A DNA stretch of 64,000 nt, taken from Blastocystis hominis (Eukaryota; Sar; Bigyra; Opalinata; Blastocystidae). The notes beneath the pieces are model-generated. The model was given only the letters and a program-made list of their open reading frames with translations, was not told where the DNA came from and ran no database searches. Position 1 is the stretch's first letter, and each line of letters starts with the position of its first letter. The position numbers were made by a program, and so were the translations under genes. The stretch is from the NCBI RefSeq assembly GCF_000151665.1, contig NW_013171849.1:920480-984479 (forward strand), read 5' to 3'. Below, one piece after another: positions 1 to 64,000 of the stretch.

Positions 1-1013
1 TTTTGGTTCGATCTGATATAGCTTTGTCATTAACTCGTTATAGTGATTGCAGAGGAATAACAGAGGGGGAGGAACTTTCAGTTATCAGCCAAACTGAGTC
101 TACGTATGAATTGATTCAGTTGGGTAATGTGATGAATGTCATCTTCAACGATATTTTCAAGACATTATCGGATGCTAATATTGATCCAGACGAGTTCTTT
201 TTGCCAGTTTCCCATGATTGCTCTGTCTATTTTTATTCTCTCATTAGAGAATGGTGGTCAAACTCGGATCTACATGCGAAAAAACTCAATTTCATAACAC
301 TCGAAACAGCAATTGCTATGGGTTTTATGAAAGAACAAAAAGTGAATTTGCCTGTTGTAGTAATTGATTATGATTATATGAATGCGAAAATAGTGTGTCT
401 TATACAGGATGATAATGGCTCTATGATGGAAAGAGTGGAACATCTGAATATTACTTTAATCGATTTGTATGATAAACTTATTGAAATGTGGAAAAAGATG
501 TACAGTTTGGAGATTCAAGATGAATCAAGTACAAACTTTGTGTTGTATCATATTTGTAACTTCGTGTTTACTACACTGACACGTTACTCTCAAGCAGAAG
601 TGGATTTGACTTTTTTTAAAGAGAACTTGAGACCGATTATCACAAAGCAGAAGGTAGTAAATCTATTAAAAGAGAAAGTGGAAGAATTAAGTCACAAGAT
701 TGAAAAGTTCATTTCTAAATATCCTGGATGCAAGGTTATAGTGAATGGAGGTAATTGTAACGTGTTCGCCATTTTCAACAACTTTTTTCTACACATGAAT
801 GAATGGATATTCGCTGACCATGAAGATAGTGTGGGGTGGGACAGTGTTCAAGTGATTGATTATGAGGTCACACAAGGTGTATTTATGAGAAATAGTAGCA
901 TGAGATTCAGTAGAAATTCGGCACACTTTGCATATGATTCTTTCGTTACTTTCAATAATAGTCTTGATTCATATAACAGCCAGAAATCGTTGGATTATCC
1001 AGCTGATAAATGA
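1..1013 (+). CDS. Divergent Hsp70/actin-fold-like protein, 5' partial
   Basis: The frame is open from the left edge to a TGA at 1011-1013, so the start lies outside the window; at least 336 residues are visible. I do not recognise the protein with certainty. The layout resembles an Hsp70/actin-type ATPase fold: a stretch ending ITLETAIAMGF sits where Hsp70 proteins have EPTAAALAYG, the following VVVIDYDY takes the place of the phosphate-2 strand, a later CKVIVNGGNCNVFA resembles the VLVGGSSRIP strand, and VTQGVFMRNSS resembles the end of the nucleotide-binding domain (AAxGAA). The usual Gly-rich phosphate motifs are degraded, so it may not hydrolyse ATP. The fold assignment is inference from pattern only. 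A TGTTTGTT motif lies about 50 nt after the stop (near 1066). Confidence 0.35.
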   Translation, partial: LVRSDIALSLTRYSDCRGITEGEELSVISQTESTYELIQLGNVMNVIFNDIFKTLSDANIDPDEFFLPVSHDCSVYFYSLIREWWSNSDLHAKKLNFITLETAIAMGFMKEQKVNLPVVVIDYDYMNAKIVCLIQDDNGSMMERVEHLNITLIDLYDKLIEMWKKMYSLEIQDESSTNFVLYHICNFVFTTLTRYSQAEVDLTFFKENLRPIITKQKVVNLLKEKVEELSHKIEKFISKYPGCKVIVNGGNCNVFAIFNNFFLHMNEWIFADHEDSVGWDSVQVIDYEVTQGVFMRNSSMRFSRNSAHFAYDSFVTFNNSLDSYNSQKSLDYPADK

Positions 1014-1252
1014 AATGGTAATAACCATGGTAATCAATAGAAAACGTAAAATTATTGTAGATTCTGTTTGTTTTAGGAAATGTAAGAATCTAGGGGGTGG
1101 ATATGAGCTGAGGGAAATCTGGGGAAACAAATTGCTAGGGGCAGGGGAAAGTGTTATATCTGTAATTATCTCTATTGCTGTAGGATTTTGCTTTTTTGAA
1201 AGCAATATTTTGGATAGTGTCCTAACCCATTTCGTTTAGATATAAAAATACG

Positions 1253-2702
1253 ATGATCAGCGCGTTGTTGTTGATTGATGCAAAGGGAAAGAACATCGTG
1301 TCTCGTTATTATCGGTATTTTGCAGTATCCTTCTTTGAGTGGATAGAAGTGACGTGACAAAAGAGAGCGCCGATGCTTTCCGAACAAACGTTATTGCAAA
1401 GAAGGATACTGGAAGCAATCCTCCTATTACGTACATTGACGGAACGACCTTCATCTATGTCCGCAACAGTGACCACTACATTGTCGCTGTAACGAAGAAG
1501 AACGCTTCTCCCGGTAAGGACGCGGTGGATCGGGATGACTGGCAGGCATGATTTTCCACTTCCTTTTCCATCTCGTGAAGATGTTCAAGAGCTACTTCGG
1601 CGTGGATTACAAGGCTGTAGGCGATGCAGAAGCGCGGATCTAACATGCAGGACGACCTTCGTGAGAAGTTCTCTGTGGTGTACGAAATCTTCGATGGTTG
1701 ATCTTCCCTCTTTGCGTAACATGCAGAAGTGCTGGACTACGGATACCCGCAGAACTGCGCGATCGACCTGATGAAGCAGCTGATTCGTCTGGGGAAGGCG
1801 AACGACGCTGTGGAGGAGGACGCGAGCAGCATTACCTCGCAGGTGACGGGAGCGATCGATTGGTAGAGAAGGGGGATGGCGTTGAGGGTAGGCGTCGCGA
1901 GGGCATCACGTACCGCAAGAACGAGATCTTCATCGACACGCTGGAGAGCGTGAACCTGCTGATCTCGCAGACGGGCGCGGTGCTGCACAGCGAAGTGGTG
2001 GGCAAGATCGTGATGAAGGCGTACCTGACGGGCATGCCCGAGTGCCGCTTCGGCCTGAACGACAAGCTGCTGATCTCGAACGAGAAGAAGGCGAAGGGGC
2101 AGCGGCGCGGGAAGGGCGCGGGCGTGGAGATCGACGACTGCTCGTTCCACCGGTGCGTGCGGCTGGGCCGGTTCGACCAGGACCGCACGATCACGTTCAT
2201 TCCGCCCGACGGAGAGTTCGAGCTGATGAAGTACCGCGTGACGGAGAACATCAACCTGCCGTTCCGCATCCTGCCGGTGTACGAGGAGATCAGCGGGACC
2301 ACGCTGAAGATCAACGTGAAGGTGATCGCCAACTTCAGCAAGCAGGTCTCCGCGCAGAACGTGGATATCAAGCTCCCCGTCCCGCCAAACACCGCCAACG
2401 TGATGCCCAAGGCCGCCTTCGGCACCGCCGCCTACAACGCCAAGGACCAGACCATCGACTGGACGCTGCGAAAGCTCACCGGAGGCCAGGAGGTCACGTT
2501 CGCCGCGGAGGTGAAGATGCTGAAGATGACCACGGAGAAGGTCTGGTCCAAGCCGCCCATCAATATCATCTTTGCCGTGCCGTCCTTCACTGCGTCCGGA
2601 CTCCATGTCCGATTCTTGAAGGTGTATGAGAAGAGCTCCTACCAGACCGTCAAGTGGGTCCGATATATGACGCGGTCCGGAGATTACCAGATTCGTCTCT
2701 AA
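1253..2702 (+). CDS. AP2M1: AP-2 complex subunit mu (clathrin adaptor medium chain)
   Basis: Medium chain of a clathrin adaptor, which selects cargo with tyrosine-based signals at the plasma membrane. Six exons join to 430 residues (human AP-2 mu is 435): 1253-1314, 1347-1513, 1546-1616, 1651-1696, 1727-1862 and 1892-2702, with introns of 32, 32, 34, 30 and 29 nt. The first 140 or so residues form the longin domain (start MISALLLIDAKGKNIVSRYY). The rest is the mu homology domain with FIPPDGEFELMKYR and, at the end, VKWVRYMTRSGDYQIRL. The FIPPDGEFELM and GDYQIRL forms fit AP-2 better than AP-1, but AP-4 is not fully excluded. The TAA is followed 4 nt after its T by a TGTTTGCT element like the host polyadenylation motif. 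Exon 6 is strikingly GC-rich up to about 2550. Confidence 0.9.
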
Positions 2703-3338
2703 GTTGTTTGCTTTTGGGTTGTTTGTTTTTTAAAATTAATGATGAGTGCGTACATGAAAGAATTACGGGTTTCCGCAAATTGGCGAGCGGCTTATGCGAC
2801 TTCTGTAGCTTTGTAGGGCTTGGGACGTGTTCCTGTGGTGATTGCAGAACGATCGTTTTGCAAAATGCTGGGATATCGCGAACGGCTAGTCTGCGTAAAT
2901 AAAATTTGGGAAATGGCAGCTGGTCGAAAAACAGGGGGAATAGTATGAGTAGGAAAAAAACAATCGCGGTTATTTCATGCATAAAGCAAGATTGAAAGGG
3001 CGTTTCAGCCAGCTGTTTGAGAGAAGGAGTTTCATTGGAAATCTCTTTTGAATTGTCAGTAAGACTATTTAGTAATAGTCATTCTTCGTAAAGAGGAATC
3101 TTTAGGTCGGTATACTTTATTTCTAAACTTGTTTTGGCGATCGAATGGCTGCTCTTTAAGCACCCCGGGATTCGATTTCGGGCAAGGGAGGTGCTTCGGT
3201 ATTCTGCCATGTGACTGTGTGAATATAGACATGTATTTTTCTAACTGTGTATAGATATTTTGTCTACACGAAGTGTTTTTTTGTGGAAGAGACTAGTTGC
3301 AGGCTCTTTATAGTTAATTGGGTTTATAGAGTGTAGAT
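2703..3338. other. Intergenic region with one strong hairpin
   Basis: I find no convincing protein gene here. After the AP-2 mu stop come TGTTTG-rich 3' sequences. At 3158-3196 there is a 7-bp perfect stem (AAGCACC with GGTGCTT) around a 25-nt centre that itself contains a CCCGG/TCGGG stem. Wider flanks (TGGC at 3146, GCCA at 3204) can also pair. It could be a small structured RNA, but it does not fold as a tRNA. Confidence 0.3.
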
Positions 3339-4402
3339 ATGAATGGCCAAGTACGCTATTTTTTGTTTTATGAGCTTTGTAGAATTTGAATTCACAAGGA
3401 GGCTATGGGTTGCTGCAGCCATCGATGCAGCAGATGGGGCAGCCGCAAATGCAGCAAATGCAGCAAATGCAGCAAATGCAACAGATGCAGCAAGTGCAAC
3501 AGATGCAACAGATGCAGCAGATGCAGCAGATGCAGCAGATGGGACAACCGCAAATGCAGCAATATATGCAGCCGTCACAGTCTCAAGGGCAGGGCGTTCC
3601 GATGTCTGGCTACTCACCCACACCCACGCCAGCTCCCACGCCGGCACCTACACCTACTCCAAACTATCCACGTGTAGCTCCTCAGCAATACGTAGCCCAA
3701 CCCCAACAATTCCCACCGAACCAGGTCCCGTTCGAAAAGAGTGCGGCGACAGCAGTAATGGGCATGCCAAACAGCATCTTCAAGAAGGTGAATCCGCAGA
3801 CGGGAAACACGGAATTCTACCAAACGCAGGTAGTGACGGTGGACATTCAGCGGAACGAGTACGGCTTTGGAATCAATCTGGGAGACAATGATGGCGTGGT
3901 CCGCATCCAGGGCTGTCGGTCGAATCCAGACGGAACCCCTTCTCCCGTGCAAATGAACCCAAATATCCGTCCTGGCGATGTGATTTACAAGGTCCAGGAC
4001 AAGGTTTTAACGGGAAGTAATCCGCTGGGGCTGGTAGGCGAGGTAACGAAAAAAGGCTGAGAGATAGGCGGTGGATACGATGCGGCAATGCACGGTGGTG
4101 AAGTTGACGCTGCTGAGGCAAGTGGTGATTTCTCCCGCTGCAGCATCGAGTATTCTCGCAACGCAGCGATCGAAGATGCAGGAGAAGCAAGTGTTCTGCA
4201 ACATGCTGCAGAACCAGCAGACGCAGCTGCAGTATCAAATTATGGTGCTGAAGTACTTGCACTCGCGCCGAATGCCGGATGAGATGGTAGGAAAGGGGTG
4301 TGGCGTCAATGGAAGATGATCAATAACGCGCTGGGCGTGGCCCCGGTGTACACACAGCATCGACCGAAGCCTGTGGGACAGGGAGAGCGGAGTGATGTGT
4401 AG
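3339..4402 (+). CDS. Gln/Met-rich protein with PDZ-like domain; probably the N-terminal part of the following remodeller gene
   Basis: Exons are 3339-3350, 3383-4033, 4068-4286 and from 4316 on, with introns of 32, 34 and 29 nt. The first exon encodes only MNGQ; it is chosen because no ATG precedes the conserved reading frame without it. Residues 15-60 are Met-Gln-Gln repeats, then a Pro/Thr stretch, then a PDZ-like fold: VVTVDIQRNEYGFGINLGDN, IRPGDVIYKVQDKVL and, across the intron, DTMRQCTVVKLTLLR. Read straight on, the frame ends at a TAG (4400-4402) that touches the ATG at 4403. But 4373-4402 is itself a 30-nt GTGGG...GTAG intron in correct phase, and no polyadenylation motif lies between, so I think this is one gene with the CHD-type product (about 1700 residues together). 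Confidence 0.65.
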
Positions 4403-8913
<4,511 letters not shown>

Positions 8914-9040
8914 TGTATTTCGTTTAACTTGTTTTTTAAGATACAAGATGTACAGTGGTTAGCATGATCTACTTTCTTGATAATCAAGGGTAATCCAATA
9001 TCACTCGTATCAACTCATTTCTTATTATCTTGAGTTAATA

Positions 9041-10013
9041 ATGCGCGTTATTCCGTATATTGTGCTGCTCAGCGTTGTTCTGGCAGATTGGTGCAAGCCC
9101 ACCTTCTCAAATATTCCTTATGACCTGACTAAGCTTCAACGTAGTGACAGCGATTACTATGTAAAACTTTACAGTCCTGATGATAGCTGGAACAGAACGT
9201 AACCTTGTTTGACTGGAAAATCAGAATTAGGATCGTCTTCAACGTTTGCCGTGATACTGTTTCTATTCCTCGCGATATCAATGGAGGAAATGGATGTGAT
9301 GAGACTCCTCACACCGTTGATGGAGACCAGGCCATTATGACATCGGAATCGGCCCCTGCCTTTTTGATTGAGAAAAAGGGTGCCGCGAGTGCTGCTTGCT
9401 ACAGATTGGGTCTCCAGGCCAATCAGCAGAAGAACATGGACGTGGAGCTTTACGATGTTACCGATCCTGCGATGGGCGTGAACATCAAGTACACGGAGGG
9501 AGATTACTGCTGCCCTTACCATCAGTGCGAGAGTTATCAGTACCGCCAGAAGTCTCTGACCGTGTCTTTCCGTTGCGCGGATGCACGAACTGATATTCCG
9601 ACGATGTCGAGCATCGAGACGAGCAACAACGAGTGCGACTACAAGCTGTACTTCCTGAACGTCAATGCCTGCCCGACGAGTGGGGGATGTGTGGAGAGTG
9701 TGAAGATGTAGACTGCCCTGTGGTAGATAACAACGTGTGCGGCTCCCACGGCGTGTGCGGTTACGACTCCAATATCAAGACCACCCGCTGCTTCTGTACT
9801 ATGCAGTACACTGGAGCAGATTGCACGGTCTTCCAGTACAAGAGTCTCCTCAGTATGAACACTTTGGTCATCGTGCTGACAATCGTTCTCACCCTGGTCA
9901 CTATTAGCACGATCTTCTATGTTTGGAATAAGTTGCGGAAGATCAATGTGAACCCGGATGCTTTCGAGAACCTGGAGAATAAGTTCAATGAGCTTGGACA
10001 GATGGCTTATTAA
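9041..10013 (+). CDS. Type I membrane protein with MRH-like and EGF-like domains
   Basis: Exons 9041-9160, 9196-9679 and 9712-10013 (introns 35 and 32 nt) give 301 residues. A signal peptide (MRVIPYIVLLSVVLA) is followed by a mannose-6-phosphate-receptor-homology-like domain with paired cysteines (VCRDT, CCPYHQCESYQYRQKSLTVSFRC, CDYKLYFLNVNACP), then an EGF-like module (CPVVDNNVCGSHGVCG to CFCTMQYTGADC), one membrane helix (MNTLVIVLTIVLTLVTIST) and a short tail ending GQMAY. The form suggests a receptor or quality-control lectin of the secretory or endosomal system. Mannose-phosphate binding cannot be judged from sequence, and the tail Tyr might be a sorting signal for the AP-2 system. The fold is assigned by cysteine spacing and the RxSxxxxFxC-like strand. 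Confidence 0.65.
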
Positions 10014-10441
10014 TCTCTTGTCACTTATCGCTATTTCGTTCTCTTGTTTGTTGGAAAATGATGGCGAGTTGCCTATTGAGTAATGAGAAATACAAAAAGT
10101 GTGAGAATTGTTGTTACCCCGATAGACGACTTGGCTCGGTGATTGCGCAGTCCTTGCCTTATTTCATCGAGTAAAATGGAGAGACCCGAAATCAAGGTGA
10201 ATCCAAAAGTTACCAATGTGCTTCTCTGTAGTAAGATAGTGTGTGGTACATCAAAATTACACATTTGGCAATCGCTCTGGCTCTCTTTCGATATTTGGTA
10301 GAAACGTACAGTGATTCGCATTGTTTGATCATCAATGAATCATTGTTCATGTGGCATCTTTCAGCTTTTTGATACTGTTCGTGTGAATTGTAAGAATTGT
10401 TGATCAATTCGTGTTTGTTCTCACTTCTTGTAGAATCAAAT
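10014..10441. other. Intergenic region, no gene seen
   Basis: Separates the MRH/EGF-like gene from the SAPS gene. It holds a TTGTTTGTTGG polyadenylation-like motif near 10044 and the promoter of the next gene; I see no coding or RNA gene. Confidence 0.5.
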
Positions 10442-12542
10442 ATGGATATTTGGGATTGTGTTGGTGATGAAAATGAGGACGAGTTTGGATTCTCTCGATT
10501 GCTGATTGGATAGGCCTATTGATTCTCTCCTTAGCGCCGAGAACGTTGACTTGGATGCTGTGATCCGCAGTCCTGACCTTATTCAGGAGATCAGTGGATT
10601 GAACGCTGATCTGATCGCTTACCTCAAGAAGCCAGAGATCATGATGTCTCTCTTCAAGTTTGTTACAGACCCCGCTCCTGAGAGTGACGAGTTCGGACAC
10701 TACAAGGTCCCCTATCAGGCTGCAGAGAGTATTGCGTGCTTCCCTGCCAAGGATCTTGTGGAACCTGCGCAGAACGAGGAGGTGATTAAGGCGCTCTTTG
10801 CTATGTTCGAGGGCCAGACCATCCGCAAAACGTAGTTCTTGCTATTTGGCTCCGATCTAGTGAGGCTGGATACATTTCCAAGATTGTGTCCGCGTACATC
10901 TCCGCGGCTCCTTCCCAGATGTACGCCTACTTGGCCGCTCACTCGGAGTCGGTCCTGTCGAGCCTTGCCAAGAATTTGATGCACTTCGGCACTTGCGATA
11001 TCGTCCGTTTCCTTCTGGACGTGCCTCTGGAGAACGAGAAGCCCTGGTGGGGCGAGAGTGCTTCTTTCGTTGAGCCCTTCCTCGAGTGCCTTGCGAATCC
11101 CGAGATGACGAGCTACGCTTCGCTTCTGTTCACATCGATCATTCAGCGCGCCACCGTCTTCGTGTAGGTGTTCGCATGAGTGTTCATCGCAGCAAAACGG
11201 AGGCTCCGCGAGCTGCGGGCACGCTGATTCCCTACCTGCTCTCGAGCGCCACGGCGGAGCGTCTGCTGAAGATCGGCTTCGAGGCCACGGACCCGTTCGT
11301 GGGGGGCAACACCTTCGCGGTGCTGTCGCGTGTGTTCTGGACGAAGCTGCCCAGCGGTAGGTTCGCGAGGGAGGAGGACTGATCGCAGAGAAGTCGGGTC
11401 TGGGCGGCGAGGACAACGCGCTGCTGACCGAGGGCGTCGATGACCGCGAGCGACTGGAGATGGGAACGTTCAAGATCCCCGAGACCACGAAGGCGGTGCG
11501 CGAGGTGCTGCTCGCCCATGCCGATGACTTCGTGCAGCTGCTGCAGCGTGCGGCGGAGGGCGAGAAGTGTGTGAAGAACGTGGACGATGTGGAGAGAAAG
11601 GTGTGCCCGCAGAGCGTGATGCTGCTATCCGAGATGTTCGATCACTTGTTCGACTATGCTGAGCCCGATCTCTTCGTCCAGGCTCTGCAGAAGGGACTCA
11701 TCAAGCAGCTGCTGGAGACCGTGAAGACCTTCTCGTTCAACACGTATCTGCACTGCCACGTGTTCGGTATTCTGCGCAGACAGATCGAACGCGGCGATCT
11801 GCAACTCACGAAGCAGATCTTCGATGAGACGGCTCTGCTGGATATGATGAAGGAGGGTGTGGTATTGGTGGGTTTGCGAGTATGCTGTGACGCATAGAAA
11901 CGCCTCCCTCTGCGCGGCCAATACAATCATATGGTGGTGTTCCTGCGCGACCTCGCCAAGAGCAACGCGGAGTTCAAGGCGCTGCTGGAGGGCTATGCAC
12001 AGTGGAAGGAGATCGAGCAGAGCATCGCGGTGGATGACCTGGAGATCATTCTCTTCGACGTGGGCAGCGAGGCGCAGACCACCGTCCCGGTGAGTCTGAC
12101 CGATATTAAGATCGACGACGATGTGGAAATGCCCAAAGCCGCCAAGGTGGAGAAACAGCCAGAGCCGAAGCTCGAGGAGGACGACTTCGACTTTGACGAG
12201 CCCGCAAGCGCAGAGCCTGCTGCCAAGGCGGAGAAGAAAGTGAAGAAAGTGAAGAAGGTCAAGAAAGTGAAGAAGGTCAAGAAGGTCAAGAAGAGCGAAA
12301 AGGCGGAGCAGGAGGATGAGGACTTTGGAGATGAGGACTTTGGAGACTTTGAGGAAGCTCCGGCTCCCAAGAAGGAGGCCAAGAAGGAAGCGAAGAAGGT
12401 CGCTGATGACGATGACTTCGGAGATGAGGATTTCGACTTTGATGAGGCTCCGGCTCCAAAGAAAGCTCCCAAGAAGGAAACCAAGAAGCCCGCTAAGAAG
12501 GCAGCAGAGATCGAGGATGAAGATTTTGACTTTGATGAGTAA
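10442..12542 (+). CDS. SAPS-domain protein (PP6 phosphatase regulatory subunit-like)
   Basis: SAPS proteins bind Sit4/PP6-type phosphatases and steer their substrates. Six exons (10442-10482, 10514-10831, 10861-11163, 11193-11356, 11389-11867, 11898-12542; introns of 29-32 nt) give 649 residues. The SAPS start is clear: PIDSLLSAENVDLDAVIRSPDLIQE, then ADLIAYLKKPEIM and YKVPYQAAESIACF. Helical repeats continue to YNHMVVFLRDLAKSN. The C-terminal 150 residues are low-complexity, alternating Lys-rich (KKVKKV repeats at 12235-12295) and acidic FDFDE blocks, a tail not shared with animal PP6R proteins. The TAA at 12540 is followed by a CGTTTGTTT motif. It converges with the RAMP4-like gene on the other strand, 95 bp away. 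Confidence 0.8.
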
Positions 12543-12637
12543 AGGAGACAAGCCATTCGTTTGTTTAAAAAACAATGCAATAAGTACCCCTTTTAACTAC
12601 TATACCACATACTGATAAACTGGAAGAGAGCTAGAAG

Positions 12638-12870
12638 TCAATCCCTTTGTACAAAAATACTGGAACCAACAATCACGAAAGCAAAGAACGCCATAGCCCA
12701 GGGACCCACAGGGTACTTCGTATCCTCCTTCTAAAAGTGAGATAAAGTTTCAGTACGTACCTTTTCGACTACATCGTGCTCAATAGCCTTCTTGGTGAAT
12801 TTGGATGATCTCTTAGTGATGGTTCTCGATTCCTATATGTAACCTTATAACGGGAGTAAACTACGGGCAT
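12638..12870 (-). CDS. SERP1: RAMP4/SERP1-like stress-associated ER protein
   Basis: A 56-residue tail-anchored ER protein that sits at the Sec61 translocon. It is recovered only by splicing: exon 1 12865-12870 encodes just Met-Pro, exon 2 is 12761-12832, exon 3 is 12638-12730, with introns of 32 and 30 nt. The product has the basic N-terminal region (TITKRSSKFTKKA) and the family hallmark YPVGPW before a single membrane helix (AMAFFAFVIVGSSIF). RAMP4 proteins have YPVGPxLLxxFVFVVxGS in the same place, and 56-66 residues is the usual length. Intron phases and length fit, so I am fairly sure despite the small size. Confidence 0.85.
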
Positions 12871-13090
12871 TCTGTTATACAATAATAAATGACAATTCCA
12901 TGTGCACAAAATAGATATCATTTTCGTACAACGACATGCATTGTTTCGAACATGATAATAGCAATGAGCTAGTGAACAAACAAGCAAACAGTGAAATTAG
13001 GGAGAAAGGGCGATGGTTTGTCTGGGAAAAAAGGAAGAAAGGGATTTACAACACGTCAAGCTATAATAGTGGATAGTGGGACAAATGAAT

Positions 13091-13172
13091 TGGTAAGCAA
13101 GCAAGCAAGCAAGCAAATACACAAATAAAGATGCAGACAAACAAACAAACAAACAAACAAACAAACAAACAA
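13091..13172. repeat. Tetranucleotide repeats (AAGC)n and (ACAA)9 after RtcB
   Basis: Two simple repeats: AAGC units at about 13093-13116 and nine ACAA units at 13137-13172. Read on the minus strand the second is (TTGT)9 starting 4 nt after the RtcB stop codon, that is, overlapping copies of the TGTTTGTT polyadenylation motif in the orientation of RtcB. Confidence 0.85.
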
Positions 13173-13176
13173 TTAT

Positions 13177-14966
13177 TTATCCTTTGATTACAGCAATCGG
13201 TCGGAGCTTCAAGACCTTCTTTGAAATACCCGCTTCATGGCCTATCGTTCACTATCCCTCCCTTCCATACAGGTATTGCAGACGTCTTCAACATCCTTAT
13301 AACTCTCTGGTGCTTCCTCCATCACCAACTTTGGAGAAGCCATGCGGATGGTAATGTTCTTCTCTCGCAGTCTCTGGATGACTTCCTCGTATGTGAGCTC
13401 CCTCCTACACATCAGGCATCGTCTCCGATCCGACCGAGCCTTGGAGCGGCTGAGAGCTCGTCCTGCGCCATGGCAAGTGCTTCCCCAGGTTTCTTTGAAC
13501 CCTTTATCGGTGCCCACCAGCACGTAGGAGCACGTTCCCATCGATCCTCCGACGAGGACGGGCTGTCCGGTGAACTGGGCTGAGAGAATCGCATCGACTC
13601 CTACCTGGTAATCCACGGGGATCAACGGGTGGTGCGGCGGGAAGGCGCGCGTGGCGCCCTTGCGGTGAACAAGCAGCGTCATCGGCTTTCCGTTGACCAT
13701 GTGCTGCTCGACCTTGGCGATGTTATGACTCACATCGTAGATAACGTGCATGTCGAGATCATCGGGACTCATTTTGAACACTTTGCTGAAGGCCTGGCGC
13801 GTTAAAAACGTCAGCACGGACCGATTCACCCACGCGAAGTTCGCTGCCGCGGCCATACCGCGGAGATAATCCTGGCCCTCCGGGGACTGGATGGGCGCGC
13901 AGGCGAGCTGGCGATCGTTGACCTCGATTCCGTAGCGATTCATGACTCTCTCCATATCGACGAGCGAGTCCGACGCGACTTGATGTCCCAATCCCCGGCT
14001 TCCCGAGTGAATCATGATCACCACTTGTCCGCAGAACTCGATTCCCATTTTCTTCGCGGCCACTGCGTCAAAAATCTCGTCCACCACCTGGATCTCCGCG
14101 TAGTGGTTCCCTGCGCCCAGTGTGCCCAGCTGCGGTTGGCCGCGGTGCTGCGCGCGCGCAGAGACTTTGGCGGCGTCCGCGTTGAGCATGCGACCATACT
14201 CCTCGCAGTGCTCCTTGTCCTCGCTCCAGCTGTAGCCTTCGCGCAGACACCAGTCCATTCCCAGAGACTAGATCGTCATAGGTTCGGAATGGTACCAGAG
14301 CGTCCACGAGGCTTTGGTTCGTGATGGGAATGATGCCCTTCGAACCGACACCTACAGGAATGTGATCGTAGAGGGCCTGAGCAAGCTCTTCTTTCACAGG
14401 AAGCACGTCCTGCTCGCTGAGATTCGTTCGGATCAGACGAACGCCGCAGTTAATATCATAACCCACACCACCTTCACGTAACCGAAGAAAATTATAAAAC
14501 AAACCTGGAGATACGACGGCCTTCGGGTCGTTCATATCGAAAGCAGCGATATTTCCAATAGCAAAGCCATAACCGCTGTGTGTGTCAGGAGCTGCACAGA
14601 CGTGCTATGCATAAATAGAATGCATAAAATGCACATCAACAACTCCAGGAAGAGCTGCAACATTAGCGAGTTGCTTGACTGCTGGAATAAATCCACCACT
14701 ATTTCCCTTTCTATCTGTATACTGTCTTAGTTCTTGAAAAAGTAGCTCTCGTAAGTTTTCATTTACATATACATATCCAGGAACCTAAAACTCGATCCTG
14801 TGTTAAGGTTTTACTTTTTGATTCTTCACAAACCCCTTATCAATGCGATACCGGCAAACACCGTCTTGATGAATGTACTTCATTTCCTAGAGTTCACTCT
14901 TTCAAGATGAGCTACCTCATCGAAAGTACGAACCACAGATCTTGAATCAGTGACAAAATCTTGCAT
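13177..14966 (-). CDS. RTCB: RNA-splicing ligase RtcB
   Basis: GTP- and metal-dependent 3'-5' RNA ligase that joins tRNA exons. Nine exons (14916-14966, 14815-14886, 14635-14784, 14505-14604, 14296-14471, 13605-14267, 13435-13574, 13271-13404, 13177-13241) give 516 residues; human RTCB has 505. Metal and guanylate sites are all present: YDINCGVRL (Asp and Cys ligands), [37 protein letters not shown] and the guanylated His in [15 protein letters not shown]. It ends [10 protein letters not shown] as usual. Introns are 28-33 nt. One, 13575-13604, is exactly 30 nt with no stop in frame, so an ORF search reads through it and inserts ten false residues ([10 protein letters not shown]) between VDYQ and FTGQ. 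The start at 14966 gives [10 protein letters not shown]. Confidence 0.95.
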
Positions 14967-15014
14967 AGAAACTATAATGTTTGTTCTAACAAATTATGAC
15001 AACATAATTGGCGA

Positions 15015-16206
15015 TTAATAATGAGAGTGTCGGTGGCGATGAGAGTAGGAATGAGAGCGTGATCGAGAGCGTGATCGCGATTTAGAACGACTTCGGTTTC
15101 CCCAACCCGATCGATATCTCGATCGCTCCCTGTGTTTAAAACAGAAACTATGTATACAAATAGCCTCTTCCTTTGTATTCACTGCCATCTGCCGATATCT
15201 AGATCACCAGGGAAGCATCGCATGTACATGATGATAGGACCGAGACTTCGAAGCATCCAGAGAATTTGACAACTCCGTATTTCCGTCGTTCTACATTACA
15301 ATGAAATCGAAATCGAAATCAAAACCGAAACCGAAACCGAAACGCCATTCACCACTGTCACTTGTTCCCCTCTTTTCTCAGAATCTCTTTCTCCTCCTTT
15401 ATCTTCGTTCTTCTCCGACTCCTTCGACTCCTTCGACTTCTCCGACTTCTCCGACTCGCTTAACTCGCTTTCCGAATGATGCCCATGATGTCTGTGATGG
15501 CGATGGCGATGATGTCCGTGGTGGCCACGCTGCTCCGCATTTCCGCTAGGAGATACACTTCTCTCCTTTATCTCTCCACATCCAATCACAACGCAGTCCT
15601 TCAGAGGCTTGTCCTTCGCATCCGTTGGTTGGTTTTCTATTTGCCGAACAAGTTCCATTCCCGCGATTACCTCTCCAAACACAACATGTTTGCCGTCGAG
15701 GTGCGGGCATGGAACCGTTGTTATAAAGAACTGAGATCCGTTTGTATTTGGGCCGGCGTTTGCCATGGATAATAACCCAGGCTTGGAGTGTTTGTACTTG
15801 AAAGACTCATCAGCAAACTTTTGCCCGTAAATACTCTCGCCCCCTGTTCCATTCTACGTTGAAATCATTAAAGTTGTATACAAATCGTGTGAAATCACCC
15901 CCTTGGATCATGAAGTCCTTTATCACGCGGTGGAATACAGAACCGCGATAATGAAGTGGTTTCCCGCTTCTTCCATTTCCCTTCTCCCCTGTACATAACG
16001 CTCTAACCGAAAGCCATTCAATGTTAAGATATACCTAAAATTCTCAACTGTTTTGGGAAGATCCTGTGCTATTACTAATATGGACTATAAATATACCGGA
16101 TAGAGCTGGAACACGATGCGACCCACTAAAACATATATGTCGATAGTTTTTCCGTACTTTCCTTCCCTCCAATAGATATATCAAAAAAGCACTTTGGTCC
16201 ACTCAT
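15015..16206 (-). CDS. Cyclophilin-type peptidyl-prolyl isomerase with His/Ser/Glu linker and RS tail
   Basis: Eight exons (16158-16206, 16097-16125, 16035-16063, 15882-16002, 15326-15853, 15228-15290, 15158-15198, 15015-15129) total 975 nt, 324 residues. The N-terminal 170 residues are a canonical cyclophilin: [29 protein letters not shown] (catalytic Arg, Phe, Met, Gln), [17 protein letters not shown]. The cyclosporin-contact Trp of human CypA is replaced by His (PHLDGKH). A linker rich in His and in SEKSE repeats follows, and the C terminus is an RS domain ([19 protein letters not shown]), as in nuclear splicing-linked cyclophilins such as PPIG. The exon 5/6 boundary (35-nt intron at 15291-15325) is the least certain join, though the total stays in frame. 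Confidence 0.9.
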
Positions 16207-16218
16207 ACTTTTTTAAAA
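16207..16218. promoter_or_regulatory. 12-bp gap between two divergent start codons
   Basis: The ATG of the cyclophilin (minus, 16206-16204) and that of MED7 (plus, 16219-16221) are separated by only 12 bp, TTTTTAAAAA-like sequence. Each gene's 5' leader and core promoter must therefore be almost absent or lie within the other gene's first exon. Confidence 0.7.
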
Positions 16219-16986
16219 ATGAGTTGTCAGAATAGTTATCCAACTCCTCCTTCATATTATAAAGACTTTGGTATTCCAATGCTACATCCATTTTGAATGA
16301 TAGAGTCCTCTGCAACTGCATTACCCCCACCTCGCCCAATTGAAGGTGAATTCTGGAGCAATGGGTCTGTTCGGTGTCGTGATGTATTGAAGCCTTGATA
16401 TTCTCGAATGTAGATGCCAATCTTTGAAACTGTAAAACCTGTCTATAAACAATTGTACGATGAAAGAAAATTTAAAGAAAATGGTGATGCCAAGGCAGAA
16501 GCCGCGTATATGTAAGGACTTCTTGAGGCTTTCATGAAATAGGCTTTTAAATCAACTCATGTCCTCATTTCTCAGGTTATTAGAGCAAGCAAACGAAACA
16601 AGCAAAGATTCATTAGAGTAGTCGTTATTGAGCGTTTTCTTAGAAGGCCATTGATGAAAGAAATTGAATGCATTGTAATGAATATAACGCGCTTGCTGAA
16701 TTACATTCGTCCTTATCAGTTACGGGAAAATCTTATTCGTAAGTTAAAACAGCAGGTAGAACAGAAAGAGAAAATGCTGGGAGAAATCAAATCAAAAATG
16801 GAGGAGTTCAATGAGCATATCGCGGAATGTCACAAGGCATTGGATTCCAAAGATAATCCTTCGGAAGTTGAATCCATTCGACAAAGACTGGAAGCATTAA
16901 TTCAACGAGAAGAATCATCCCCTAAGATGGATGAAGAGTTAATTGTTTTATCGAACAAACACTTCACAGCCTCACATAGGACTTGA
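16219..16986 (+). CDS. MED7: Mediator complex subunit MED7
   Basis: Middle-module subunit of Mediator, bridging activators to RNA polymerase II. Exons 16219-16270, 16304-16383, 16414-16511, 16543-16617 and 16644-16986 (introns 33, 30, 31, 26 nt) give 215 residues. Family marks: N-terminal SYPTPPSYYKDF, then ALPPPRPIEGEF, a helix MLLNQLMSSFLRLLE, and the signature LLNYIRPYQLRENLI (RPHQARE in animals), followed by the long coiled coil that pairs with MED21. The last residues (NKHFTASHRT) look unconserved. A further intron from 16941 could instead lead to a short alternative end (frame LENPEDIINKADLL, stop at 17048-17050), so the 3' end is uncertain. Confidence 0.8.
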
Positions 16987-17046
16987 GAATCCGGAAGATA
17001 TCATTAATAAGGCCGATCTGCTCTGCGCTATTTTCACTAACGATAC

Positions 17047-17979
17047 CTAGACATCAATGCAATAATGGCTATAACTACTGTAAATGTGAATAGCTTCCAA
17101 CTTGAGAAGAACTTCATCGCGGATGATGCGATGAAGCAGCTTTAAGTTATCGAGCGAAAATTTCACATCTAGAATCAATCCGACCCTTCAAAGCAAACAA
17201 TCAAAGGTCAAATCTCGAAGATTGTCAAGGTGATGTTCGTTGATTGCTGTTAATACAACATTGATCTGCTCCTCCGTCATTACCGTTCCTACAACTAAAC
17301 GATTGGTTTCCTCGTGTACGCATAAAGCTCAATTCTTCAATGTTGTGCATGTTTTCGCATTCCATAAAGCGTTTCAACACATCACAATTCACTCCCGTCA
17401 GATCCGTTTCTATAGTAGAATCCATGTCTACCTTGCGTACGACAAATGCAGAGCGTGTTAATGTTCCGGCAGTTAGCAGTGATGAAGGTCTCCATGAAAA
17501 GCTCCATTATTTCTGGTAAAATCGAAAGATCTAGACTAACAAAAGAGAATCGGGTCGTACTGATTCGAATACTTAAAAGACCCGATTGATCGAGTTTCAA
17601 GTCTTCGATTAGTTGGAGAATTGCAGGCAGAGATCCCTGCAGAACATTATTCCGGTTGATATTTCGGTGCTGTCGCTGACGATACGTCAGGTCTTCACTG
17701 CTCGTCGGCAAGTCAACGAAAGGCTTCTGTCCCCACAGTATTACTGGCTAGCGAGAGTGATCCTTCTCTGGGAAGATTGAGGAGACGAACGGCTTTGCGT
17801 TGGGATTCAGAGATGAGTGAAGCGCTGTTAGAGTCAATTGCTTTTTTTGCTTCTTTGCCCTCTTCGCCTTGCTCGTCTTTTTCGCTGTCTTGGCTTTTTG
17901 TGGTGGCTTTTCTTCTTCTGTGTTCTGTTTTGCTCCTTCATCTTTTTCCTCCTTAACAGTCTTTTCTCCCTGCTGCTGC

Positions 17980-18010
<31 letters not shown>

Positions 18011-18071
18011 CTTTTTCTTTTCTCTTTTCTTTTTGTTGTTTTTTCTTTCCCTTCTGCTTCGGTTTTTCTCC

Positions 18072-18124
<53 letters not shown>

Positions 18125-19089
18125 TTCCCTTTTCTCCTCCTTCGGCTGCTGCAGATTCTTTCTTTCCTTTGTTTTTTCTCTCCTTCTTTTTCAGTTTGGA
18201 GTTTCCTTGAGAATCAGGAGATGAAGAGCCGCTCGTATCTATATTGTTAGTAGCATTATCTATCATTGTGCATACACTTAATAGTAATGTCTTGTAGAGC
18301 AGGGAAAAATCCCTCGCGAATAAGACGTTCTAAATGGTCCTTATTGATTGCTTGTCTACCTACAGAGAGACCAATATGTTAATCCTCACATTCAAGACAC
18401 AGATGTTCTAATTTTGGAAACGGAACGCTTCTCATAGACAAAAGACACGAACTAATATGGTCCTCAGACTCTTTGGTTAATACCAATGTAAGGTTTGTAT
18501 GTTCTTTGAAGCAGCCATCCTCAAGAGCTTTACCAAACTTCCTTTTCCACACACTCAAATCAATAATATCTTGCTTCTCCAAAACCACAGATCGATCAAC
18601 TCGAAAAACCGGAATTATATATCCCTTCGTGATAGAAAATACCTTTTTCCCGGGTTTAATTGGTTTAATAAACGATTCTGCCTGAACATCGAGGTCAGAC
18701 GGAAAAACGCTCAAACCATTCTTGTTTAGGCACTAAAGTTAACAAAATAGACTTCATAGCACCTGAACTATAAGATTTCTCAGCCCTTGCGTTCCTATTG
18801 TCTTCTTGACGTAAATTTGGTAATCCGTTCCTTGATAACAAAAAGTGACATTGGGGATTCCCTTTTTATTCGATTTTACATCACTGCAAACTATCTATTG
18901 CTCAAGCTACCGACAATAACCAACATCGCTAGTTTTGATTACTTCCACATTCACAGATTGCTTTCCTTCCTCCTTCTTTTGTATTTCCTCAGTCTTGTGT
19001 TGGTTTTCCATTTCTGCTGGAATTACACTATCTCTGGTTATTTCAGAACCAGATTGTTTCTCTTCATGGCTGTTATTTGTGTTGCTCAT
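17047..19089 (-). CDS. PolyQ/Lys-rich protein with LRR-like ends, function unknown
   Basis: Nine exons (18925-19089, 18763-18894, 18390-18732, 18276-18359, 17787-18238, 17441-17747, 17320-17409, 17199-17294, 17047-17168; introns 25-39 nt) join in frame to 596 residues. I do not recognise a named family. The N-terminal 55 residues are polar (start MSNTNNSHEEKQSG). Then comes a globular part with LRR-like pieces (FPKLEHLCLEC, FFPALQDITIK). The centre is a nuclear-looking basic region with two glutamine runs (CAG/CAA at about 17975-18010 and 18070-18122) between Lys/Glu blocks. The C-terminal third again has LRR-like segments (NIEELSFM, LDNLRDLTF). The length sum being divisible by three supports the exon set. 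Confidence 0.6.
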
Positions 19090-19444
19090 TAATGGATCCT
19101 TACAGAGTTTTTATGAATCATGAGTGGTAGTTTCATTGTAATGTAGAAACAAATGTTGATTGTAAATAATGGAAATGAAATACTCAGAGCAGAAATATCA
19201 TAGAAATTAATTCAATTCAATTAATCATTATTATGAATGAGAATATTTATACTATTTCACTTTTGAGTCTGTTGTGTAAATTCATTATTAATTTGTGAGA
19301 ATATTGCTGATAATGTAAATATTGCCCATTCTTTCAATGATGATAAATACATAAATTTCTTTTGAAATAATAGGTATTAATTAATATTGATGTATTCAAT
19401 GGCCACATTAATTCGATTCTTTTAATTCATAAAACAAACAATCC
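19090..19444. other. AT-rich intergenic region, no gene seen
   Basis: Lies between the 5' end of the polyQ gene and the 3' end of the FYVE gene. It contains the promoter of the former and, on the minus strand at about 19431-19438, a TGTTTGTT motif four to six bases after the FYVE gene's TAA. No other structure seen. Confidence 0.5.
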
Positions 19445-22400
19445 TTATTCTTTCAATTTAGCAATCTCCCCTTGAACATTCTTCAACTGGCATAAGAACA
19501 AGTAACAGATATCACAGAAACGCTACATGATTACTCCATCTATCATAAAAAGGTACCTTGTCTTCTCCGATCCTATCGACAGTCATGTACTTGTTGCAAC
19601 ATGCAGAGCAGAACACTTCACCGCAATATCGGCAATGACTACATATCGAAGATGATTCAATTACCCTACTGTCTTCTTCTGAATAAGGTAAACGAATTGC
19701 CACAGTTCATACAACTATGGACTGCCTTGTCAGGTATGGGTGGGAGCGGGCGAACATGACTATTTATAAGATTCAACTGATGCTGAAGGATAATAATGAT
19801 TGATTTGGATATTGCAGATTCATAAGGAGAGCCTTGAGTAGAGGTAGATGATAAGAGAAGATTTAGGGATTTAACCATACTTTCCAAATTAGCATTAAGT
19901 GTTCTAGGATTACTACCAGCTTCTTGAGGTTGAATGGGTTCTGGAGCAGTGATTGTGACAGGTAATTCCTTTTCAACTATCTTCTGTTCTGCTGGAACTG
20001 ATTCCGTTTCATCTTTATGTTGTAAGGCTGCTTTCTGTTTTAGAGACACGTTCTCAGTCAGTACTTGTTCATAAAGATTTTGGAGGGCATCAACTTCAGC
20101 ACAACGATTCTTCAGCGACTGATGTGTTATTTCTTCAGCTCTTAATTGGGCTTGTGTTTCCTTGAGTTGACTTTCTGCTTGATTCAATTTCTTTTCTAAT
20201 TCCTTCATATCTTCCACTTGTTTAGCAGAATGCTCAAGTAATTCATTCACTTCCTCTTCTTTCTGAGCGATACGCAAAGTCATTTCTTTATTCTCTTTCT
20301 CCGCGTCTTCTAATTTGCTTTGTAGTTGAGAGACTGAACTCCTTAAGCCCATCACAGTTTCATCTAGTAGTTCAACACGAGTTTTCAGATCATCCGCTAC
20401 GCTTTCTTTAGTAGCAAGAGTAGAAATTAGTTCTTCTTTCTCATTCTCGCTCTCCTCAATTGATTTCTTCAAGTCTTCAATCTCATTTTCTTTAGTAGCA
20501 AGAGTGGAAATCAGCTCTTCTTTCTCATTTTCACTCTCAACATTCGATTTCTTCAAGTCTTCTATCTCTTTATTCAATGTTGAGTTTTCCTTCTTTGTAT
20601 TGATTATACGAATAGCATAATCCTGAACTCTCTTTTCTGATTCAGATAACTCTGATTTCAATCGGTTCAATTCTTCAGTTTCGCTTTCTTTGATAGCAAG
20701 AGTAGAAATCAACTCTTCTTTCTCATTTTCGCTCTCCTCAATTGATTTCTTTAAGTCTTCAATTGATTTCTTCAAGTCTTCAGTTTCGCTTTCTTTGATG
20801 GCCAAAGTAGAAATCAGCTCTTCTTTTTCATTCTCACTTTCAACATTCGATTTCCTTAAGTCCTCAATTGATTTCTTTAGGTCTTCAATTGATTTCTTTA
20901 GGTCTTCAGTTTCGCTTTCTTTAGTAGCAAGAGTAGAAATCAGCTCTTCTTTTTCATTCTCACCCGCAACATTCGATTTCTTTAGGTCTTCAATTGATTT
21001 CTTTAGGTCTTCAATCTCTTTATTCAATGTTGAGTTCTCCTTCTTTGTATTGATTATACGAATAGCATAATCCTGAACTCTCTTTTCTGATTCAGATAAC
21101 TCTGATTTCAATCGGTTCAATTCTTCAGTTTTATTTTCACCCGCAACATTCGATTTCCTTAAGTCTTCAATTGATTTCTTCAATTCTTCAGTTTCGCTTT
21201 CTTTGATGGCCAAAGTAGAAATCAGTTCTTCTTTCTCATTTTCGCTCTCCTCAATTGATTTCTTCAAGTCTTCAATTGATTTCTTCAATTCTTCAATCTC
21301 ATTTTCTTTGATGGCCAAAGTAGAAATCAGTTCTTCTTTCTCATTTTCGCTCTCCTCAATTGATTTCTTCAAGTCTTCAATCTCATTTTCTTTGATGGCC
21401 AAAGTAGAAATTAGTTCTTCTTTCTCATTTTCGCTCTCCTCAATTGATTTCTTTAGGTCTTCAATTGATTTCTTTAGGCCTTCAATTTCTTTTTTATTCA
21501 TAGTATTGCTATCACAAAGTTCTTCAATATACTTATCTTTCTTTGATATTTCACTTTTAAGAGTAGTGACTTCGACATTATGATTATATATACATGAATT
21601 AAGAGCTGGTAACTCATTTTCATAGATAGCTATTCTACGTCTTAATTCCTTAATCTTTCTGTTTGCATCATTCATATCATTATCTTTATTAGAGATAGAT
21701 AATCGTAAACTACTAATTTCTGAGTCAGATGCTACAAGTGATAATTGCATGTTTGCAAGGCTGCTTTGTAAACTTAATAACTCTGATTTTAGCTGTACTA
21801 TAGTCTGATTCATAGTCTCCCTTTCCTTCTCGAATGATTGCTGAAGAGCTAATTCTGAATCTTTCTTCTGCTGTTCCATATTGGATATAGCTGCAAGAAG
21901 AGATTGCTCTTTTTCTTCAGCTTCTTTAAGTTTTCTCTTGTAAGCTTCATGAATTGGTTTAAAGCTGACTGTTGATTCTATAGAAATAAGGGATCTATCC
22001 TCGTGGCTATTACACAAGAGTGTTTGACCTCCTGCACCCAAAGTTGACACAATCCTATTTTTCAAAACTTCCAATCGTGATGATAATTCCTTCACAGATT
22101 GAGTTTTGTATATATGTTCATTGCTGTCTAAACACTGTACTGATAATGTTTCCATTCCTATACCAGTATTCTGTGCCTTTTTGAGAACATTATTACTTGA
22201 TGACTCGAGACTTTCAGTCGATTTCTTTAGGTCTTCAATCTCACTTTCTTTAGTAGCAAGAGTGGAAATTAGTTCTTCTTTCTCATTTTCACTTTCCTCA
22301 ATTGATTTCTTTAAGTCTTCAATTTCCTTTTCTTTGATGGCCAAAGTAGAAATCAGCTCTTCTTTCTCATTCTCACTTTCAACATTCGATTTCTTTAAGT

Positions 22401-24176
22401 CCTCAATTGATTTCTTCAGGTCTTCAGTTTCCTTTTCTTTGATGGCCAAAGTAGAAATCAGTTCTTCTTTCTCATTCTCACTTTCAACATTCGATTTCTT
22501 CAGGTCTTCAATTGATTTCTTCAGGTCTTCAGTTTCGCTTTCTTTGATGGCCAAAGTAGAAATTAGTTCTTCTTTCTCATTCTCACTCTCAACATTCGAT
22601 TTCTTCAAGTCTTTAATTGATTTCTTTAGGTCTTCAATTGATTTCTTTAGGTCTTCAGTTTCGCTTTCTTTGATAGCAAGAGTAGAAATCAACTCTTCTT
22701 TCTCATTTTCACTCTCAACATTCGATTTCTTCAAGTCTTTAATTGATTTCTTTAGGTCTTCAATCTCTTTATTCAATGTTGAGTTTTCCTTCTTTGTATT
22801 GATTATACGAATAGCATAATCCTGAACTCTCTTTTCTGATTCAGATAACTCTGATTTCAATCGGTTCAATTCTTCTTTCTCATTTTCGCTCTCCTCAATT
22901 GATTTCTTCAAGTCTTCAATTTCCTTTTCTTTGATGGCCAAAGTAGAAATCAACTCTTCTTTTTCATTCTCACTTTCAACATTCGATTTCTTTAAGTCTT
23001 CAATTGATTTCTTTAGGTCTTCAGTTTCGCTTTCTTTGATAGCAAGAGTAGAAATCAACTCTTCTTTCTCATTTTCGCTCTCCTCAATTGATTTCTTCAA
23101 GTCTTCAATTGATTTCTTCAGGTCTTCAGTTTCGCTTTCTTTGATGGCCAAAGTAGAAATCAACTCTTCTTTCTCATTCTCACTTTCAACATTCGATTTC
23201 CTTAAGTCTTCAATTGATTTCTTTAGGTCTTCAGTTTCGCTTTCTTTAGTAGCAAGAGTGGAAATTAGTTCTTCTTTCTCATTTTCACTCTCCTCAATTG
23301 ATTTCTTCAAGTCTTCTATCTCTTTATTCAATGTTGAGTTTTCCTTCTTTGTATTGATTATACGAATAGCATAATCCTGAACTCTCTTTTCTGATTCAGA
23401 TAACTCTGATTTCAATCGGTTCAATTCTTCAGTTTCGCTTTCTTTGATAGCAAGAGTAGAAATCAACTCTTCTTTCTCATTTTCGCTCTCCTCAATTGAT
23501 TTCTTTAAGTCTTCAATTTCCTTTTCTTTGATAGCCAGGTTAGAAATCAATTTTTCCTTCTCACTTTCATTTTGTTGCTTTAGCTGACTGTTTCTCTGTT
23601 CGAGTTCGATAATATACTGCTCGCATTTATTCAAATGATCCTAAGAGTAATCCAATAGATGTAAGTCAAACAGCATCAATATTAATACCAGAAGCAGAAG
23701 GATCTACACATTCGCTACTTTGAGAATTACTTGGATTCTTTGTCATATTTAGAAGTGGAGATAAATTCTTTCTAGATATTATTTCCATAATGCTGTCAAA
23801 CAGAGAACTTAGGACAATAGAACTTTCAACTAAGGAGGGTAATATTGTAGAATAAGATGGTTTAACATCCTCTTCTTGGAAATCTTCGTTTCCCTCCCAG
23901 GGATCTCTATTATACCTTACAATAAAACAACACCATAAAGCCTACATCTTCCTTAACTTCAAAAAGAGTGATTTCTCGTTTCCTTTGTATTTTTGAGTAA
24001 TAGTTCCTACCTAATTATAATAATTCAGTACAAGTAATCACCCAACTAATCATAATAGGGTCTACTTCAGTATAGAAGGAAACGAGTTGTTCTTCGATAT
24101 CTGGAGGAATATAAAACGATTCCTCTCTAGAAGTCACCAGAAAAATAACATAAGTACTCATTCTTACTGACTTCAT
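19445..24176 (-). CDS. FYVE zinc-finger coiled-coil protein (EEA1-like)
   Basis: Six exons (24042-24176, 23946-24010, 23672-23915, 19670-23640, 19557-19638, 19445-19522; introns 31, 30, 31, 31, 34 nt) give 1524 residues. Residues 30-70 carry a motif common in protist coiled-coil proteins (FYTEVDPIMISW...QKYKGNEKSLF). About 1200 residues of heptad coiled coil follow, built from repeats of EDLKKSIEESENEKEELIST. The C terminus is a FYVE finger completed across an intron: CMNCGNSFTLF, then RRRHHCRYCGEVFCSACC (19.6 kb) and RFCDICY. The RRHHCR pocket binds PI3P, so endosomal membrane tethering, as for EEA1, is the likely job; the usual WxxD before the finger is missing. That it is the functional EEA1 counterpart is inference. 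Confidence 0.8.
20400..23620 (-). repeat. Degenerate tandem repeats coding for coiled coil
   Basis: Within the FYVE gene. The repeated unit encodes EDLKKS(I/N)(E/V)ESENEKEELISTLA(I/T)KE(S/K)E. A second, longer module ([21 protein letters not shown] then IINTKKENSTLNKE) occurs at four places near 20550-20680, 21020-21130, 22760-22880 and 23310-23430 with almost identical DNA, pointing to recent segmental duplication or gene conversion. Long open frames on the opposite strand are shadows of this repeat. Confidence 0.9.
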
Positions 24177-24553
24177 TCGCTGTAGACATGGCAATAACCC
24201 TAAGCTATATTTACTCTCAAGGATATAATAACAAAACGCTAACTTATCACTAATAAGAAAAATAAGCTTAGTTAATTGTATATTCTAGTCTATTCAAAAG
24301 TGTATCGAGAAATGATACACAAATTTTTGGAATACCAAATATATTGCCATATTCTATTATTGGTATTAAGCATTATTTCTGGTGTAATGACTTATTTTTC
24401 CTATATCTGTATATTCACAATAATCTGTATGTAGCAAGGTACTTTTCTAGTCATAGGTTGCATTATAACTACTGGATCAGCAGCAAGTTTATATACTGAA
24501 AACGCAGTAAATGAAGAAAACTATAGTAAGATCTTAACTTTGTTTGTAGAGTT
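24177..24553. other. Shared 5' region of two divergent genes
   Basis: AT-rich, about 375 bp, between the start of the FYVE gene (minus) and the start of the decapeptide-repeat gene (plus). Presumably holds both promoters. I see no coding region or strong repeat. Confidence 0.45.
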
Positions 24554-27184
24554 ATGCGTGTAGATTCTGCTGTAGACCACACTTCCATAGAAAATTCGGA
24601 TTTTTCAAAGTTTTATGTACGAGATAAGTTACGTAGTCTGAATTTGGCTAACTTGGATTTGAGTGATAGTAGTGCAAATAATAAGATTTCAAGGAGTAAA
24701 GAAAATAGCTTACATGGTTTAAATAATGAAAATACGGCCAAAGAGGTGAATGAGTATACAGATTTGAGTATACCTTCTATAGCTCTATCTCGTGATACAG
24801 AACGTAAGCTTCAGGATCATAAAGCACACAGTAAGGTTGTGAAGCATAGTGTTATATTACCTCTTGTTGAAGCTTATTATCCTAAGACTAAAGCTGAGGC
24901 AGAGGAAGGTTCAGCCAAACTGAGCTCTACTGATGTTAGTTCAAATGGTCCTAAAGATATAACTACTGATGGAGTTGCTAATACTAATGTAACCTTCACG
25001 ACGAAATTACATAACGACACTGAAAACAAGGAAGCTGTGGAACAAAAAGAGGAAAAGAAAGAAGCTGTGGAAGAGAATGAAGAAAAGAAAGAAGCTATAG
25101 AAGAGAATGAAGAAAAGAAAGAAGCTGTGGAAGAGAATGAAGAAAAGAAAGAAGTTGTGGAAGACAATGAAGAAAAGAAAGAAGCTGTAGAAGAAAATGA
25201 AGAAAAGAAAGAAGCTGTGGAAGAGAATGAAGAAAAGAAAGAAGCTGTGGAAGACAATGAAGAAAAGAAAGAAGCTGTGGAAGAGAATGAAGAAAAGAAA
25301 GAAGTTGTGGAAGACAAAGAAGAAAAGAAAGAAGCTGTGGAAGAAAATGAAGAAAAGAAAGAAGCTGTGGAAGACAATGAAGAAAAGAAAGAAGCTGTGG
25401 AAGAAAACGAAGAAAAGAAAGAAGCTGTGGAAGAGAATGAAGAAAAGAAAGAAGCTGTGGAAGAGAATGAAGAAAAGAAAGAAGCTGTGGAAGAGAATGA
25501 AGAAAAGAAAGAAGCTGTAGAAGAAAATGAAGAAAAGAAAGAAGCTGTGGAAGAAAACGAAGAAAAGAAAGAAGCTGTGGAAGAAAACGAAGAAAAGAAA
25601 GAAGCTGTGGAAGAAAATGAAGAAAAGAAAGAAGCTGTAGAAGAGAATGAAGAAAAGAAAGAAGCTGTGGAAGACAAAGAAGAAAAGAAAGAAGCTGTGG
25701 AAGAAAATGAAGAAAAGAAAGAAGCTGTGGAAGAAAACGAAGAAAAGAAAGAAGCTGTGGAAGACAAAGAAGAAAAGAAAGAAGCTGTGGAAGACAAAGA
25801 AGAAAAGAAAGAAGCTGTGGAAGAAAATGAAGAAAAGAAAGAAGCTGTGGAAGAAAACGAAGAAAAGAAAGAAGCTGTGGAAGACAAAGAAGAAAAGAAA
25901 GAAGCTGTAGAAGAGAATGAAGAAAAGAAAGAAGTTGTGGAAGACAATGAAGAAAAGAAAGACAGTCAAGTGATGGAACAAATCACTAGCACTAACAAGA
26001 GTCAAAAGAGGCGAAAAATCCATAAAAGAAAGTCTTCTCAAATAAACCAAATGGTTGTCTCACCAACAACTCAAGATATGAATCAATCTTCTACTAAGGA
26101 ACCTAATACTAACAAGGATAGTTTATATATCGATAATTTAAAATTGGATAATATTAATAATATTGCTCTAATTAACACTAGTTCTCCCCAAAGTACTGAG
26201 GTGCATCCTTCCTCCACAGCATTACCTGTCATGCCCGATGCAGTATTGCTATCGAATAAAGATAAGGAACAACATAAGCAAATCGAAGCCATCGTTTCAA
26301 AATCCAATTCTGTTCCTGAGTCTATTGCTAAGGATGCCGTGGACCCTGGAAAACCTGATGAGATGTCAAGCCCATCTATGAATTCAGATTTATCTCATCG
26401 GTCTCGTGATCCAGTCCATCATCCAGAATACCCCTATGATAGACCGTATCATCTTCGTTCAAGTGAGGGATATCGAGGCAGACTACGCTTCAATGCGAAG
26501 ATTATACGAAAGAATATTATAGAAGTACAAATTTCTAGTCATCAGGACGTTTCCTGTTATATTATTGGTCGTTCAGGCCAACGTTCACCCAAGACCACTA
26601 TCTATTCTACAAAGGGGCGTACTCGCCATATTCACCTATCTTCTTGGTTTACTCCTTATCAGGTAGAATGTGGAGACAATGATGTCTGTACGGTTACAGA
26701 GAGGGGCTTGATGAGTAGATGGATGGCATAGAGTATCATTGCAGGATTCGGGATATTCGTTCAAAGCCAGACTAGTTGTCTTGGTTTTATTTGTGTCAGT
26801 TCTGTGTTTCTTAACTTTCTTGTAGGAATGGCTCGCTGTTTTAAACGTAGAATCTACTATTTCTTGACTCAATCTGTTCTGGAAGATGGTGAAATCGAAG
26901 AGGAGAATACTTTACTTGACGAGTCTTCTCATTCCTATTCGGAATCCCACCATCAAGATGGAGAAGAATACAAGCAGGATCTTATTAGTAAAAAAGCCGG
27001 CAATGGTAAAAAGGGAAGAAAGTCCAGAGATTATTTTCATTTGAATCCTTATGTCAATTGCCCACATTGTAGGCCTTTTCTATTTTTATGATATTTAGGT
27101 GGGTACCAAAACAATCGGAATGCAGTGGTGTGCCTTAAGTGCAACAATATGTTAGGACAGAGAAAATATTGGAGTGTTTGTTGA
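24554..27184 (+). CDS. Tandem decapeptide-repeat protein with C-terminal zinc ribbon
   Basis: Exons 24554-26714, 26745-27068 and 27099-27184 (two 30-nt introns) total 857 codons. Residues 1-155 are Ser/Asn-rich. About 31 copies of EAVEENEEKK (variants E/D, N/K, A/V) form a long charged, probably single-helix or disordered spacer. A basic patch (KRRKIHKRKSSQ) and a folded part (PYDRPYHLRSSEGYRGRLRFN, then IIEVQISSHQDVSCYIIGRS) follow. After intron 1 there is a hydrophobic stretch (near 26760-26830) that could cross a membrane, and the end is a zinc ribbon (CPHCGYQNN...CLKCN) split by intron 2. The cell role is unknown. Polyadenylation at 27170 would make a UAA stop, shortening the coded end from the genomic TGA at 27182. 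The start ATG is the first in frame and not confirmed. Confidence 0.6.
25028..25960 (+). repeat. 30-bp minisatellite, about 31 copies
   Basis: Head-to-tail 30-bp unit (GAAGCTGTGGAAGAGAATGA plus AGAAAAGAAA) in the coding frame of the decapeptide-repeat gene. Copies differ by a few bases (GAGAAT/GAAAAC/GACAAA, GTGG/GTAG). All three plus frames and two minus frames stay open across it, giving several false long ORFs. Confidence 0.95.
27175..27182 (+). terminator. TGTTTGTT polyadenylation motif that would create a stop
   Basis: Four bases (GGAG) separate this motif from T27170, the first base of a codon. Cleavage after that T and addition of A residues gives UAA. In Blastocystis this motif directs such stop-making polyadenylation. 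Confidence 0.65.
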
Positions 27185-27218
27185 AATTACTATTTTACCT
27201 ACAATAGGAGGAAAGGAG

Positions 27219-30200
27219 ATGCTATCGTTTCGGAACATAAAATACACACAGTATCTCATTAGAAAAGGGCTTTCTGTGTGTTATTCGGCCCCTTTACGTA
27301 TTTCAGATTGTTATTTTAGATTCTAGAGCTTCCTGTTGTTTATGAGCCAAAAGACACAGAACCAAAATGGAATGCCTTTTGGAAAACAAGTGTTGACTTA
27401 ACTCCACATCCGGAGTCAAGCAATATTTTCACCATGGTTTGTTATAAGGGAAGGAGTTGTTTTTTAGGTTTTGCCTCCACCAAATGTAACTGGACATCTT
27501 CACCTCGGTCATGCGCTCACAGTAGCTATAGAAGATGCGGCTGTGCGTTTTCATCGTATGAAAGATCAAAATGTGAACTGGATTCCTGGAATGGATCATG
27601 CCGGAATAGCCACCCAAGCACTATTTGATAAGAAGCTTGCACGCGATGGGAAAAAGCGTGAGGACATGGATAGAGAGGAATATACAAAGCTTGTATGTAG
27701 ATGGTAGGACTAGTAGTGTGTAGTTAATGGAATGGAGTCAAGAGCATCGAAATCACATACGAGGACAACTGCAGTCCTTAGGAGGATTGCTGAATTGGGA
27801 TCAAGAGGTGCTTTTTTACATAATGCCTATAATTACGTAGTTCTATACATTAGATCCTGATTATCAAAAACTTGTATCAACTAGTTTCATTCAGTTGTTC
27901 TCCCAGGGAGATATTTACCGAGGGGAGAAGATGCTGCACTTTTGCCCGACATTACAGTCCGTTGTCAGCGATATTGAGGTCGACTGGATTGTATTCTTGA
28001 TTCGCAGCTTGATGAGTGGAATAGGACATTTCAAAACGCCAGACAATCAAACTCCCATCAGGAAAGCAGACCGAGGTTGGAGTGATATATGATCTGAAGT
28101 ATCCTGTGAAAGGAAGAGAGGGAGAGTTTTTGACTGTCTCCACCACACGCCCAGAAACTATTTTTGGGGATTGTGCTGTTGCTATCAATAGTTCAGACCC
28201 GCAATCTATGGCAAGAAGATCACTTTGTATTACATATAGTAGAAATACAAGGGCGGAGAGGCGATAAACCCCTTAACTGGAGAGGCGATGCCAATCATTG
28301 TGGACGATATTCTGGTAAATCTTGAATCGGAAGATTTGGGAAAGTGTGTTAAGGTGACTCCATTTCATGATTTCGATGACTATGCTTTTGGTGTTCGGCA
28401 CCATATTCGCGGGAGATGCGTGATTGATGCATCTGGACATCTCTGCAACAGTGGAGAATATTCTGGAATGGAGCGGTTTGCTGCACGACAGTCGGTAATC
28501 GAAGAACTCGATAGGAAGAGTCTGTGTGCTATTGATGGATATGATTCTTATTTTATGTAGTCTTCTCAATGCACGTTCCCACAAAATGCGTATTCCGTTA
28601 TGTTCGCGTACCGGAGATGTTTTGGAGCCGCGCTTATTAAACCAGGTGGGAACTATTTTCGTTTCGTTGAGACACAGTGGTTCTTCAAGACGGGAACTGT
28701 CTCTTCCACCGTGCTGTCTGCCTGCTCGGATCTTGTGGAGAAGCAGCGTCTGCGCCCTTCTTCATCGCTGCACAATCTGGCGCAGTATCTGAAGGCTCCG
28801 GAAGATTGGTGCCTGTCCCGTCAGCTGTGGTGGGGCCACCGGATTCCTGCATTCAGAGTGAACACGAAGCAGCCACTGTCGGCACTTCCGCCATGCGGTC
28901 CTCATCACTGCCAAGAGAAAGGGGAACTATGGGTGATCGCCTCTTCTGCGAGGGAGGCTTCAGCTATAACCGAAAAGCTAGGAATACCTGCTGGAAGCTA
29001 CACGTTAGAACAGGACGAAGATGTTTTGGATACTTGGTTTTCTTCGGGTCTTGTTCCCTTTATTATTACAAAGGGGAAGAGTATTTCGCTGATGGAGACA
29101 GGAAAGGATATTCTGTTTTTTTGGGTGTGCCGAATGAGCTGGCTCTATGAATCTCTCCAGCATTCGTTCCCATTTGACGCGATCGCGCTCCATTCCATGG
29201 TAGTCGATCCTTCTGGGAAGAAAATGTCCAAATCCCGTGGGAACGTGATCGATCCGATGGATATAATCAATGGCCAAACCTTACCGAATCTCATCGAAGC
29301 AATTACTGCTCGAAAAGAATTGAGTCCCAAGGAAAAATCCGTGTCTGTCGCAAGCATGAAGCGTTTATTTCCTAAAGGAATTCGGAATTATGGAAGCGAT
29401 GTTCTGCGCCTGGCTCTACTCAGGTATCGGTTGATTCTATGTTGTAAGTTTTAGCGAGGCAAATCGGATCGGAGGGATAAAGATTAGTCCGGTAAAGCTG
29501 GAGTATGGCCGATATATTTCGAACAAGCTATGGAATTTGTTTCGTTTATATGTGAACTACTCGCAAGATGTGAGTGCTCCAATCCATAGTGTGACTCAAG
29601 GATCTACCTTGGTCGAGAAATACATTCTGAGTAAATGTGAAGCGGTCGCTCGCGAAATGGAAGGTGATCTAGACATGTATGATGTGGAGAAAGCGTGCCA
29701 AAAATCAACAGACTTTTTACTAAACGTGGTTTGTGATTTGTAAGAAACCCTCTTTGCACTGATAAATTAGTTTTGTAGAATTTGTCAAGGCTGATCTGAA
29801 AGGGAACTCGGAAACAAAGATTCATTCTCTGGGTGTCTTCAGAACCGTGCTTTCTCATGTATTGAATCAGCTTCATTTATTCCTCCCCCATGAGACAGAA
29901 GAGATCAATTCCCAGCTGTCTCAGCCGTTTTGCTCTCTTCTCGAACAGAAATACTTTACAAAAGACAATTTATTACGGCATGGCGCAATCGATCCTGACG
30001 CAATAAGCAAAGTGGAAGTTTTCTCTCTGGTTTGCTGTGATGTAGGAAGGGATTTTACTGGTTCACGATGTTCGAAGTCTTCAGAAATTGGTAGGCGATC
30101 TTCATACAGATCGATCCAATCCTTCGATTCCATGTGGTTTGCTGTTGAATCAATATGCAAAAAATCTATCTGTTGACCAACTCACGATTGTGAAACGACT

Positions 30201-30547
30201 TACACGGGTCGACATTCAGATTATGCACAAACTTCCTGACTATTCTCAAATACATATGCCTTCCCAGCTCCCAGGAATATCGGTCCTGTTCGCGATTCCT
30301 GAAGAGCGGCAGGTCGGCGTTATAAAGCAACTGCAAGACAATTTAAAGGGCATAGAGAAAAAGATAAGGACCAGTGAGGCAAAGTTGGAATCGATTCGTC
30401 AGAATCTTAAAAATCCGATGTTTTTAGAGCGAGCAAGTAAAGAAGTTTGCGAGCAAACAAAAAATGATGAAAAAGTCGTTGAAGAGAATTGTAAGGTTTT
30501 ACAAAAGAATAGAGATATTTTACTATCACTTATTCGAGAAAATTTAT
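27219..30547 (+). CDS. VARS: Valyl-tRNA synthetase
   Basis: Class I synthetase that charges tRNA-Val and edits threonine. About a dozen exons with introns of 25-44 nt. Seen in order: a basic N-terminal stretch (MLSFRNIKYTQYLIRKGLS, possibly a mitochondrial signal); NVTGHLHLGHAL (HIGH motif, after an intron, 27490); the editing domain (TEVGVIYDLKYPVKG, VSTTRPETIFGD, 28075-28175); DWCLSRQLWWGHRIPA (28805); KKMSKSRGNVIDPMDI (KMSKS motif, 29220-29265); the anticodon-binding helices; and a C-terminal coiled coil (DNLKGIEKKIRTSEAKLES). Exon joins at 28185-28270 are unclear. No stop is coded at the natural end: the frame runs on, but T30547 is codon position 1 and is 4 nt before TGTTTGTT, so polyadenylation should make UAA. 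The 60 residues beyond are not family-like. One gene may serve cytosol and mitochondrion. Confidence 0.9.
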
Positions 30548-30551
30548 TTTT

Positions 30552-30559
30552 TGTTTGTT
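30552..30559 (+). terminator. TGTTTGTT polyadenylation motif ending VARS
   Basis: Same spacing as at 27175: four bases (TTTT, 30548-30551) after T30547, the first base of a codon in the synthetase frame. It would complete the missing UAA stop. Confidence 0.7.
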
Positions 30560-30784
30560 TGAACGAATTGCTTTCACTCTCAAAAGCACGTGAATGTGCT
30601 GAAAGTATATGTATTCTCAACACAATTAATATATACACATATATATATTGTGTTCTAAATAATATGCTCCAGGATAAAGCGACTGACAACAAAATTATGA
30701 ATACTTGTCCTAATAATACTTTGTCCTAATTCTGGATGCCTGGTTATCTTTACCAATTAAAGGATATAAAGGTGAATCCTATTT

Positions 30785-31056
30785 AATCATACGATTGTTT
30801 AGAGGATGAGATCCCTAGTGTTGTCTTCATTATTGTCTTCATCAAAGTTATCTTCACTATTGTCGTCCTCAGAGTCGTCTTCATTATTGTCGTCCTCAGA
30901 GTCGTCTTCACCTCCCCCTCCTCCGCATTACAACTAAGCATATTATCGAAACATGAATATCAAAGGTATATTACCCAACACCAAACGACGACACACATTA
31001 TCAACAGAGCTATCCTTCCTCTACATAACATGGCTTTTCGCTCATATTATGTAATA
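30785..31056 (-). CDS. Possible small gene with a poly-acidic C-terminal tail
   Basis: On the minus strand 30810-30920 encodes an acidic tail of Asp/Glu/Ser/Asn repeats (EDDSEDDNNEDDSEDDN) ending RDLIL and a TAA near 30797. An ATG at 31056 starts MSEKPCYVEEG, and between them lies a short stretch (SVDNVCRRLVLG, near 30985-31010) that could be an exon. I could not find a set of introns that keeps phase throughout, so limits and existence are tentative. No family recognised. Confidence 0.3.
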
Positions 31057-31147
31057 AAAAACGAAACAAAACTAAAATACAAAATTGAAAATAAAAAGTT
31101 CTTAAACTCAGCTTATCTCTTTCAATATAATAGTTAATTTTTGTTTT

Positions 31148-34100
31148 ATGGAGTTTTCTAGCAAAACTAAGTTCATCAAAGACATTATAAGTCAATGCAT
31201 TCCCAGGCTATTGGATCAACCCGAATGTTGTGGTATAGATTATCCTACTATTCCTATAATAGCTATATGTTATGAAAACAATTGTGATACCGGTATAAAT
31301 AGTTGCATTCATCGTTTTTGTCATAATTGCCTTTATAGCTGCGTACAAATGGTATTTTTGATATATTTGATCTAAAATATAGAACAAATTCTCATGTCCC
31401 ATATGTTCTGAAGCCTTTTCAGTAGTAATAACGGATAAAGTACTTTTGTATGGATGGAATTACTATGAGGACTATGAAGTACAACTTCAGCAAATTATTA
31501 TGTCTGAATCTACTGTACGTGTATTCTTCTTTTTTACCTTATAGAACGTCATCATGGATATTGGAAAAGTGAAATACTTTACAACCGTAGCTGTTGGTGC
31601 TGTTTTGAACTTTAGGAAATCCGTTTCTTGTGTCTAATTCTGTCAATTGTATACAGGTTGCCAGATAATGTATATTTTGATCTGCGAATTGATATTCTAG
31701 GCATTCAACATCATAAGCTGCCGTATTAAGGAGTTTAATTTCGTATTTTATTGGTAAGGGTGGGTGAGGTTTAGGAACAAATCAAGCGGATTATAGACTC
31801 CGCAGAGAGGAAACTGAATCATGAATTAGCGCTTCTTCCTGATTCTGAAGTAATCAATTTGTTTTTTAATGCAAACTTTGTAAATGATGTAAATCAAGGT
31901 TTTTGGTTTATCAAAGGCTCTAGAAGTGACATGGTGAAAGCTTATTTTCAAAATGGAATTACTATTGAAGGAGTATTTCGAGATAGCATGCCGACTGGAA
32001 ATTGTATTGTAACATTTACAGAGCAGAATGTGGAATCAGAAGTCGAGTTTAAGAATGGGAAACGAAGTGGTTTTGCCACTTATGATTATAAGAATAATGG
32101 GCTTTTCGTTGTTTGCAATGTAGCGGACAGATACTCTACTTTATGTAAATCAATCGTCCCTTATACTCGAAACTATTACAATCACTCAGCTCTTTGTATT
32201 GGCGATAATTCTTTCAAAATCGAGAGTATAAAGTGGAAAGGGGAAGAGCTTGATATGGGAAAGAACCCGGGGCTGAAATGGCTGCTTGAGAATTTTGATG
32301 TGGCTCAACGTCACATTCGATTCAATATGACAGGAAATTTGCGAAGGAGATTGCCCGAAGACTACCAATTGTGGGCTGGCAATAAAGAGTTCTCTCGATT
32401 GGAACATGTTACCTTATGCGCGCAAAAGATCATTAAGCGAGATGTAGTGAATTACTTGCTGCCTGCTGTTCAAAAACTCTCGAGTCTGAACACTTTCCTT
32501 CTTAGGAGTTCAGATCTACTTTCACAGCCTGCTATTGATACAGATGTAAAACTGTTCACGGAAAATGCTTCAATAATCTTTCCCATCCTACAATGTAGTC
32601 CATTCTTGAGGTTGCTTCAGTTCATTGCAGTTCCACGCTCTCTTCTGATCTTTGGAGACCCAAAGGAGGAGGAAGAGATGAACAGATTTTGCTTACACCT
32701 CAGCGAACTGAAGCACCTAACAGATTTGATTTTTGAGAGTAGGCATTATTATTCCTTTGGATTAGAATAAGAGTGTTTTTTAGTCAAAGACTTGCATATT
32801 AATGAGGAACTTCAATTAGAACGTCTGATCTTGAAAGGTAGGTCTTCTTGTTGCTCGAATGATGTAGAAATCAATATTGAAATGTTGGATCTTGTTTATA
32901 GTTGTACAAGATTGGAACTATTGCATATTAAGGATTGCATGAAAGTAAAAAGCATTTTTATTCATAATGGTACGATACCTAATTGTCAAGAACTGAAAAT
33001 CATGAGTAGAACTACAAGATAAGCTTGAGCTTGTAGATTGCAATAGCTTAAGGGAAATCGTTATTGGAAGTGACAATATTTCGAAGGAAGATGCTAATGC
33101 GAATATTGATATAACTGATCTACAAAACTTAGAGATACTCAAGATCGGTTCGAATTCATGCAGAAATGCATTTCTCTTTCAGTTGAGTAGATTCTTGTTG
33201 TTTCGGATATTTGACGATAGATTTAATGATGTTGCGATCTTTTTCTGTGGGCGAGTTAGGGTTTTGCAACTGTAAATCGGTTCGATTTTTGAGTGGAGCT
33301 CGTTGCGATGTTTAATCATAGACACACCATATTTAAGCGAACTTAAGATAGGAAATCGGGCGTTTAAAGAGTCTACCTTAGATATAGCCAGTTGGATACG
33401 TTTCACGTGCCTTATATTTAGTGCCTCTGTTGTTTTTGCGAGAGTTTGTGATTGGAGACTCTTGCTTCACAAACACTAGTATATTTGTTCCGATGAGTGA
33501 GAATCACGATATCTTCCTTTACAAATTGTAGAAATTCCAAACATCGACAAGCTAGTAATCGGAAATAATTCTTTTACAAATACGCGCATTGCTCCAATTG
33601 CTTGTATTCCTGAATCACAAGAGGATCTAGACGAGAAATACAATAATCCGTTCGAAATAGAGAAGAAGAAAAAGGATATTGAGAATATCATGAGGAAGCA
33701 AGAACTATCTAAGGAAGACTTTACTTTGAATATGAAGTTCCGTAAGAAAAGGAAGGAAAGTGAGATAAAATGTAGCTTTTTCTTTATTGAAGGAGATTAT
33801 AATCGGTGAGAAATGCTTTTACAGTACTGTTGTGTTTATGGTTCATCGTCTACACTCTCATACCTTTTCTAAAATCTAGATACTCCTCAGTTAGAATCAA
33901 TAACGATCAAGAAAGGTTCCTTTCATGATATGCAGTCGTTAAGTCTATCATGTTTTTTTCTTTATGGAGTCAAGTTGAAATCTAGATTTGCCAAATTTGA
34001 AAGAGTTTTATATTGATCCTGAATTAAATAAGTCGCTTTACAACATTCGGATATTCAGTAGAGGTGAGTCAAGCTTGTAACAAGTAGAAGTTGAGCAATT

Positions 34101-34397
34101 ACAAGGGATTGGATATGCAACAGCAGAGCACTCGATGATGGAGGTACTTGATTTTCCATGCCTTTCGAATTTTCTTTATAATGGTTTGTCTGGATGGTTT
34201 ATGTAATCTGAATAGGAATCCATGAAGAGTTGTTGGCTTTAGCAAAGAAGCCGAGAACCATTGAAGATGAAAAGAAGCATCCTAATGACTATTTTGCTGG
34301 ACCCAATGAATACAAAGGACATATATGTTATGAAATAAAAGAACTGACGGATGATTATATTGATTCCCGACGTAATGAGTTAAGGCATTCAAATTGA
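31148..34397 (+). CDS. RING-like, MORN and LRR-like repeat protein, function unknown
   Basis: Multi-exon gene; the first exons are clear (31148-31351, 31383-31502, then 31533 on), the rest approximate. The N terminus holds a RING-like finger completed across the first intron: CYENNCDTGINSCIHRFCHNC then CPICSEAF (first Cys pair spaced by 4 rather than 2). A MORN-type part follows at 31930-32100 (AYFQNGITIEGVFRDSMPTG, EVEFKNGKRSGFATYDY), then leucine-rich segments of the type LELLHIKDCMKVKSIFI and LREIVIGSDN (32400-33180 and 33530-33600). The last exon (34220-34397) ends DDYIDSRRNELRHSN, TGA. RING plus MORN plus LRR suggests an E3-like scaffold, but this is inference. The LRR style matches the next gene on the other strand. 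Confidence 0.5.
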
Positions 34398-34510
34398 ATT
34401 AGCTTGTTTCTTTGAAAATACAATTCTTAGAAAAAAGGATTGTATATACATATATATACATATATACTATGTGTTGCATACAAACATCCTTCAATAAATA
34501 ATGCAAGCAA

Positions 34511-37500
34511 TTATGATTCTATTTCTTCTTCAGTCGAATCTTCGTGATAAACGACATCAGTGAATTCCTCAGATACATCTATCAATGAGGCAATAAATTG
34601 ATTTTTCAACTGTGAATATTAGTTACTTCTGTATATAAGAATGATTCAGTAAGATTAACGACATGAAGATTGGGAATATCTAGAAATCGTTACTCTGTTA
34701 TAATCCCACTATTTAGGGTCACAATACGAGGATTGCTAAAACTGTTCCAGTCAGACGTAAGCACAGTAAGACTAGGAAGATCTAACAATGATGAGGATAA
34801 CGGGAGTAAACCTTGCATAACTAATGAGCAGGAAGTAGAGTATTCTCCTTCCAACGCTGTAAAGCCCAAATTAACCACCGTGAGCGATGGTAAATCTAAA
34901 AAGTAGGAATTCATCATTCATCGCGTACCCTCAAACACGGTCGTTAATGAGTCATGAAAGGCACCATCACCTAGAAGAATATTTTTCAGGCTGGGAAGCG
35001 CTACACTCGATAAAAGAACAAGTAATAATACCTCTAGCAGTGAAGGAGGCAGAGTAAAAGTTATAAGAATCAGATCCAATTACTCCAATACTTAAAGATT
35101 CCAGTTCAGGTAGTTCTACAAGCAAAAAGGAGCCAGCATAGTCATTAAAGCTATATACATCAATTTCAATTGTTTTGAGATGAGTACAATTTTGAATGTG
35201 GAATATGCGATATGAGTCGCTCATGGTAGAATTCTTTTCTTTGGCAAAGCTATTCATTCCAATTTGAATACTTTCTAATTTATCCAGATCTTCAATAACA
35301 AATGAATCTGTATGTTTGAAATTATTATCTCCAATTTGAACTATTTCCAAATCATCATATTCATCAAGATCAAACGATGGGATAGTCTTATCGTTACATG
35401 CATCATCAGCCACTATGAGATAGGTTGAGTTTGTAGGATAGGTTAAGAATTCATAGCAGTTCTCAATGATGTCAAGCGGTAAAGGTGTAGGAGTTGAAGT
35501 GCCTTCTTCAGGTATAGAAGGATCAAAAGAGGGGTCAGGCGAATATTCAGGAGCTGACGTAAAAGATGGTAAGGGAGTCCAAGTAATAGATGGTGTTTCA
35601 GTAGGATAAGGAATGGGTGAGTCCGTGATAGATGGAGCTTCGGTGGGAGCTTCAGTAGGATAGGGAACAGGTGAGTCGGTGACAGATGGAGTTTCGGTAG
35701 GAGGCAAAGTAGTAGGTACTTCGGTAGGAGGCAAAGTAGAAGGAAATTCAGTAGGATAGGGAACAGGTGAGTCGGTGATAGATGGAGTTTCGGTAGGAGG
35801 CAAAGTAGAAGGAACTTCGGTAGGAGGCAAAGTAGTAGGAGCTTCAGTAGGATAAGGAATGGGTGAGTCGGTGATAGATGGAGTTTCGGTAGGAGGCAAA
35901 GTAGAAGGAGCTTCAGTAGGATAAGGAATGGGTGAGTCGGTGATAGATGGAGTTTCGGTAGGAGCTTCGGTAGGATAGGGAACAGGTGAGTCGGTGACAG
36001 ATGGAGTTTCGGTAGGAGGCAAAGTAGAAGGAACTTCGGTAGGAGGCAAAGTAGTAGGGGGCTCTGGAGATAGAGAACTATCACCTGATGGAAGTAAAGT
36101 TGTAGGAGGTTCAGTAGTACCTACATCTTCTTCAGGCAAAAACGTAGGGAAAAGGGTTGACGGTAAAGCTGTGTAATCCGGATCCAGGAAATCCAGTAAA
36201 CAAGTATAATTATTAGACTTATTGAAACAAGCGGATAGAATATCAAATCCCGAACTTGTATAGCCTAAATCAATTAGTGCTACATCGAAAACCTCCGTCC
36301 TAATATATCCCTTATATCCCTTTTTATCCTCAAACTCGTTTATTATCTTATGAATAACAGTGTAGTCAACAGCAGAACTTCTCTCAATCATCGATAACTT
36401 GTCTGCAGCATAATCTCCTAAGCTTAACTGGAATTCTGAGCTCAGATGATTCACAATCACCTTATCAAAATTGAGCAATGAGCCTTCCTTTAGTATATTC
36501 TTCTTCATCAAGGGACAATTAATTTCCAATTTTCCAGTCGCTCCATCATAAATAACTCCACCCATCCCTGAAAAGCATCCATCATAAAAAACAATCTCCT
36601 CCAACTCAGGTGCATCAATAATTAGCAAGACGGTATTTGCAAAAGAATTATTGCCAAATATCAAAATGTGAAGATGTGTCAAGTTTGTAATCACAACTTC
36701 CTCAGTACTATTGAACGAATTATCACTGAAAGTCAGTTTGGTTACCCAAGAAGGAATAGTACTCAGATCTACATAAGAATCATCCACCACTATCTCGGTT
36801 GGCAAGGGCTGTGCTTTGACAGAGAACGCATAAGCCGCAATTCCTGCATAATTGGCGTTTGTTTCACTATCTTTAACAGGAAGGTTAAGGTAAATGGTTT
36901 CACAAGGAACCACATTCAAGCTCACCATCCACTTGTTCGGGTCATATCCATAGAGCACTCCATAAACAGAGGGCTGGCTGGTAGCACCTGTGAAAATCTT
37001 ATCCTCACCCACATTCGTCACAAAACGAAGACGAAGAAGATTCAGAGCCATGAGCACCACTACAGGATCTCCCTCCGCAACGAGATTCATCAGTCCACTC
37101 TTATTAGGAACTTCCGGACGAGAGAAATCAAATTTATAAGTAAATACAGGGGCTGTACAAAGTTCATCTTCCGCAAGATGCATAGCCATAGAAAGGCTAA
37201 TTAAGCCATACTCCTTGACAAAATGAATAATGTCATTCGAAGTGACATCATTTGGACGAATTTCGTACAGCTCGGGGAGGCATTTAAGAAGATATGTAAC
37301 TGATAACATATCCTGTCTTCCCACAGCCTTTAAAGCTGCTTCAGCAGCTGCTATTGTAGCAGTAGCCCAAGAAGTAGAAATAGTATTCGAAATTGAGTAT
37401 TCAGCAAGACCGCAGCATAAGTCTCGGGTAACATAATCTTGGACAAAGGTCTCATTTGTAATCTCGACTGGTTCAAAATATGACCCTAATCCACTATACT

Positions 37501-37909
37501 TAACTCCAAGGTCCATCATCTGCTCTAAATCGCTTGGTTTAAAGTCTGACAATATGGAATAATCAACATCATAGTCTTTATATCCAAAAATCTTGTTAAT
37601 CTTCAAACAAAAAGAAAGAAAGTCCTCATAATGCTCCCTAAATATTAATCGACGAACGTGACTACTCTGCGTATATATCACAATCATCAACTAGTTTTGT
37701 GGAGTAATGACTGAGATATGTGGCATACCCCAACTTGTCACAAGTATATGGATAAAGAGCCAGACAAGGGTATAAACAAACACTAAAAAACAAAAAAACG
37801 GATAAAAATAACATAGCACGTCGAAAAAAGAATTAATAATTACCATAAACCCAGCAAACCTCATATGTACCCTATTCATAATTATTGGGACCAGCATTGC
37901 TAGCAACAT
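34511..37909 (-). CDS. Membrane-anchored papain-fold pseudoprotease with LRRs and Pro/Thr repeat
   Basis: Main exon runs from about 37666 down to 35015, with further short exons to a TAA at 34511-34513 (introns of 30-33 nt) and an N-terminal exon (37909-37712) of very hydrophobic sequence, likely a membrane anchor. After a propeptide-like start (REHYEDFLSFCLKINKIFGY) comes a C1 papain-like domain: STSWATATIAAAEAALKA aligns with the GSCWAF active-site helix but has Ser for Cys, VYGVLYGYDPNKW replaces HAVLAVGYG (no His), and NYAGIAAYAF matches the conserved end. LRR-like repeats (LTFSDNSFN, LESIQIGMNSF) flank a PT-rich tandem repeat. The product is probably a surface or endolysosomal binding protein without protease activity. 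The C-terminal tail is acidic (HEDSTEEEIES). Confidence 0.6.
35560..36075 (-). repeat. Pro/Thr/Ser-rich tandem repeat (mucin-like)
   Basis: Repeating units of type TETPSITDSPIPYPTEAPSTLPP inside the pseudoprotease gene, about 20 partial copies, with near-identical DNA blocks (GGAGTTTCGGTAGGAGGCAA). It separates two LRR regions and looks like an extended, possibly O-glycosylated stalk. Confidence 0.85.
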
Positions 37910-40900
37910 TTTTGTAAGAATAGAAGATTATATATACACATAGATACAATGTGATTTATATAAATATACGCAAATAACGTCCGCAATATGAGCAACAAAT
38001 GCTATAATATGGTTGGACATGTAATAGGCTGAGCTGATACACCAATTAACCGCAGTGGTATGAATCTTAAGATCAGGAGTCGAATAGGTGATTCTGTTTG
38101 GAATTCTCATCAGGAGTAATTAGGAATAGTTATAAGCAAGAAATAATAGCTGTGTTTGGATGACCGATGGAAGAATATATAAAGACGTATGTTATTGACC
38201 TTGCATGAGAAGTCATGAATTACACAGCTTGGCATTTCACGCGTATATACCTAGTATCAATTATTAAAGCGAATTTTAAAACAATTTCTCAAAGAGCGAT
38301 TTAGTTGATTATGAATCGTCCAACTTGCCTGTGAATACTAAATAATGATGGAGTAGTGAATAAGATTTTCTCAACATATTTGAAAATAGAGCCAATGTAA
38401 TTCTTGCCATTCATGTGTTTCCTTTTGTGATAATAGGTTGAATATAGGTAAAAAAGCCATATTATATTCAAGCTAGAATAAAAAGGGCGAATTAATAATG
38501 GTTGATGAGGTTGCTTATACTTGGTATGTATTGTAAATGGCTAAAGCAATCTAAACTGTATGAAGCAGGAACTAAGATGAAAATAGCCTTCTGATGGAAT
38601 GCCATAGGAAAAACCTAAAGTTTGGTGCTATTTTCTACTACCATATACATATATTATTATTCATTGCTGACACATATCGTGTATATAGAATAATATTGAT
38701 GTTTGTCTTTATTCTTATTTTTATCTTGATATGAACTTCAAATGTATCTACACTATGTATCTTCTTACAAGGGATAAAATAAAAAAACTGATTGAAGTAG
38801 AATTGTGACAAACTCCTTTGAGATTGCGTTTTCATTCTTCATGTTCATTTCGTTAATTCTTGACTTGTATCAAATCTAGAGATTGTAGGAAATGTAAAAA
38901 GCATAAAAACAAGGATGGGTCAATGAAGAGAGCGGGAACGCTTTATCTGTCTGCATCTAAATTAAGGCTTGCATTCATGATGGTTCAAATCGCTGTTTCG
39001 GATGAACCGAGTCCTGGCCACTCTTATTCAAAAGGTGTTTATAGCATCAAGTCGTTTCATGACAGGTGAATCTTTACAATGATTATGCGATTGATAAAAT
39101 CAGAAAGAAAGAAAGATAGATAGATAGATAAATAGATGCGATGAATGAAAAGCGACAATCGAAATTGGAGCTTTATCATGTGTTTCAAACACAGAAAACA
39201 ATCAGAAATGAGTGAGACGCCCTCCAATTGGACGGATTATCGTTTCTACACCCATATAATTCGATCCAAACCCGATCGACAGCAATAACTCATGATTCTC
39301 CACCACAAATTGTGAAAATTGTAGAAACTGGTTGTGTAGTTGGAGTACTCGCTACGCCAATCAAATGTGAAGAACTTGTTTAGATTTCTTAGTGAATCTT
39401 TTTCGAACCAAATGGTTAGCTATGTACACATGGATATATGGATTCCATTGAGTCCAAAATAACAGATAGTATGTGAGATAAAGAAAGAAGTGATTGCGAT
39501 GATTGACCTAGACTGGATGGATAAGATAAAGTTGCAGGAGATCAACTGTTAAATAGAACGATGTAAATAAGGTAAATGGCTGTGTACCCCAGTAGAAAGT
39601 TGGATTATTGCGGGTGTAGTGTGAAACGAAACGAAACAAAACGTAACGAAACGAAATGAATATGATGTGAACTGTGAACTGTGATTATGATATATGATAT
39701 ATGTGATGTACTATTAGGACTGTTGAGTAGTGAGGATTATTAGTAAAATGGTATTACAGTGGTTGCAACAAGTGAAGGCGATTAAAATAATGGACTAAGA
39801 GCGTCCTGGATTGAATGGGAACATGAATAACGATAGGACGAAGACTGAAATAGAAACTAATTATGATTAATTGTATACAAAATAAAAAAAACAAAAGGAA
39901 AGCAAAAGATATCAAAAGATATGTTTGAACAAAGGCGGTCAGGACTAGGAAGCAAAACGTTCAACAAATAGCAATAAAAATAACATTAAGGTATTTTGAC
40001 ATATCCAGAATTGTAACTCCGATGTATATTGTTATCGATATCTTCTTCTTATTTTTTGGATTGATAATCTTAACAGCCTGTAGATTTGTATCACATAATC
40101 ACTGTTTACATTTAAGAAAAACAAAATTAAAATTTAGAATGATATCTTATTGTGATCTTTTCCGTAAACAAATTAAATCCTTTATCGCCGAAAGTTTAAA
40201 TTAGCCATTTTTAATATTCGCTACAAAAAAGAATCGCTATTTGTATATAAATGAGTGATTTTTTGTTCTTATTTCAAAAAATATACCCACATGTTCAATA
40301 ATGAATTGTACTTGTCTAAATATAATTAAACATTATAATGAAACAATATTACTCTTCACCCAAGGTGTTGACTAAGTTGCAACATCGTATAAAGCAAAAA
40401 TCATGCTTCTTAGGTAATATACAAAACCTAGTTTTATAATTAGCCATTTCTTTTCAATCATATCACCAATATCAAAACACTAACACATTGCTTATTTGAA
40501 TCAGTATAGCGCTATTCTTATGTAAATACAAAATGAATATTGATATTACGATTAAGTAATGTCATTACTACAATATCACATTCTGAATTAAATCCTTCTT
40601 AGTTATATGTATCCGATAACTACATTAGGATTATCTACTGAAGTTAGCCAAGAATTCACTTCTATTTGCATAAAATTAACATTTTGATAAAACATCATTC
40701 TATTTTTTCTCATATTAGTTATCTATATCAAGACAATCGATAGATTCAATCTCATCATCCATTTCTGAATATCGAATAGAGACTATAATTATTATTCTAT
40801 TTGGATCGTTGTTATTCTCCAAATATGGAATCTATATGTTTACGATTTCAATTTGTCTTTTAGTATCAAAATAAAAAGAATAATTAGTGTAATATCAACA

Positions 40901-42027
40901 TTATTATCTTATAATTACCTGTATATACAAAGAAGAAATATGCAGCTTAACAAGAAACCATTATTGCTATCATGCAAACCGTATTCTATTTTAAATGTAT
41001 ATTTTATGGTTATGATTAACATAGTCATAGTAATTCTCGAGGCGAGACTAAACTACAACATATTCATATGCTATATTGTCATATTCACAGATATAATTTT
41101 GTATTAAGATGAAATATAATTCGTCGTATTACGATCAATCTTTTTTTGTCAGAGCGTAAACAATTCTATCTATTATATTAAATATAATGTTTTTTGTATC
41201 AGAATTGTAATCATTTTGAAACTCTTTCGAATAATAATGGTTCATTTGGCTTAAAGCCTTTTAAAATAAAATGATCTGTAACCGAAGGCAAATCAATTAG
41301 GTCATTTCTATTCTTTTTGAAGTACATTTAAATTGACAAAATGAGAAAACATAAATGAATGTTATAATAATCTTATGGCCATTTCAATTTACACAAGGAT
41401 AGACATGAGCGATCATTCAAAGTACTAACTTCGAGTTGACACAGAAGTAGATATGAGGTTATTCAAAAACAGTATCTATTTTTTAGTAGTTAAAAGAAAA
41501 AGTGCCAATGCCTACCTTTCATTAAAAGGTATGTAAATAAGATCCAGAGAATAGGAGAGAAAACAAGCTTTTTTGGATAATACTATACAAAACAAAAACA
41601 AATCAAAATAATATTGTACTTATTCCTAATTACAATTAATTATTGGATGTTATATCGGGATAATTCGTGCGTGATAAGTGTAATAGGAAAGTAAATTATA
41701 GTATATATATTAATATTATACTCACAAATAACGTGACAAAACTCTATATCACATTTGTGTATTCTCGTTGATAGATTTCGGTGTTACAGGAGCATAAATA
41801 ATCTTTTTTAACAGTCCTTTTATTCATATTCATATTTTATGCATTTTCATCAATCACGAAGTCTACATATGTATTACTTGCGGAATACAGGTATGGAATA
41901 CCACACATTTCTACCTGTCATTCTTAATAATACTTATTTTCTGATTAAAACACTGGAATTTGCAAGTTAATTTCCAGGAAATTTCCCTCGAAGAATGGTA
42001 TTCCTTAGAATAATAAATATTAAGAAG
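37910..42027. other. Long AT-rich intergenic region, no convincing gene
   Basis: About 4.1 kb. Short open frames at 40022-40204 and 40853-41107 have AT-driven composition and no recognisable features. One slightly more GC-rich stretch, 38890-39064 (frame SDEPSPGHSYSKGVYSIKSF), might be a gene fragment. Before the mobile element inserted, the right end of this region would have been the upstream DNA of the ABC transporter now at 63.5 kb. No tRNA or rRNA seen. Confidence 0.5.
39626..39656 (+). repeat. Short GAAAC-type repeat
   Basis: About six imperfect GAAAC/GAAAT units (ACGAAACGAAACAAAACGTA...) in intergenic DNA. Too short and impure to be telomeric; noted only as a simple repeat. A (GATA)n tract lies at 39114-39136. 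Confidence 0.6.
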
Positions 42028-42033
42028 TTCATA
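42028..42033. repeat. Left target-site duplication TTCATA
   Basis: TTCATA directly before the left terminus AGTAGTAGG. The same six bases follow the right terminus CCTACTACT at 63518-63523. Six-base target duplications are typical of Polintons/Mavericks. Confidence 0.9.
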
Positions 42034-42280
42034 AGTAGTAGGAAAATGGCGCATAAAGCGCGAAAATTTTTTCGGCCTTTTTTCTGCCATTTTTTTTCCT
42101 GACCTCCTTTTTTCTACCTGGTCACCTCGAGTACCATGGCGCATAAAGCGCGAAAATTTTTTCGGCCTTTTTTCTGCCATTTTTTTCCTGGCCTCCTTTT
42201 TTCAACCTGGCAACCTTGATGGCCATGGCGCATAAAGCGCGAATAATTTTTCGGCCCTTTTTCTGCCAATGTGGTAATTG
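42034..42280. repeat. Left terminal inverted repeat (247 bp)
   Basis: The first 60 or so bases (AGTAGTAGGAAAATGGCGCA on) match the reverse complement of the right end. Compared with the right copy it has an extra internal block at about 42130-42205, a second copy of the CATGGCGCATAAAGCGCGAA / TTTCGGCC / TTTCTGCC module. The inner limit is the shared CCAATGTGGTAATT. Confidence 0.9.
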
Positions 42281-42318
42281 GGGGAGCTTTGCTCCCCCGG
42301 GGAAGCTTCGCTTCCCCC
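42280..42318. repeat. GGG-CCC hairpin pair, locus 1
   Basis: Two joined hairpins next to the left TIR, beyond the 3' end of PolB: GGGGGAGC around a TTT loop, then GGGGAAGC around a TTC loop. Confidence 0.9.
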
Positions 42319-42374
42319 ATTGTCTGCCCTTTATACACTGTTTGATAAAGAAAACAAAGTAAAAAACTTCTCCT

Positions 42375-45300
42375 TTACATGTCCTTCAATCGGTAATGTC
42401 CAAACGCAAGTGTGTGCACGTTGTCGTCCAAGATCCAACGTTTGTTATCCGTGCAAGTCATAAGGGTCTTGGTCTGCTCCTTCGTGCTGATATCGAAGGC
42501 CTGGTTGTTGATACGCTTGAAACTGCCTTCGATCACTGCATCTTCCTTCTTCTCTGCCTCAAGTACACGCTTGTACAATTCGATGTTCTTCACGCTCATC
42601 CTCTCACCGTCAATCACGACGTTGCGAGGTACTCCCTTCGCTGCATTGTGTATCACTTGCTTCTCATCAACCAAGCAGTACATCTTCGGTCTAAGTCCAA
42701 CGAACTCCGTGATGGATGTCCGTTGTGCTCGTCCTTGAAGATAGGACCAGGCAACTTCTTGTTGAAATTGAGGAACGAGTCCAATGAAGGGAACTTGCTC
42801 TTGTCCACTTCGTGATCGTAATACTTCACGAGTTCTCCATAGAAGTAGCTAGTGTTATCCAATTCCGAGAAGTCGAATGATTTGTACATGTCACACATCT
42901 TGTGAACGATGTTAGTGCGATCGTGCAGTTGCACGATGAGCGAATCCGTGTCCTGTCCCAACAACTCCACGGTGTCGAATGTCGTCTTGAGCACGTTGTA
43001 GTAGAAATCGTATATGATGTGTTTGGACATGTCGAGAATGGCGAACCCGATGAAGAATGGCTTCTCCACCCTGCGCACCGGTGTGTTCAGCTTGATACCG
43101 ATGAGATTCTCGGAATACATGGTTGTCCCAGCGATCATATCGTACCCATGCTTCTGAATGATGGCTTCACGTTCATTCCACGTGTTAGCGAACTTCACTT
43201 TCATCCGTTTCAACCCAGTCTCAACGAATTTGCCATAGGTTGAGTTTGCTAACAGCTTATACAGGTTCTTCTCCACAGTGGTCTTGGACTTGGCTCGTTT
43301 CTCACTCAGCATGTTCACGTACTCGAAGATAAATGGTGCCTGCTTGAATCGAATGAGGTGGTGAATGTGTGTGACACGATATCCCTGTTGAATGCCCAGT
43401 TGCAACAGTGAGTAATGCACGAGATACTTTCGACGAGGCACAAGATCACAGATGAGCTTCGGTGTATTCACCTCTTTCACTTTGTCCACAATGTCGTTCT
43501 TCTCTGCGTACTTCTTGATTCCATCAGAGTACATACCCGCCTTCTGTACGGGGAAGAATGGCAGGTCATTGAACTTGTCGTGCAGCTCCACTGGTGCCTC
43601 GATATCACACTCGACGAAGAATCCATACTTGCCGAACGTCTTGAGTGATTGCACCCACCCATTCGGGTCACGATTGATCCTCTCCATCACTTCTCGTCGC
43701 TCAGGTACACCCACCAACTCATAAGGCATCATTCGATGCATGGCTCCACCGTACAGGTTGTTGGCGTCCAGGTAGTAGATGCCTTGGGACGACGTTGCTT
43801 GCTCCTTGTTGTCAATGTCAACCTTGGCATGCCGTTTCACGATCTGTGTGATTCCTCCTCGTAGGTTCTTCAACAATCGCATGAAGTCATCGATATCATT
43901 TGTCTCCATCAATCGAATGCCCTTGCTCTCATAGAATTCACCCATGCGATTCAAGAACACTTTCACCAGTTGTTTCTCGGCGAGTCCCTCGTTGGCGTTG
44001 ATGCGCATGATGTACTGAGCCCATTTCCTTGCGAGGGTCATGAGGCTACTCTCACTATGATCGCCCTCCATTGTCACCTTCAAGAAGAGCGAATAGGCCA
44101 TTTGTGGTGCTGTGATGTAATGCATTGGATCAACACCGAATGCATTCAGTGTGGTAACGCGGAAGTGTTCGAATGCATCGGCCATGAGAGTCACATCGAG
44201 TACATTGTACAATTCGTAGTATTCACCCCATGTCTTGATATCGAAGGTCTTCCACAGCTTCACCATGTGATCATATTCGTCTTGTGGCATCATCTCACCC
44301 TTCATATCATCAATGCATTGCTCGCGAGAAGGAATGACGGTATTGTTCAATGACTCGTACGACTTGATGAGACTGTAGAACATGGGTTCTTTCCGTGTCA
44401 ACAGATCGATGTATTTATCATCCCATTGCTTGCCTCGAGACTCACAGTACTTGCGTAGTTGTTGTTTGGTGTGCACATAGAGGTCCAAGTTACCTCCAAG
44501 TGTCTGTGCCACAATGGAACGCAGTGGACTGCTGATGAGCTTCAACGAGTCCTTGAATTGAATGCCATTGTACTCGATCTGCATCTCCTTGTCTTCAGTG
44601 GTTGGAATGACTTCGAGATTCCCGCCAGGCATCGTCGCGATGAGCTTCATGATGAATGTGAAATCATAGTGCGATCCATTGTGAAAGTAAACTGGCAGAC
44701 GATAGTTCTTCTTGTTGAATGAGAGTTGTAGGTTACACTTGGTGCAACAGGTGCAGATGTACTGTCCGGCTTCGAAGTGGCGTACTTCTCCCTTTCCTGT
44801 AGTGTATTCACCTGCCACATGTGCGTGATGACGTACCTTGTCGTCCTCCAGTTTCTTGCGACAGAAGGGACACACGGTTGTTGCACGAAAGTCCTTCTCG
44901 ATGCTCGGAGAGTTCTCGAGGGGTAATTCATCGAATAGATATGTTTTCACACTCCCTTGCAATTGCACGAGATAGTCCATGAAAGGACGAAGCTCTTCTT
45001 CGCTCTCGTGTGGTGCATGGAAGACTCGCAGTTGGGTATCAATGGCAGGAATACGTGACACGGCTAGACAGGATAACATGATCGGCTTGTGTCTGTTCTT
45101 CTCATCAATGGCCGACTCGAAGTCAGCATACACGACGACCGGTGCTGGCATTTCATATCGCTGGTTCGTGAATCGCAACCGAGTCTCCTCGTTCGATAAC
45201 TCGTATTCCTCACTCTCATTGACGAGTTCACGATGTGTTTGTACTTCGTGAGCATGAACGGCTTTACGAGATCCGAAGAAGTCGTCACAGAACCTGCACT

Positions 45301-46801
45301 TCACGTTTCTCGTTGTATGTCTATTCTTTGCATCACTTCGTCGCATCATACGATGCTTGAAGTCGTTCAAGTCCTTGATGTACAAGAAGTGCTTTGGAGT
45401 GCCCTCAGGTAGATTCAAGTCGTTCAAGATGCAGAGGGAGAGAGGGGAACGTGATTTCTCCTTACCTTTGTACACGACATCGCATGTGAATAAATCGAAT
45501 TGTTCCTTCGTCTTATCGGTGTATCCAGGCAAGAGTGTGACCTCGAATACGTTGAGCGATACTTTCAACAATGCCTCCAATGCGGCGAATTTCTCTTCAC
45601 TTGCATCGAAGGGTGCATTGTCACGAATGCCCATCGTCTCCTCCACTTCGTGAATGGTCACTCCGAACACCTTGTTCTTCTCAGGGTGCTTCCACCACTT
45701 GTTGTACACGGTTGCATCGCCAATCTTGCAATTCGCGACGATCTTGTGCCCACCTTCACTGGCCAGAATGAGACACCGCTGCAGGCACCGGTTGTCATCG
45801 AAATCCGGGTTGAGCGCTGTGCGTCCGATGACGTACGGTGTGTGCTGCTTGTACCCCACGAATGTACGTAGTGGGAACATCTCAATGTGGAAGCCGATCC
45901 AACCATGGTACTCGAACCCACTTCCCTCTGTCTCCTGTTCTTCCACAGCATTTTTGTACCATTTCAGGTACTCCTCGATCCACTCATCGATGCGATCTCG
46001 TCGAACGATGCGGAGGTGTCCCAATCGATCATCGGTGAGGTTGAGGATCTTGGGATCTCCGTCATGTGTCAACATGAGGTTGTATGCCATGATGGTGATG
46101 AAGCACTGATTGTATTCACGCATACCATTGAGGATGTACTTCTTCAAGACTTCATTGAATTCATTTGTCTCATCGAATATGAGATTGATCGGTTCCACTT
46201 CCTCATCGCTCTTCTCACCCGGTAGTCGAACCCACAACCTGTTGTCAAAATCGTTGTTGAGGCGAAAGTCCTTCTTGGTTCGTTTCTCTTTCACCCACTC
46301 CTTGTACATGTCTCCTTGTACGGTATGATAGTACGTGAGTGCATACCCGAGAGTTGAATCGATCACATCACTCAATCGTCCCTGTGATACCTTGCGATCG
46401 AATCGTTCGTATGCCTTATTACGTCTCATTTCACGTCTCTTCTCCACGGTGTTCAGGTAAGCGGGTAAGTGACGTTGTCGCTTCTCACCGAACTTGTGCC
46501 CATCCCACTCGTACTGGTTGTAGAGGTCATTCCATGCCTCGCTTCCTACGTACACGTGCTTTCCCTCGATGGCAGGGTTTGCTACTCGCTTACGACGTGT
46601 TGCCTGTGCTTTCGGTGTTGCTAGTTTCTTCCCGAATATCTTGTTCGACACATAGGCTCTCGTGTCAGGCATGGTCTGATCGGTGAACGTATCACCGACC
46701 CTGTAGTACTTGGCAGCCAATCGTTTCCAGGTCGGTCCACCGATTTTGATTTGTTTTCCTGTTTCAGGGTTGATAGTATATCCTTCGCGTTGTGAATCCA
46801 T
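42375..46801 (-). CDS. Protein-primed DNA polymerase B (Polinton PolB), frameshifted near the 3' end
   Basis: Replicates the element from terminal-protein primers. The upstream frame (46801-42653, 1382 residues) has two adaptor-like modules (INPETGKQIKIGG...), a C2H2 finger (CRFCDDFFGSRKAVHAHEVQTH), exonuclease I VVVYADFESA, a Cys/His zinc region, exonuclease II-like FHNGSHYDFTFI, exonuclease III NVLDVTLMADAF, then polymerase motifs A (YLDANNLYGGAM), B (KLLANSTYGKF) and C (GQDTDSLIV). The conserved thumb motif EFVGLRPKMY lies in the -1 frame from about 42713 on, and that frame continues to a TAA at 42375. One missing base near 42713 explains this. If real it removes the last 100 or so residues. 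No introns. Confidence 0.92.
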
Positions 46802-46878
46802 TTATATAAGGGTCACAAAATCTTTAAGTGGTGATACACGTGTGACCAAAGTGAAATAGTTAGGAGCTTGGCTTACTC

Positions 46879-47307
46879 CTAGAATGGGAAAATGGCATGA
46901 CCATCCGTATCGTACTCGAATTCATCGATGTCGTAGAACTCGGATTCCGATGAATCAGAATCACTAGAATTGGGGTCAGCGAATGCAATGCTAATGTCTG
47001 GATCATTATCGTATGCCTCAGCTTCTTCTTTGGTCATTTTCACCCATTGTCCTTTTACGCGTCTGTAGTTGTCATGGAGTAACTCGTAGTATGCTGTGCC
47101 ACCAATAATCATGGAGCGATTGCTGGGAGAAAGAATTCTCGACTTGGGAACATATTTCGTCGTATCTGGTGGTAAAGGTGTATCGTACAAGCGATTCAAT
47201 TTCTCGTCGTACTTGTATCCACGCTTGAGAAGGTTCCAGAAGCGAACTCCGTTGATTTGGATTTCTCGGCCAGTATTGGGATTCAAAGTGTGAGTAGGTC
47301 TATTCAT
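46879..47307 (-). CDS. Small protein with two adaptor-like modules and acidic tail
   Basis: 142 residues directly upstream of PolB on the same strand (77-bp gap). It starts with HTLNPNTGREIQINGVRFW and has a second copy SPSNRSMIIGGTAYYELL, the same pair of modules that opens PolB. The pattern NPxTGxxIxxGGxxWxxL resembles the two-cysteine adaptor domain of large DNA viruses, but without the cysteines. The C terminus is acidic (DSDSSESEFYDIDEFEYD). It may bind PolB or the terminal protein; unproven. No terminal-protein-like domain is obvious elsewhere. Confidence 0.6.
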   Translation of the reverse strand: MNRPTHTLNPNTGREIQINGVRFWNLLKRGYKYDEKLNRLYDTPLPPDTTKYVPKSRILSPSNRSMIIGGTAYYELLHDNYRRVKGQWVKMTKEEAEAYDNDPDISIAFADPNSSDSDSSESEFYDIDEFEYDTDGHAIFPF

Positions 47308-47359
47308 TTATATATTTATATATTTATATTTTCTCTTTTAACCCTAGATGCTTCCCTAA

Positions 47360-47869
47360 ATGAAGTACAAGAAAACAGAGAACAACACATGGTCTTCCCT
47401 GGTACGCACTTGTGAGGACGAGAATATCGAACTCGCCGACATCATCATTCACACCAAGTATCCGATCAATTCCGAGCGTCTATTCGGCTTCAGTGTTTGC
47501 ACCCCGCAAGCAAATGTGAACTGTGGTTTGATCTTGCACGACTATGATTGCATCGAGATGACATTGGATGAAACTCGTCCACCTTTGTTTACCGAGGATG
47601 AATGGGAGTATCTATTGCCTCAATTGAAATCCAACGGTTTGCTCGGTGTGCCTCTGAACGTGTTCTGTAGGACGTATGACACACAGCCTTATGTCGTACC
47701 TGTGGTAACCGAGAATCGTGCTGTTTACTTCTTCTCCAACTACTATGTTCGCGTGGTCTTCAAGGTGGTGGATGATGAAGTGCCTCCCGAGTTGTCCGAT
47801 CTGTTCATCGATGATGGTGCGTGTCTGAAGGGTGTGTACGTTCGTGCATATCAAAGACAAAGTAAATAA
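47360..47869 (+). CDS. Polinton protein of unknown function, 169 residues
   Basis: Intact frame from ATG 47360, divergent from the adaptor-like gene (52-bp gap). Soluble, mixed alpha/beta, slightly acidic; motifs such as LFGFSVCTPQANVNCGLIL and YDTQPYVVPVVTENRAVYFF are unfamiliar. The gene ends 9 bp before the next start, so the two may be expressed together. I cannot assign a function. Confidence 0.55.
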   Translation: MKYKKTENNTWSSLVRTCEDENIELADIIIHTKYPINSERLFGFSVCTPQANVNCGLILHDYDCIEMTLDETRPPLFTEDEWEYLLPQLKSNGLLGVPLNVFCRTYDTQPYVVPVVTENRAVYFFSNYYVRVVFKVVDDEVPPELSDLFIDDGACLKGVYVRAYQRQSK

Positions 47870-47878
47870 AAAAGTAAA

Positions 47879-48472
47879 ATGTCGTACATTTTCAGCAGCA
47901 ATGGAAACAACTACACGTTCAAGAAGCTCGACAACATGCTCATCAACATGCCAGAGAAGGACGGTCATCATGTGCTAATTCGAGAGACAGTGGATGGCGT
48001 TCCTCAATACTCGTGGGGGAGTGCGGCTTGTATCGTGAAAGCGAACGAAGCATTTGTCTTCGAGTACACACCAGAGACGACCGAATCGTTCAATGGCGAA
48101 TGGGGTGGTGATGGTATGCCGCCTATGCCGTCCGGATCGTACCTGATAACCACGACTGTCATAACGTACCTTCCTGAAGACATGTTCAACGATTGCATGT
48201 CAATCGAATCGGTGGTTGAAAAGGGTTATCGAGTGCTAGTCACGTTTGACAACACGCCTATCCTAGACAGACCGTACATCGATACATTGAATAGTCTTGT
48301 GTCTCATACTGGTTATGCTGTTGTGAATATTGGGGGAAGCAACGCTTCCCCCTACAACTCTCCTGTCCTTCGTACGTATTCGAATCTTCCTCTCATGCTT
48401 CTAGGTGGTGTGAAGAGCATCACGATCGTTTTCGAACATCTTGGGGACGCTTCTTCTTCTGGTTCCTCGTAA
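47879..48472 (+). CDS. Polinton protein of unknown function, 197 residues (possible small capsid protein)
   Basis: Intact frame, 197 residues, beta-rich by eye (YLITTTVITYLP, GYAVVNIGG, SITIVFEHLG). Size and strand pattern would suit a single jelly-roll penton or minor capsid protein, but no hallmark is visible. One GGG-CCC hairpin (48332-48352) is embedded in frame. The 3' end overlaps the integrase gene's 3' end on the other strand by 53 bp. Confidence 0.5.
   Translation: MSYIFSSNGNNYTFKKLDNMLINMPEKDGHHVLIRETVDGVPQYSWGSAACIVKANEAFVFEYTPETTESFNGEWGGDGMPPMPSGSYLITTTVITYLPEDMFNDCMSIESVVEKGYRVLVTFDNTPILDRPYIDTLNSLVSHTGYAVVNIGGSNASPYNSPVLRTYSNLPLMLLGGVKSITIVFEHLGDASSSGSS
48332..48352. repeat. 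GGG-CCC hairpin, locus 2 (inside a CDS)
   Basis: Single hairpin with 9-bp arms GGGGGAAGC and loop AAC, in frame near the 3' end of the 197-residue gene (encodes GGSNASP). Confidence 0.9.
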
Positions 48473-49407
48473 TGGGTCGATGTGACCTTGCTGCATCTCG
48501 CAATGCATTGGGTTCCTTTCGACTCTTGGATCGCGTGACAGGCGGTGCTGGCTGTGGTTTGCATTTGCTCGCCAGGAGTTCCCAATGATAGCACTTCTGC
48601 TTGCTACCGCTTTCCATATTCTTCACTTCGTACATCAATGGCATGAATCGATCGTCAATGTCAACAACTTGATACAAGTCCTGAGACCATTTGCTAGTCA
48701 ATGATCGCTTTTCCAGAACGCGAGGTCTTCGTGTCACTCGAACATAATCACCCACATCGAATTGAGGTGTTGTGTCCTTCGCTGTCATGTTGGATGGTTC
48801 TGTCTTCTCCGTGTACAAGATGTTGTTGTTCCAAATGTCAGTGGGTGCATATCCGGTGTCTCTGTTCTTCCTTGCATTGTGTTCGACGAACGGCACCATC
48901 GATCAAGTCGAACCACACACCTTTCCATTGATTGAATGGAACCATGATGTCTTCCTTGATATCTCGAATTGCTCGTTCGGCTAGTACTGCTTTATTCGCT
49001 GAATCCATGTGATACATGGTGATGTCGTACTTGTCCAAGATGTTGGTACGAAAGATGGCATTGGTGAACTCGGTACCTCGATCAGAGCAAATATGCTTTG
49101 GTGGTCCGTATGTTTGAATGATATCCTTCATCGCATGCGTGACTTCTGTAGCACTCTTGCTTTTCAGTCGCCGAGCCATCAGGTATTTCGAATATCCATC
49201 AATGCATACAAGGACATACTTGTATCCACGATTCTTGTGGAATCCTGTACTCTTCTGTCTGCCCAACACTTCCTGAATCCATTTGTCTTGTTTGGAAGAG
49301 AAATCGATGAGATCGATGAAGTATATGTTTCTCTTGAATGAACTGATGATCACTCGAGTGGCACCTTTTCGCTTGGCTGGTTTCCTTAGTTCCTTGATTT
49401 CATTCAT
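48420..49407 (-). CDS. Retroviral-like (rve) integrase, split by a +1 frame break
   Basis: Inserts the element and makes the 6-bp target duplication. The first frame (49407-48838) holds the catalytic core: FIDLIDF and VLVCIDGYSKYL (first Asp), HICSDRGTEFTNAIF (second Asp), KAVLAERAIRDIK (Glu). At about 48895 the conserved continuation (VEHNARKNRDTGYAPTDIW) moves to another frame, which runs to 48420 with an SH3/chromo-like DNA-binding end (FDVGDYVRVTRR...YHWELLA) and a basic tail. One extra base explains the shift. An ATG at 48899 could alternatively start the second half separately. The N-terminal zinc-binding HHCC domain seems to be missing. Confidence 0.85.
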
Positions 49408-49409
49408 AA

Positions 49410-49649
49410 ATGAACCGCTTTATTCAATGGCTGAAAAGTGCATGGAAATGGATGAGTGGAAGGAAGAACCACAAACTGGTGGTTGTGATGGGACAGCGAA
49501 GCTGTCCCGGGGAGAGCGAAGCTCTCCCCATTGACTCGAAATGCAAGGACAGATGTCACTGTCTGTGCGTGTACAACGAGAAGAATGGATCCGATGACGA
49601 CAGTGGGAGTGATATATCGATCAGTCCGACAGAGATTAAAGTGAAATGA
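49410..49649 (+). CDS. Small Polinton protein, 79 residues
   Basis: Starts 2 bp from the integrase start on the other strand, so the two share one tiny promoter region. N-terminal amphipathic basic helix (MNRFIQWLKSAWKWMSGRK), then a hairpin pair in frame, a Cys cluster (CKDRCHCLC) and a Ser/Asp-rich tail. The helix might be membrane-active; no family recognised. It could also be non-coding. Confidence 0.4.
   Translation: MNRFIQWLKSAWKWMSGRKNHKLVVVMGQRSCPGESEALPIDSKCKDRCHCLCVYNEKNGSDDDSGSDISISPTEIKVK
49490..49529. repeat. GGG-CCC hairpin pair, locus 3 (inside a CDS)
   Basis: Arms GGGACAGC and GGGGAGAGC, both with GAA loops, back to back inside the 79-residue gene. Confidence 0.9.
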
Positions 49650-49697
49650 GGGATGCCTAAATAGATTTAAATAATGTAAACATAAATAGAAATACAA

Positions 49698-50135
49698 ATG
49701 AACTGTTGGATGAATGATGAACGTCTTGATATCACACGTAAATACGTGCATGATATGATTAATTCATTTGTTGAGGACCCAAAAGGTACAAATTATCATA
49801 ATGAGTATAATCCTCCTTATATGATGATAAATTCACCTGATCTTCAACATCTTCTTGTGAAATCATGTAATGATGATAAATACATAGTGAAGTATGGGGG
49901 ACAAAGTGGGGCGACAAAGTCGCCCCGGGAAGCCGAAGGCTTCCCACAAAGTCCCGCCGGGGAAGGTTCGCTTCCCCGAAACATTGCTGAACTCCGTGCT
50001 TTCAATGAGAATATCTATGATATCGAAGGTCATCGTGTGATGACATTAGGTGGTGATATAATTATCATTGATATCGATGGTGTTGCATTTGATCAACTCG
50101 AATGTGTATCGGGTAAACGATTACCGCCAAAGTAA
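49698..50135 (+). CDS. Polinton protein of unknown function, 145 residues, with hairpin insert
   Basis: Two conserved-looking halves (MNCWMNDERLDITRKYVHDM to KYIVKY, and NIAELRAFNENIYDIEGHRV to the end) are separated by about 28 residues coded by a hairpin cluster (GGQSGATKSPREAEGFPQS...). The insert keeps the frame. Beta-strand repeats GHRVMTLGGDIIIIDIDGV suggest a small folded domain. Function unknown. Confidence 0.5.
   Translation: MNCWMNDERLDITRKYVHDMINSFVEDPKGTNYHNEYNPPYMMINSPDLQHLLVKSCNDDKYIVKYGGQSGATKSPREAEGFPQSPAGEGSLPRNIAELRAFNENIYDIEGHRVMTLGGDIIIIDIDGVAFDQLECVSGKRLPPK
49896..49977. repeat. Nested GGG-CCC hairpin cluster, locus 4 (inside a CDS)
   Basis: Hairpins GGGGCGAC-AAA, GGGAAGCC-GAA and GGGGAAGG-TTC. 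The first two sit inside an outer GGGAC...GTCCC pairing. The cluster lies in frame in the 145-residue gene. Confidence 0.9.
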
Positions 50136-50185
50136 AAGACTGGAAGCCGTGGCTTCCTTTTTCACTTTGTCTCCTCCCCCTACGA

Positions 50186-50269
50186 GGGGGCGTTTTACGC
50201 CCCCGGGCAGCTTCGCTGCCCTTACACTAGGGGGAATCGTAGATTCCCCCGGGGGCACGTAGTGCCCCC
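50186..50269. repeat. Four GGG-CCC hairpins, locus 5
   Basis: Between two convergent genes: GGGGGCG-TTTTA, GGGCAGC-TTC, GGGGGAATC-GTA, GGGGGCAC-GTA. The last one touches the stop codon of the fibre-like gene. Confidence 0.9.
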
Positions 50270-51537
50270 TACACTTCCATGATGCTTACCTTCAGTCGAG
50301 TGAAGTAATGTTCGATCGTGGTGTCTCCAGAACGTAAGATTTGAATTTTCATATCTACAGGACGTACTGATGTGAATATGTTCGTGCTACTCAATGTCGT
50401 TGTTGGCACTGGATTATTCAAGCTTGCTTTAATGATTGTAGCTGTCTCGACACCCATTACGAGAGTTGGCACGCTCGTGAATCCTACAAGTGCCTGTTCA
50501 TAGTTGTCACAACGAAGTACGGCATCGATGGTGATCATGTACGTCTTATTGGGTTCCAATTTGATGGGTGCAGAAAGGTCTGAACCTTCCGACGTGAGTG
50601 CCTCGCTAACAACCTGGTGTCCACTTGTCCAGGAGGTGTACTCGAATGTCTTACTCAATTTAGCCGATGTGGGTGATAACGAGACTGTGCCGTTTTCTTT
50701 GACTTCCATGACGTACTTGCCAGCAGTGGATGGGATTGTTAGCTTGGACACGTTGGTCCCATTGTTGTACACGAGACACTTTTCATTGCTAGTACACCCG
50801 AGGATGTCTTTGTAGACGATCTCAGGCGTGAGATTCGTAAGAATTGGACTCTCATTGCTACTCTCGACCTTGAATGTCGCATAGCCTGCCGTGGTTGGCA
50901 ATGATAGACCATAGACAGCATCGTTCCAGTAGGTGACGATTCTCTGCCCATCAGATCCGATTCCTAGAGCTTCATGGAAAAGACTTCTTGGTGTGACCTT
51001 GTTGAACAGGAAGTCATTGTTCGAATCGGCTGAAAGGAAGAACGTTCCCGACTTACTTGGTAAGAATAGATCCTTCGAATCACTCTTGGTCGAATTCCAG
51101 TTCGGTACCGCATACCAGTCCGACGTGCTCGTAAGTTCGAGTGCCTCGAAAATCACGGGCTTCGTCAATGCTTCCAATGAAGGTCCACTATCCGGGTCAG
51201 TCGTGAGAATGAAAGAACCACTTTCTGGCAGATTGATCGCTCCGAACGCCGAGTTATTCTTGAAGAAGGGAATAGCTCCATTGGTTGGAATGATAATCGA
51301 TTGTCCATCGCTGTCCTTGAAATACGAGTTATCCAAGGAAGTGAAATCTTCACCTGCGACGGACCATGTGTACACATCGCCAGTCTTGGTAAGCACGTAG
51401 TTGCCATTGGTCGACGGAAATGCGAACGTGTCAAAAGAGTTGTCCGAGTAGTACTGGATACCATTCATCATCTCCTTGCGCTTGAACACTCCGTTCTGGA
51501 GATAGACTAGTTTCTCAGGTTGTGTTGGTGTTGCCAT
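50269..51537 (-). CDS. Fibre-like repeat protein, 422 residues
   Basis: Contains at least five repeats of a beta motif with the pattern hydrophobic-Pro-Ser/Thr-x-x-Gly-x-Tyr/Phe: FAFPSTNGNYVLTKTGDVY, INLPESGSFILTTDPD, LFLPSKSGTFFLSAD, LSLPTTAGYATFKVESS, LTIPSTAGKYVMEVKENG. Such spaced strands resemble shaft repeats of trimeric viral or phage fibres; the C-terminal 150 residues would be a globular head (PNKTYMITIDAVLRCDNYEQ). A receptor-binding or decoration role on the particle is inference. Flanked on both sides by hairpin clusters. Confidence 0.5.
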   Translation of the reverse strand: MATPTQPEKLVYLQNGVFKRKEMMNGIQYYSDNSFDTFAFPSTNGNYVLTKTGDVYTWSVAGEDFTSLDNSYFKDSDGQSIIIPTNGAIPFFKNNSAFGAINLPESGSFILTTDPDSGPSLEALTKPVIFEALELTSTSDWYAVPNWNSTKSDSKDLFLPSKSGTFFLSADSNNDFLFNKVTPRSLFHEALGIGSDGQRIVTYWNDAVYGLSLPTTAGYATFKVESSNESPILTNLTPEIVYKDILGCTSNEKCLVYNNGTNVSKLTIPSTAGKYVMEVKENGTVSLSPTSAKLSKTFEYTSWTSGHQVVSEALTSEGSDLSAPIKLEPNKTYMITIDAVLRCDNYEQALVGFTSVPTLVMGVETATIIKASLNNPVPTTTLSSTNIFTSVRPVDMKIQILRSGDTTIEHYFTRLKVSIMEV

Positions 51538-51545
51538 TTACTACA

Positions 51546-51633
51546 GGGGAAAAACTTTGTTTTTTCCCCGGGACGACTTCGTGGGAAGCCGAAGGCTTCC
51601 CGGGGCGATGTACATCGCCCCCTTCGTCGTCCC
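51546..51633. repeat. Nested GGG-CCC hairpins, locus 6
   Basis: Between the divergent fibre-like and capsid-like genes: GGGGAAAA arm, GGGAAGCC-GAA and GGGGCGATG, the last two enclosed in an outer GGGACGAC...GTCGTCCC. Confidence 0.9.
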
Positions 51634-51677
51634 TTACTATACATGGATGGGAATAAATAATTTCACTGCTATAATAA

Positions 51678-52967
51678 ATGGCTACTACAATTCCTCCTGT
51701 GCATAACTACGAATCGCAGATTGTGTTCAGCAATCAGTCCAATAACATCAAGTCGACCGATGTGATCAATTGGACGATCGCACCATCCGGTGATGACGTG
51801 TACTTCAATCTGTACAAGTCTCGAATGACGTTCAAGCTCAAGATCACCGGATTGGCAAATAACGCAACAGGTTCACCCAAGGTATTCTATGTTCCGGTGA
51901 AGAAGAACATGTCGGGCATTGTAAACAACACGAAGGTCACGTACACCTATTGGAATGGTGAGAACTTGGCATCCTTGCCTCTGAGTGCAGACAATGAAAA
52001 CATCGGCCAGATCCGGTCACTCTTGAATGCGCTCACGGACAACAAGCACAACAATGTGGTGAATGAAGGATTGAAGGAACTGTCCTACATCTACTACGAT
52101 GCATTGGACTACGATACTGACGATGAAACCGAGAGAGCTGCGGCCATCCTGGGTCGACCTTATGGCGGGAAGTTGTTCTACAACATGCTCAAGTTCGTAC
52201 AGCCACCTGGATCGACCACGGCGTACACGACGATCAATGTGAACTTTGCAGACATCTTTGAAGGTTGTTCCCAGGAACGATTCATCAATCTCACGCAGAT
52301 GGATGCTCAGATCTATCCCACGAACGACGATGCATACTTCTACATCGATGCTGGCAAAATCAATACCGCTACAAGTCCGGACGCTGTTCCATCAGCCACG
52401 GCTTTCACCGGTGTGTACTTCGACACGTGCACGCTTTGGTATCACAGTTACAAGACGAGCGATGATTCGACCTTCGATCCTGAAGACACTCAGTTGGTGA
52501 AGAACCAGATCATGACCAAGACGTTCCGTATTCCTTCTGGCCAGAACTTCATCGATGATCGTGTGCTGGTCAACTTCCCCGTCAAGATGATGTTCATGAT
52601 GTTCACGGACGACAATGGCGATTTCTCGACTCTCAAGGACATTCGATTCAAACGTATCTCATTGAACATCGCTGGTGAACAGAAACGTATCATCAATGTG
52701 GACAACACGAACACACCTGATGGAATTGATCACACGTTCTTCGAATGGATGGACTATCTTTGCAATAGTCGTTCCGACGAGTACGACACGCTGTTGACGT
52801 ACAAGACGTGGTTGAATCAGTTCCGAATCTTCGCCTTCCCGTTAGCCGAGTGGTTCCCGATGCGAGCAGCGAATCAGATCCAGTTCGAAATCGAGTTGGA
52901 AGAGGATGTTGCAGCGACGACCCAGATGCACCTCATCATGATCCGTGCCAACACGGTGGGAGCGTAA
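51678..52967 (+). CDS. Candidate major capsid protein, 429 residues
   Basis: Intact gene. Its size, central position next to the packaging ATPase and beta-rich sequence fit a double jelly-roll capsid protein: SQIVFSNQSNNIKS, DVYFNLYKSRMTFKLKITGL, FIDDRVLVNFPVKMMFMMFTD, FRIFAFPLAEWFPMRAANQI and a last strand pair IQFEIELEEDVAATTQMHLI. The C-terminal pattern (aromatic-rich turn, then two long strands) is what capsid proteins of this class show, but I cannot compare structures. The alternative is the penton or another coat protein. Preceded by an AT-rich leader after hairpin locus 6 and followed at once by hairpin locus 7. Confidence 0.6.
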   Translation: MATTIPPVHNYESQIVFSNQSNNIKSTDVINWTIAPSGDDVYFNLYKSRMTFKLKITGLANNATGSPKVFYVPVKKNMSGIVNNTKVTYTYWNGENLASLPLSADNENIGQIRSLLNALTDNKHNNVVNEGLKELSYIYYDALDYDTDDETERAAAILGRPYGGKLFYNMLKFVQPPGSTTAYTTINVNFADIFEGCSQERFINLTQMDAQIYPTNDDAYFYIDAGKINTATSPDAVPSATAFTGVYFDTCTLWYHSYKTSDDSTFDPEDTQLVKNQIMTKTFRIPSGQNFIDDRVLVNFPVKMMFMMFTDDNGDFSTLKDIRFKRISLNIAGEQKRIINVDNTNTPDGIDHTFFEWMDYLCNSRSDEYDTLLTYKTWLNQFRIFAFPLAEWFPMRAANQIQFEIELEEDVAATTQMHLIMIRANTVGA

Positions 52968-53005
52968 GGGGAGCCGCAGGCTCCCCGGGGAAGCGTAGCT
53001 TCCCC
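52968..53005. repeat. GGG-CCC hairpin pair, locus 7
   Basis: GGGGAGCC-GCA and GGGGAAGC-GTA, starting directly after the TAA of the capsid-like gene. Confidence 0.9.
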
Positions 53006-53052
53006 ACGCGTAAAACGCTCTTAAAGATTTCAAAACATAAATATAAATAGAT

Positions 53053-53598
53053 ATGAGCAACAAGATTCAGGTTTTCGATCTTTTCAACACTTCTAACATT
53101 TCTCTCACCTCGACTGGATTCAAGAGAGATGGCGAATCGGCTAAGTATGTCTGCAAGATCACCGATGCTACCATTGTTTTCGTGGGTGACAACTCGAAGT
53201 TCGAAACAGACAAGAAGAAACTGTTCAACACTTTCTCCATCACACTGCCCAAGGAGCAATCGGAAGAGTTCAAAAGAATCCTCGATGAGACGAAGAGAGA
53301 GAATCAGCCGTACAGCGAATACGATGGCGAGATCCAGTTCAAAGTGAAATTGAGTCCGAACACGAAGATCGTGAATAACGACAAGAAGCCTATCAAGATC
53401 GATCTGCGAAATGTGCCCTGTGCCGATCTTCGCGAATACAAGGATGCAACGATCGATCTTGTGGTGACCGGGGAGAGCAAGGAGTTCATGAAGGAAGATA
53501 AGGACGGCAAAAACACCGAGTTCTCGTACACAACTCTCACAGCAACGCAAATCAAGATCAAGGATAAGAATAGTGTCTTCGATTGCGATTTCCTGTAA
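53053..53598 (+). CDS. Polinton 181-residue protein, possible ssDNA-binding protein
   Basis: Short, charged, beta-rich. The middle (EIQFKVKLSPNTKIVNNDKK then PIKIDLRNVPCADLREYKDA, ending SYTTLTATQIKIKDK) resembles OB-fold ssDNA-binding proteins of phages, and the C-terminal acidic-aromatic end (SVFDCDFL) recalls SSB tails. Replication by protein priming needs such a protein. This is a guess from pattern only. Confidence 0.4.
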   Translation: MSNKIQVFDLFNTSNISLTSTGFKRDGESAKYVCKITDATIVFVGDNSKFETDKKKLFNTFSITLPKEQSEEFKRILDETKRENQPYSEYDGEIQFKVKLSPNTKIVNNDKKPIKIDLRNVPCADLREYKDATIDLVVTGESKEFMKEDKDGKNTEFSYTTLTATQIKIKDKNSVFDCDFL

Positions 53599-53655
53599 AT
53601 GGCTACCGTGGTTGCTGTGACTACCTTTTTCACTTTGGCTGTCGTGGTTGTCATA

Positions 53656-53699
53656 GAGGGAGGAAGCTACGCTTCCTCCCGAGGCAACTTTGTTGCCTC
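53656..53699. repeat. GGG-CCC hairpin pair, locus 8
   Basis: GGGAGGAAGC-TAC and GAGGCAAC-TTT between the 181-residue gene and the ATPase gene; ends 9 bp before the ATPase start. Confidence 0.85.
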
Positions 53700-53708
53700 C
53701 ATGAATAA

Positions 53709-55082
53709 ATGGAAGAATCCCCATACATTCCTAACATTGATACAACATTGCTCGCTATCAAGAACCGAATAAGACGATTCAATCATCGATGTCCGTATAA
53801 CAACAAACGATTGACGAGAAGAACAGAAAATACGCTCAATCAAGCCGAAGTAATGCAGGATACCATCAAACAACGGATGGAGAATGAAACCGATGAGGAG
53901 AAGAGCAAACAATATGCCAAAATACTGAGAGAACTAGCCGACTACATCCAACCAGAGCAAACCATTGACGAGCAATTGCAGGATCTTCGACAGAATAAGG
54001 AAAGCATGGGCATTATGAAGTTCGACTGGGAACTTGATTGTCAGGACACATTCCTCAATCAATTCACGCTCATCATTGCTCCTTCCAAGTCGGGCAAGTC
54101 GTTCCTCATCAATCAGTTGTGCTACGGGATACCTCACTCGTTCGACAAGATCTGCTTCTTCATGGGAAAGGTAAGCTATGAAAACAAGTGTCCACAAGTG
54201 CTCAAACACGTTGCCAACAAAGCAGGCATCAAGACACAATGGATCAACACGGACGGAGGGGGATCGGAGATTCCCCCGTTCACGGATAGCGAGGACGTCG
54301 CGTACAAACAATTGAATGACGATGGATCAAGTGTGGCGATCTACAACGACACCACGTATCCGTCGATCTACATCTTCGACGACTTGTACACGAAGCCGAA
54401 CGATCACTGGGTGGTGAACTTCATGGACACCATGGCTTGCATGAGTCGACATCGGAAGACCAGTTGCTTCATTGCCTTCCAAGGATTCTCTCGATTGAGC
54501 AACAAGATCATCGATAATGCCACTCGAATCTTCTTGTACTACGACATCCTTGGACGAGAGGATTTGTGGCGCAAAATGAAGATACCACCACCGAGTAATC
54601 TATCCGAGGTACTTCGTGATATCCAGATGGGCATGCACACACGATGGTACTACTTGGATGACGATTCACTGGTCGAGTACGTCCCATACGAGCTGAGTAG
54701 CAAACAACAAGCAATCAACAAGATGCGATCGAAGTTACCGAAGGCATTGAGTGATGAACGAAAACGCAAAGAAGTGGAAGAGAAGCAACGACAAGTGCAG
54801 CAACTCGAAGAAGAATTAGGACGCACGAAGCAGACCACGCAAACCAAAGTGAATAAGGCACGCACTTACAATCTCTTGGACATCAAAGAGGCCGTTGAAA
54901 TCAAACCACAGGACTACAGTAAATCCATCAATACCAAGGAATTCCAGTTCGTACAGAAACCGAGAGATGGAACGCAGAACTGGGAGGTAGGAGGAGCGAA
55001 GCTTCCCAAGGCTCCGAGTGATAGAGTCGCTCCAAAGCAGAAGAAAGGCAAAGGACTGCGTTCCAAGTACGATTTGACATAG
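53709..55082 (+). CDS. FtsK/HerA-type DNA-packaging ATPase
   Basis: 457 residues. Powers packaging of the element's DNA into capsids. Walker A LIIAPSKSGKSFLINQL (about residues 119-135), Walker B PSIYIFDDLY (about 217-226), a sensor-like TSCFIAFQGFSRLS. The N terminus is helical and charged; the C terminus is a basic coiled coil (KRKEVEEKQRQVQQLEEELG). A degenerate hairpin codes for GGGSEIPP in a loop between the Walker motifs. The start ATG follows hairpin locus 8 by 9 bp. Confidence 0.85.
   Translation: MEESPYIPNIDTTLLAIKNRIRRFNHRCPYNNKRLTRRTENTLNQAEVMQDTIKQRMENETDEEKSKQYAKILRELADYIQPEQTIDEQLQDLRQNKESMGIMKFDWELDCQDTFLNQFTLIIAPSKSGKSFLINQLCYGIPHSFDKICFFMGKVSYENKCPQVLKHVANKAGIKTQWINTDGGGSEIPPFTDSEDVAYKQLNDDGSSVAIYNDTTYPSIYIFDDLYTKPNDHWVVNFMDTMACMSRHRKTSCFIAFQGFSRLSNKIIDNATRIFLYYDILGREDLWRKMKIPPPSNLSEVLRDIQMGMHTRWYYLDDDSLVEYVPYELSSKQQAINKMRSKLPKALSDERKRKEVEEKQRQVQQLEEELGRTKQTTQTKVNKARTYNLLDIKEAVEIKPQDYSKSINTKEFQFVQKPRDGTQNWEVGGAKLPKAPSDRVAPKQKKGKGLRSKYDLT
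54258..54277. repeat. Degenerate GGG-CCC hairpin, locus 9 (inside ATPase CDS)
   Basis: GGGGGATC with loop GGA and a bulged 3' arm, in frame in the ATPase gene (encodes GGGSEIPP). Confidence 0.6.
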
Positions 55083-55107
55083 CCAAAGTGAAAATGGAGT
55101 TTTACAC

Positions 55108-55497
55108 TTACACCCTCTGGATAGCTGGGTCAACAGCGTCGTGCGTGTACAAGTGAAGGAGTGCCAGGTAGCCACAATTGTTGGCAAAGATCGACTGGTA
55201 TTTCACTTTGTTCACACGGAACACACGGTTCGTACCTGTCAACGGGAAGTCATTCATCTCGCCAAAGCTGTCCTGGTAGTTCAGTGTTCCGTCGTCTTCA
55301 CGGAAGCAAGAAACAAAGTGACCAAGTTTCCCTCCGTCTTCAAAGGGTATCCAGATGATGCAATTCGCTGGTTCTTTGTACTTCTTTGCCAAGGACTTGT
55401 ACTTGTCCAATTCCATCACATCGAAGTCGGGTATCTCGAGTTGCTTGGCCAAGGAACGGACTTCATCGAAAGTCATTGGTTCAGCATCCACATTCAT
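55108..55497 (-). CDS. Adenain-like cysteine protease
   Basis: 129 residues. Maturation protease of the Ulp1/adenovirus type: His in KLGHFVSCFRE, then Asp in NYQDSFGEMND, and the nucleophile Cys in ANNCGYLALLHLYT, in the His-Asp-Cys order of the family. The protein is shorter than adenovirus protease (about 200 residues) and like other Polinton proteases. The next gene upstream on the same strand has repeated GGA(L/I) motifs that look like its cleavage sites. Confidence 0.85.
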   Translation of the reverse strand: MNVDAEPMTFDEVRSLAKQLEIPDFDVMELDKYKSLAKKYKEPANCIIWIPFEDGGKLGHFVSCFREDDGTLNYQDSFGEMNDFPLTGTNRVFRVNKVKYQSIFANNCGYLALLHLYTHDAVDPAIQRV

Positions 55498-55527
55498 GTA
55501 GCCGTGGGTGTAGAGCTTCCTCAGTAC

Positions 55528-55568
55528 GGAGGAAGCAGAGCTTCCTCCCGGGGCAGCGTCGCTGCCCC
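55528..55568. repeat. GGG-CCC hairpin pair, locus 10
   Basis: GGAGGAAGC-AGA and GGGGCAGC-GTC between the protease gene and the gene for its likely substrate. Confidence 0.9.
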
Positions 55569-56732
55569 TCAGTACACTCTCCTTCGAATCACTGACTCGT
55601 GCATCTTGTTCTCGTTCTGTGGAAGGGCTGTGAGGATGCGATTCTTTTTTTTCGTCTGGACTTCAATTGCTTGTGTCTCGTTGTCCAGGTCAGAAACATC
55701 GTAACCAGTGCCGGCTTTGCTTTCCTTGCCCTGAATCTGGTTTGCCACATCGCTAACCGAATGGGACGACTTTGTCGTCCCGGCGGAACGAAGTGGGGCG
55801 ACAAAGTCTCCCCGGGAAGCCGAAGGCTTCCCACGAAGTTCCGCCACCGTACCCTTCGCCATGTCACCTATCACATTCGCGAGCTGCTTCACGGTGTCCG
55901 ATCCTGTCTTCTGGGATACATAGTTCACACCCTTGTTGATCGCGTTGTTCGCAGCATTCGTGCCAGCATTCACCAGAATATCGGTGATGGGTTTTAACTT
56001 GTCGGCATTGTTGTCGTACCAACCTTTGATCTTGTTCCAGGCATTCTTGAAGAACGTGCCAACACGACTTGAACCGGCGTACAAGGCTCCACCTCGGACT
56101 TCGATGTTTTTACTTTGTCGTTCAATGGCTTTCATGGTCTTCAACACGTCGTCATAATCGCCAGGGTTGATTCCATTGAGGAACACAGCAGAAGCTCCTC
56201 CGAATTTGAGTGCACCTCCCTCCTTACCCTTCACTAGCTCTTTGAGGCTTGAGATGATCTGTGGAGCCATCTGAATGAGCGCTGGGATGATCGTGGCAGC
56301 AAGAGTACCAAGTGCTCCGCCTTTCTTGAGTCCGGTTAGCTCGTTCATCAATTGCGCTTCATTGAATGCCAGTGCGCCACCTGTGTCCGAAGAGAAGCCA
56401 ATGGCACCACCAGAAGCATTAGATTTACATGCACCGGCGGAACGAAGTTCCGCCGAGGGGGAAGCTGTGCTTCCCCCTGCCGCACCTCCTCCTGAGCTAA
56501 CGTCCTTGGTCGCCCCATTGAAAGCAATAGCTCCAGCACTTTTCGCCGAAGTTCGCTTCGGACGACCTTTGGTCGCTCCTCGTTTCTTGGCTCTCTTTGA
56601 TTGCACTGGTGTTTCGAGTTCCTTGTGAAGATTCAATGTCTTGCGTCGGTCCACGATCGTTCCACTATCCTGTTCTCGGAAATCGGGTTCGCCATAGAAA
56701 GCAGATATATCAACAGTGAATGGAATTGCCAT
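55569..56732 (-). CDS. Ala/Gly-rich minor capsid or core protein, likely protease substrate
   Basis: 387 residues. A basic N-terminal patch (KRAKKRGATKGRPKR) and repeated Gly-Gly-Ala-hydrophobic sites: SGGAIGF, TGGALAF, KKGGALGT, KEGGALKF, VRGGALYA, plus SAGAIAF. Adenain-type proteases cut after or within (hydrophobic)-x-Gly-Gly or Gly-x-Gly. Between two sites lies a hydrophobic amphipathic helix (TLAATIIPALIQMAPQIISS), like the membrane-active peptide of adenovirus pVI. A precursor cut into core and lytic peptides is inferred. Two hairpin clusters (loci 11 and 12) are in frame and code for low-complexity linkers. Confidence 0.6.
   Translation of the reverse strand: MAIPFTVDISAFYGEPDFREQDSGTIVDRRKTLNLHKELETPVQSKRAKKRGATKGRPKRTSAKSAGAIAFNGATKDVSSGGGAAGGSTASPSAELRSAGACKSNASGGAIGFSSDTGGALAFNEAQLMNELTGLKKGGALGTLAATIIPALIQMAPQIISSLKELVKGKEGGALKFGGASAVFLNGINPGDYDDVLKTMKAIERQSKNIEVRGGALYAGSSRVGTFFKNAWNKIKGWYDNNADKLKPITDILVNAGTNAANNAINKGVNYVSQKTGSDTVKQLANVIGDMAKGTVAELRGKPSASRGDFVAPLRSAGTTKSSHSVSDVANQIQGKESKAGTGYDVSDLDNETQAIEVQTKKKNRILTALPQNENKMHESVIRRRVY
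55763..55845. repeat. Nested GGG-CCC hairpins, locus 11 (inside a CDS)
   Basis: GGGACGAC-TTT, then GGCGGAAC...GTTCCGCC enclosing GGGGCGAC and GGGAAGCC-GAA, in frame in the 387-residue gene. Confidence 0.9.
56436..56477. repeat. GGG-CCC hairpin pair, locus 12 (inside a CDS)
   Basis: GGCGGAAC-GAA and GGGGGAAGC-TGT, in frame in the same 387-residue gene (encodes ASPSAELRSAG). Confidence 0.9.
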
Positions 56733-56740
56733 TTATGTAT

Positions 56741-56827
56741 GGGGAAATCGTAGATTTCCCCGGGGCGACTTAGTCGCCCCTATGTATGGGGAGAATGAAA
56801 TTCTCCCCGGGGAAGCGTAGCTTCCCC
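56741..56827. repeat. Four GGG-CCC hairpins, locus 13
   Basis: Upstream of the 387-residue gene: GGGGAAATC-GTA, GGGGCGAC-TTA, GGGGAGAAT-GAA, GGGGAAGC-GTA. Confidence 0.9.
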
Positions 56828-56897
56828 ATTCGTACAAAGTGAAAAGAATAATGTCTCCCCTTTGTCGAAGACAACCCCTACATTCCACGTCTAATGA

Positions 56898-57854
56898 TTA
56901 TCTCTTTTCCGCAGCGAACATATCCTGGATCGTGTTATATGTTCGCTGCAGATATTCTTCGTAAGTTCCTGTTGCAACAATGTGTAATCTGATGTAGTTC
57001 TTCACATCGGCCAAATATTGAGGAGTTAAATTATTGCTATTAGCTACCTGTATGAAGAAATTCATCAAATACTCGTCTTCATTTCGCTCACGATAGGCTT
57101 TGAATAGACGTGAGAATCCAAGATCACTTGCAAATTGAGTGAAATTAGGATTGTTTACATTGCGAGCAAGCAGACTTGAGAAAGCAATGAAATCATTACG
57201 AATCATTTCTTTTTCAATCGCATCAGCAGTAGCATTATCTTCGTTATTACCTTCGTCGATCAGGGCTGCGACTTGATTTACTTGTTCGATTGCTTGAGGT
57301 GTAAATCCTTGAGTATTTACAACCTCAGGTTGACGATCACCCAAATAGATCACAGCTTGAATTTGTGGTTGATTCATGATCTGTCTATAAGCCTGATTCA
57401 TCCTGTCATTCATTTGCATATTCTGATCCATTATTTGTTGCTGGACCATCTGATTATTATAAAATTCATTTGTCAACATGTTACCAAGTTGAGCCTGTCC
57501 ATTAGCAACATCTGTCAGCAAGTTACCAGTCTGAGTCTGCCCGTTTTCAAGAGCTAGCAAATGTTTATTCGTAGTTTCTATTTCTTTACCCAGAGCATTC
57601 GTGTCATCCAATTATTGCTGCCTAGTCGCCTTTCCCTCATCCGACAATTGCTGCCTAGTCGCCTTTCCCTCATTTTCAACCGCATTACCAAGAGCTACCA
57701 GATTCTGGTTCGAAGCCTGCAATTCATTTGACACGTTTTGAAGCAAAGGTGTGAAATGATTGAATGATTCAACCAACCGTTTGTTGATTGCTTCATATGC
57801 TTTTCCCAACTCAGCAGATACGAATTGCTGAATGAAGCGTTTCGCTCTAGCCAC
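56898..57854 (-). pseudogene. 3' continuation of the coiled-coil structural gene, interrupted by an in-frame TAA
   Basis: From 57854 the helical pattern of the upstream gene continues in a -1 frame (AKRFIQQFVSAELGKAYEAI). After two direct 33-bp copies coding for DEGKATRQQ-like residues there is a TAA at 57614-57612, and the same frame then goes on for 238 more residues (DDTNALGKEIETTNKHLLA to MFAAEKR) with no ATG at its head. The whole looks like the C-terminal half of one long protein. Alternatives: two small real genes using non-ATG starts, recoding of the stop, or sequence error. Confidence 0.5.
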
Positions 57855-59176
57855 TGTTTCAAGAAATCATTGTACTGATTCTTCAAGAACTCCAACAATT
57901 CATCGATTCGCATTTCACTTTGTCTTGGAATCATTGCTACGATATCAGCAATTGCAGGAGGATCGGGTTTGTTTTCAATTCCTTGGAGACGAGTTTCAAT
58001 TCTTTGCAGATATCGATTACTCTCCTGAATCACAGCTTTCTGTTGATTTACCAAGTTACTAACATTCTTAATCAACTTGTCGTCTCCTGTCGCAATGCTT
58101 TTTGCCACTTCAGCATAATTGCCATTTAACAACTTGATTCCTTGGTTTGTATTTTCCAATTTTGCTTGTACACCATTCAACAATTCCAACATCCTAGGAT
58201 AACCTGTCTTCTCATCTTCTAAGAAGTTGATTCGTTGTGCTACTTTGTTGATTGCTACATGAATGTTAGCAAGGTTCGCCTGGATATCGAAGCTGTTCAT
58301 CACAGCAATCACTTCATTCAACTTCTCGAGAATGGGCTTCACATCCATCTTTTGTACGATCTGATTCGTCACATTCACAGGTTGTACTTCGGGTTTGACC
58401 ATCCATCGACCACGTTCAACATAGCCTGCAGAATCCAAATCCTTGTATGCCGGACTACCTCGTTGCACTTTGTGCGTCTTACCATGAACATATACCGTAC
58501 TATTGTCGTCATTCCACAACAGGAATGTTCGCTCTGGATCACCTTGTGCTGTCACATTATCTCGCAAGCCAGAAAAATCATTATGAATTATTGCACTCTG
58601 TTGAGCAAATGAGTTGATACTTTCTCCCATCTGTTGAGCTGCACCCGTTATGGCATCAGCAGCATTCTTCATTTCGTTGATGCTGGCTCCAAGATCACCA
58701 GGCAAATTCACGATTTGTAATTCGCCAGCCGGTGCTGTCGGGAAGATGATACGATAGGGTGATACAGGTTCATATCCAAATGGATTATCAAAGATAGCTC
58801 GTTTCTCCATATCAGACAACTCGTGATTCACAGACTGGACAACGATCTTGTTGAATTGTTTGTCAATTTTAGCATTGTAGACCACATTGTCCTCGAATGA
58901 GTACAACAGTACGTTCTCATCGTCAATTCGCTGCATTTGATATCCACGCATGTCAGAGACGGATACACGGCGACGTTCAGCGGGTGAAAGATTCATGTAC
59001 GAATCAAACAAGGTTCGCTTCTGTCGCCATTGTTCGCTCCTCATTCGCTGTTGATTGAATTCACTTTCAACGACTTTATCGAAATATCGATTCAACATCT
59101 TGTCCATCATGTTTCTCGACTTCACTTTGTGTGGCTTGTATCGAATGATTGGAATTGTAGCAACGTATTCATCCAT
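57695..59176 (-). CDS. Coiled-coil structural protein of the Polinton
   Basis: 493 residues in the first frame from ATG 59176. A basic N terminus (IIRYKPHKVKSRNMMDKML), a folded middle (NPFGYEPVSPYRIIFPTAPA; TFLLWNDDNSTVYVHGKTHKV) and a long C-terminal coiled coil (ILEKLNEVIAVMNSF... QRIETRLQGIENK). The last 47 or so residues (after WLERN) are out of pattern, because the coil continues in the -1 frame at about 57850. Its ATG overlaps the end of the upstream gene by 8 bp. Possibly a particle-internal or tail-like protein; function unknown. Confidence 0.55.
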   Translation of the reverse strand: MDEYVATIPIIRYKPHKVKSRNMMDKMLNRYFDKVVESEFNQQRMRSEQWRQKRTLFDSYMNLSPAERRRVSVSDMRGYQMQRIDDENVLLYSFEDNVVYNAKIDKQFNKIVVQSVNHELSDMEKRAIFDNPFGYEPVSPYRIIFPTAPAGELQIVNLPGDLGASINEMKNAADAITGAAQQMGESINSFAQQSAIIHNDFSGLRDNVTAQGDPERTFLLWNDDNSTVYVHGKTHKVQRGSPAYKDLDSAGYVERGRWMVKPEVQPVNVTNQIVQKMDVKPILEKLNEVIAVMNSFDIQANLANIHVAINKVAQRINFLEDEKTGYPRMLELLNGVQAKLENTNQGIKLLNGNYAEVAKSIATGDDKLIKNVSNLVNQQKAVIQESNRYLQRIETRLQGIENKPDPPAIADIVAMIPRQSEMRIDELLEFLKNQYNDFLKQWLERNASFSNSYLLSWEKHMKQSTNGWLNHSIISHLCFKTCQMNCRLRTRIW

Positions 59177-59870
59177 TCTTTACTGAAGAGGTATAGCACG
59201 AAATCGTGAATGAGATATACACATTCGAATTCAAGGAAATCGGACGGTCATTCGCGTCCGTCAGTACCCAATCAATGTAGTCCAGGTTCGATTGTTCAAT
59301 CACATCGATCGATAGGTTGTCCCAGGTGATCATGTTGTTCAGTCCCATCGATACATGAATCAGATTATCGATAAGCGGACTCTTCAGACCGAATGTTTGC
59401 GCATTGATACTACTGTACACTCGGATCACACTCATGCCATTCGTGATGTCGTATGGCTCTGAGGCAGCAACGTTGCTACCTCCTACCACACCTTCCAACT
59501 TGAGGATACTCGTGTAATCAGGTGCGCCACTAAGGTCAACAGCGGTCGCCACATCACTGTTCAAGTATGCTCGGTTGACATCGTCTACCTGGATGGAATC
59601 GGCTATCGCACGGCATAACTCGGTAATCGAGTAGTAGCCAGGACCGACGTTGTAGACCATTTCATACCCTGACAGCATTTGAACCTTCACGACATTCATT
59701 GCACGAATGTTCCAGAGAGATGTCGTATCGATCTTGCACGTAATCGAAGTGATCTTGTACACAAGGTCACGAGGCATGATCACTGTGTTGAACGTTTCAT
59801 GGTATCGTTCGTTGTTCTTCGGAATTACTGTATTGTGGTTAATCACACTCACCGGTAGTGCACGACTCAT
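59169..59870 (-). CDS. Capsid/fibre-like domain protein, 233 residues
   Basis: One copy of a domain that recurs in this cluster: a turn PGYYSITELCRAIADS, then SGAPDYTSIL, then YDITNGMSVIRVYSSI and a beta-rich end (DANDRPISLNSNVYISFTI). Starts with MSRALPVSV; its ATG overlaps the upstream stop as ATGA. Likely a virion surface protein of the element; the host-binding role is inference. Confidence 0.6.
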   Translation of the reverse strand: MSRALPVSVINHNTVIPKNNERYHETFNTVIMPRDLVYKITSITCKIDTTSLWNIRAMNVVKVQMLSGYEMVYNVGPGYYSITELCRAIADSIQVDDVNRAYLNSDVATAVDLSGAPDYTSILKLEGVVGGSNVAASEPYDITNGMSVIRVYSSINAQTFGLKSPLIDNLIHVSMGLNNMITWDNLSIDVIEQSNLDYIDWVLTDANDRPISLNSNVYISFTISCYTSSVKNG

Positions 59871-60199
59871 TTATTGTGTAGAACATGGAAGTGAATGCAC
59901 ACTGTGATCGGCATTGGTGAGGCAATCGTTGCACCGGTCTTATCGGTCAACGAGAATGACCATTTGCGACTTTTGGGTACCACGACGTTCATGTGCGCAT
60001 TTTCCGTAAACTCCTCGTTCAATACAACCAACGGAGACTGTCGTCGTTCTTGCATGTTGTTCACTCGATCAAGGACAAGGCAGGTGCCAGGCGATTCTCC
60101 CTTCATAGTCACTCTGTCGATTACCATGTCGCTTTTGATGAGATTGTTACTTGTAAATTCATGTTCGTACGTTCGAGCAATGTTGAACACTAGATTCAT
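59867..60199 (-). CDS. Small structural protein, 110 residues
   Basis: Beta-rich; ends SPMPITVCIHFHVL, similar in style to the last strand of the neighbouring domain proteins (VYISFTISCY). Both ends overlap neighbours by ATGA. No family recognised. Confidence 0.55.
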   Translation of the reverse strand: MNLVFNIARTYEHEFTSNNLIKSDMVIDRVTMKGESPGTCLVLDRVNNMQERRQSPLVVLNEEFTENAHMNVVVPKSRKWSFSLTDKTGATIASPMPITVCIHFHVLHNK

Positions 60200-60381
60200 T
60201 TATTATTTCCTCCTGAAACGGTGAATCCGATTAGCAGGTACACGTTACCAATGAACGATAGCGGGTCACCATTTTCGTCCTTCAATTCGTACACGATGCG
60301 ATCAAGCAATTCAGAACATGGTAGCAACATGCGATTCTTGTAGAAGTAGTTCTTGTACAAGTCTGTCCATCGGGAAGTCAT
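60196..60381 (-). CDS. 61-residue ORF completing or following the large structural gene
   Basis: ATG at 60381 overlaps the upstream TGA as ATGA and its own TGA overlaps the next ATG the same way. Its sequence (LLDRIVYELKDENGDPLSFI, VYLLIGFTV) aligns in position with the C-terminal part of the 233-residue paralogue, so it is either the lost end of the large gene after a frameshift or a separately translated piece. Confidence 0.5.
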   Translation of the reverse strand: MTSRWTDLYKNYFYKNRMLLPCSELLDRIVYELKDENGDPLSFIGNVYLLIGFTVSGGNNK

Positions 60382-62177
60382 TCCGCAAGCAGTGGTATCG
60401 TCTTGCTTTTCACGATGTTGCAATACAGCTGTATGTTCGATAGACCGTTCGTGATATCGACAGGATACTCGGCAACCATTGGACCATAGTTGGCATAGTA
60501 CACACCATCGTCGAAAGGGATACGCCATGTATGCGATTGCGATCCTGAAGCGGGAACTATGGTTCCCAGGTTACCACTCAACGAGAACACGTAGTCAGCG
60601 TGAATGTAGTACCCATCTGACTCAGCTTTCCATCGTATGTTCAGTGCAGCCGAGTCAAAACACTGGTTCAAGCGCCATATCATGTCAGCCTGTGTCAGTC
60701 GTGATGGTATGGTCCACGTGAGTGTCTGAATGTCATCCGTGTACGTGATATCAATCTCAGCAGCACTATCGTCTAGTGTCATCATTCCGTACGGGAAGCG
60801 AATCGTCGTGTTAGCCGTGTACGACTCAGATTGTTCCCAGTCAACGAAGGTATTCAATGATGGAACAACAACTTCATCATTCCTCACATAGTGGGGCAGC
60901 GAAGCTGCCCCGGGGAAGCTTTGCTTCCCCACATACGTAACACGTGTCGGTTGTATGAATTCGATCGACACAGCACGATCGGAATACGTACTACCTTTGA
61001 TCATATTCGTCACATTCAGTCCATCGATGTTTGCCATCGCAAACTCGTAAGGTGATGTCAACTCGGGCATCCTGATGTAGTAATTGCGATAAAACTCGAA
61101 ATAACAAGACAAATACACACCACCTGGTTCAGCGTATGGTCCGGGTATAATCTTGAAACATGGATTATCACAAAACAATATGAATCGTGGTTCTGTACCA
61201 TTTCGACATCCCATTCGTACTCGACCACCATTATCTGCAATGACATATACCAAGTACCCTCCGAGAGACGCATCTACATATATCTTATTGATCACATTAG
61301 CGATCATATTCACGATATCAATAGCGCTATAATGACCTCGTTGGATTGTGAGAGGTCTTTCGCCATATCCACGTATTCCAAGTATAAAATTCGTCGTATC
61401 GATAAACACTTTCGTGTGATATATACTATCCTTGGAATACCAAGGTCCGATCGAAGAACCATTCGATGACACCAAGTCACCTGTATTTTCCGATGTGATA
61501 TGCAATTCCAATTCTGGTGCATAGTCCTTCGCAGTCCATGACATGCTTTCTCTATTGTCATTCACCGTCCACGCAATCGCATTCTGGTGAGATGGAGGTA
61601 GTTCCATAGCACTCGCATATCGAGCATTGAGCTCATTAAAACATGTGGTTGTAAGAGTATTCATCTTGATCGGGGTAGACGTATCGTCCGTTATGTAGAA
61701 TTCACCACTATCGAGTACTGAGCCATCAGCTAAACGCATCGTGTATGTCGCGAGAGGCTTTAGCAGGAACCGATTATCAGTCGTACGCATTTTCCAGTCA
61801 TACGCAATGAAGGTGTTTGATCCTATGTACGCATGACCACCAATACCTTGATCATTCGTCATATCAGGAGGGGAATCGCTTTCAGGGTTGAACGAAGCTT
61901 CCACTGGTCGTTCGATGCACAGATTGCGTACTGTTGATGCCAATTTGAACCATGGAGTCCAACCAAAACCATTGATCGTCGTGTCAACACTGGATCGATC
62001 GAAATACCATCCGTCTGCTTGGACATTGAAGCGAACATGATCATCCTCGATCGTCATGGATATGAGTGGAAGCACTTTCACCATTTCAGCACCGACAGCC
62101 TCGATGAACTCGGAGAACGTGTAGTAACCGACAGGCAATGTCAACAAGTGCGATTCCCTGTCATCAGTAACAACCAC
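60378..62177 (-). CDS. Large multi-domain capsid/fibre-like protein
   Basis: About 600 residues; first ATG only at 62084, but the domain begins earlier (VVVTDDRESHLLTLPVGYYTF), so the 5' end is probably joined to the preceding gene by a frameshift near 62200. It holds several domain copies: LPVGYYTFSEFIEAVG, then RGHYSAIDIVNMIANVINK, then IPSRLTQADMIWRLNQCF, and a last VDITNGLSNIQLYCNI. One hairpin pair (60893-60930) is embedded in frame. Probably a surface protein; function inferred only from repeats and position. Confidence 0.55.
   Translation of the reverse strand: MVVTDDRESHLLTLPVGYYTFSEFIEAVGAEMVKVLPLISMTIEDDHVRFNVQADGWYFDRSSVDTTINGFGWTPWFKLASTVRNLCIERPVEASFNPESDSPPDMTNDQGIGGHAYIGSNTFIAYDWKMRTTDNRFLLKPLATYTMRLADGSVLDSGEFYITDDTSTPIKMNTLTTTCFNELNARYASAMELPPSHQNAIAWTVNDNRESMSWTAKDYAPELELHITSENTGDLVSSNGSSIGPWYSKDSIYHTKVFIDTTNFILGIRGYGERPLTIQRGHYSAIDIVNMIANVINKIYVDASLGGYLVYVIADNGGRVRMGCRNGTEPRFILFCDNPCFKIIPGPYAEPGGVYLSCYFEFYRNYYIRMPELTSPYEFAMANIDGLNVTNMIKGSTYSDRAVSIEFIQPTRVTYVGKQSFPGAASLPHYVRNDEVVVPSLNTFVDWEQSESYTANTTIRFPYGMMTLDDSAAEIDITYTDDIQTLTWTIPSRLTQADMIWRLNQCFDSAALNIRWKAESDGYYIHADYVFSLSGNLGTIVPASGSQSHTWRIPFDDGVYYANYGPMVAEYPVDITNGLSNIQLYCNIVKSKTIPLLAE
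60893..60930. repeat. GGG-CCC hairpin pair, locus 14 (inside a CDS)
   Basis: GGGGCAGC-GAA and GGGGAAGC-TTT, in frame in the large structural gene (encodes GKQSFPGAASLPH). Confidence 0.9.
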
Positions 62178-63307
62178 TTGATTACACGAGGAAGACAGGT
62201 AGTAGCGCTTCGGGTATCCACTCCTTTCACCAAGATATCCGATTCGAATCCAAGGATCGACCTGATCTCTGGTGCATTCGTGAAATCAATCATGTAGAAG
62301 TGATCTACCGTGATGTGGAACGCATTCTCACCGCTATACACCAATTCGAACAGGGCATCACTTGCATTCAGCTTTGCAATGATCGTTTCGATGTCATATG
62401 CACCGCGTGGTATCGCGATCTCTTGAATCGTACTGCCAGCATTGATTAGCACCACTTGGTCAGTCGGCACGTTGTGCAACACGAAGTCCGTATACAACGA
62501 CACAGACGAGATGTAGCACTGATCGAATGACAGAGGATTGTCCAGCTTCACTTCCTTCTTGGTGGTATTACCGAACACTTCAATCATGGAGAACTGGTTT
62601 GCAGAGGCAATCGATGAAGGCACTTCATCATACACGTCTTCTATCGTCAACTGGAGTTCGAATTCGCCGTTCAGTCGCATCATCTTGCCATCCATATCGC
62701 GGAACACGAACATCAATTGATCAAACCGAGTGATCATTGGAATGCACACGTCTTCCACAGTTCGCACATAGTCAGCCGTTGGATTGTCAATGATCATCGT
62801 GGTGAGCAGGTTGTTGTTCTGGTTGGCAATCTTCAGGTCCGATGATCGCACGATCGTCGAGTAGACCTGGATCACTTGGCGATTTCGCGTGATATCAATC
62901 ACATTCGATCCACTGAACGAAGCAGGTAGAATGATCGTTCGTCCATCAAAGCCGAGGATCTCACGAATGTCAGGTGCATTCGTGAAGTCAATCGTATGTG
63001 GAGACTGAATCCAGATACAACCGAACGACGAGGCATTCGTGGATATGGAGAATGTAGTATCGGTCATGGTATTGAGCAAGGCAATGATCTCACTGATCGT
63101 GTAATAACCAGCAGGGATTGTCACAGTCTCATCATTGCTGTTAGTAATCACATTCGTCGTGTCCACGTAGTTGAACATAGCCTGGGCATCCTTGGGTCGA
63201 AACAGGACAGTCATGGAAGTGATGTAAGGATTCTTGTACTTGTACGGGTTGATCCAAGTGAATGAGCCGTTGGTAGGTGAGCCTTGAATAAGCATGGAGT
63301 AGTGCAT
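62141..63307 (-). CDS. Two-domain capsid/fibre-like protein
   Basis: Starts at ATG 63307 (MHYSMLIQGSPTNGSF), just inside the right TIR. Domain 1: IPAGYYTISEIIALLN, IDFTNAPDIREILGF, NVIDITRNRQVIQVYSTI, LNGEFELQLTI. Domain 2: IPRGAYDIETIIAKLN, IDFTNAPEIRSILGF, then it breaks off into 24 unrelated residues before TGA, while the next frame carries on with a third domain. This suggests a -1 frame break around 62200-62250 in one long gene. The repeated GxYxxxxIIxxLN / FTNAPxIRxILGF unit defines the family. Confidence 0.6.
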   Translation of the reverse strand: MHYSMLIQGSPTNGSFTWINPYKYKNPYITSMTVLFRPKDAQAMFNYVDTTNVITNSNDETVTIPAGYYTISEIIALLNTMTDTTFSISTNASSFGCIWIQSPHTIDFTNAPDIREILGFDGRTIILPASFSGSNVIDITRNRQVIQVYSTIVRSSDLKIANQNNNLLTTMIIDNPTADYVRTVEDVCIPMITRFDQLMFVFRDMDGKMMRLNGEFELQLTIEDVYDEVPSSIASANQFSMIEVFGNTTKKEVKLDNPLSFDQCYISSVSLYTDFVLHNVPTDQVVLINAGSTIQEIAIPRGAYDIETIIAKLNASDALFELVYSGENAFHITVDHFYMIDFTNAPEIRSILGFESDILVKGVDTRSATTCLPRVIKWLLLMTGNRTC

Positions 63308-63342
63308 GGTCTTTCTCTCTTTACCATTATATAAAGGGTAGA

Positions 63343-63517
63343 CAATTACCACATTGGTAGAAAATGGCAGAAAAGGTTTTCGCGCTTTATGCGCCATGGC
63401 CATCAAGGTTGCCAGGTTGAAAAAAGGAGGCCAGGTAGAAAAAAGGAGGCCAGGAAAAAAATGGCAGAAAAAAGGCCGAAAAAATTTTCGCGCTTTATGC
63501 GCCATTTTCCTACTACT
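63343..63517. repeat. Right terminal inverted repeat (175 bp)
   Basis: Reverse complement of the left repeat, with two instead of three ATGGCGCATAAAGCGCG modules. The open frame that runs from it into the adjacent gene (MAHKARK...) is a by-product; the gene's own ATG is at 63307. Confidence 0.9.
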
Positions 63518-63523
63518 TTCATA
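63518..63523. repeat. Right target-site duplication TTCATA, overlapping a host start codon
   Basis: Second copy of TTCATA. Its last A (63523) is the A of the ATG of the ABC transporter gene. Confidence 0.9.
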
Positions 63524-64000
63524 TGTCAACAGTAGATCAGATCGAGTTACCAACCCTGAATCACAACTCATCCGCTGTCAAAGTTGACACTAATTCTTTA
63601 AAGGTGGAAAGAGTATCGTTTAGAACTCTCTACTTTAAATATGCAACCAAAAGAGATATATGGTATCTATGCTTGGGTATAGTTTGTACTAGATTGAGAT
63701 GAATTGTAAACTCTAGTTGCTCTGGTATCTGGTATTCTAGCTCCTGTTTCTTTTATCTTTTACGGACTCATATTGGACGAATTAAATTCCCAAGATGTAG
63801 ATTATCATACACTTCGTATATTACTATTCCAAAGCATTCTAATGATGCTTGTTGCTGCAATATTCGCTTTTTTCGAAAGAGCATGTCTAGGTTGTTTTGC
63901 TGGTAATGTTCGACTTTTCTCCGTGAGCTGTAGAAAACATAACACGTCATTATCGTGACCAATATTTATTGGCGCTATTTCGACGTGATGTTGATTTTAT
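63523..64000 (+). CDS. ABCB-type ABC transporter, 3' partial
   Basis: Exons 63523-63685, 63717-63902 and 63934 to the edge (two 31-nt introns). After a polar N terminus (start MSTVDQIELPTLN) comes the first transmembrane half of a multidrug-resistance-type exporter: YFKYATKRDIWYLCLG (elbow helix), ALVSGILAPVSFIFYGLILDEL (TM1 with the PxxFxxFG-like turn), LLFQSILMMLVAAIFAFFERACLG (TM2), then ITRHYRDQYLLALFRRDVDF, the coupling-helix sequence (xxxRxxYLxALLRQDxxFF). The ATP-binding domain lies beyond the window. The start codon's A is also the last base of the Polinton target duplication, so its original promoter is now 21 kb away, beyond the element. Confidence 0.75.

Follow-up and report, generated by a model that had tools for sequence, protein, structure and literature searches.

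A probable mobile double-hairpin element in Polinton DNA of Blastocystis hominis

The Polinton and its hairpins

The window that we analysed, a 64,000-nucleotide stretch of Blastocystis hominis DNA at positions 920480-984479 of a 1.03-Mb contig (C34; genome 18.7 Mb in 40 contigs), holds a Polinton whose left flank carries tRNA-synthetase and coiled-coil sequence (Table 1). We assign the element to the Polintons from Pfam matches to family B polymerase and rve integrase, and from terminal inverted repeats (TIRs) with a 6-bp target-site duplication (TSD) in the one copy examined; the mobile element of a preliminary description of this DNA is this Polinton. Among the element proteins scanned, good matches were obtained to the polymerase and integrase only. 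A search for a double jelly-roll major capsid protein gave no Pfam match and a single chance-level PDB hit (E 0.59), and the 429-aa protein had neither a Pfam match nor a convincing PDB match. The genome holds at least 153 integrase matches, and 109 of the 110 high-scoring ones listed span at least 150 of the 189 residues. Among the matches listed, most sister copies have a longer integrase open frame than the window, and frames of 331, 346 or 361 aa, in steps of 15, are often seen.

Table 1. Coordinates of the Polinton, its genes and its hairpin sites in the window
Feature	Position	Strand	Remarks
Polinton	42034..63517	.	21.5 kb; TIRs AGTAGTAGG... / ...CCTACTACT
Left TSD of Polinton, TTCATA (6 bp)	42028..42033	.	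right copy 63518-63523
Family B DNA polymerase (DNA_pol_B_2)	42653..46801	-	Pfam, E 5.3e-16
rve (retroviral-type) integrase	48838..49407	-	Pfam
Conserved 429-aa protein	51678..52967	+	85 homologues
Double hairpin in left TIR	42280..42318	.	flanked by ATT (42277-42279, 42319-42321)
Single hairpin	48332..48352	.	sister-copy comparison
Double hairpin inside open frame	49490..49529	.	48-bp gain, exact duplication TTG
Pair 49908-49945 nested in older hairpin's loop	49901..49952	.	7-bp duplication ACAAAGT
Two double hairpins	50186..50275	.	second 50230-50269, duplication TACACT
Hairpin beside older hairpin GGGACGACTTCGTCGTCCC, the latter loop-split by pair 51583-51621	51546..51633	.	duplication CTTCGT
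Double hairpin	52968..53005	.	immediately 3' of stop codon of 51678-52967 frame
Double hairpin GGGAGGAAGC / GAGGCAAC	53658..53699	.	
Pair 55528-55568	55515..55575	.	7-bp duplication TCAGTAC
Older hairpin GGCGGAAC-GAA-GTTCCGCC, loop-split by pair 55795-55832	55782..55845	.	duplication ACGAAGT
Double hairpin in frame, coding GGSTASPSAELRSAGA	56435..56478	.	present/absent in public homologues
Two double hairpins	56734..56827	.	first: duplication TATGTAT (56734-56740, 56781-56787)
Pair 60893-60930 in 60378-62177 frame	60886..60935	.	duplication ACATA, 45-bp gain

Perfect hairpins, G-rich at their outer ends, lie in this Polinton from 42280 to 60930, as had been reported, mostly with 8-3-8 or 9-3-9 geometry, and the fusion of neighbouring units through CCCCGGGG that was described with them is seen for most. 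Counting hairpins with arms of at least 7, a loop of 3 and an arm G+C of at least 0.6, we found 26 G+C-rich triloop hairpins in the Polinton versus none in the 42,030 + 490 flanking bases, and 100 dinucleotide shuffles of the Polinton gave a mean of 0.12 and a maximum of 1. Both the absence from host DNA noticed earlier (here from an inverted-repeat search over 42.5 kb of flank) and an excess of complementary arms over shuffled sequence are thereby borne out. Three control stretches of 10 kb (L060-L062), chosen more than 100 kb away from any listed integrase match, yielded one hairpin, which was not of the GGGG type.

Across the genome, one arm version (GGGGAAGCNNNGCTTCCCC) occurs at 191 places, with none in a reversed control, and a further arm version occurs at 83. 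Confinement was checked at 50 of the 191 places (contigs C1-C7), 49 of which have a listed integrase match no more than 15 kb away, as do 26 of 31 places of another pattern; such proximity, which holds for about 13% of contig C2, does not prove a location inside an element, but the clusters are element-sized, and some hairpins are common to both pattern lists. The six remaining places form five loci that align to the window Polinton over 69-99% of their length at 89-96%. With 81 of 81 checked pattern places near a listed integrase match or aligning to the window Polinton, confinement of the hairpins to Polinton DNA holds at every checked place.

The paired unit and its insertion sites

We took inventory of 57 loci and the window element (223,945 non-redundant bases), which hold 359 hairpins, 353 of them closed by C-NNN-G, and there are 43 kinds of inner 8-mer among the 339 whose arms measure 8 or more. 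Adjacent pairs hold 260 of the 359, with 112 of the 130 pairs gapless, and when hairpins within 2 bases are merged there are 128 pairs, 100 singles and one triple. Each unit is mostly 36-42 bp long and consists of two perfect 7-10-bp hairpins with mostly 3-nt loops, joined end to end (GGGG..C-NNN-G..CCCC GGGG..C-NNN-G..CCCC); four pairs folded as DNA gave two hairpins each, at -18.0 to -18.8 kcal/mol (z -5.4 to -5.9). DNA triloops of the C-GNA-G kind have exceptional stability, and GNA or TNC loops are found in 206 of the 359 hairpins, with both loop orientations represented (GAA 68/TTC 76, AAA 28/TTT 46, GTA 20/TAC 23).

Aligning 29 sister integrase loci to the window revealed places that are filled in some copies and empty in others, and each of four places read across the 29 copies was empty in some of them. 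The 48332 site holds a pair in L020, L030, L042 and L043 and is empty in L019, L022, L026 and L031, the pair 50230-50269 is missing from L016, L028 and L029, the site of the pair 60893-60930 is empty in L055 and L058, and the right TIR, which has neither, serves as the empty site for the pair and the ATT duplication of the left TIR. A shorter allele was found for 118 of 229 hairpin clusters. Flank-based site counts (118, 63 or 64 groups) are too high; with the same arm pair within 120 bp on the window merged as one, there are 52 insertions, and 40 of these have an allele free of the whole pair. Arm pairing among the 52 is modestly non-random: there are 43 arm pairs versus a shuffled mean of 47.7 (P 0.008), with GGAAGCC + GGGCGAC found four times along the window and six further pairs twice, and the same arm never occurs twice in one pair (2.4 expected, P 0.08).

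The insertions duplicate about 7 bp of their target. Subtracting the pair length from the gain leaves 7 in 19 of the 40 cases, 6 in 8, 8 in 6, 5 in 4 and another value in 3, and exact duplication overlap reaches at least 3 bp in 26 gains, 0-2 in 8 and is negative in 6, the last owing to further differences in the nearest empty copy. A flank test that compares D bases left of the pair with D bases right of it, and so needs no empty copy, peaks for the 52 insertions at D = 7 (agreement 0.47; permuted mean 0.271, maximum 0.354; 0 of 1000 permutations as high), with 0.362 at D = 6 (also 0 of 1000) and no signal at D = 4, 5, 8, 9 or 10; the base adjoining the hairpin often spoils the match. The 64 flank groups, in which some sites are counted twice, agree at 0.455 for D = 7. 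As in MITEs, the target duplication is thus of fixed length, with a peak at 7 bp and a spread of 6-8. We also weighed a 42-bp GT..AC element that makes a 3-bp duplication and rejected it, as it suits several sites and not all.

The pairs tend to enter palindromes centred on 3 nt, the loops of older hairpins among them. At least 2 pairs around 3 nt at the duplication centre are present in the left copy of 12 of the 52 insertions (1-4 at ten other offsets) and in the right copy of 10 (other offsets: 0-8, with the maximum at -4), and at least 5 pairs, which mark an older hairpin struck at its loop, occur in 3 of 52 versus 0.3% of random positions. Hairpins nested inside a third hairpin, as had been noted, do exist in the window (51570-51633, 55782-55845 and 49901-49952), and they came about when a pair inserted into an older hairpin, with a duplication of 6-7 bp.

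The 6-bp duplication of the Polinton lies near the 6-8 bp of the pairs, and 20 of 64 flank groups have T..A as flank bases, which lets pair ends read as T-GGGG..CCCC-A; both fit an alternative in which the pair is a miniature non-autonomous partner moved by the Polinton's own rve integrase. We consider that unlikely, since the duplication mode is 7 and not 6, a loop preference would be unexpected, and the pair has no terminal sequence in common with the Polinton (AGTAGTAGG), its GGGG..CCCC ends failing to match the Polinton TIR in a MITE-style comparison made with the Polinton only. The Y1 transposase of REP/RAYT systems (PF01797) had 0 matches in the genome and matches in 5 of 14 control genomes. 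Among the functions proposed in the preliminary description, a palindrome-generating mobile repeat is the one that filled and empty sites, a ~7-bp duplication, nesting and the same arm pair at several positions uphold.

Loops, arms and reading frames

Loops of the mobile double hairpin invert between copies. In 84 shared-site comparisons, 127 of 168 loops were the same, 39 were the exact reverse complement and 2 were otherwise changed, exact flips making up 39 of the 41 changed loops; a different count found 208 of 242 loops in the main form, 29 flipped and 5 with another change, and the loop at 48332 flips between AAC and GTT among copies. Arms differed at 18 of 2788 positions versus 139 of 5880 in flanks 23-62 bases away, in a count that left out copies that had over 8 arm differences or whose flanks diverged too far, and that used references picked for perfect arms, a choice that alone would roughly halve the arm figure. 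After allowing for this choice the difference between arms and flanks has p 0.02, and maintenance of the arms is only suggested. No compensatory arm change was seen among copies of one site in the shared-site comparisons, so that the varied arms reflect different elements and not covariation; of the earlier view that structure is kept and arm sequence is not, the difference of arms between elements therefore stands and a covariation within sites does not.

Flipped loops, together with filler bases, also fit strand switching, and in L054 one arm of the insertion corresponding to window position 53658 is identical to target sequence, as might be expected if each hairpin were made locally by replication template switching with no transposition. 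Such an origin is very improbable given that there is an arm pair found at four positions and that six more have two positions apiece, that the duplication has a preferred length, and that the arm sequence is missing from many empty sites.

Where the mobile double hairpin enters genes, it keeps the frame. With open frames of at least 120 aa and 60 bases to spare on each side of the pair, gains divisible by 3 numbered 19 of 20 in frames versus 11 of 20 elsewhere (Fisher p 0.008; before merging, 20 of 21 versus 16 of 29), and the nested insert at 55782-55845 is translated in frame. The hairpins had been said to mark most gene borders; some are indeed intergenic, yet at least six of the ~14 places lie inside open frames, and 51546-51633 is located between divergent genes. 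These positions bear on the proposal that the hairpins are RNA 3'-end or transcription-termination signals, as under the mimivirus 'hairpin rule'. In the accessible part of their description, the mimivirus signals are also hairpins with no conserved sequence, sharing with the Polinton pairs a conservation of shape, and they mark transcript ends and are not described there as mobile (PMC4402537). Several Polinton sites being intergenic would suit such a role, but placement is not restricted to gene 3' ends, some sister copies are empty at the sites, and the frame-keeping gains, the place between divergent genes and the ~7-bp duplications together leave it highly implausible. A replication or packaging mark, also suggested earlier, fares no better with places that are empty in some sister copies and insertions in open frames, and we rejected a terminator or packaging signal on the empty sites, the in-frame insertions and the duplications.

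Proteins from other assemblies carry the same inserts. The 55569-56732 frame has 390 protein relatives, of which 120 were examined, the relevant ones lying on other assemblies' short contigs, and a motif search found hairpin-coded peptides in 6 of the best 120 of the 390. Four of 25 aligned relatives share the peptide encoded by the 56435 insertion, P0112 has another insert at that place, and the nested double insert at 55782 was seen among the 25 only in P0112 (a 79% relative), with one loop flipped. Flips are visible at the protein level when the loop bases are read back from the code: GD-F-VAP (TTT) versus GD-K-VAP in P0112, AELRSAG (TTC) versus AERSSAG in P0099, and GGS-T-A (ACA) versus GGS-C-A in P0124. 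Among 12 aligned public homologues of the 429-aa protein, none had a hairpin-coded insert. Palindromes are hard to sequence and the DNA comes from one genome only, but an assembly or sequencing artefact can practically be dismissed, as proteins from short contigs in other assemblies differ in whether such inserts are present at the equivalent position, and also show flips.

Known hairpin elements and a proposed mechanism

Rickettsia palindromic elements are likewise palindromic and inserted in frame inside genes; they are longer than the Polinton pairs, and bacterial. The nearest known kinds are mitochondrial double-hairpin elements (DHEs) and yeast GC clusters, and the nearest virus case is that of Pandoravirus MITEs. 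According to the accessible text on them, the DHEs of chytrids and fission yeasts are two adjacent G+C-rich hairpins, optional and thought to be mobile, with 1, 5 and 14 copies in three fission-yeast species, mostly intergenic and several identical between species (PMC10085805, PMC7218506). The Polinton pairs likewise consist of two adjacent G+C-rich hairpins and are optionally present between relatives, but they stand in a 1.03-Mb contig with a tRNA-synthetase flank, not in mitochondrial DNA, and differ from DHEs, going by these descriptions, in their 43 arm types, ~7-bp duplication, in-frame insertion, loop targeting and flips. Yeast GC clusters (GC42), as far as their visible description goes, are mobile palindromes, short and rich in G+C, that have short direct repeats at their flanks and undergo merging and shuffling, and they differ in having AG or ACT flanks, in being mitochondrial and in being defined by sequence (PMC4478555).

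The palindromic repeats of Volvox organelles, selfish hairpins inserted into one another (PMC2670323), and the RHEs of sponge mitochondria, also selfish hairpins (PMC2800124), are in the portions available to us elements of organelle DNA, with nuclear Volvox copies judged inert, and no 7-bp duplication was found described in those portions. Pandoravirus Submariner elements are presented in the visible text as a MITE family whose short inverted-repeat members invaded the genome of a virus and in some cases its protein genes, and a double-hairpin unit was not found described there (PMC5799277). In chloroplast minute inversions a segment between short inverted repeats flips, which the accessible account treats as a by-product at ordinary hairpins and not as a mobile family (PMC5910586). 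We found no paired hairpin element described in Polintons, viruses, virophages or nuclear DNA among open-licence titles and visible abstracts. Hairpin-pattern scans of IMG/VR (10, 30 and 12 loci) gave scattered hairpins on G+C-rich contigs and no such family in the first 10, and no hairpin pair in the other 42 (391 kb); PolB and profile A1 searches found no viral-contig relative, and there was no Rfam match at gathering score within the window.

Mobile double hairpins have so far been an organelle curiosity, and the family described here has hundreds of hairpins in a virus-like transposon. With empty sites, a ~7-bp duplication, a target rule and invertible loops in one genome, the question of their movement becomes directly testable. 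They point to parasitism below the level of virus-like elements, in which a gene-less parasite of the Polinton adds peptides to its genes.

Very probably, then, the hairpins are insertions of a non-coding mobile double hairpin of ~36-42 bp in the Polinton, and we infer that it moves single-stranded. The moving form would be a folded single strand of Polinton DNA exposed during strand-displacement replication, and a candidate endonuclease or integrase acting in trans may make a 7-nt staggered target cut at the loop of a hairpin or cruciform; a nuclease cutting two bases either side of a 3-nt loop, on both cruciform strands, would produce a 7-nt stagger. Polymerases of the Polinton type are protein-primed and displace a strand as they replicate, so that long single strands would be exposed in the Polinton and not in chromosomes, and host DNA would be spared. 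Strand switching between the two arms would flip loops, by copying from one arm across to the other, and may restore arm pairing. The mobilising enzyme may be the Polinton integrase, though the termini mismatch and the mode is 7 rather than 6. The fuller reading, a ~40-bp, shape-recognised, Polinton-only transposon that moves as a folded single strand, targets hairpin loops, those of its own kind among them, flips its own loops by strand switching and seeds new peptides of 15-16 residues into Polinton proteins, is one that we put forward tentatively, and as part of that same reading such a transposon would rank among the smallest known. A deletion between G runs can leave a single hairpin behind, and at 48332 two alleles differ by a 30-base loss between two GGGGG.

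Copy number and state of the Polinton family

A genome-wide integrase search returned at least 109 near-full matches belonging to one family in the 18.7-Mb genome, and these copies include nearly identical ones as well as degraded ones with stop codons, a spread that points to a long expansion of the Polinton family. In the window's own Polinton, the integrase frame (193 aa) falls below the length seen in most listed sister copies, with the best-matching of those listed having frames of about 330–380 aa, and the alignment of the best integrase matches ends at residue 180 of 189.

Two small contigs, C31 (11.7 kb) and C33 (10.4 kb), yielded fetched stretches (L058, L059) that align mostly to the Polinton; these contigs are possibly unplaced copies or extrachromosomal forms.

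Sites within the Polinton and its flank

Features of the window
Feature	Position	Observation
G+C-richer stretch of the left flank	4000–12000	G+C 0.52–0.55 vs 0.34–0.40 at 16–42 kb; without hairpins of the Polinton double-hairpin family
Terminal inverted repeats	42034–42270, 63330–63517	TGGCGCATAAAGCGCGAA repeated internally two to three times
Insertion cluster	48442–48456	~15 bp hosting five different hairpin pairs, spread across different Polinton copies
Integrase frame	48838–49407	

The insertion cluster represents either a hot spot for insertion or a linker where insertions are tolerated.

Scattered 5S rRNA genes

Genome-wide, 5S rRNA genes are scattered (47 matches across many contigs), with a row of six on contig C40.
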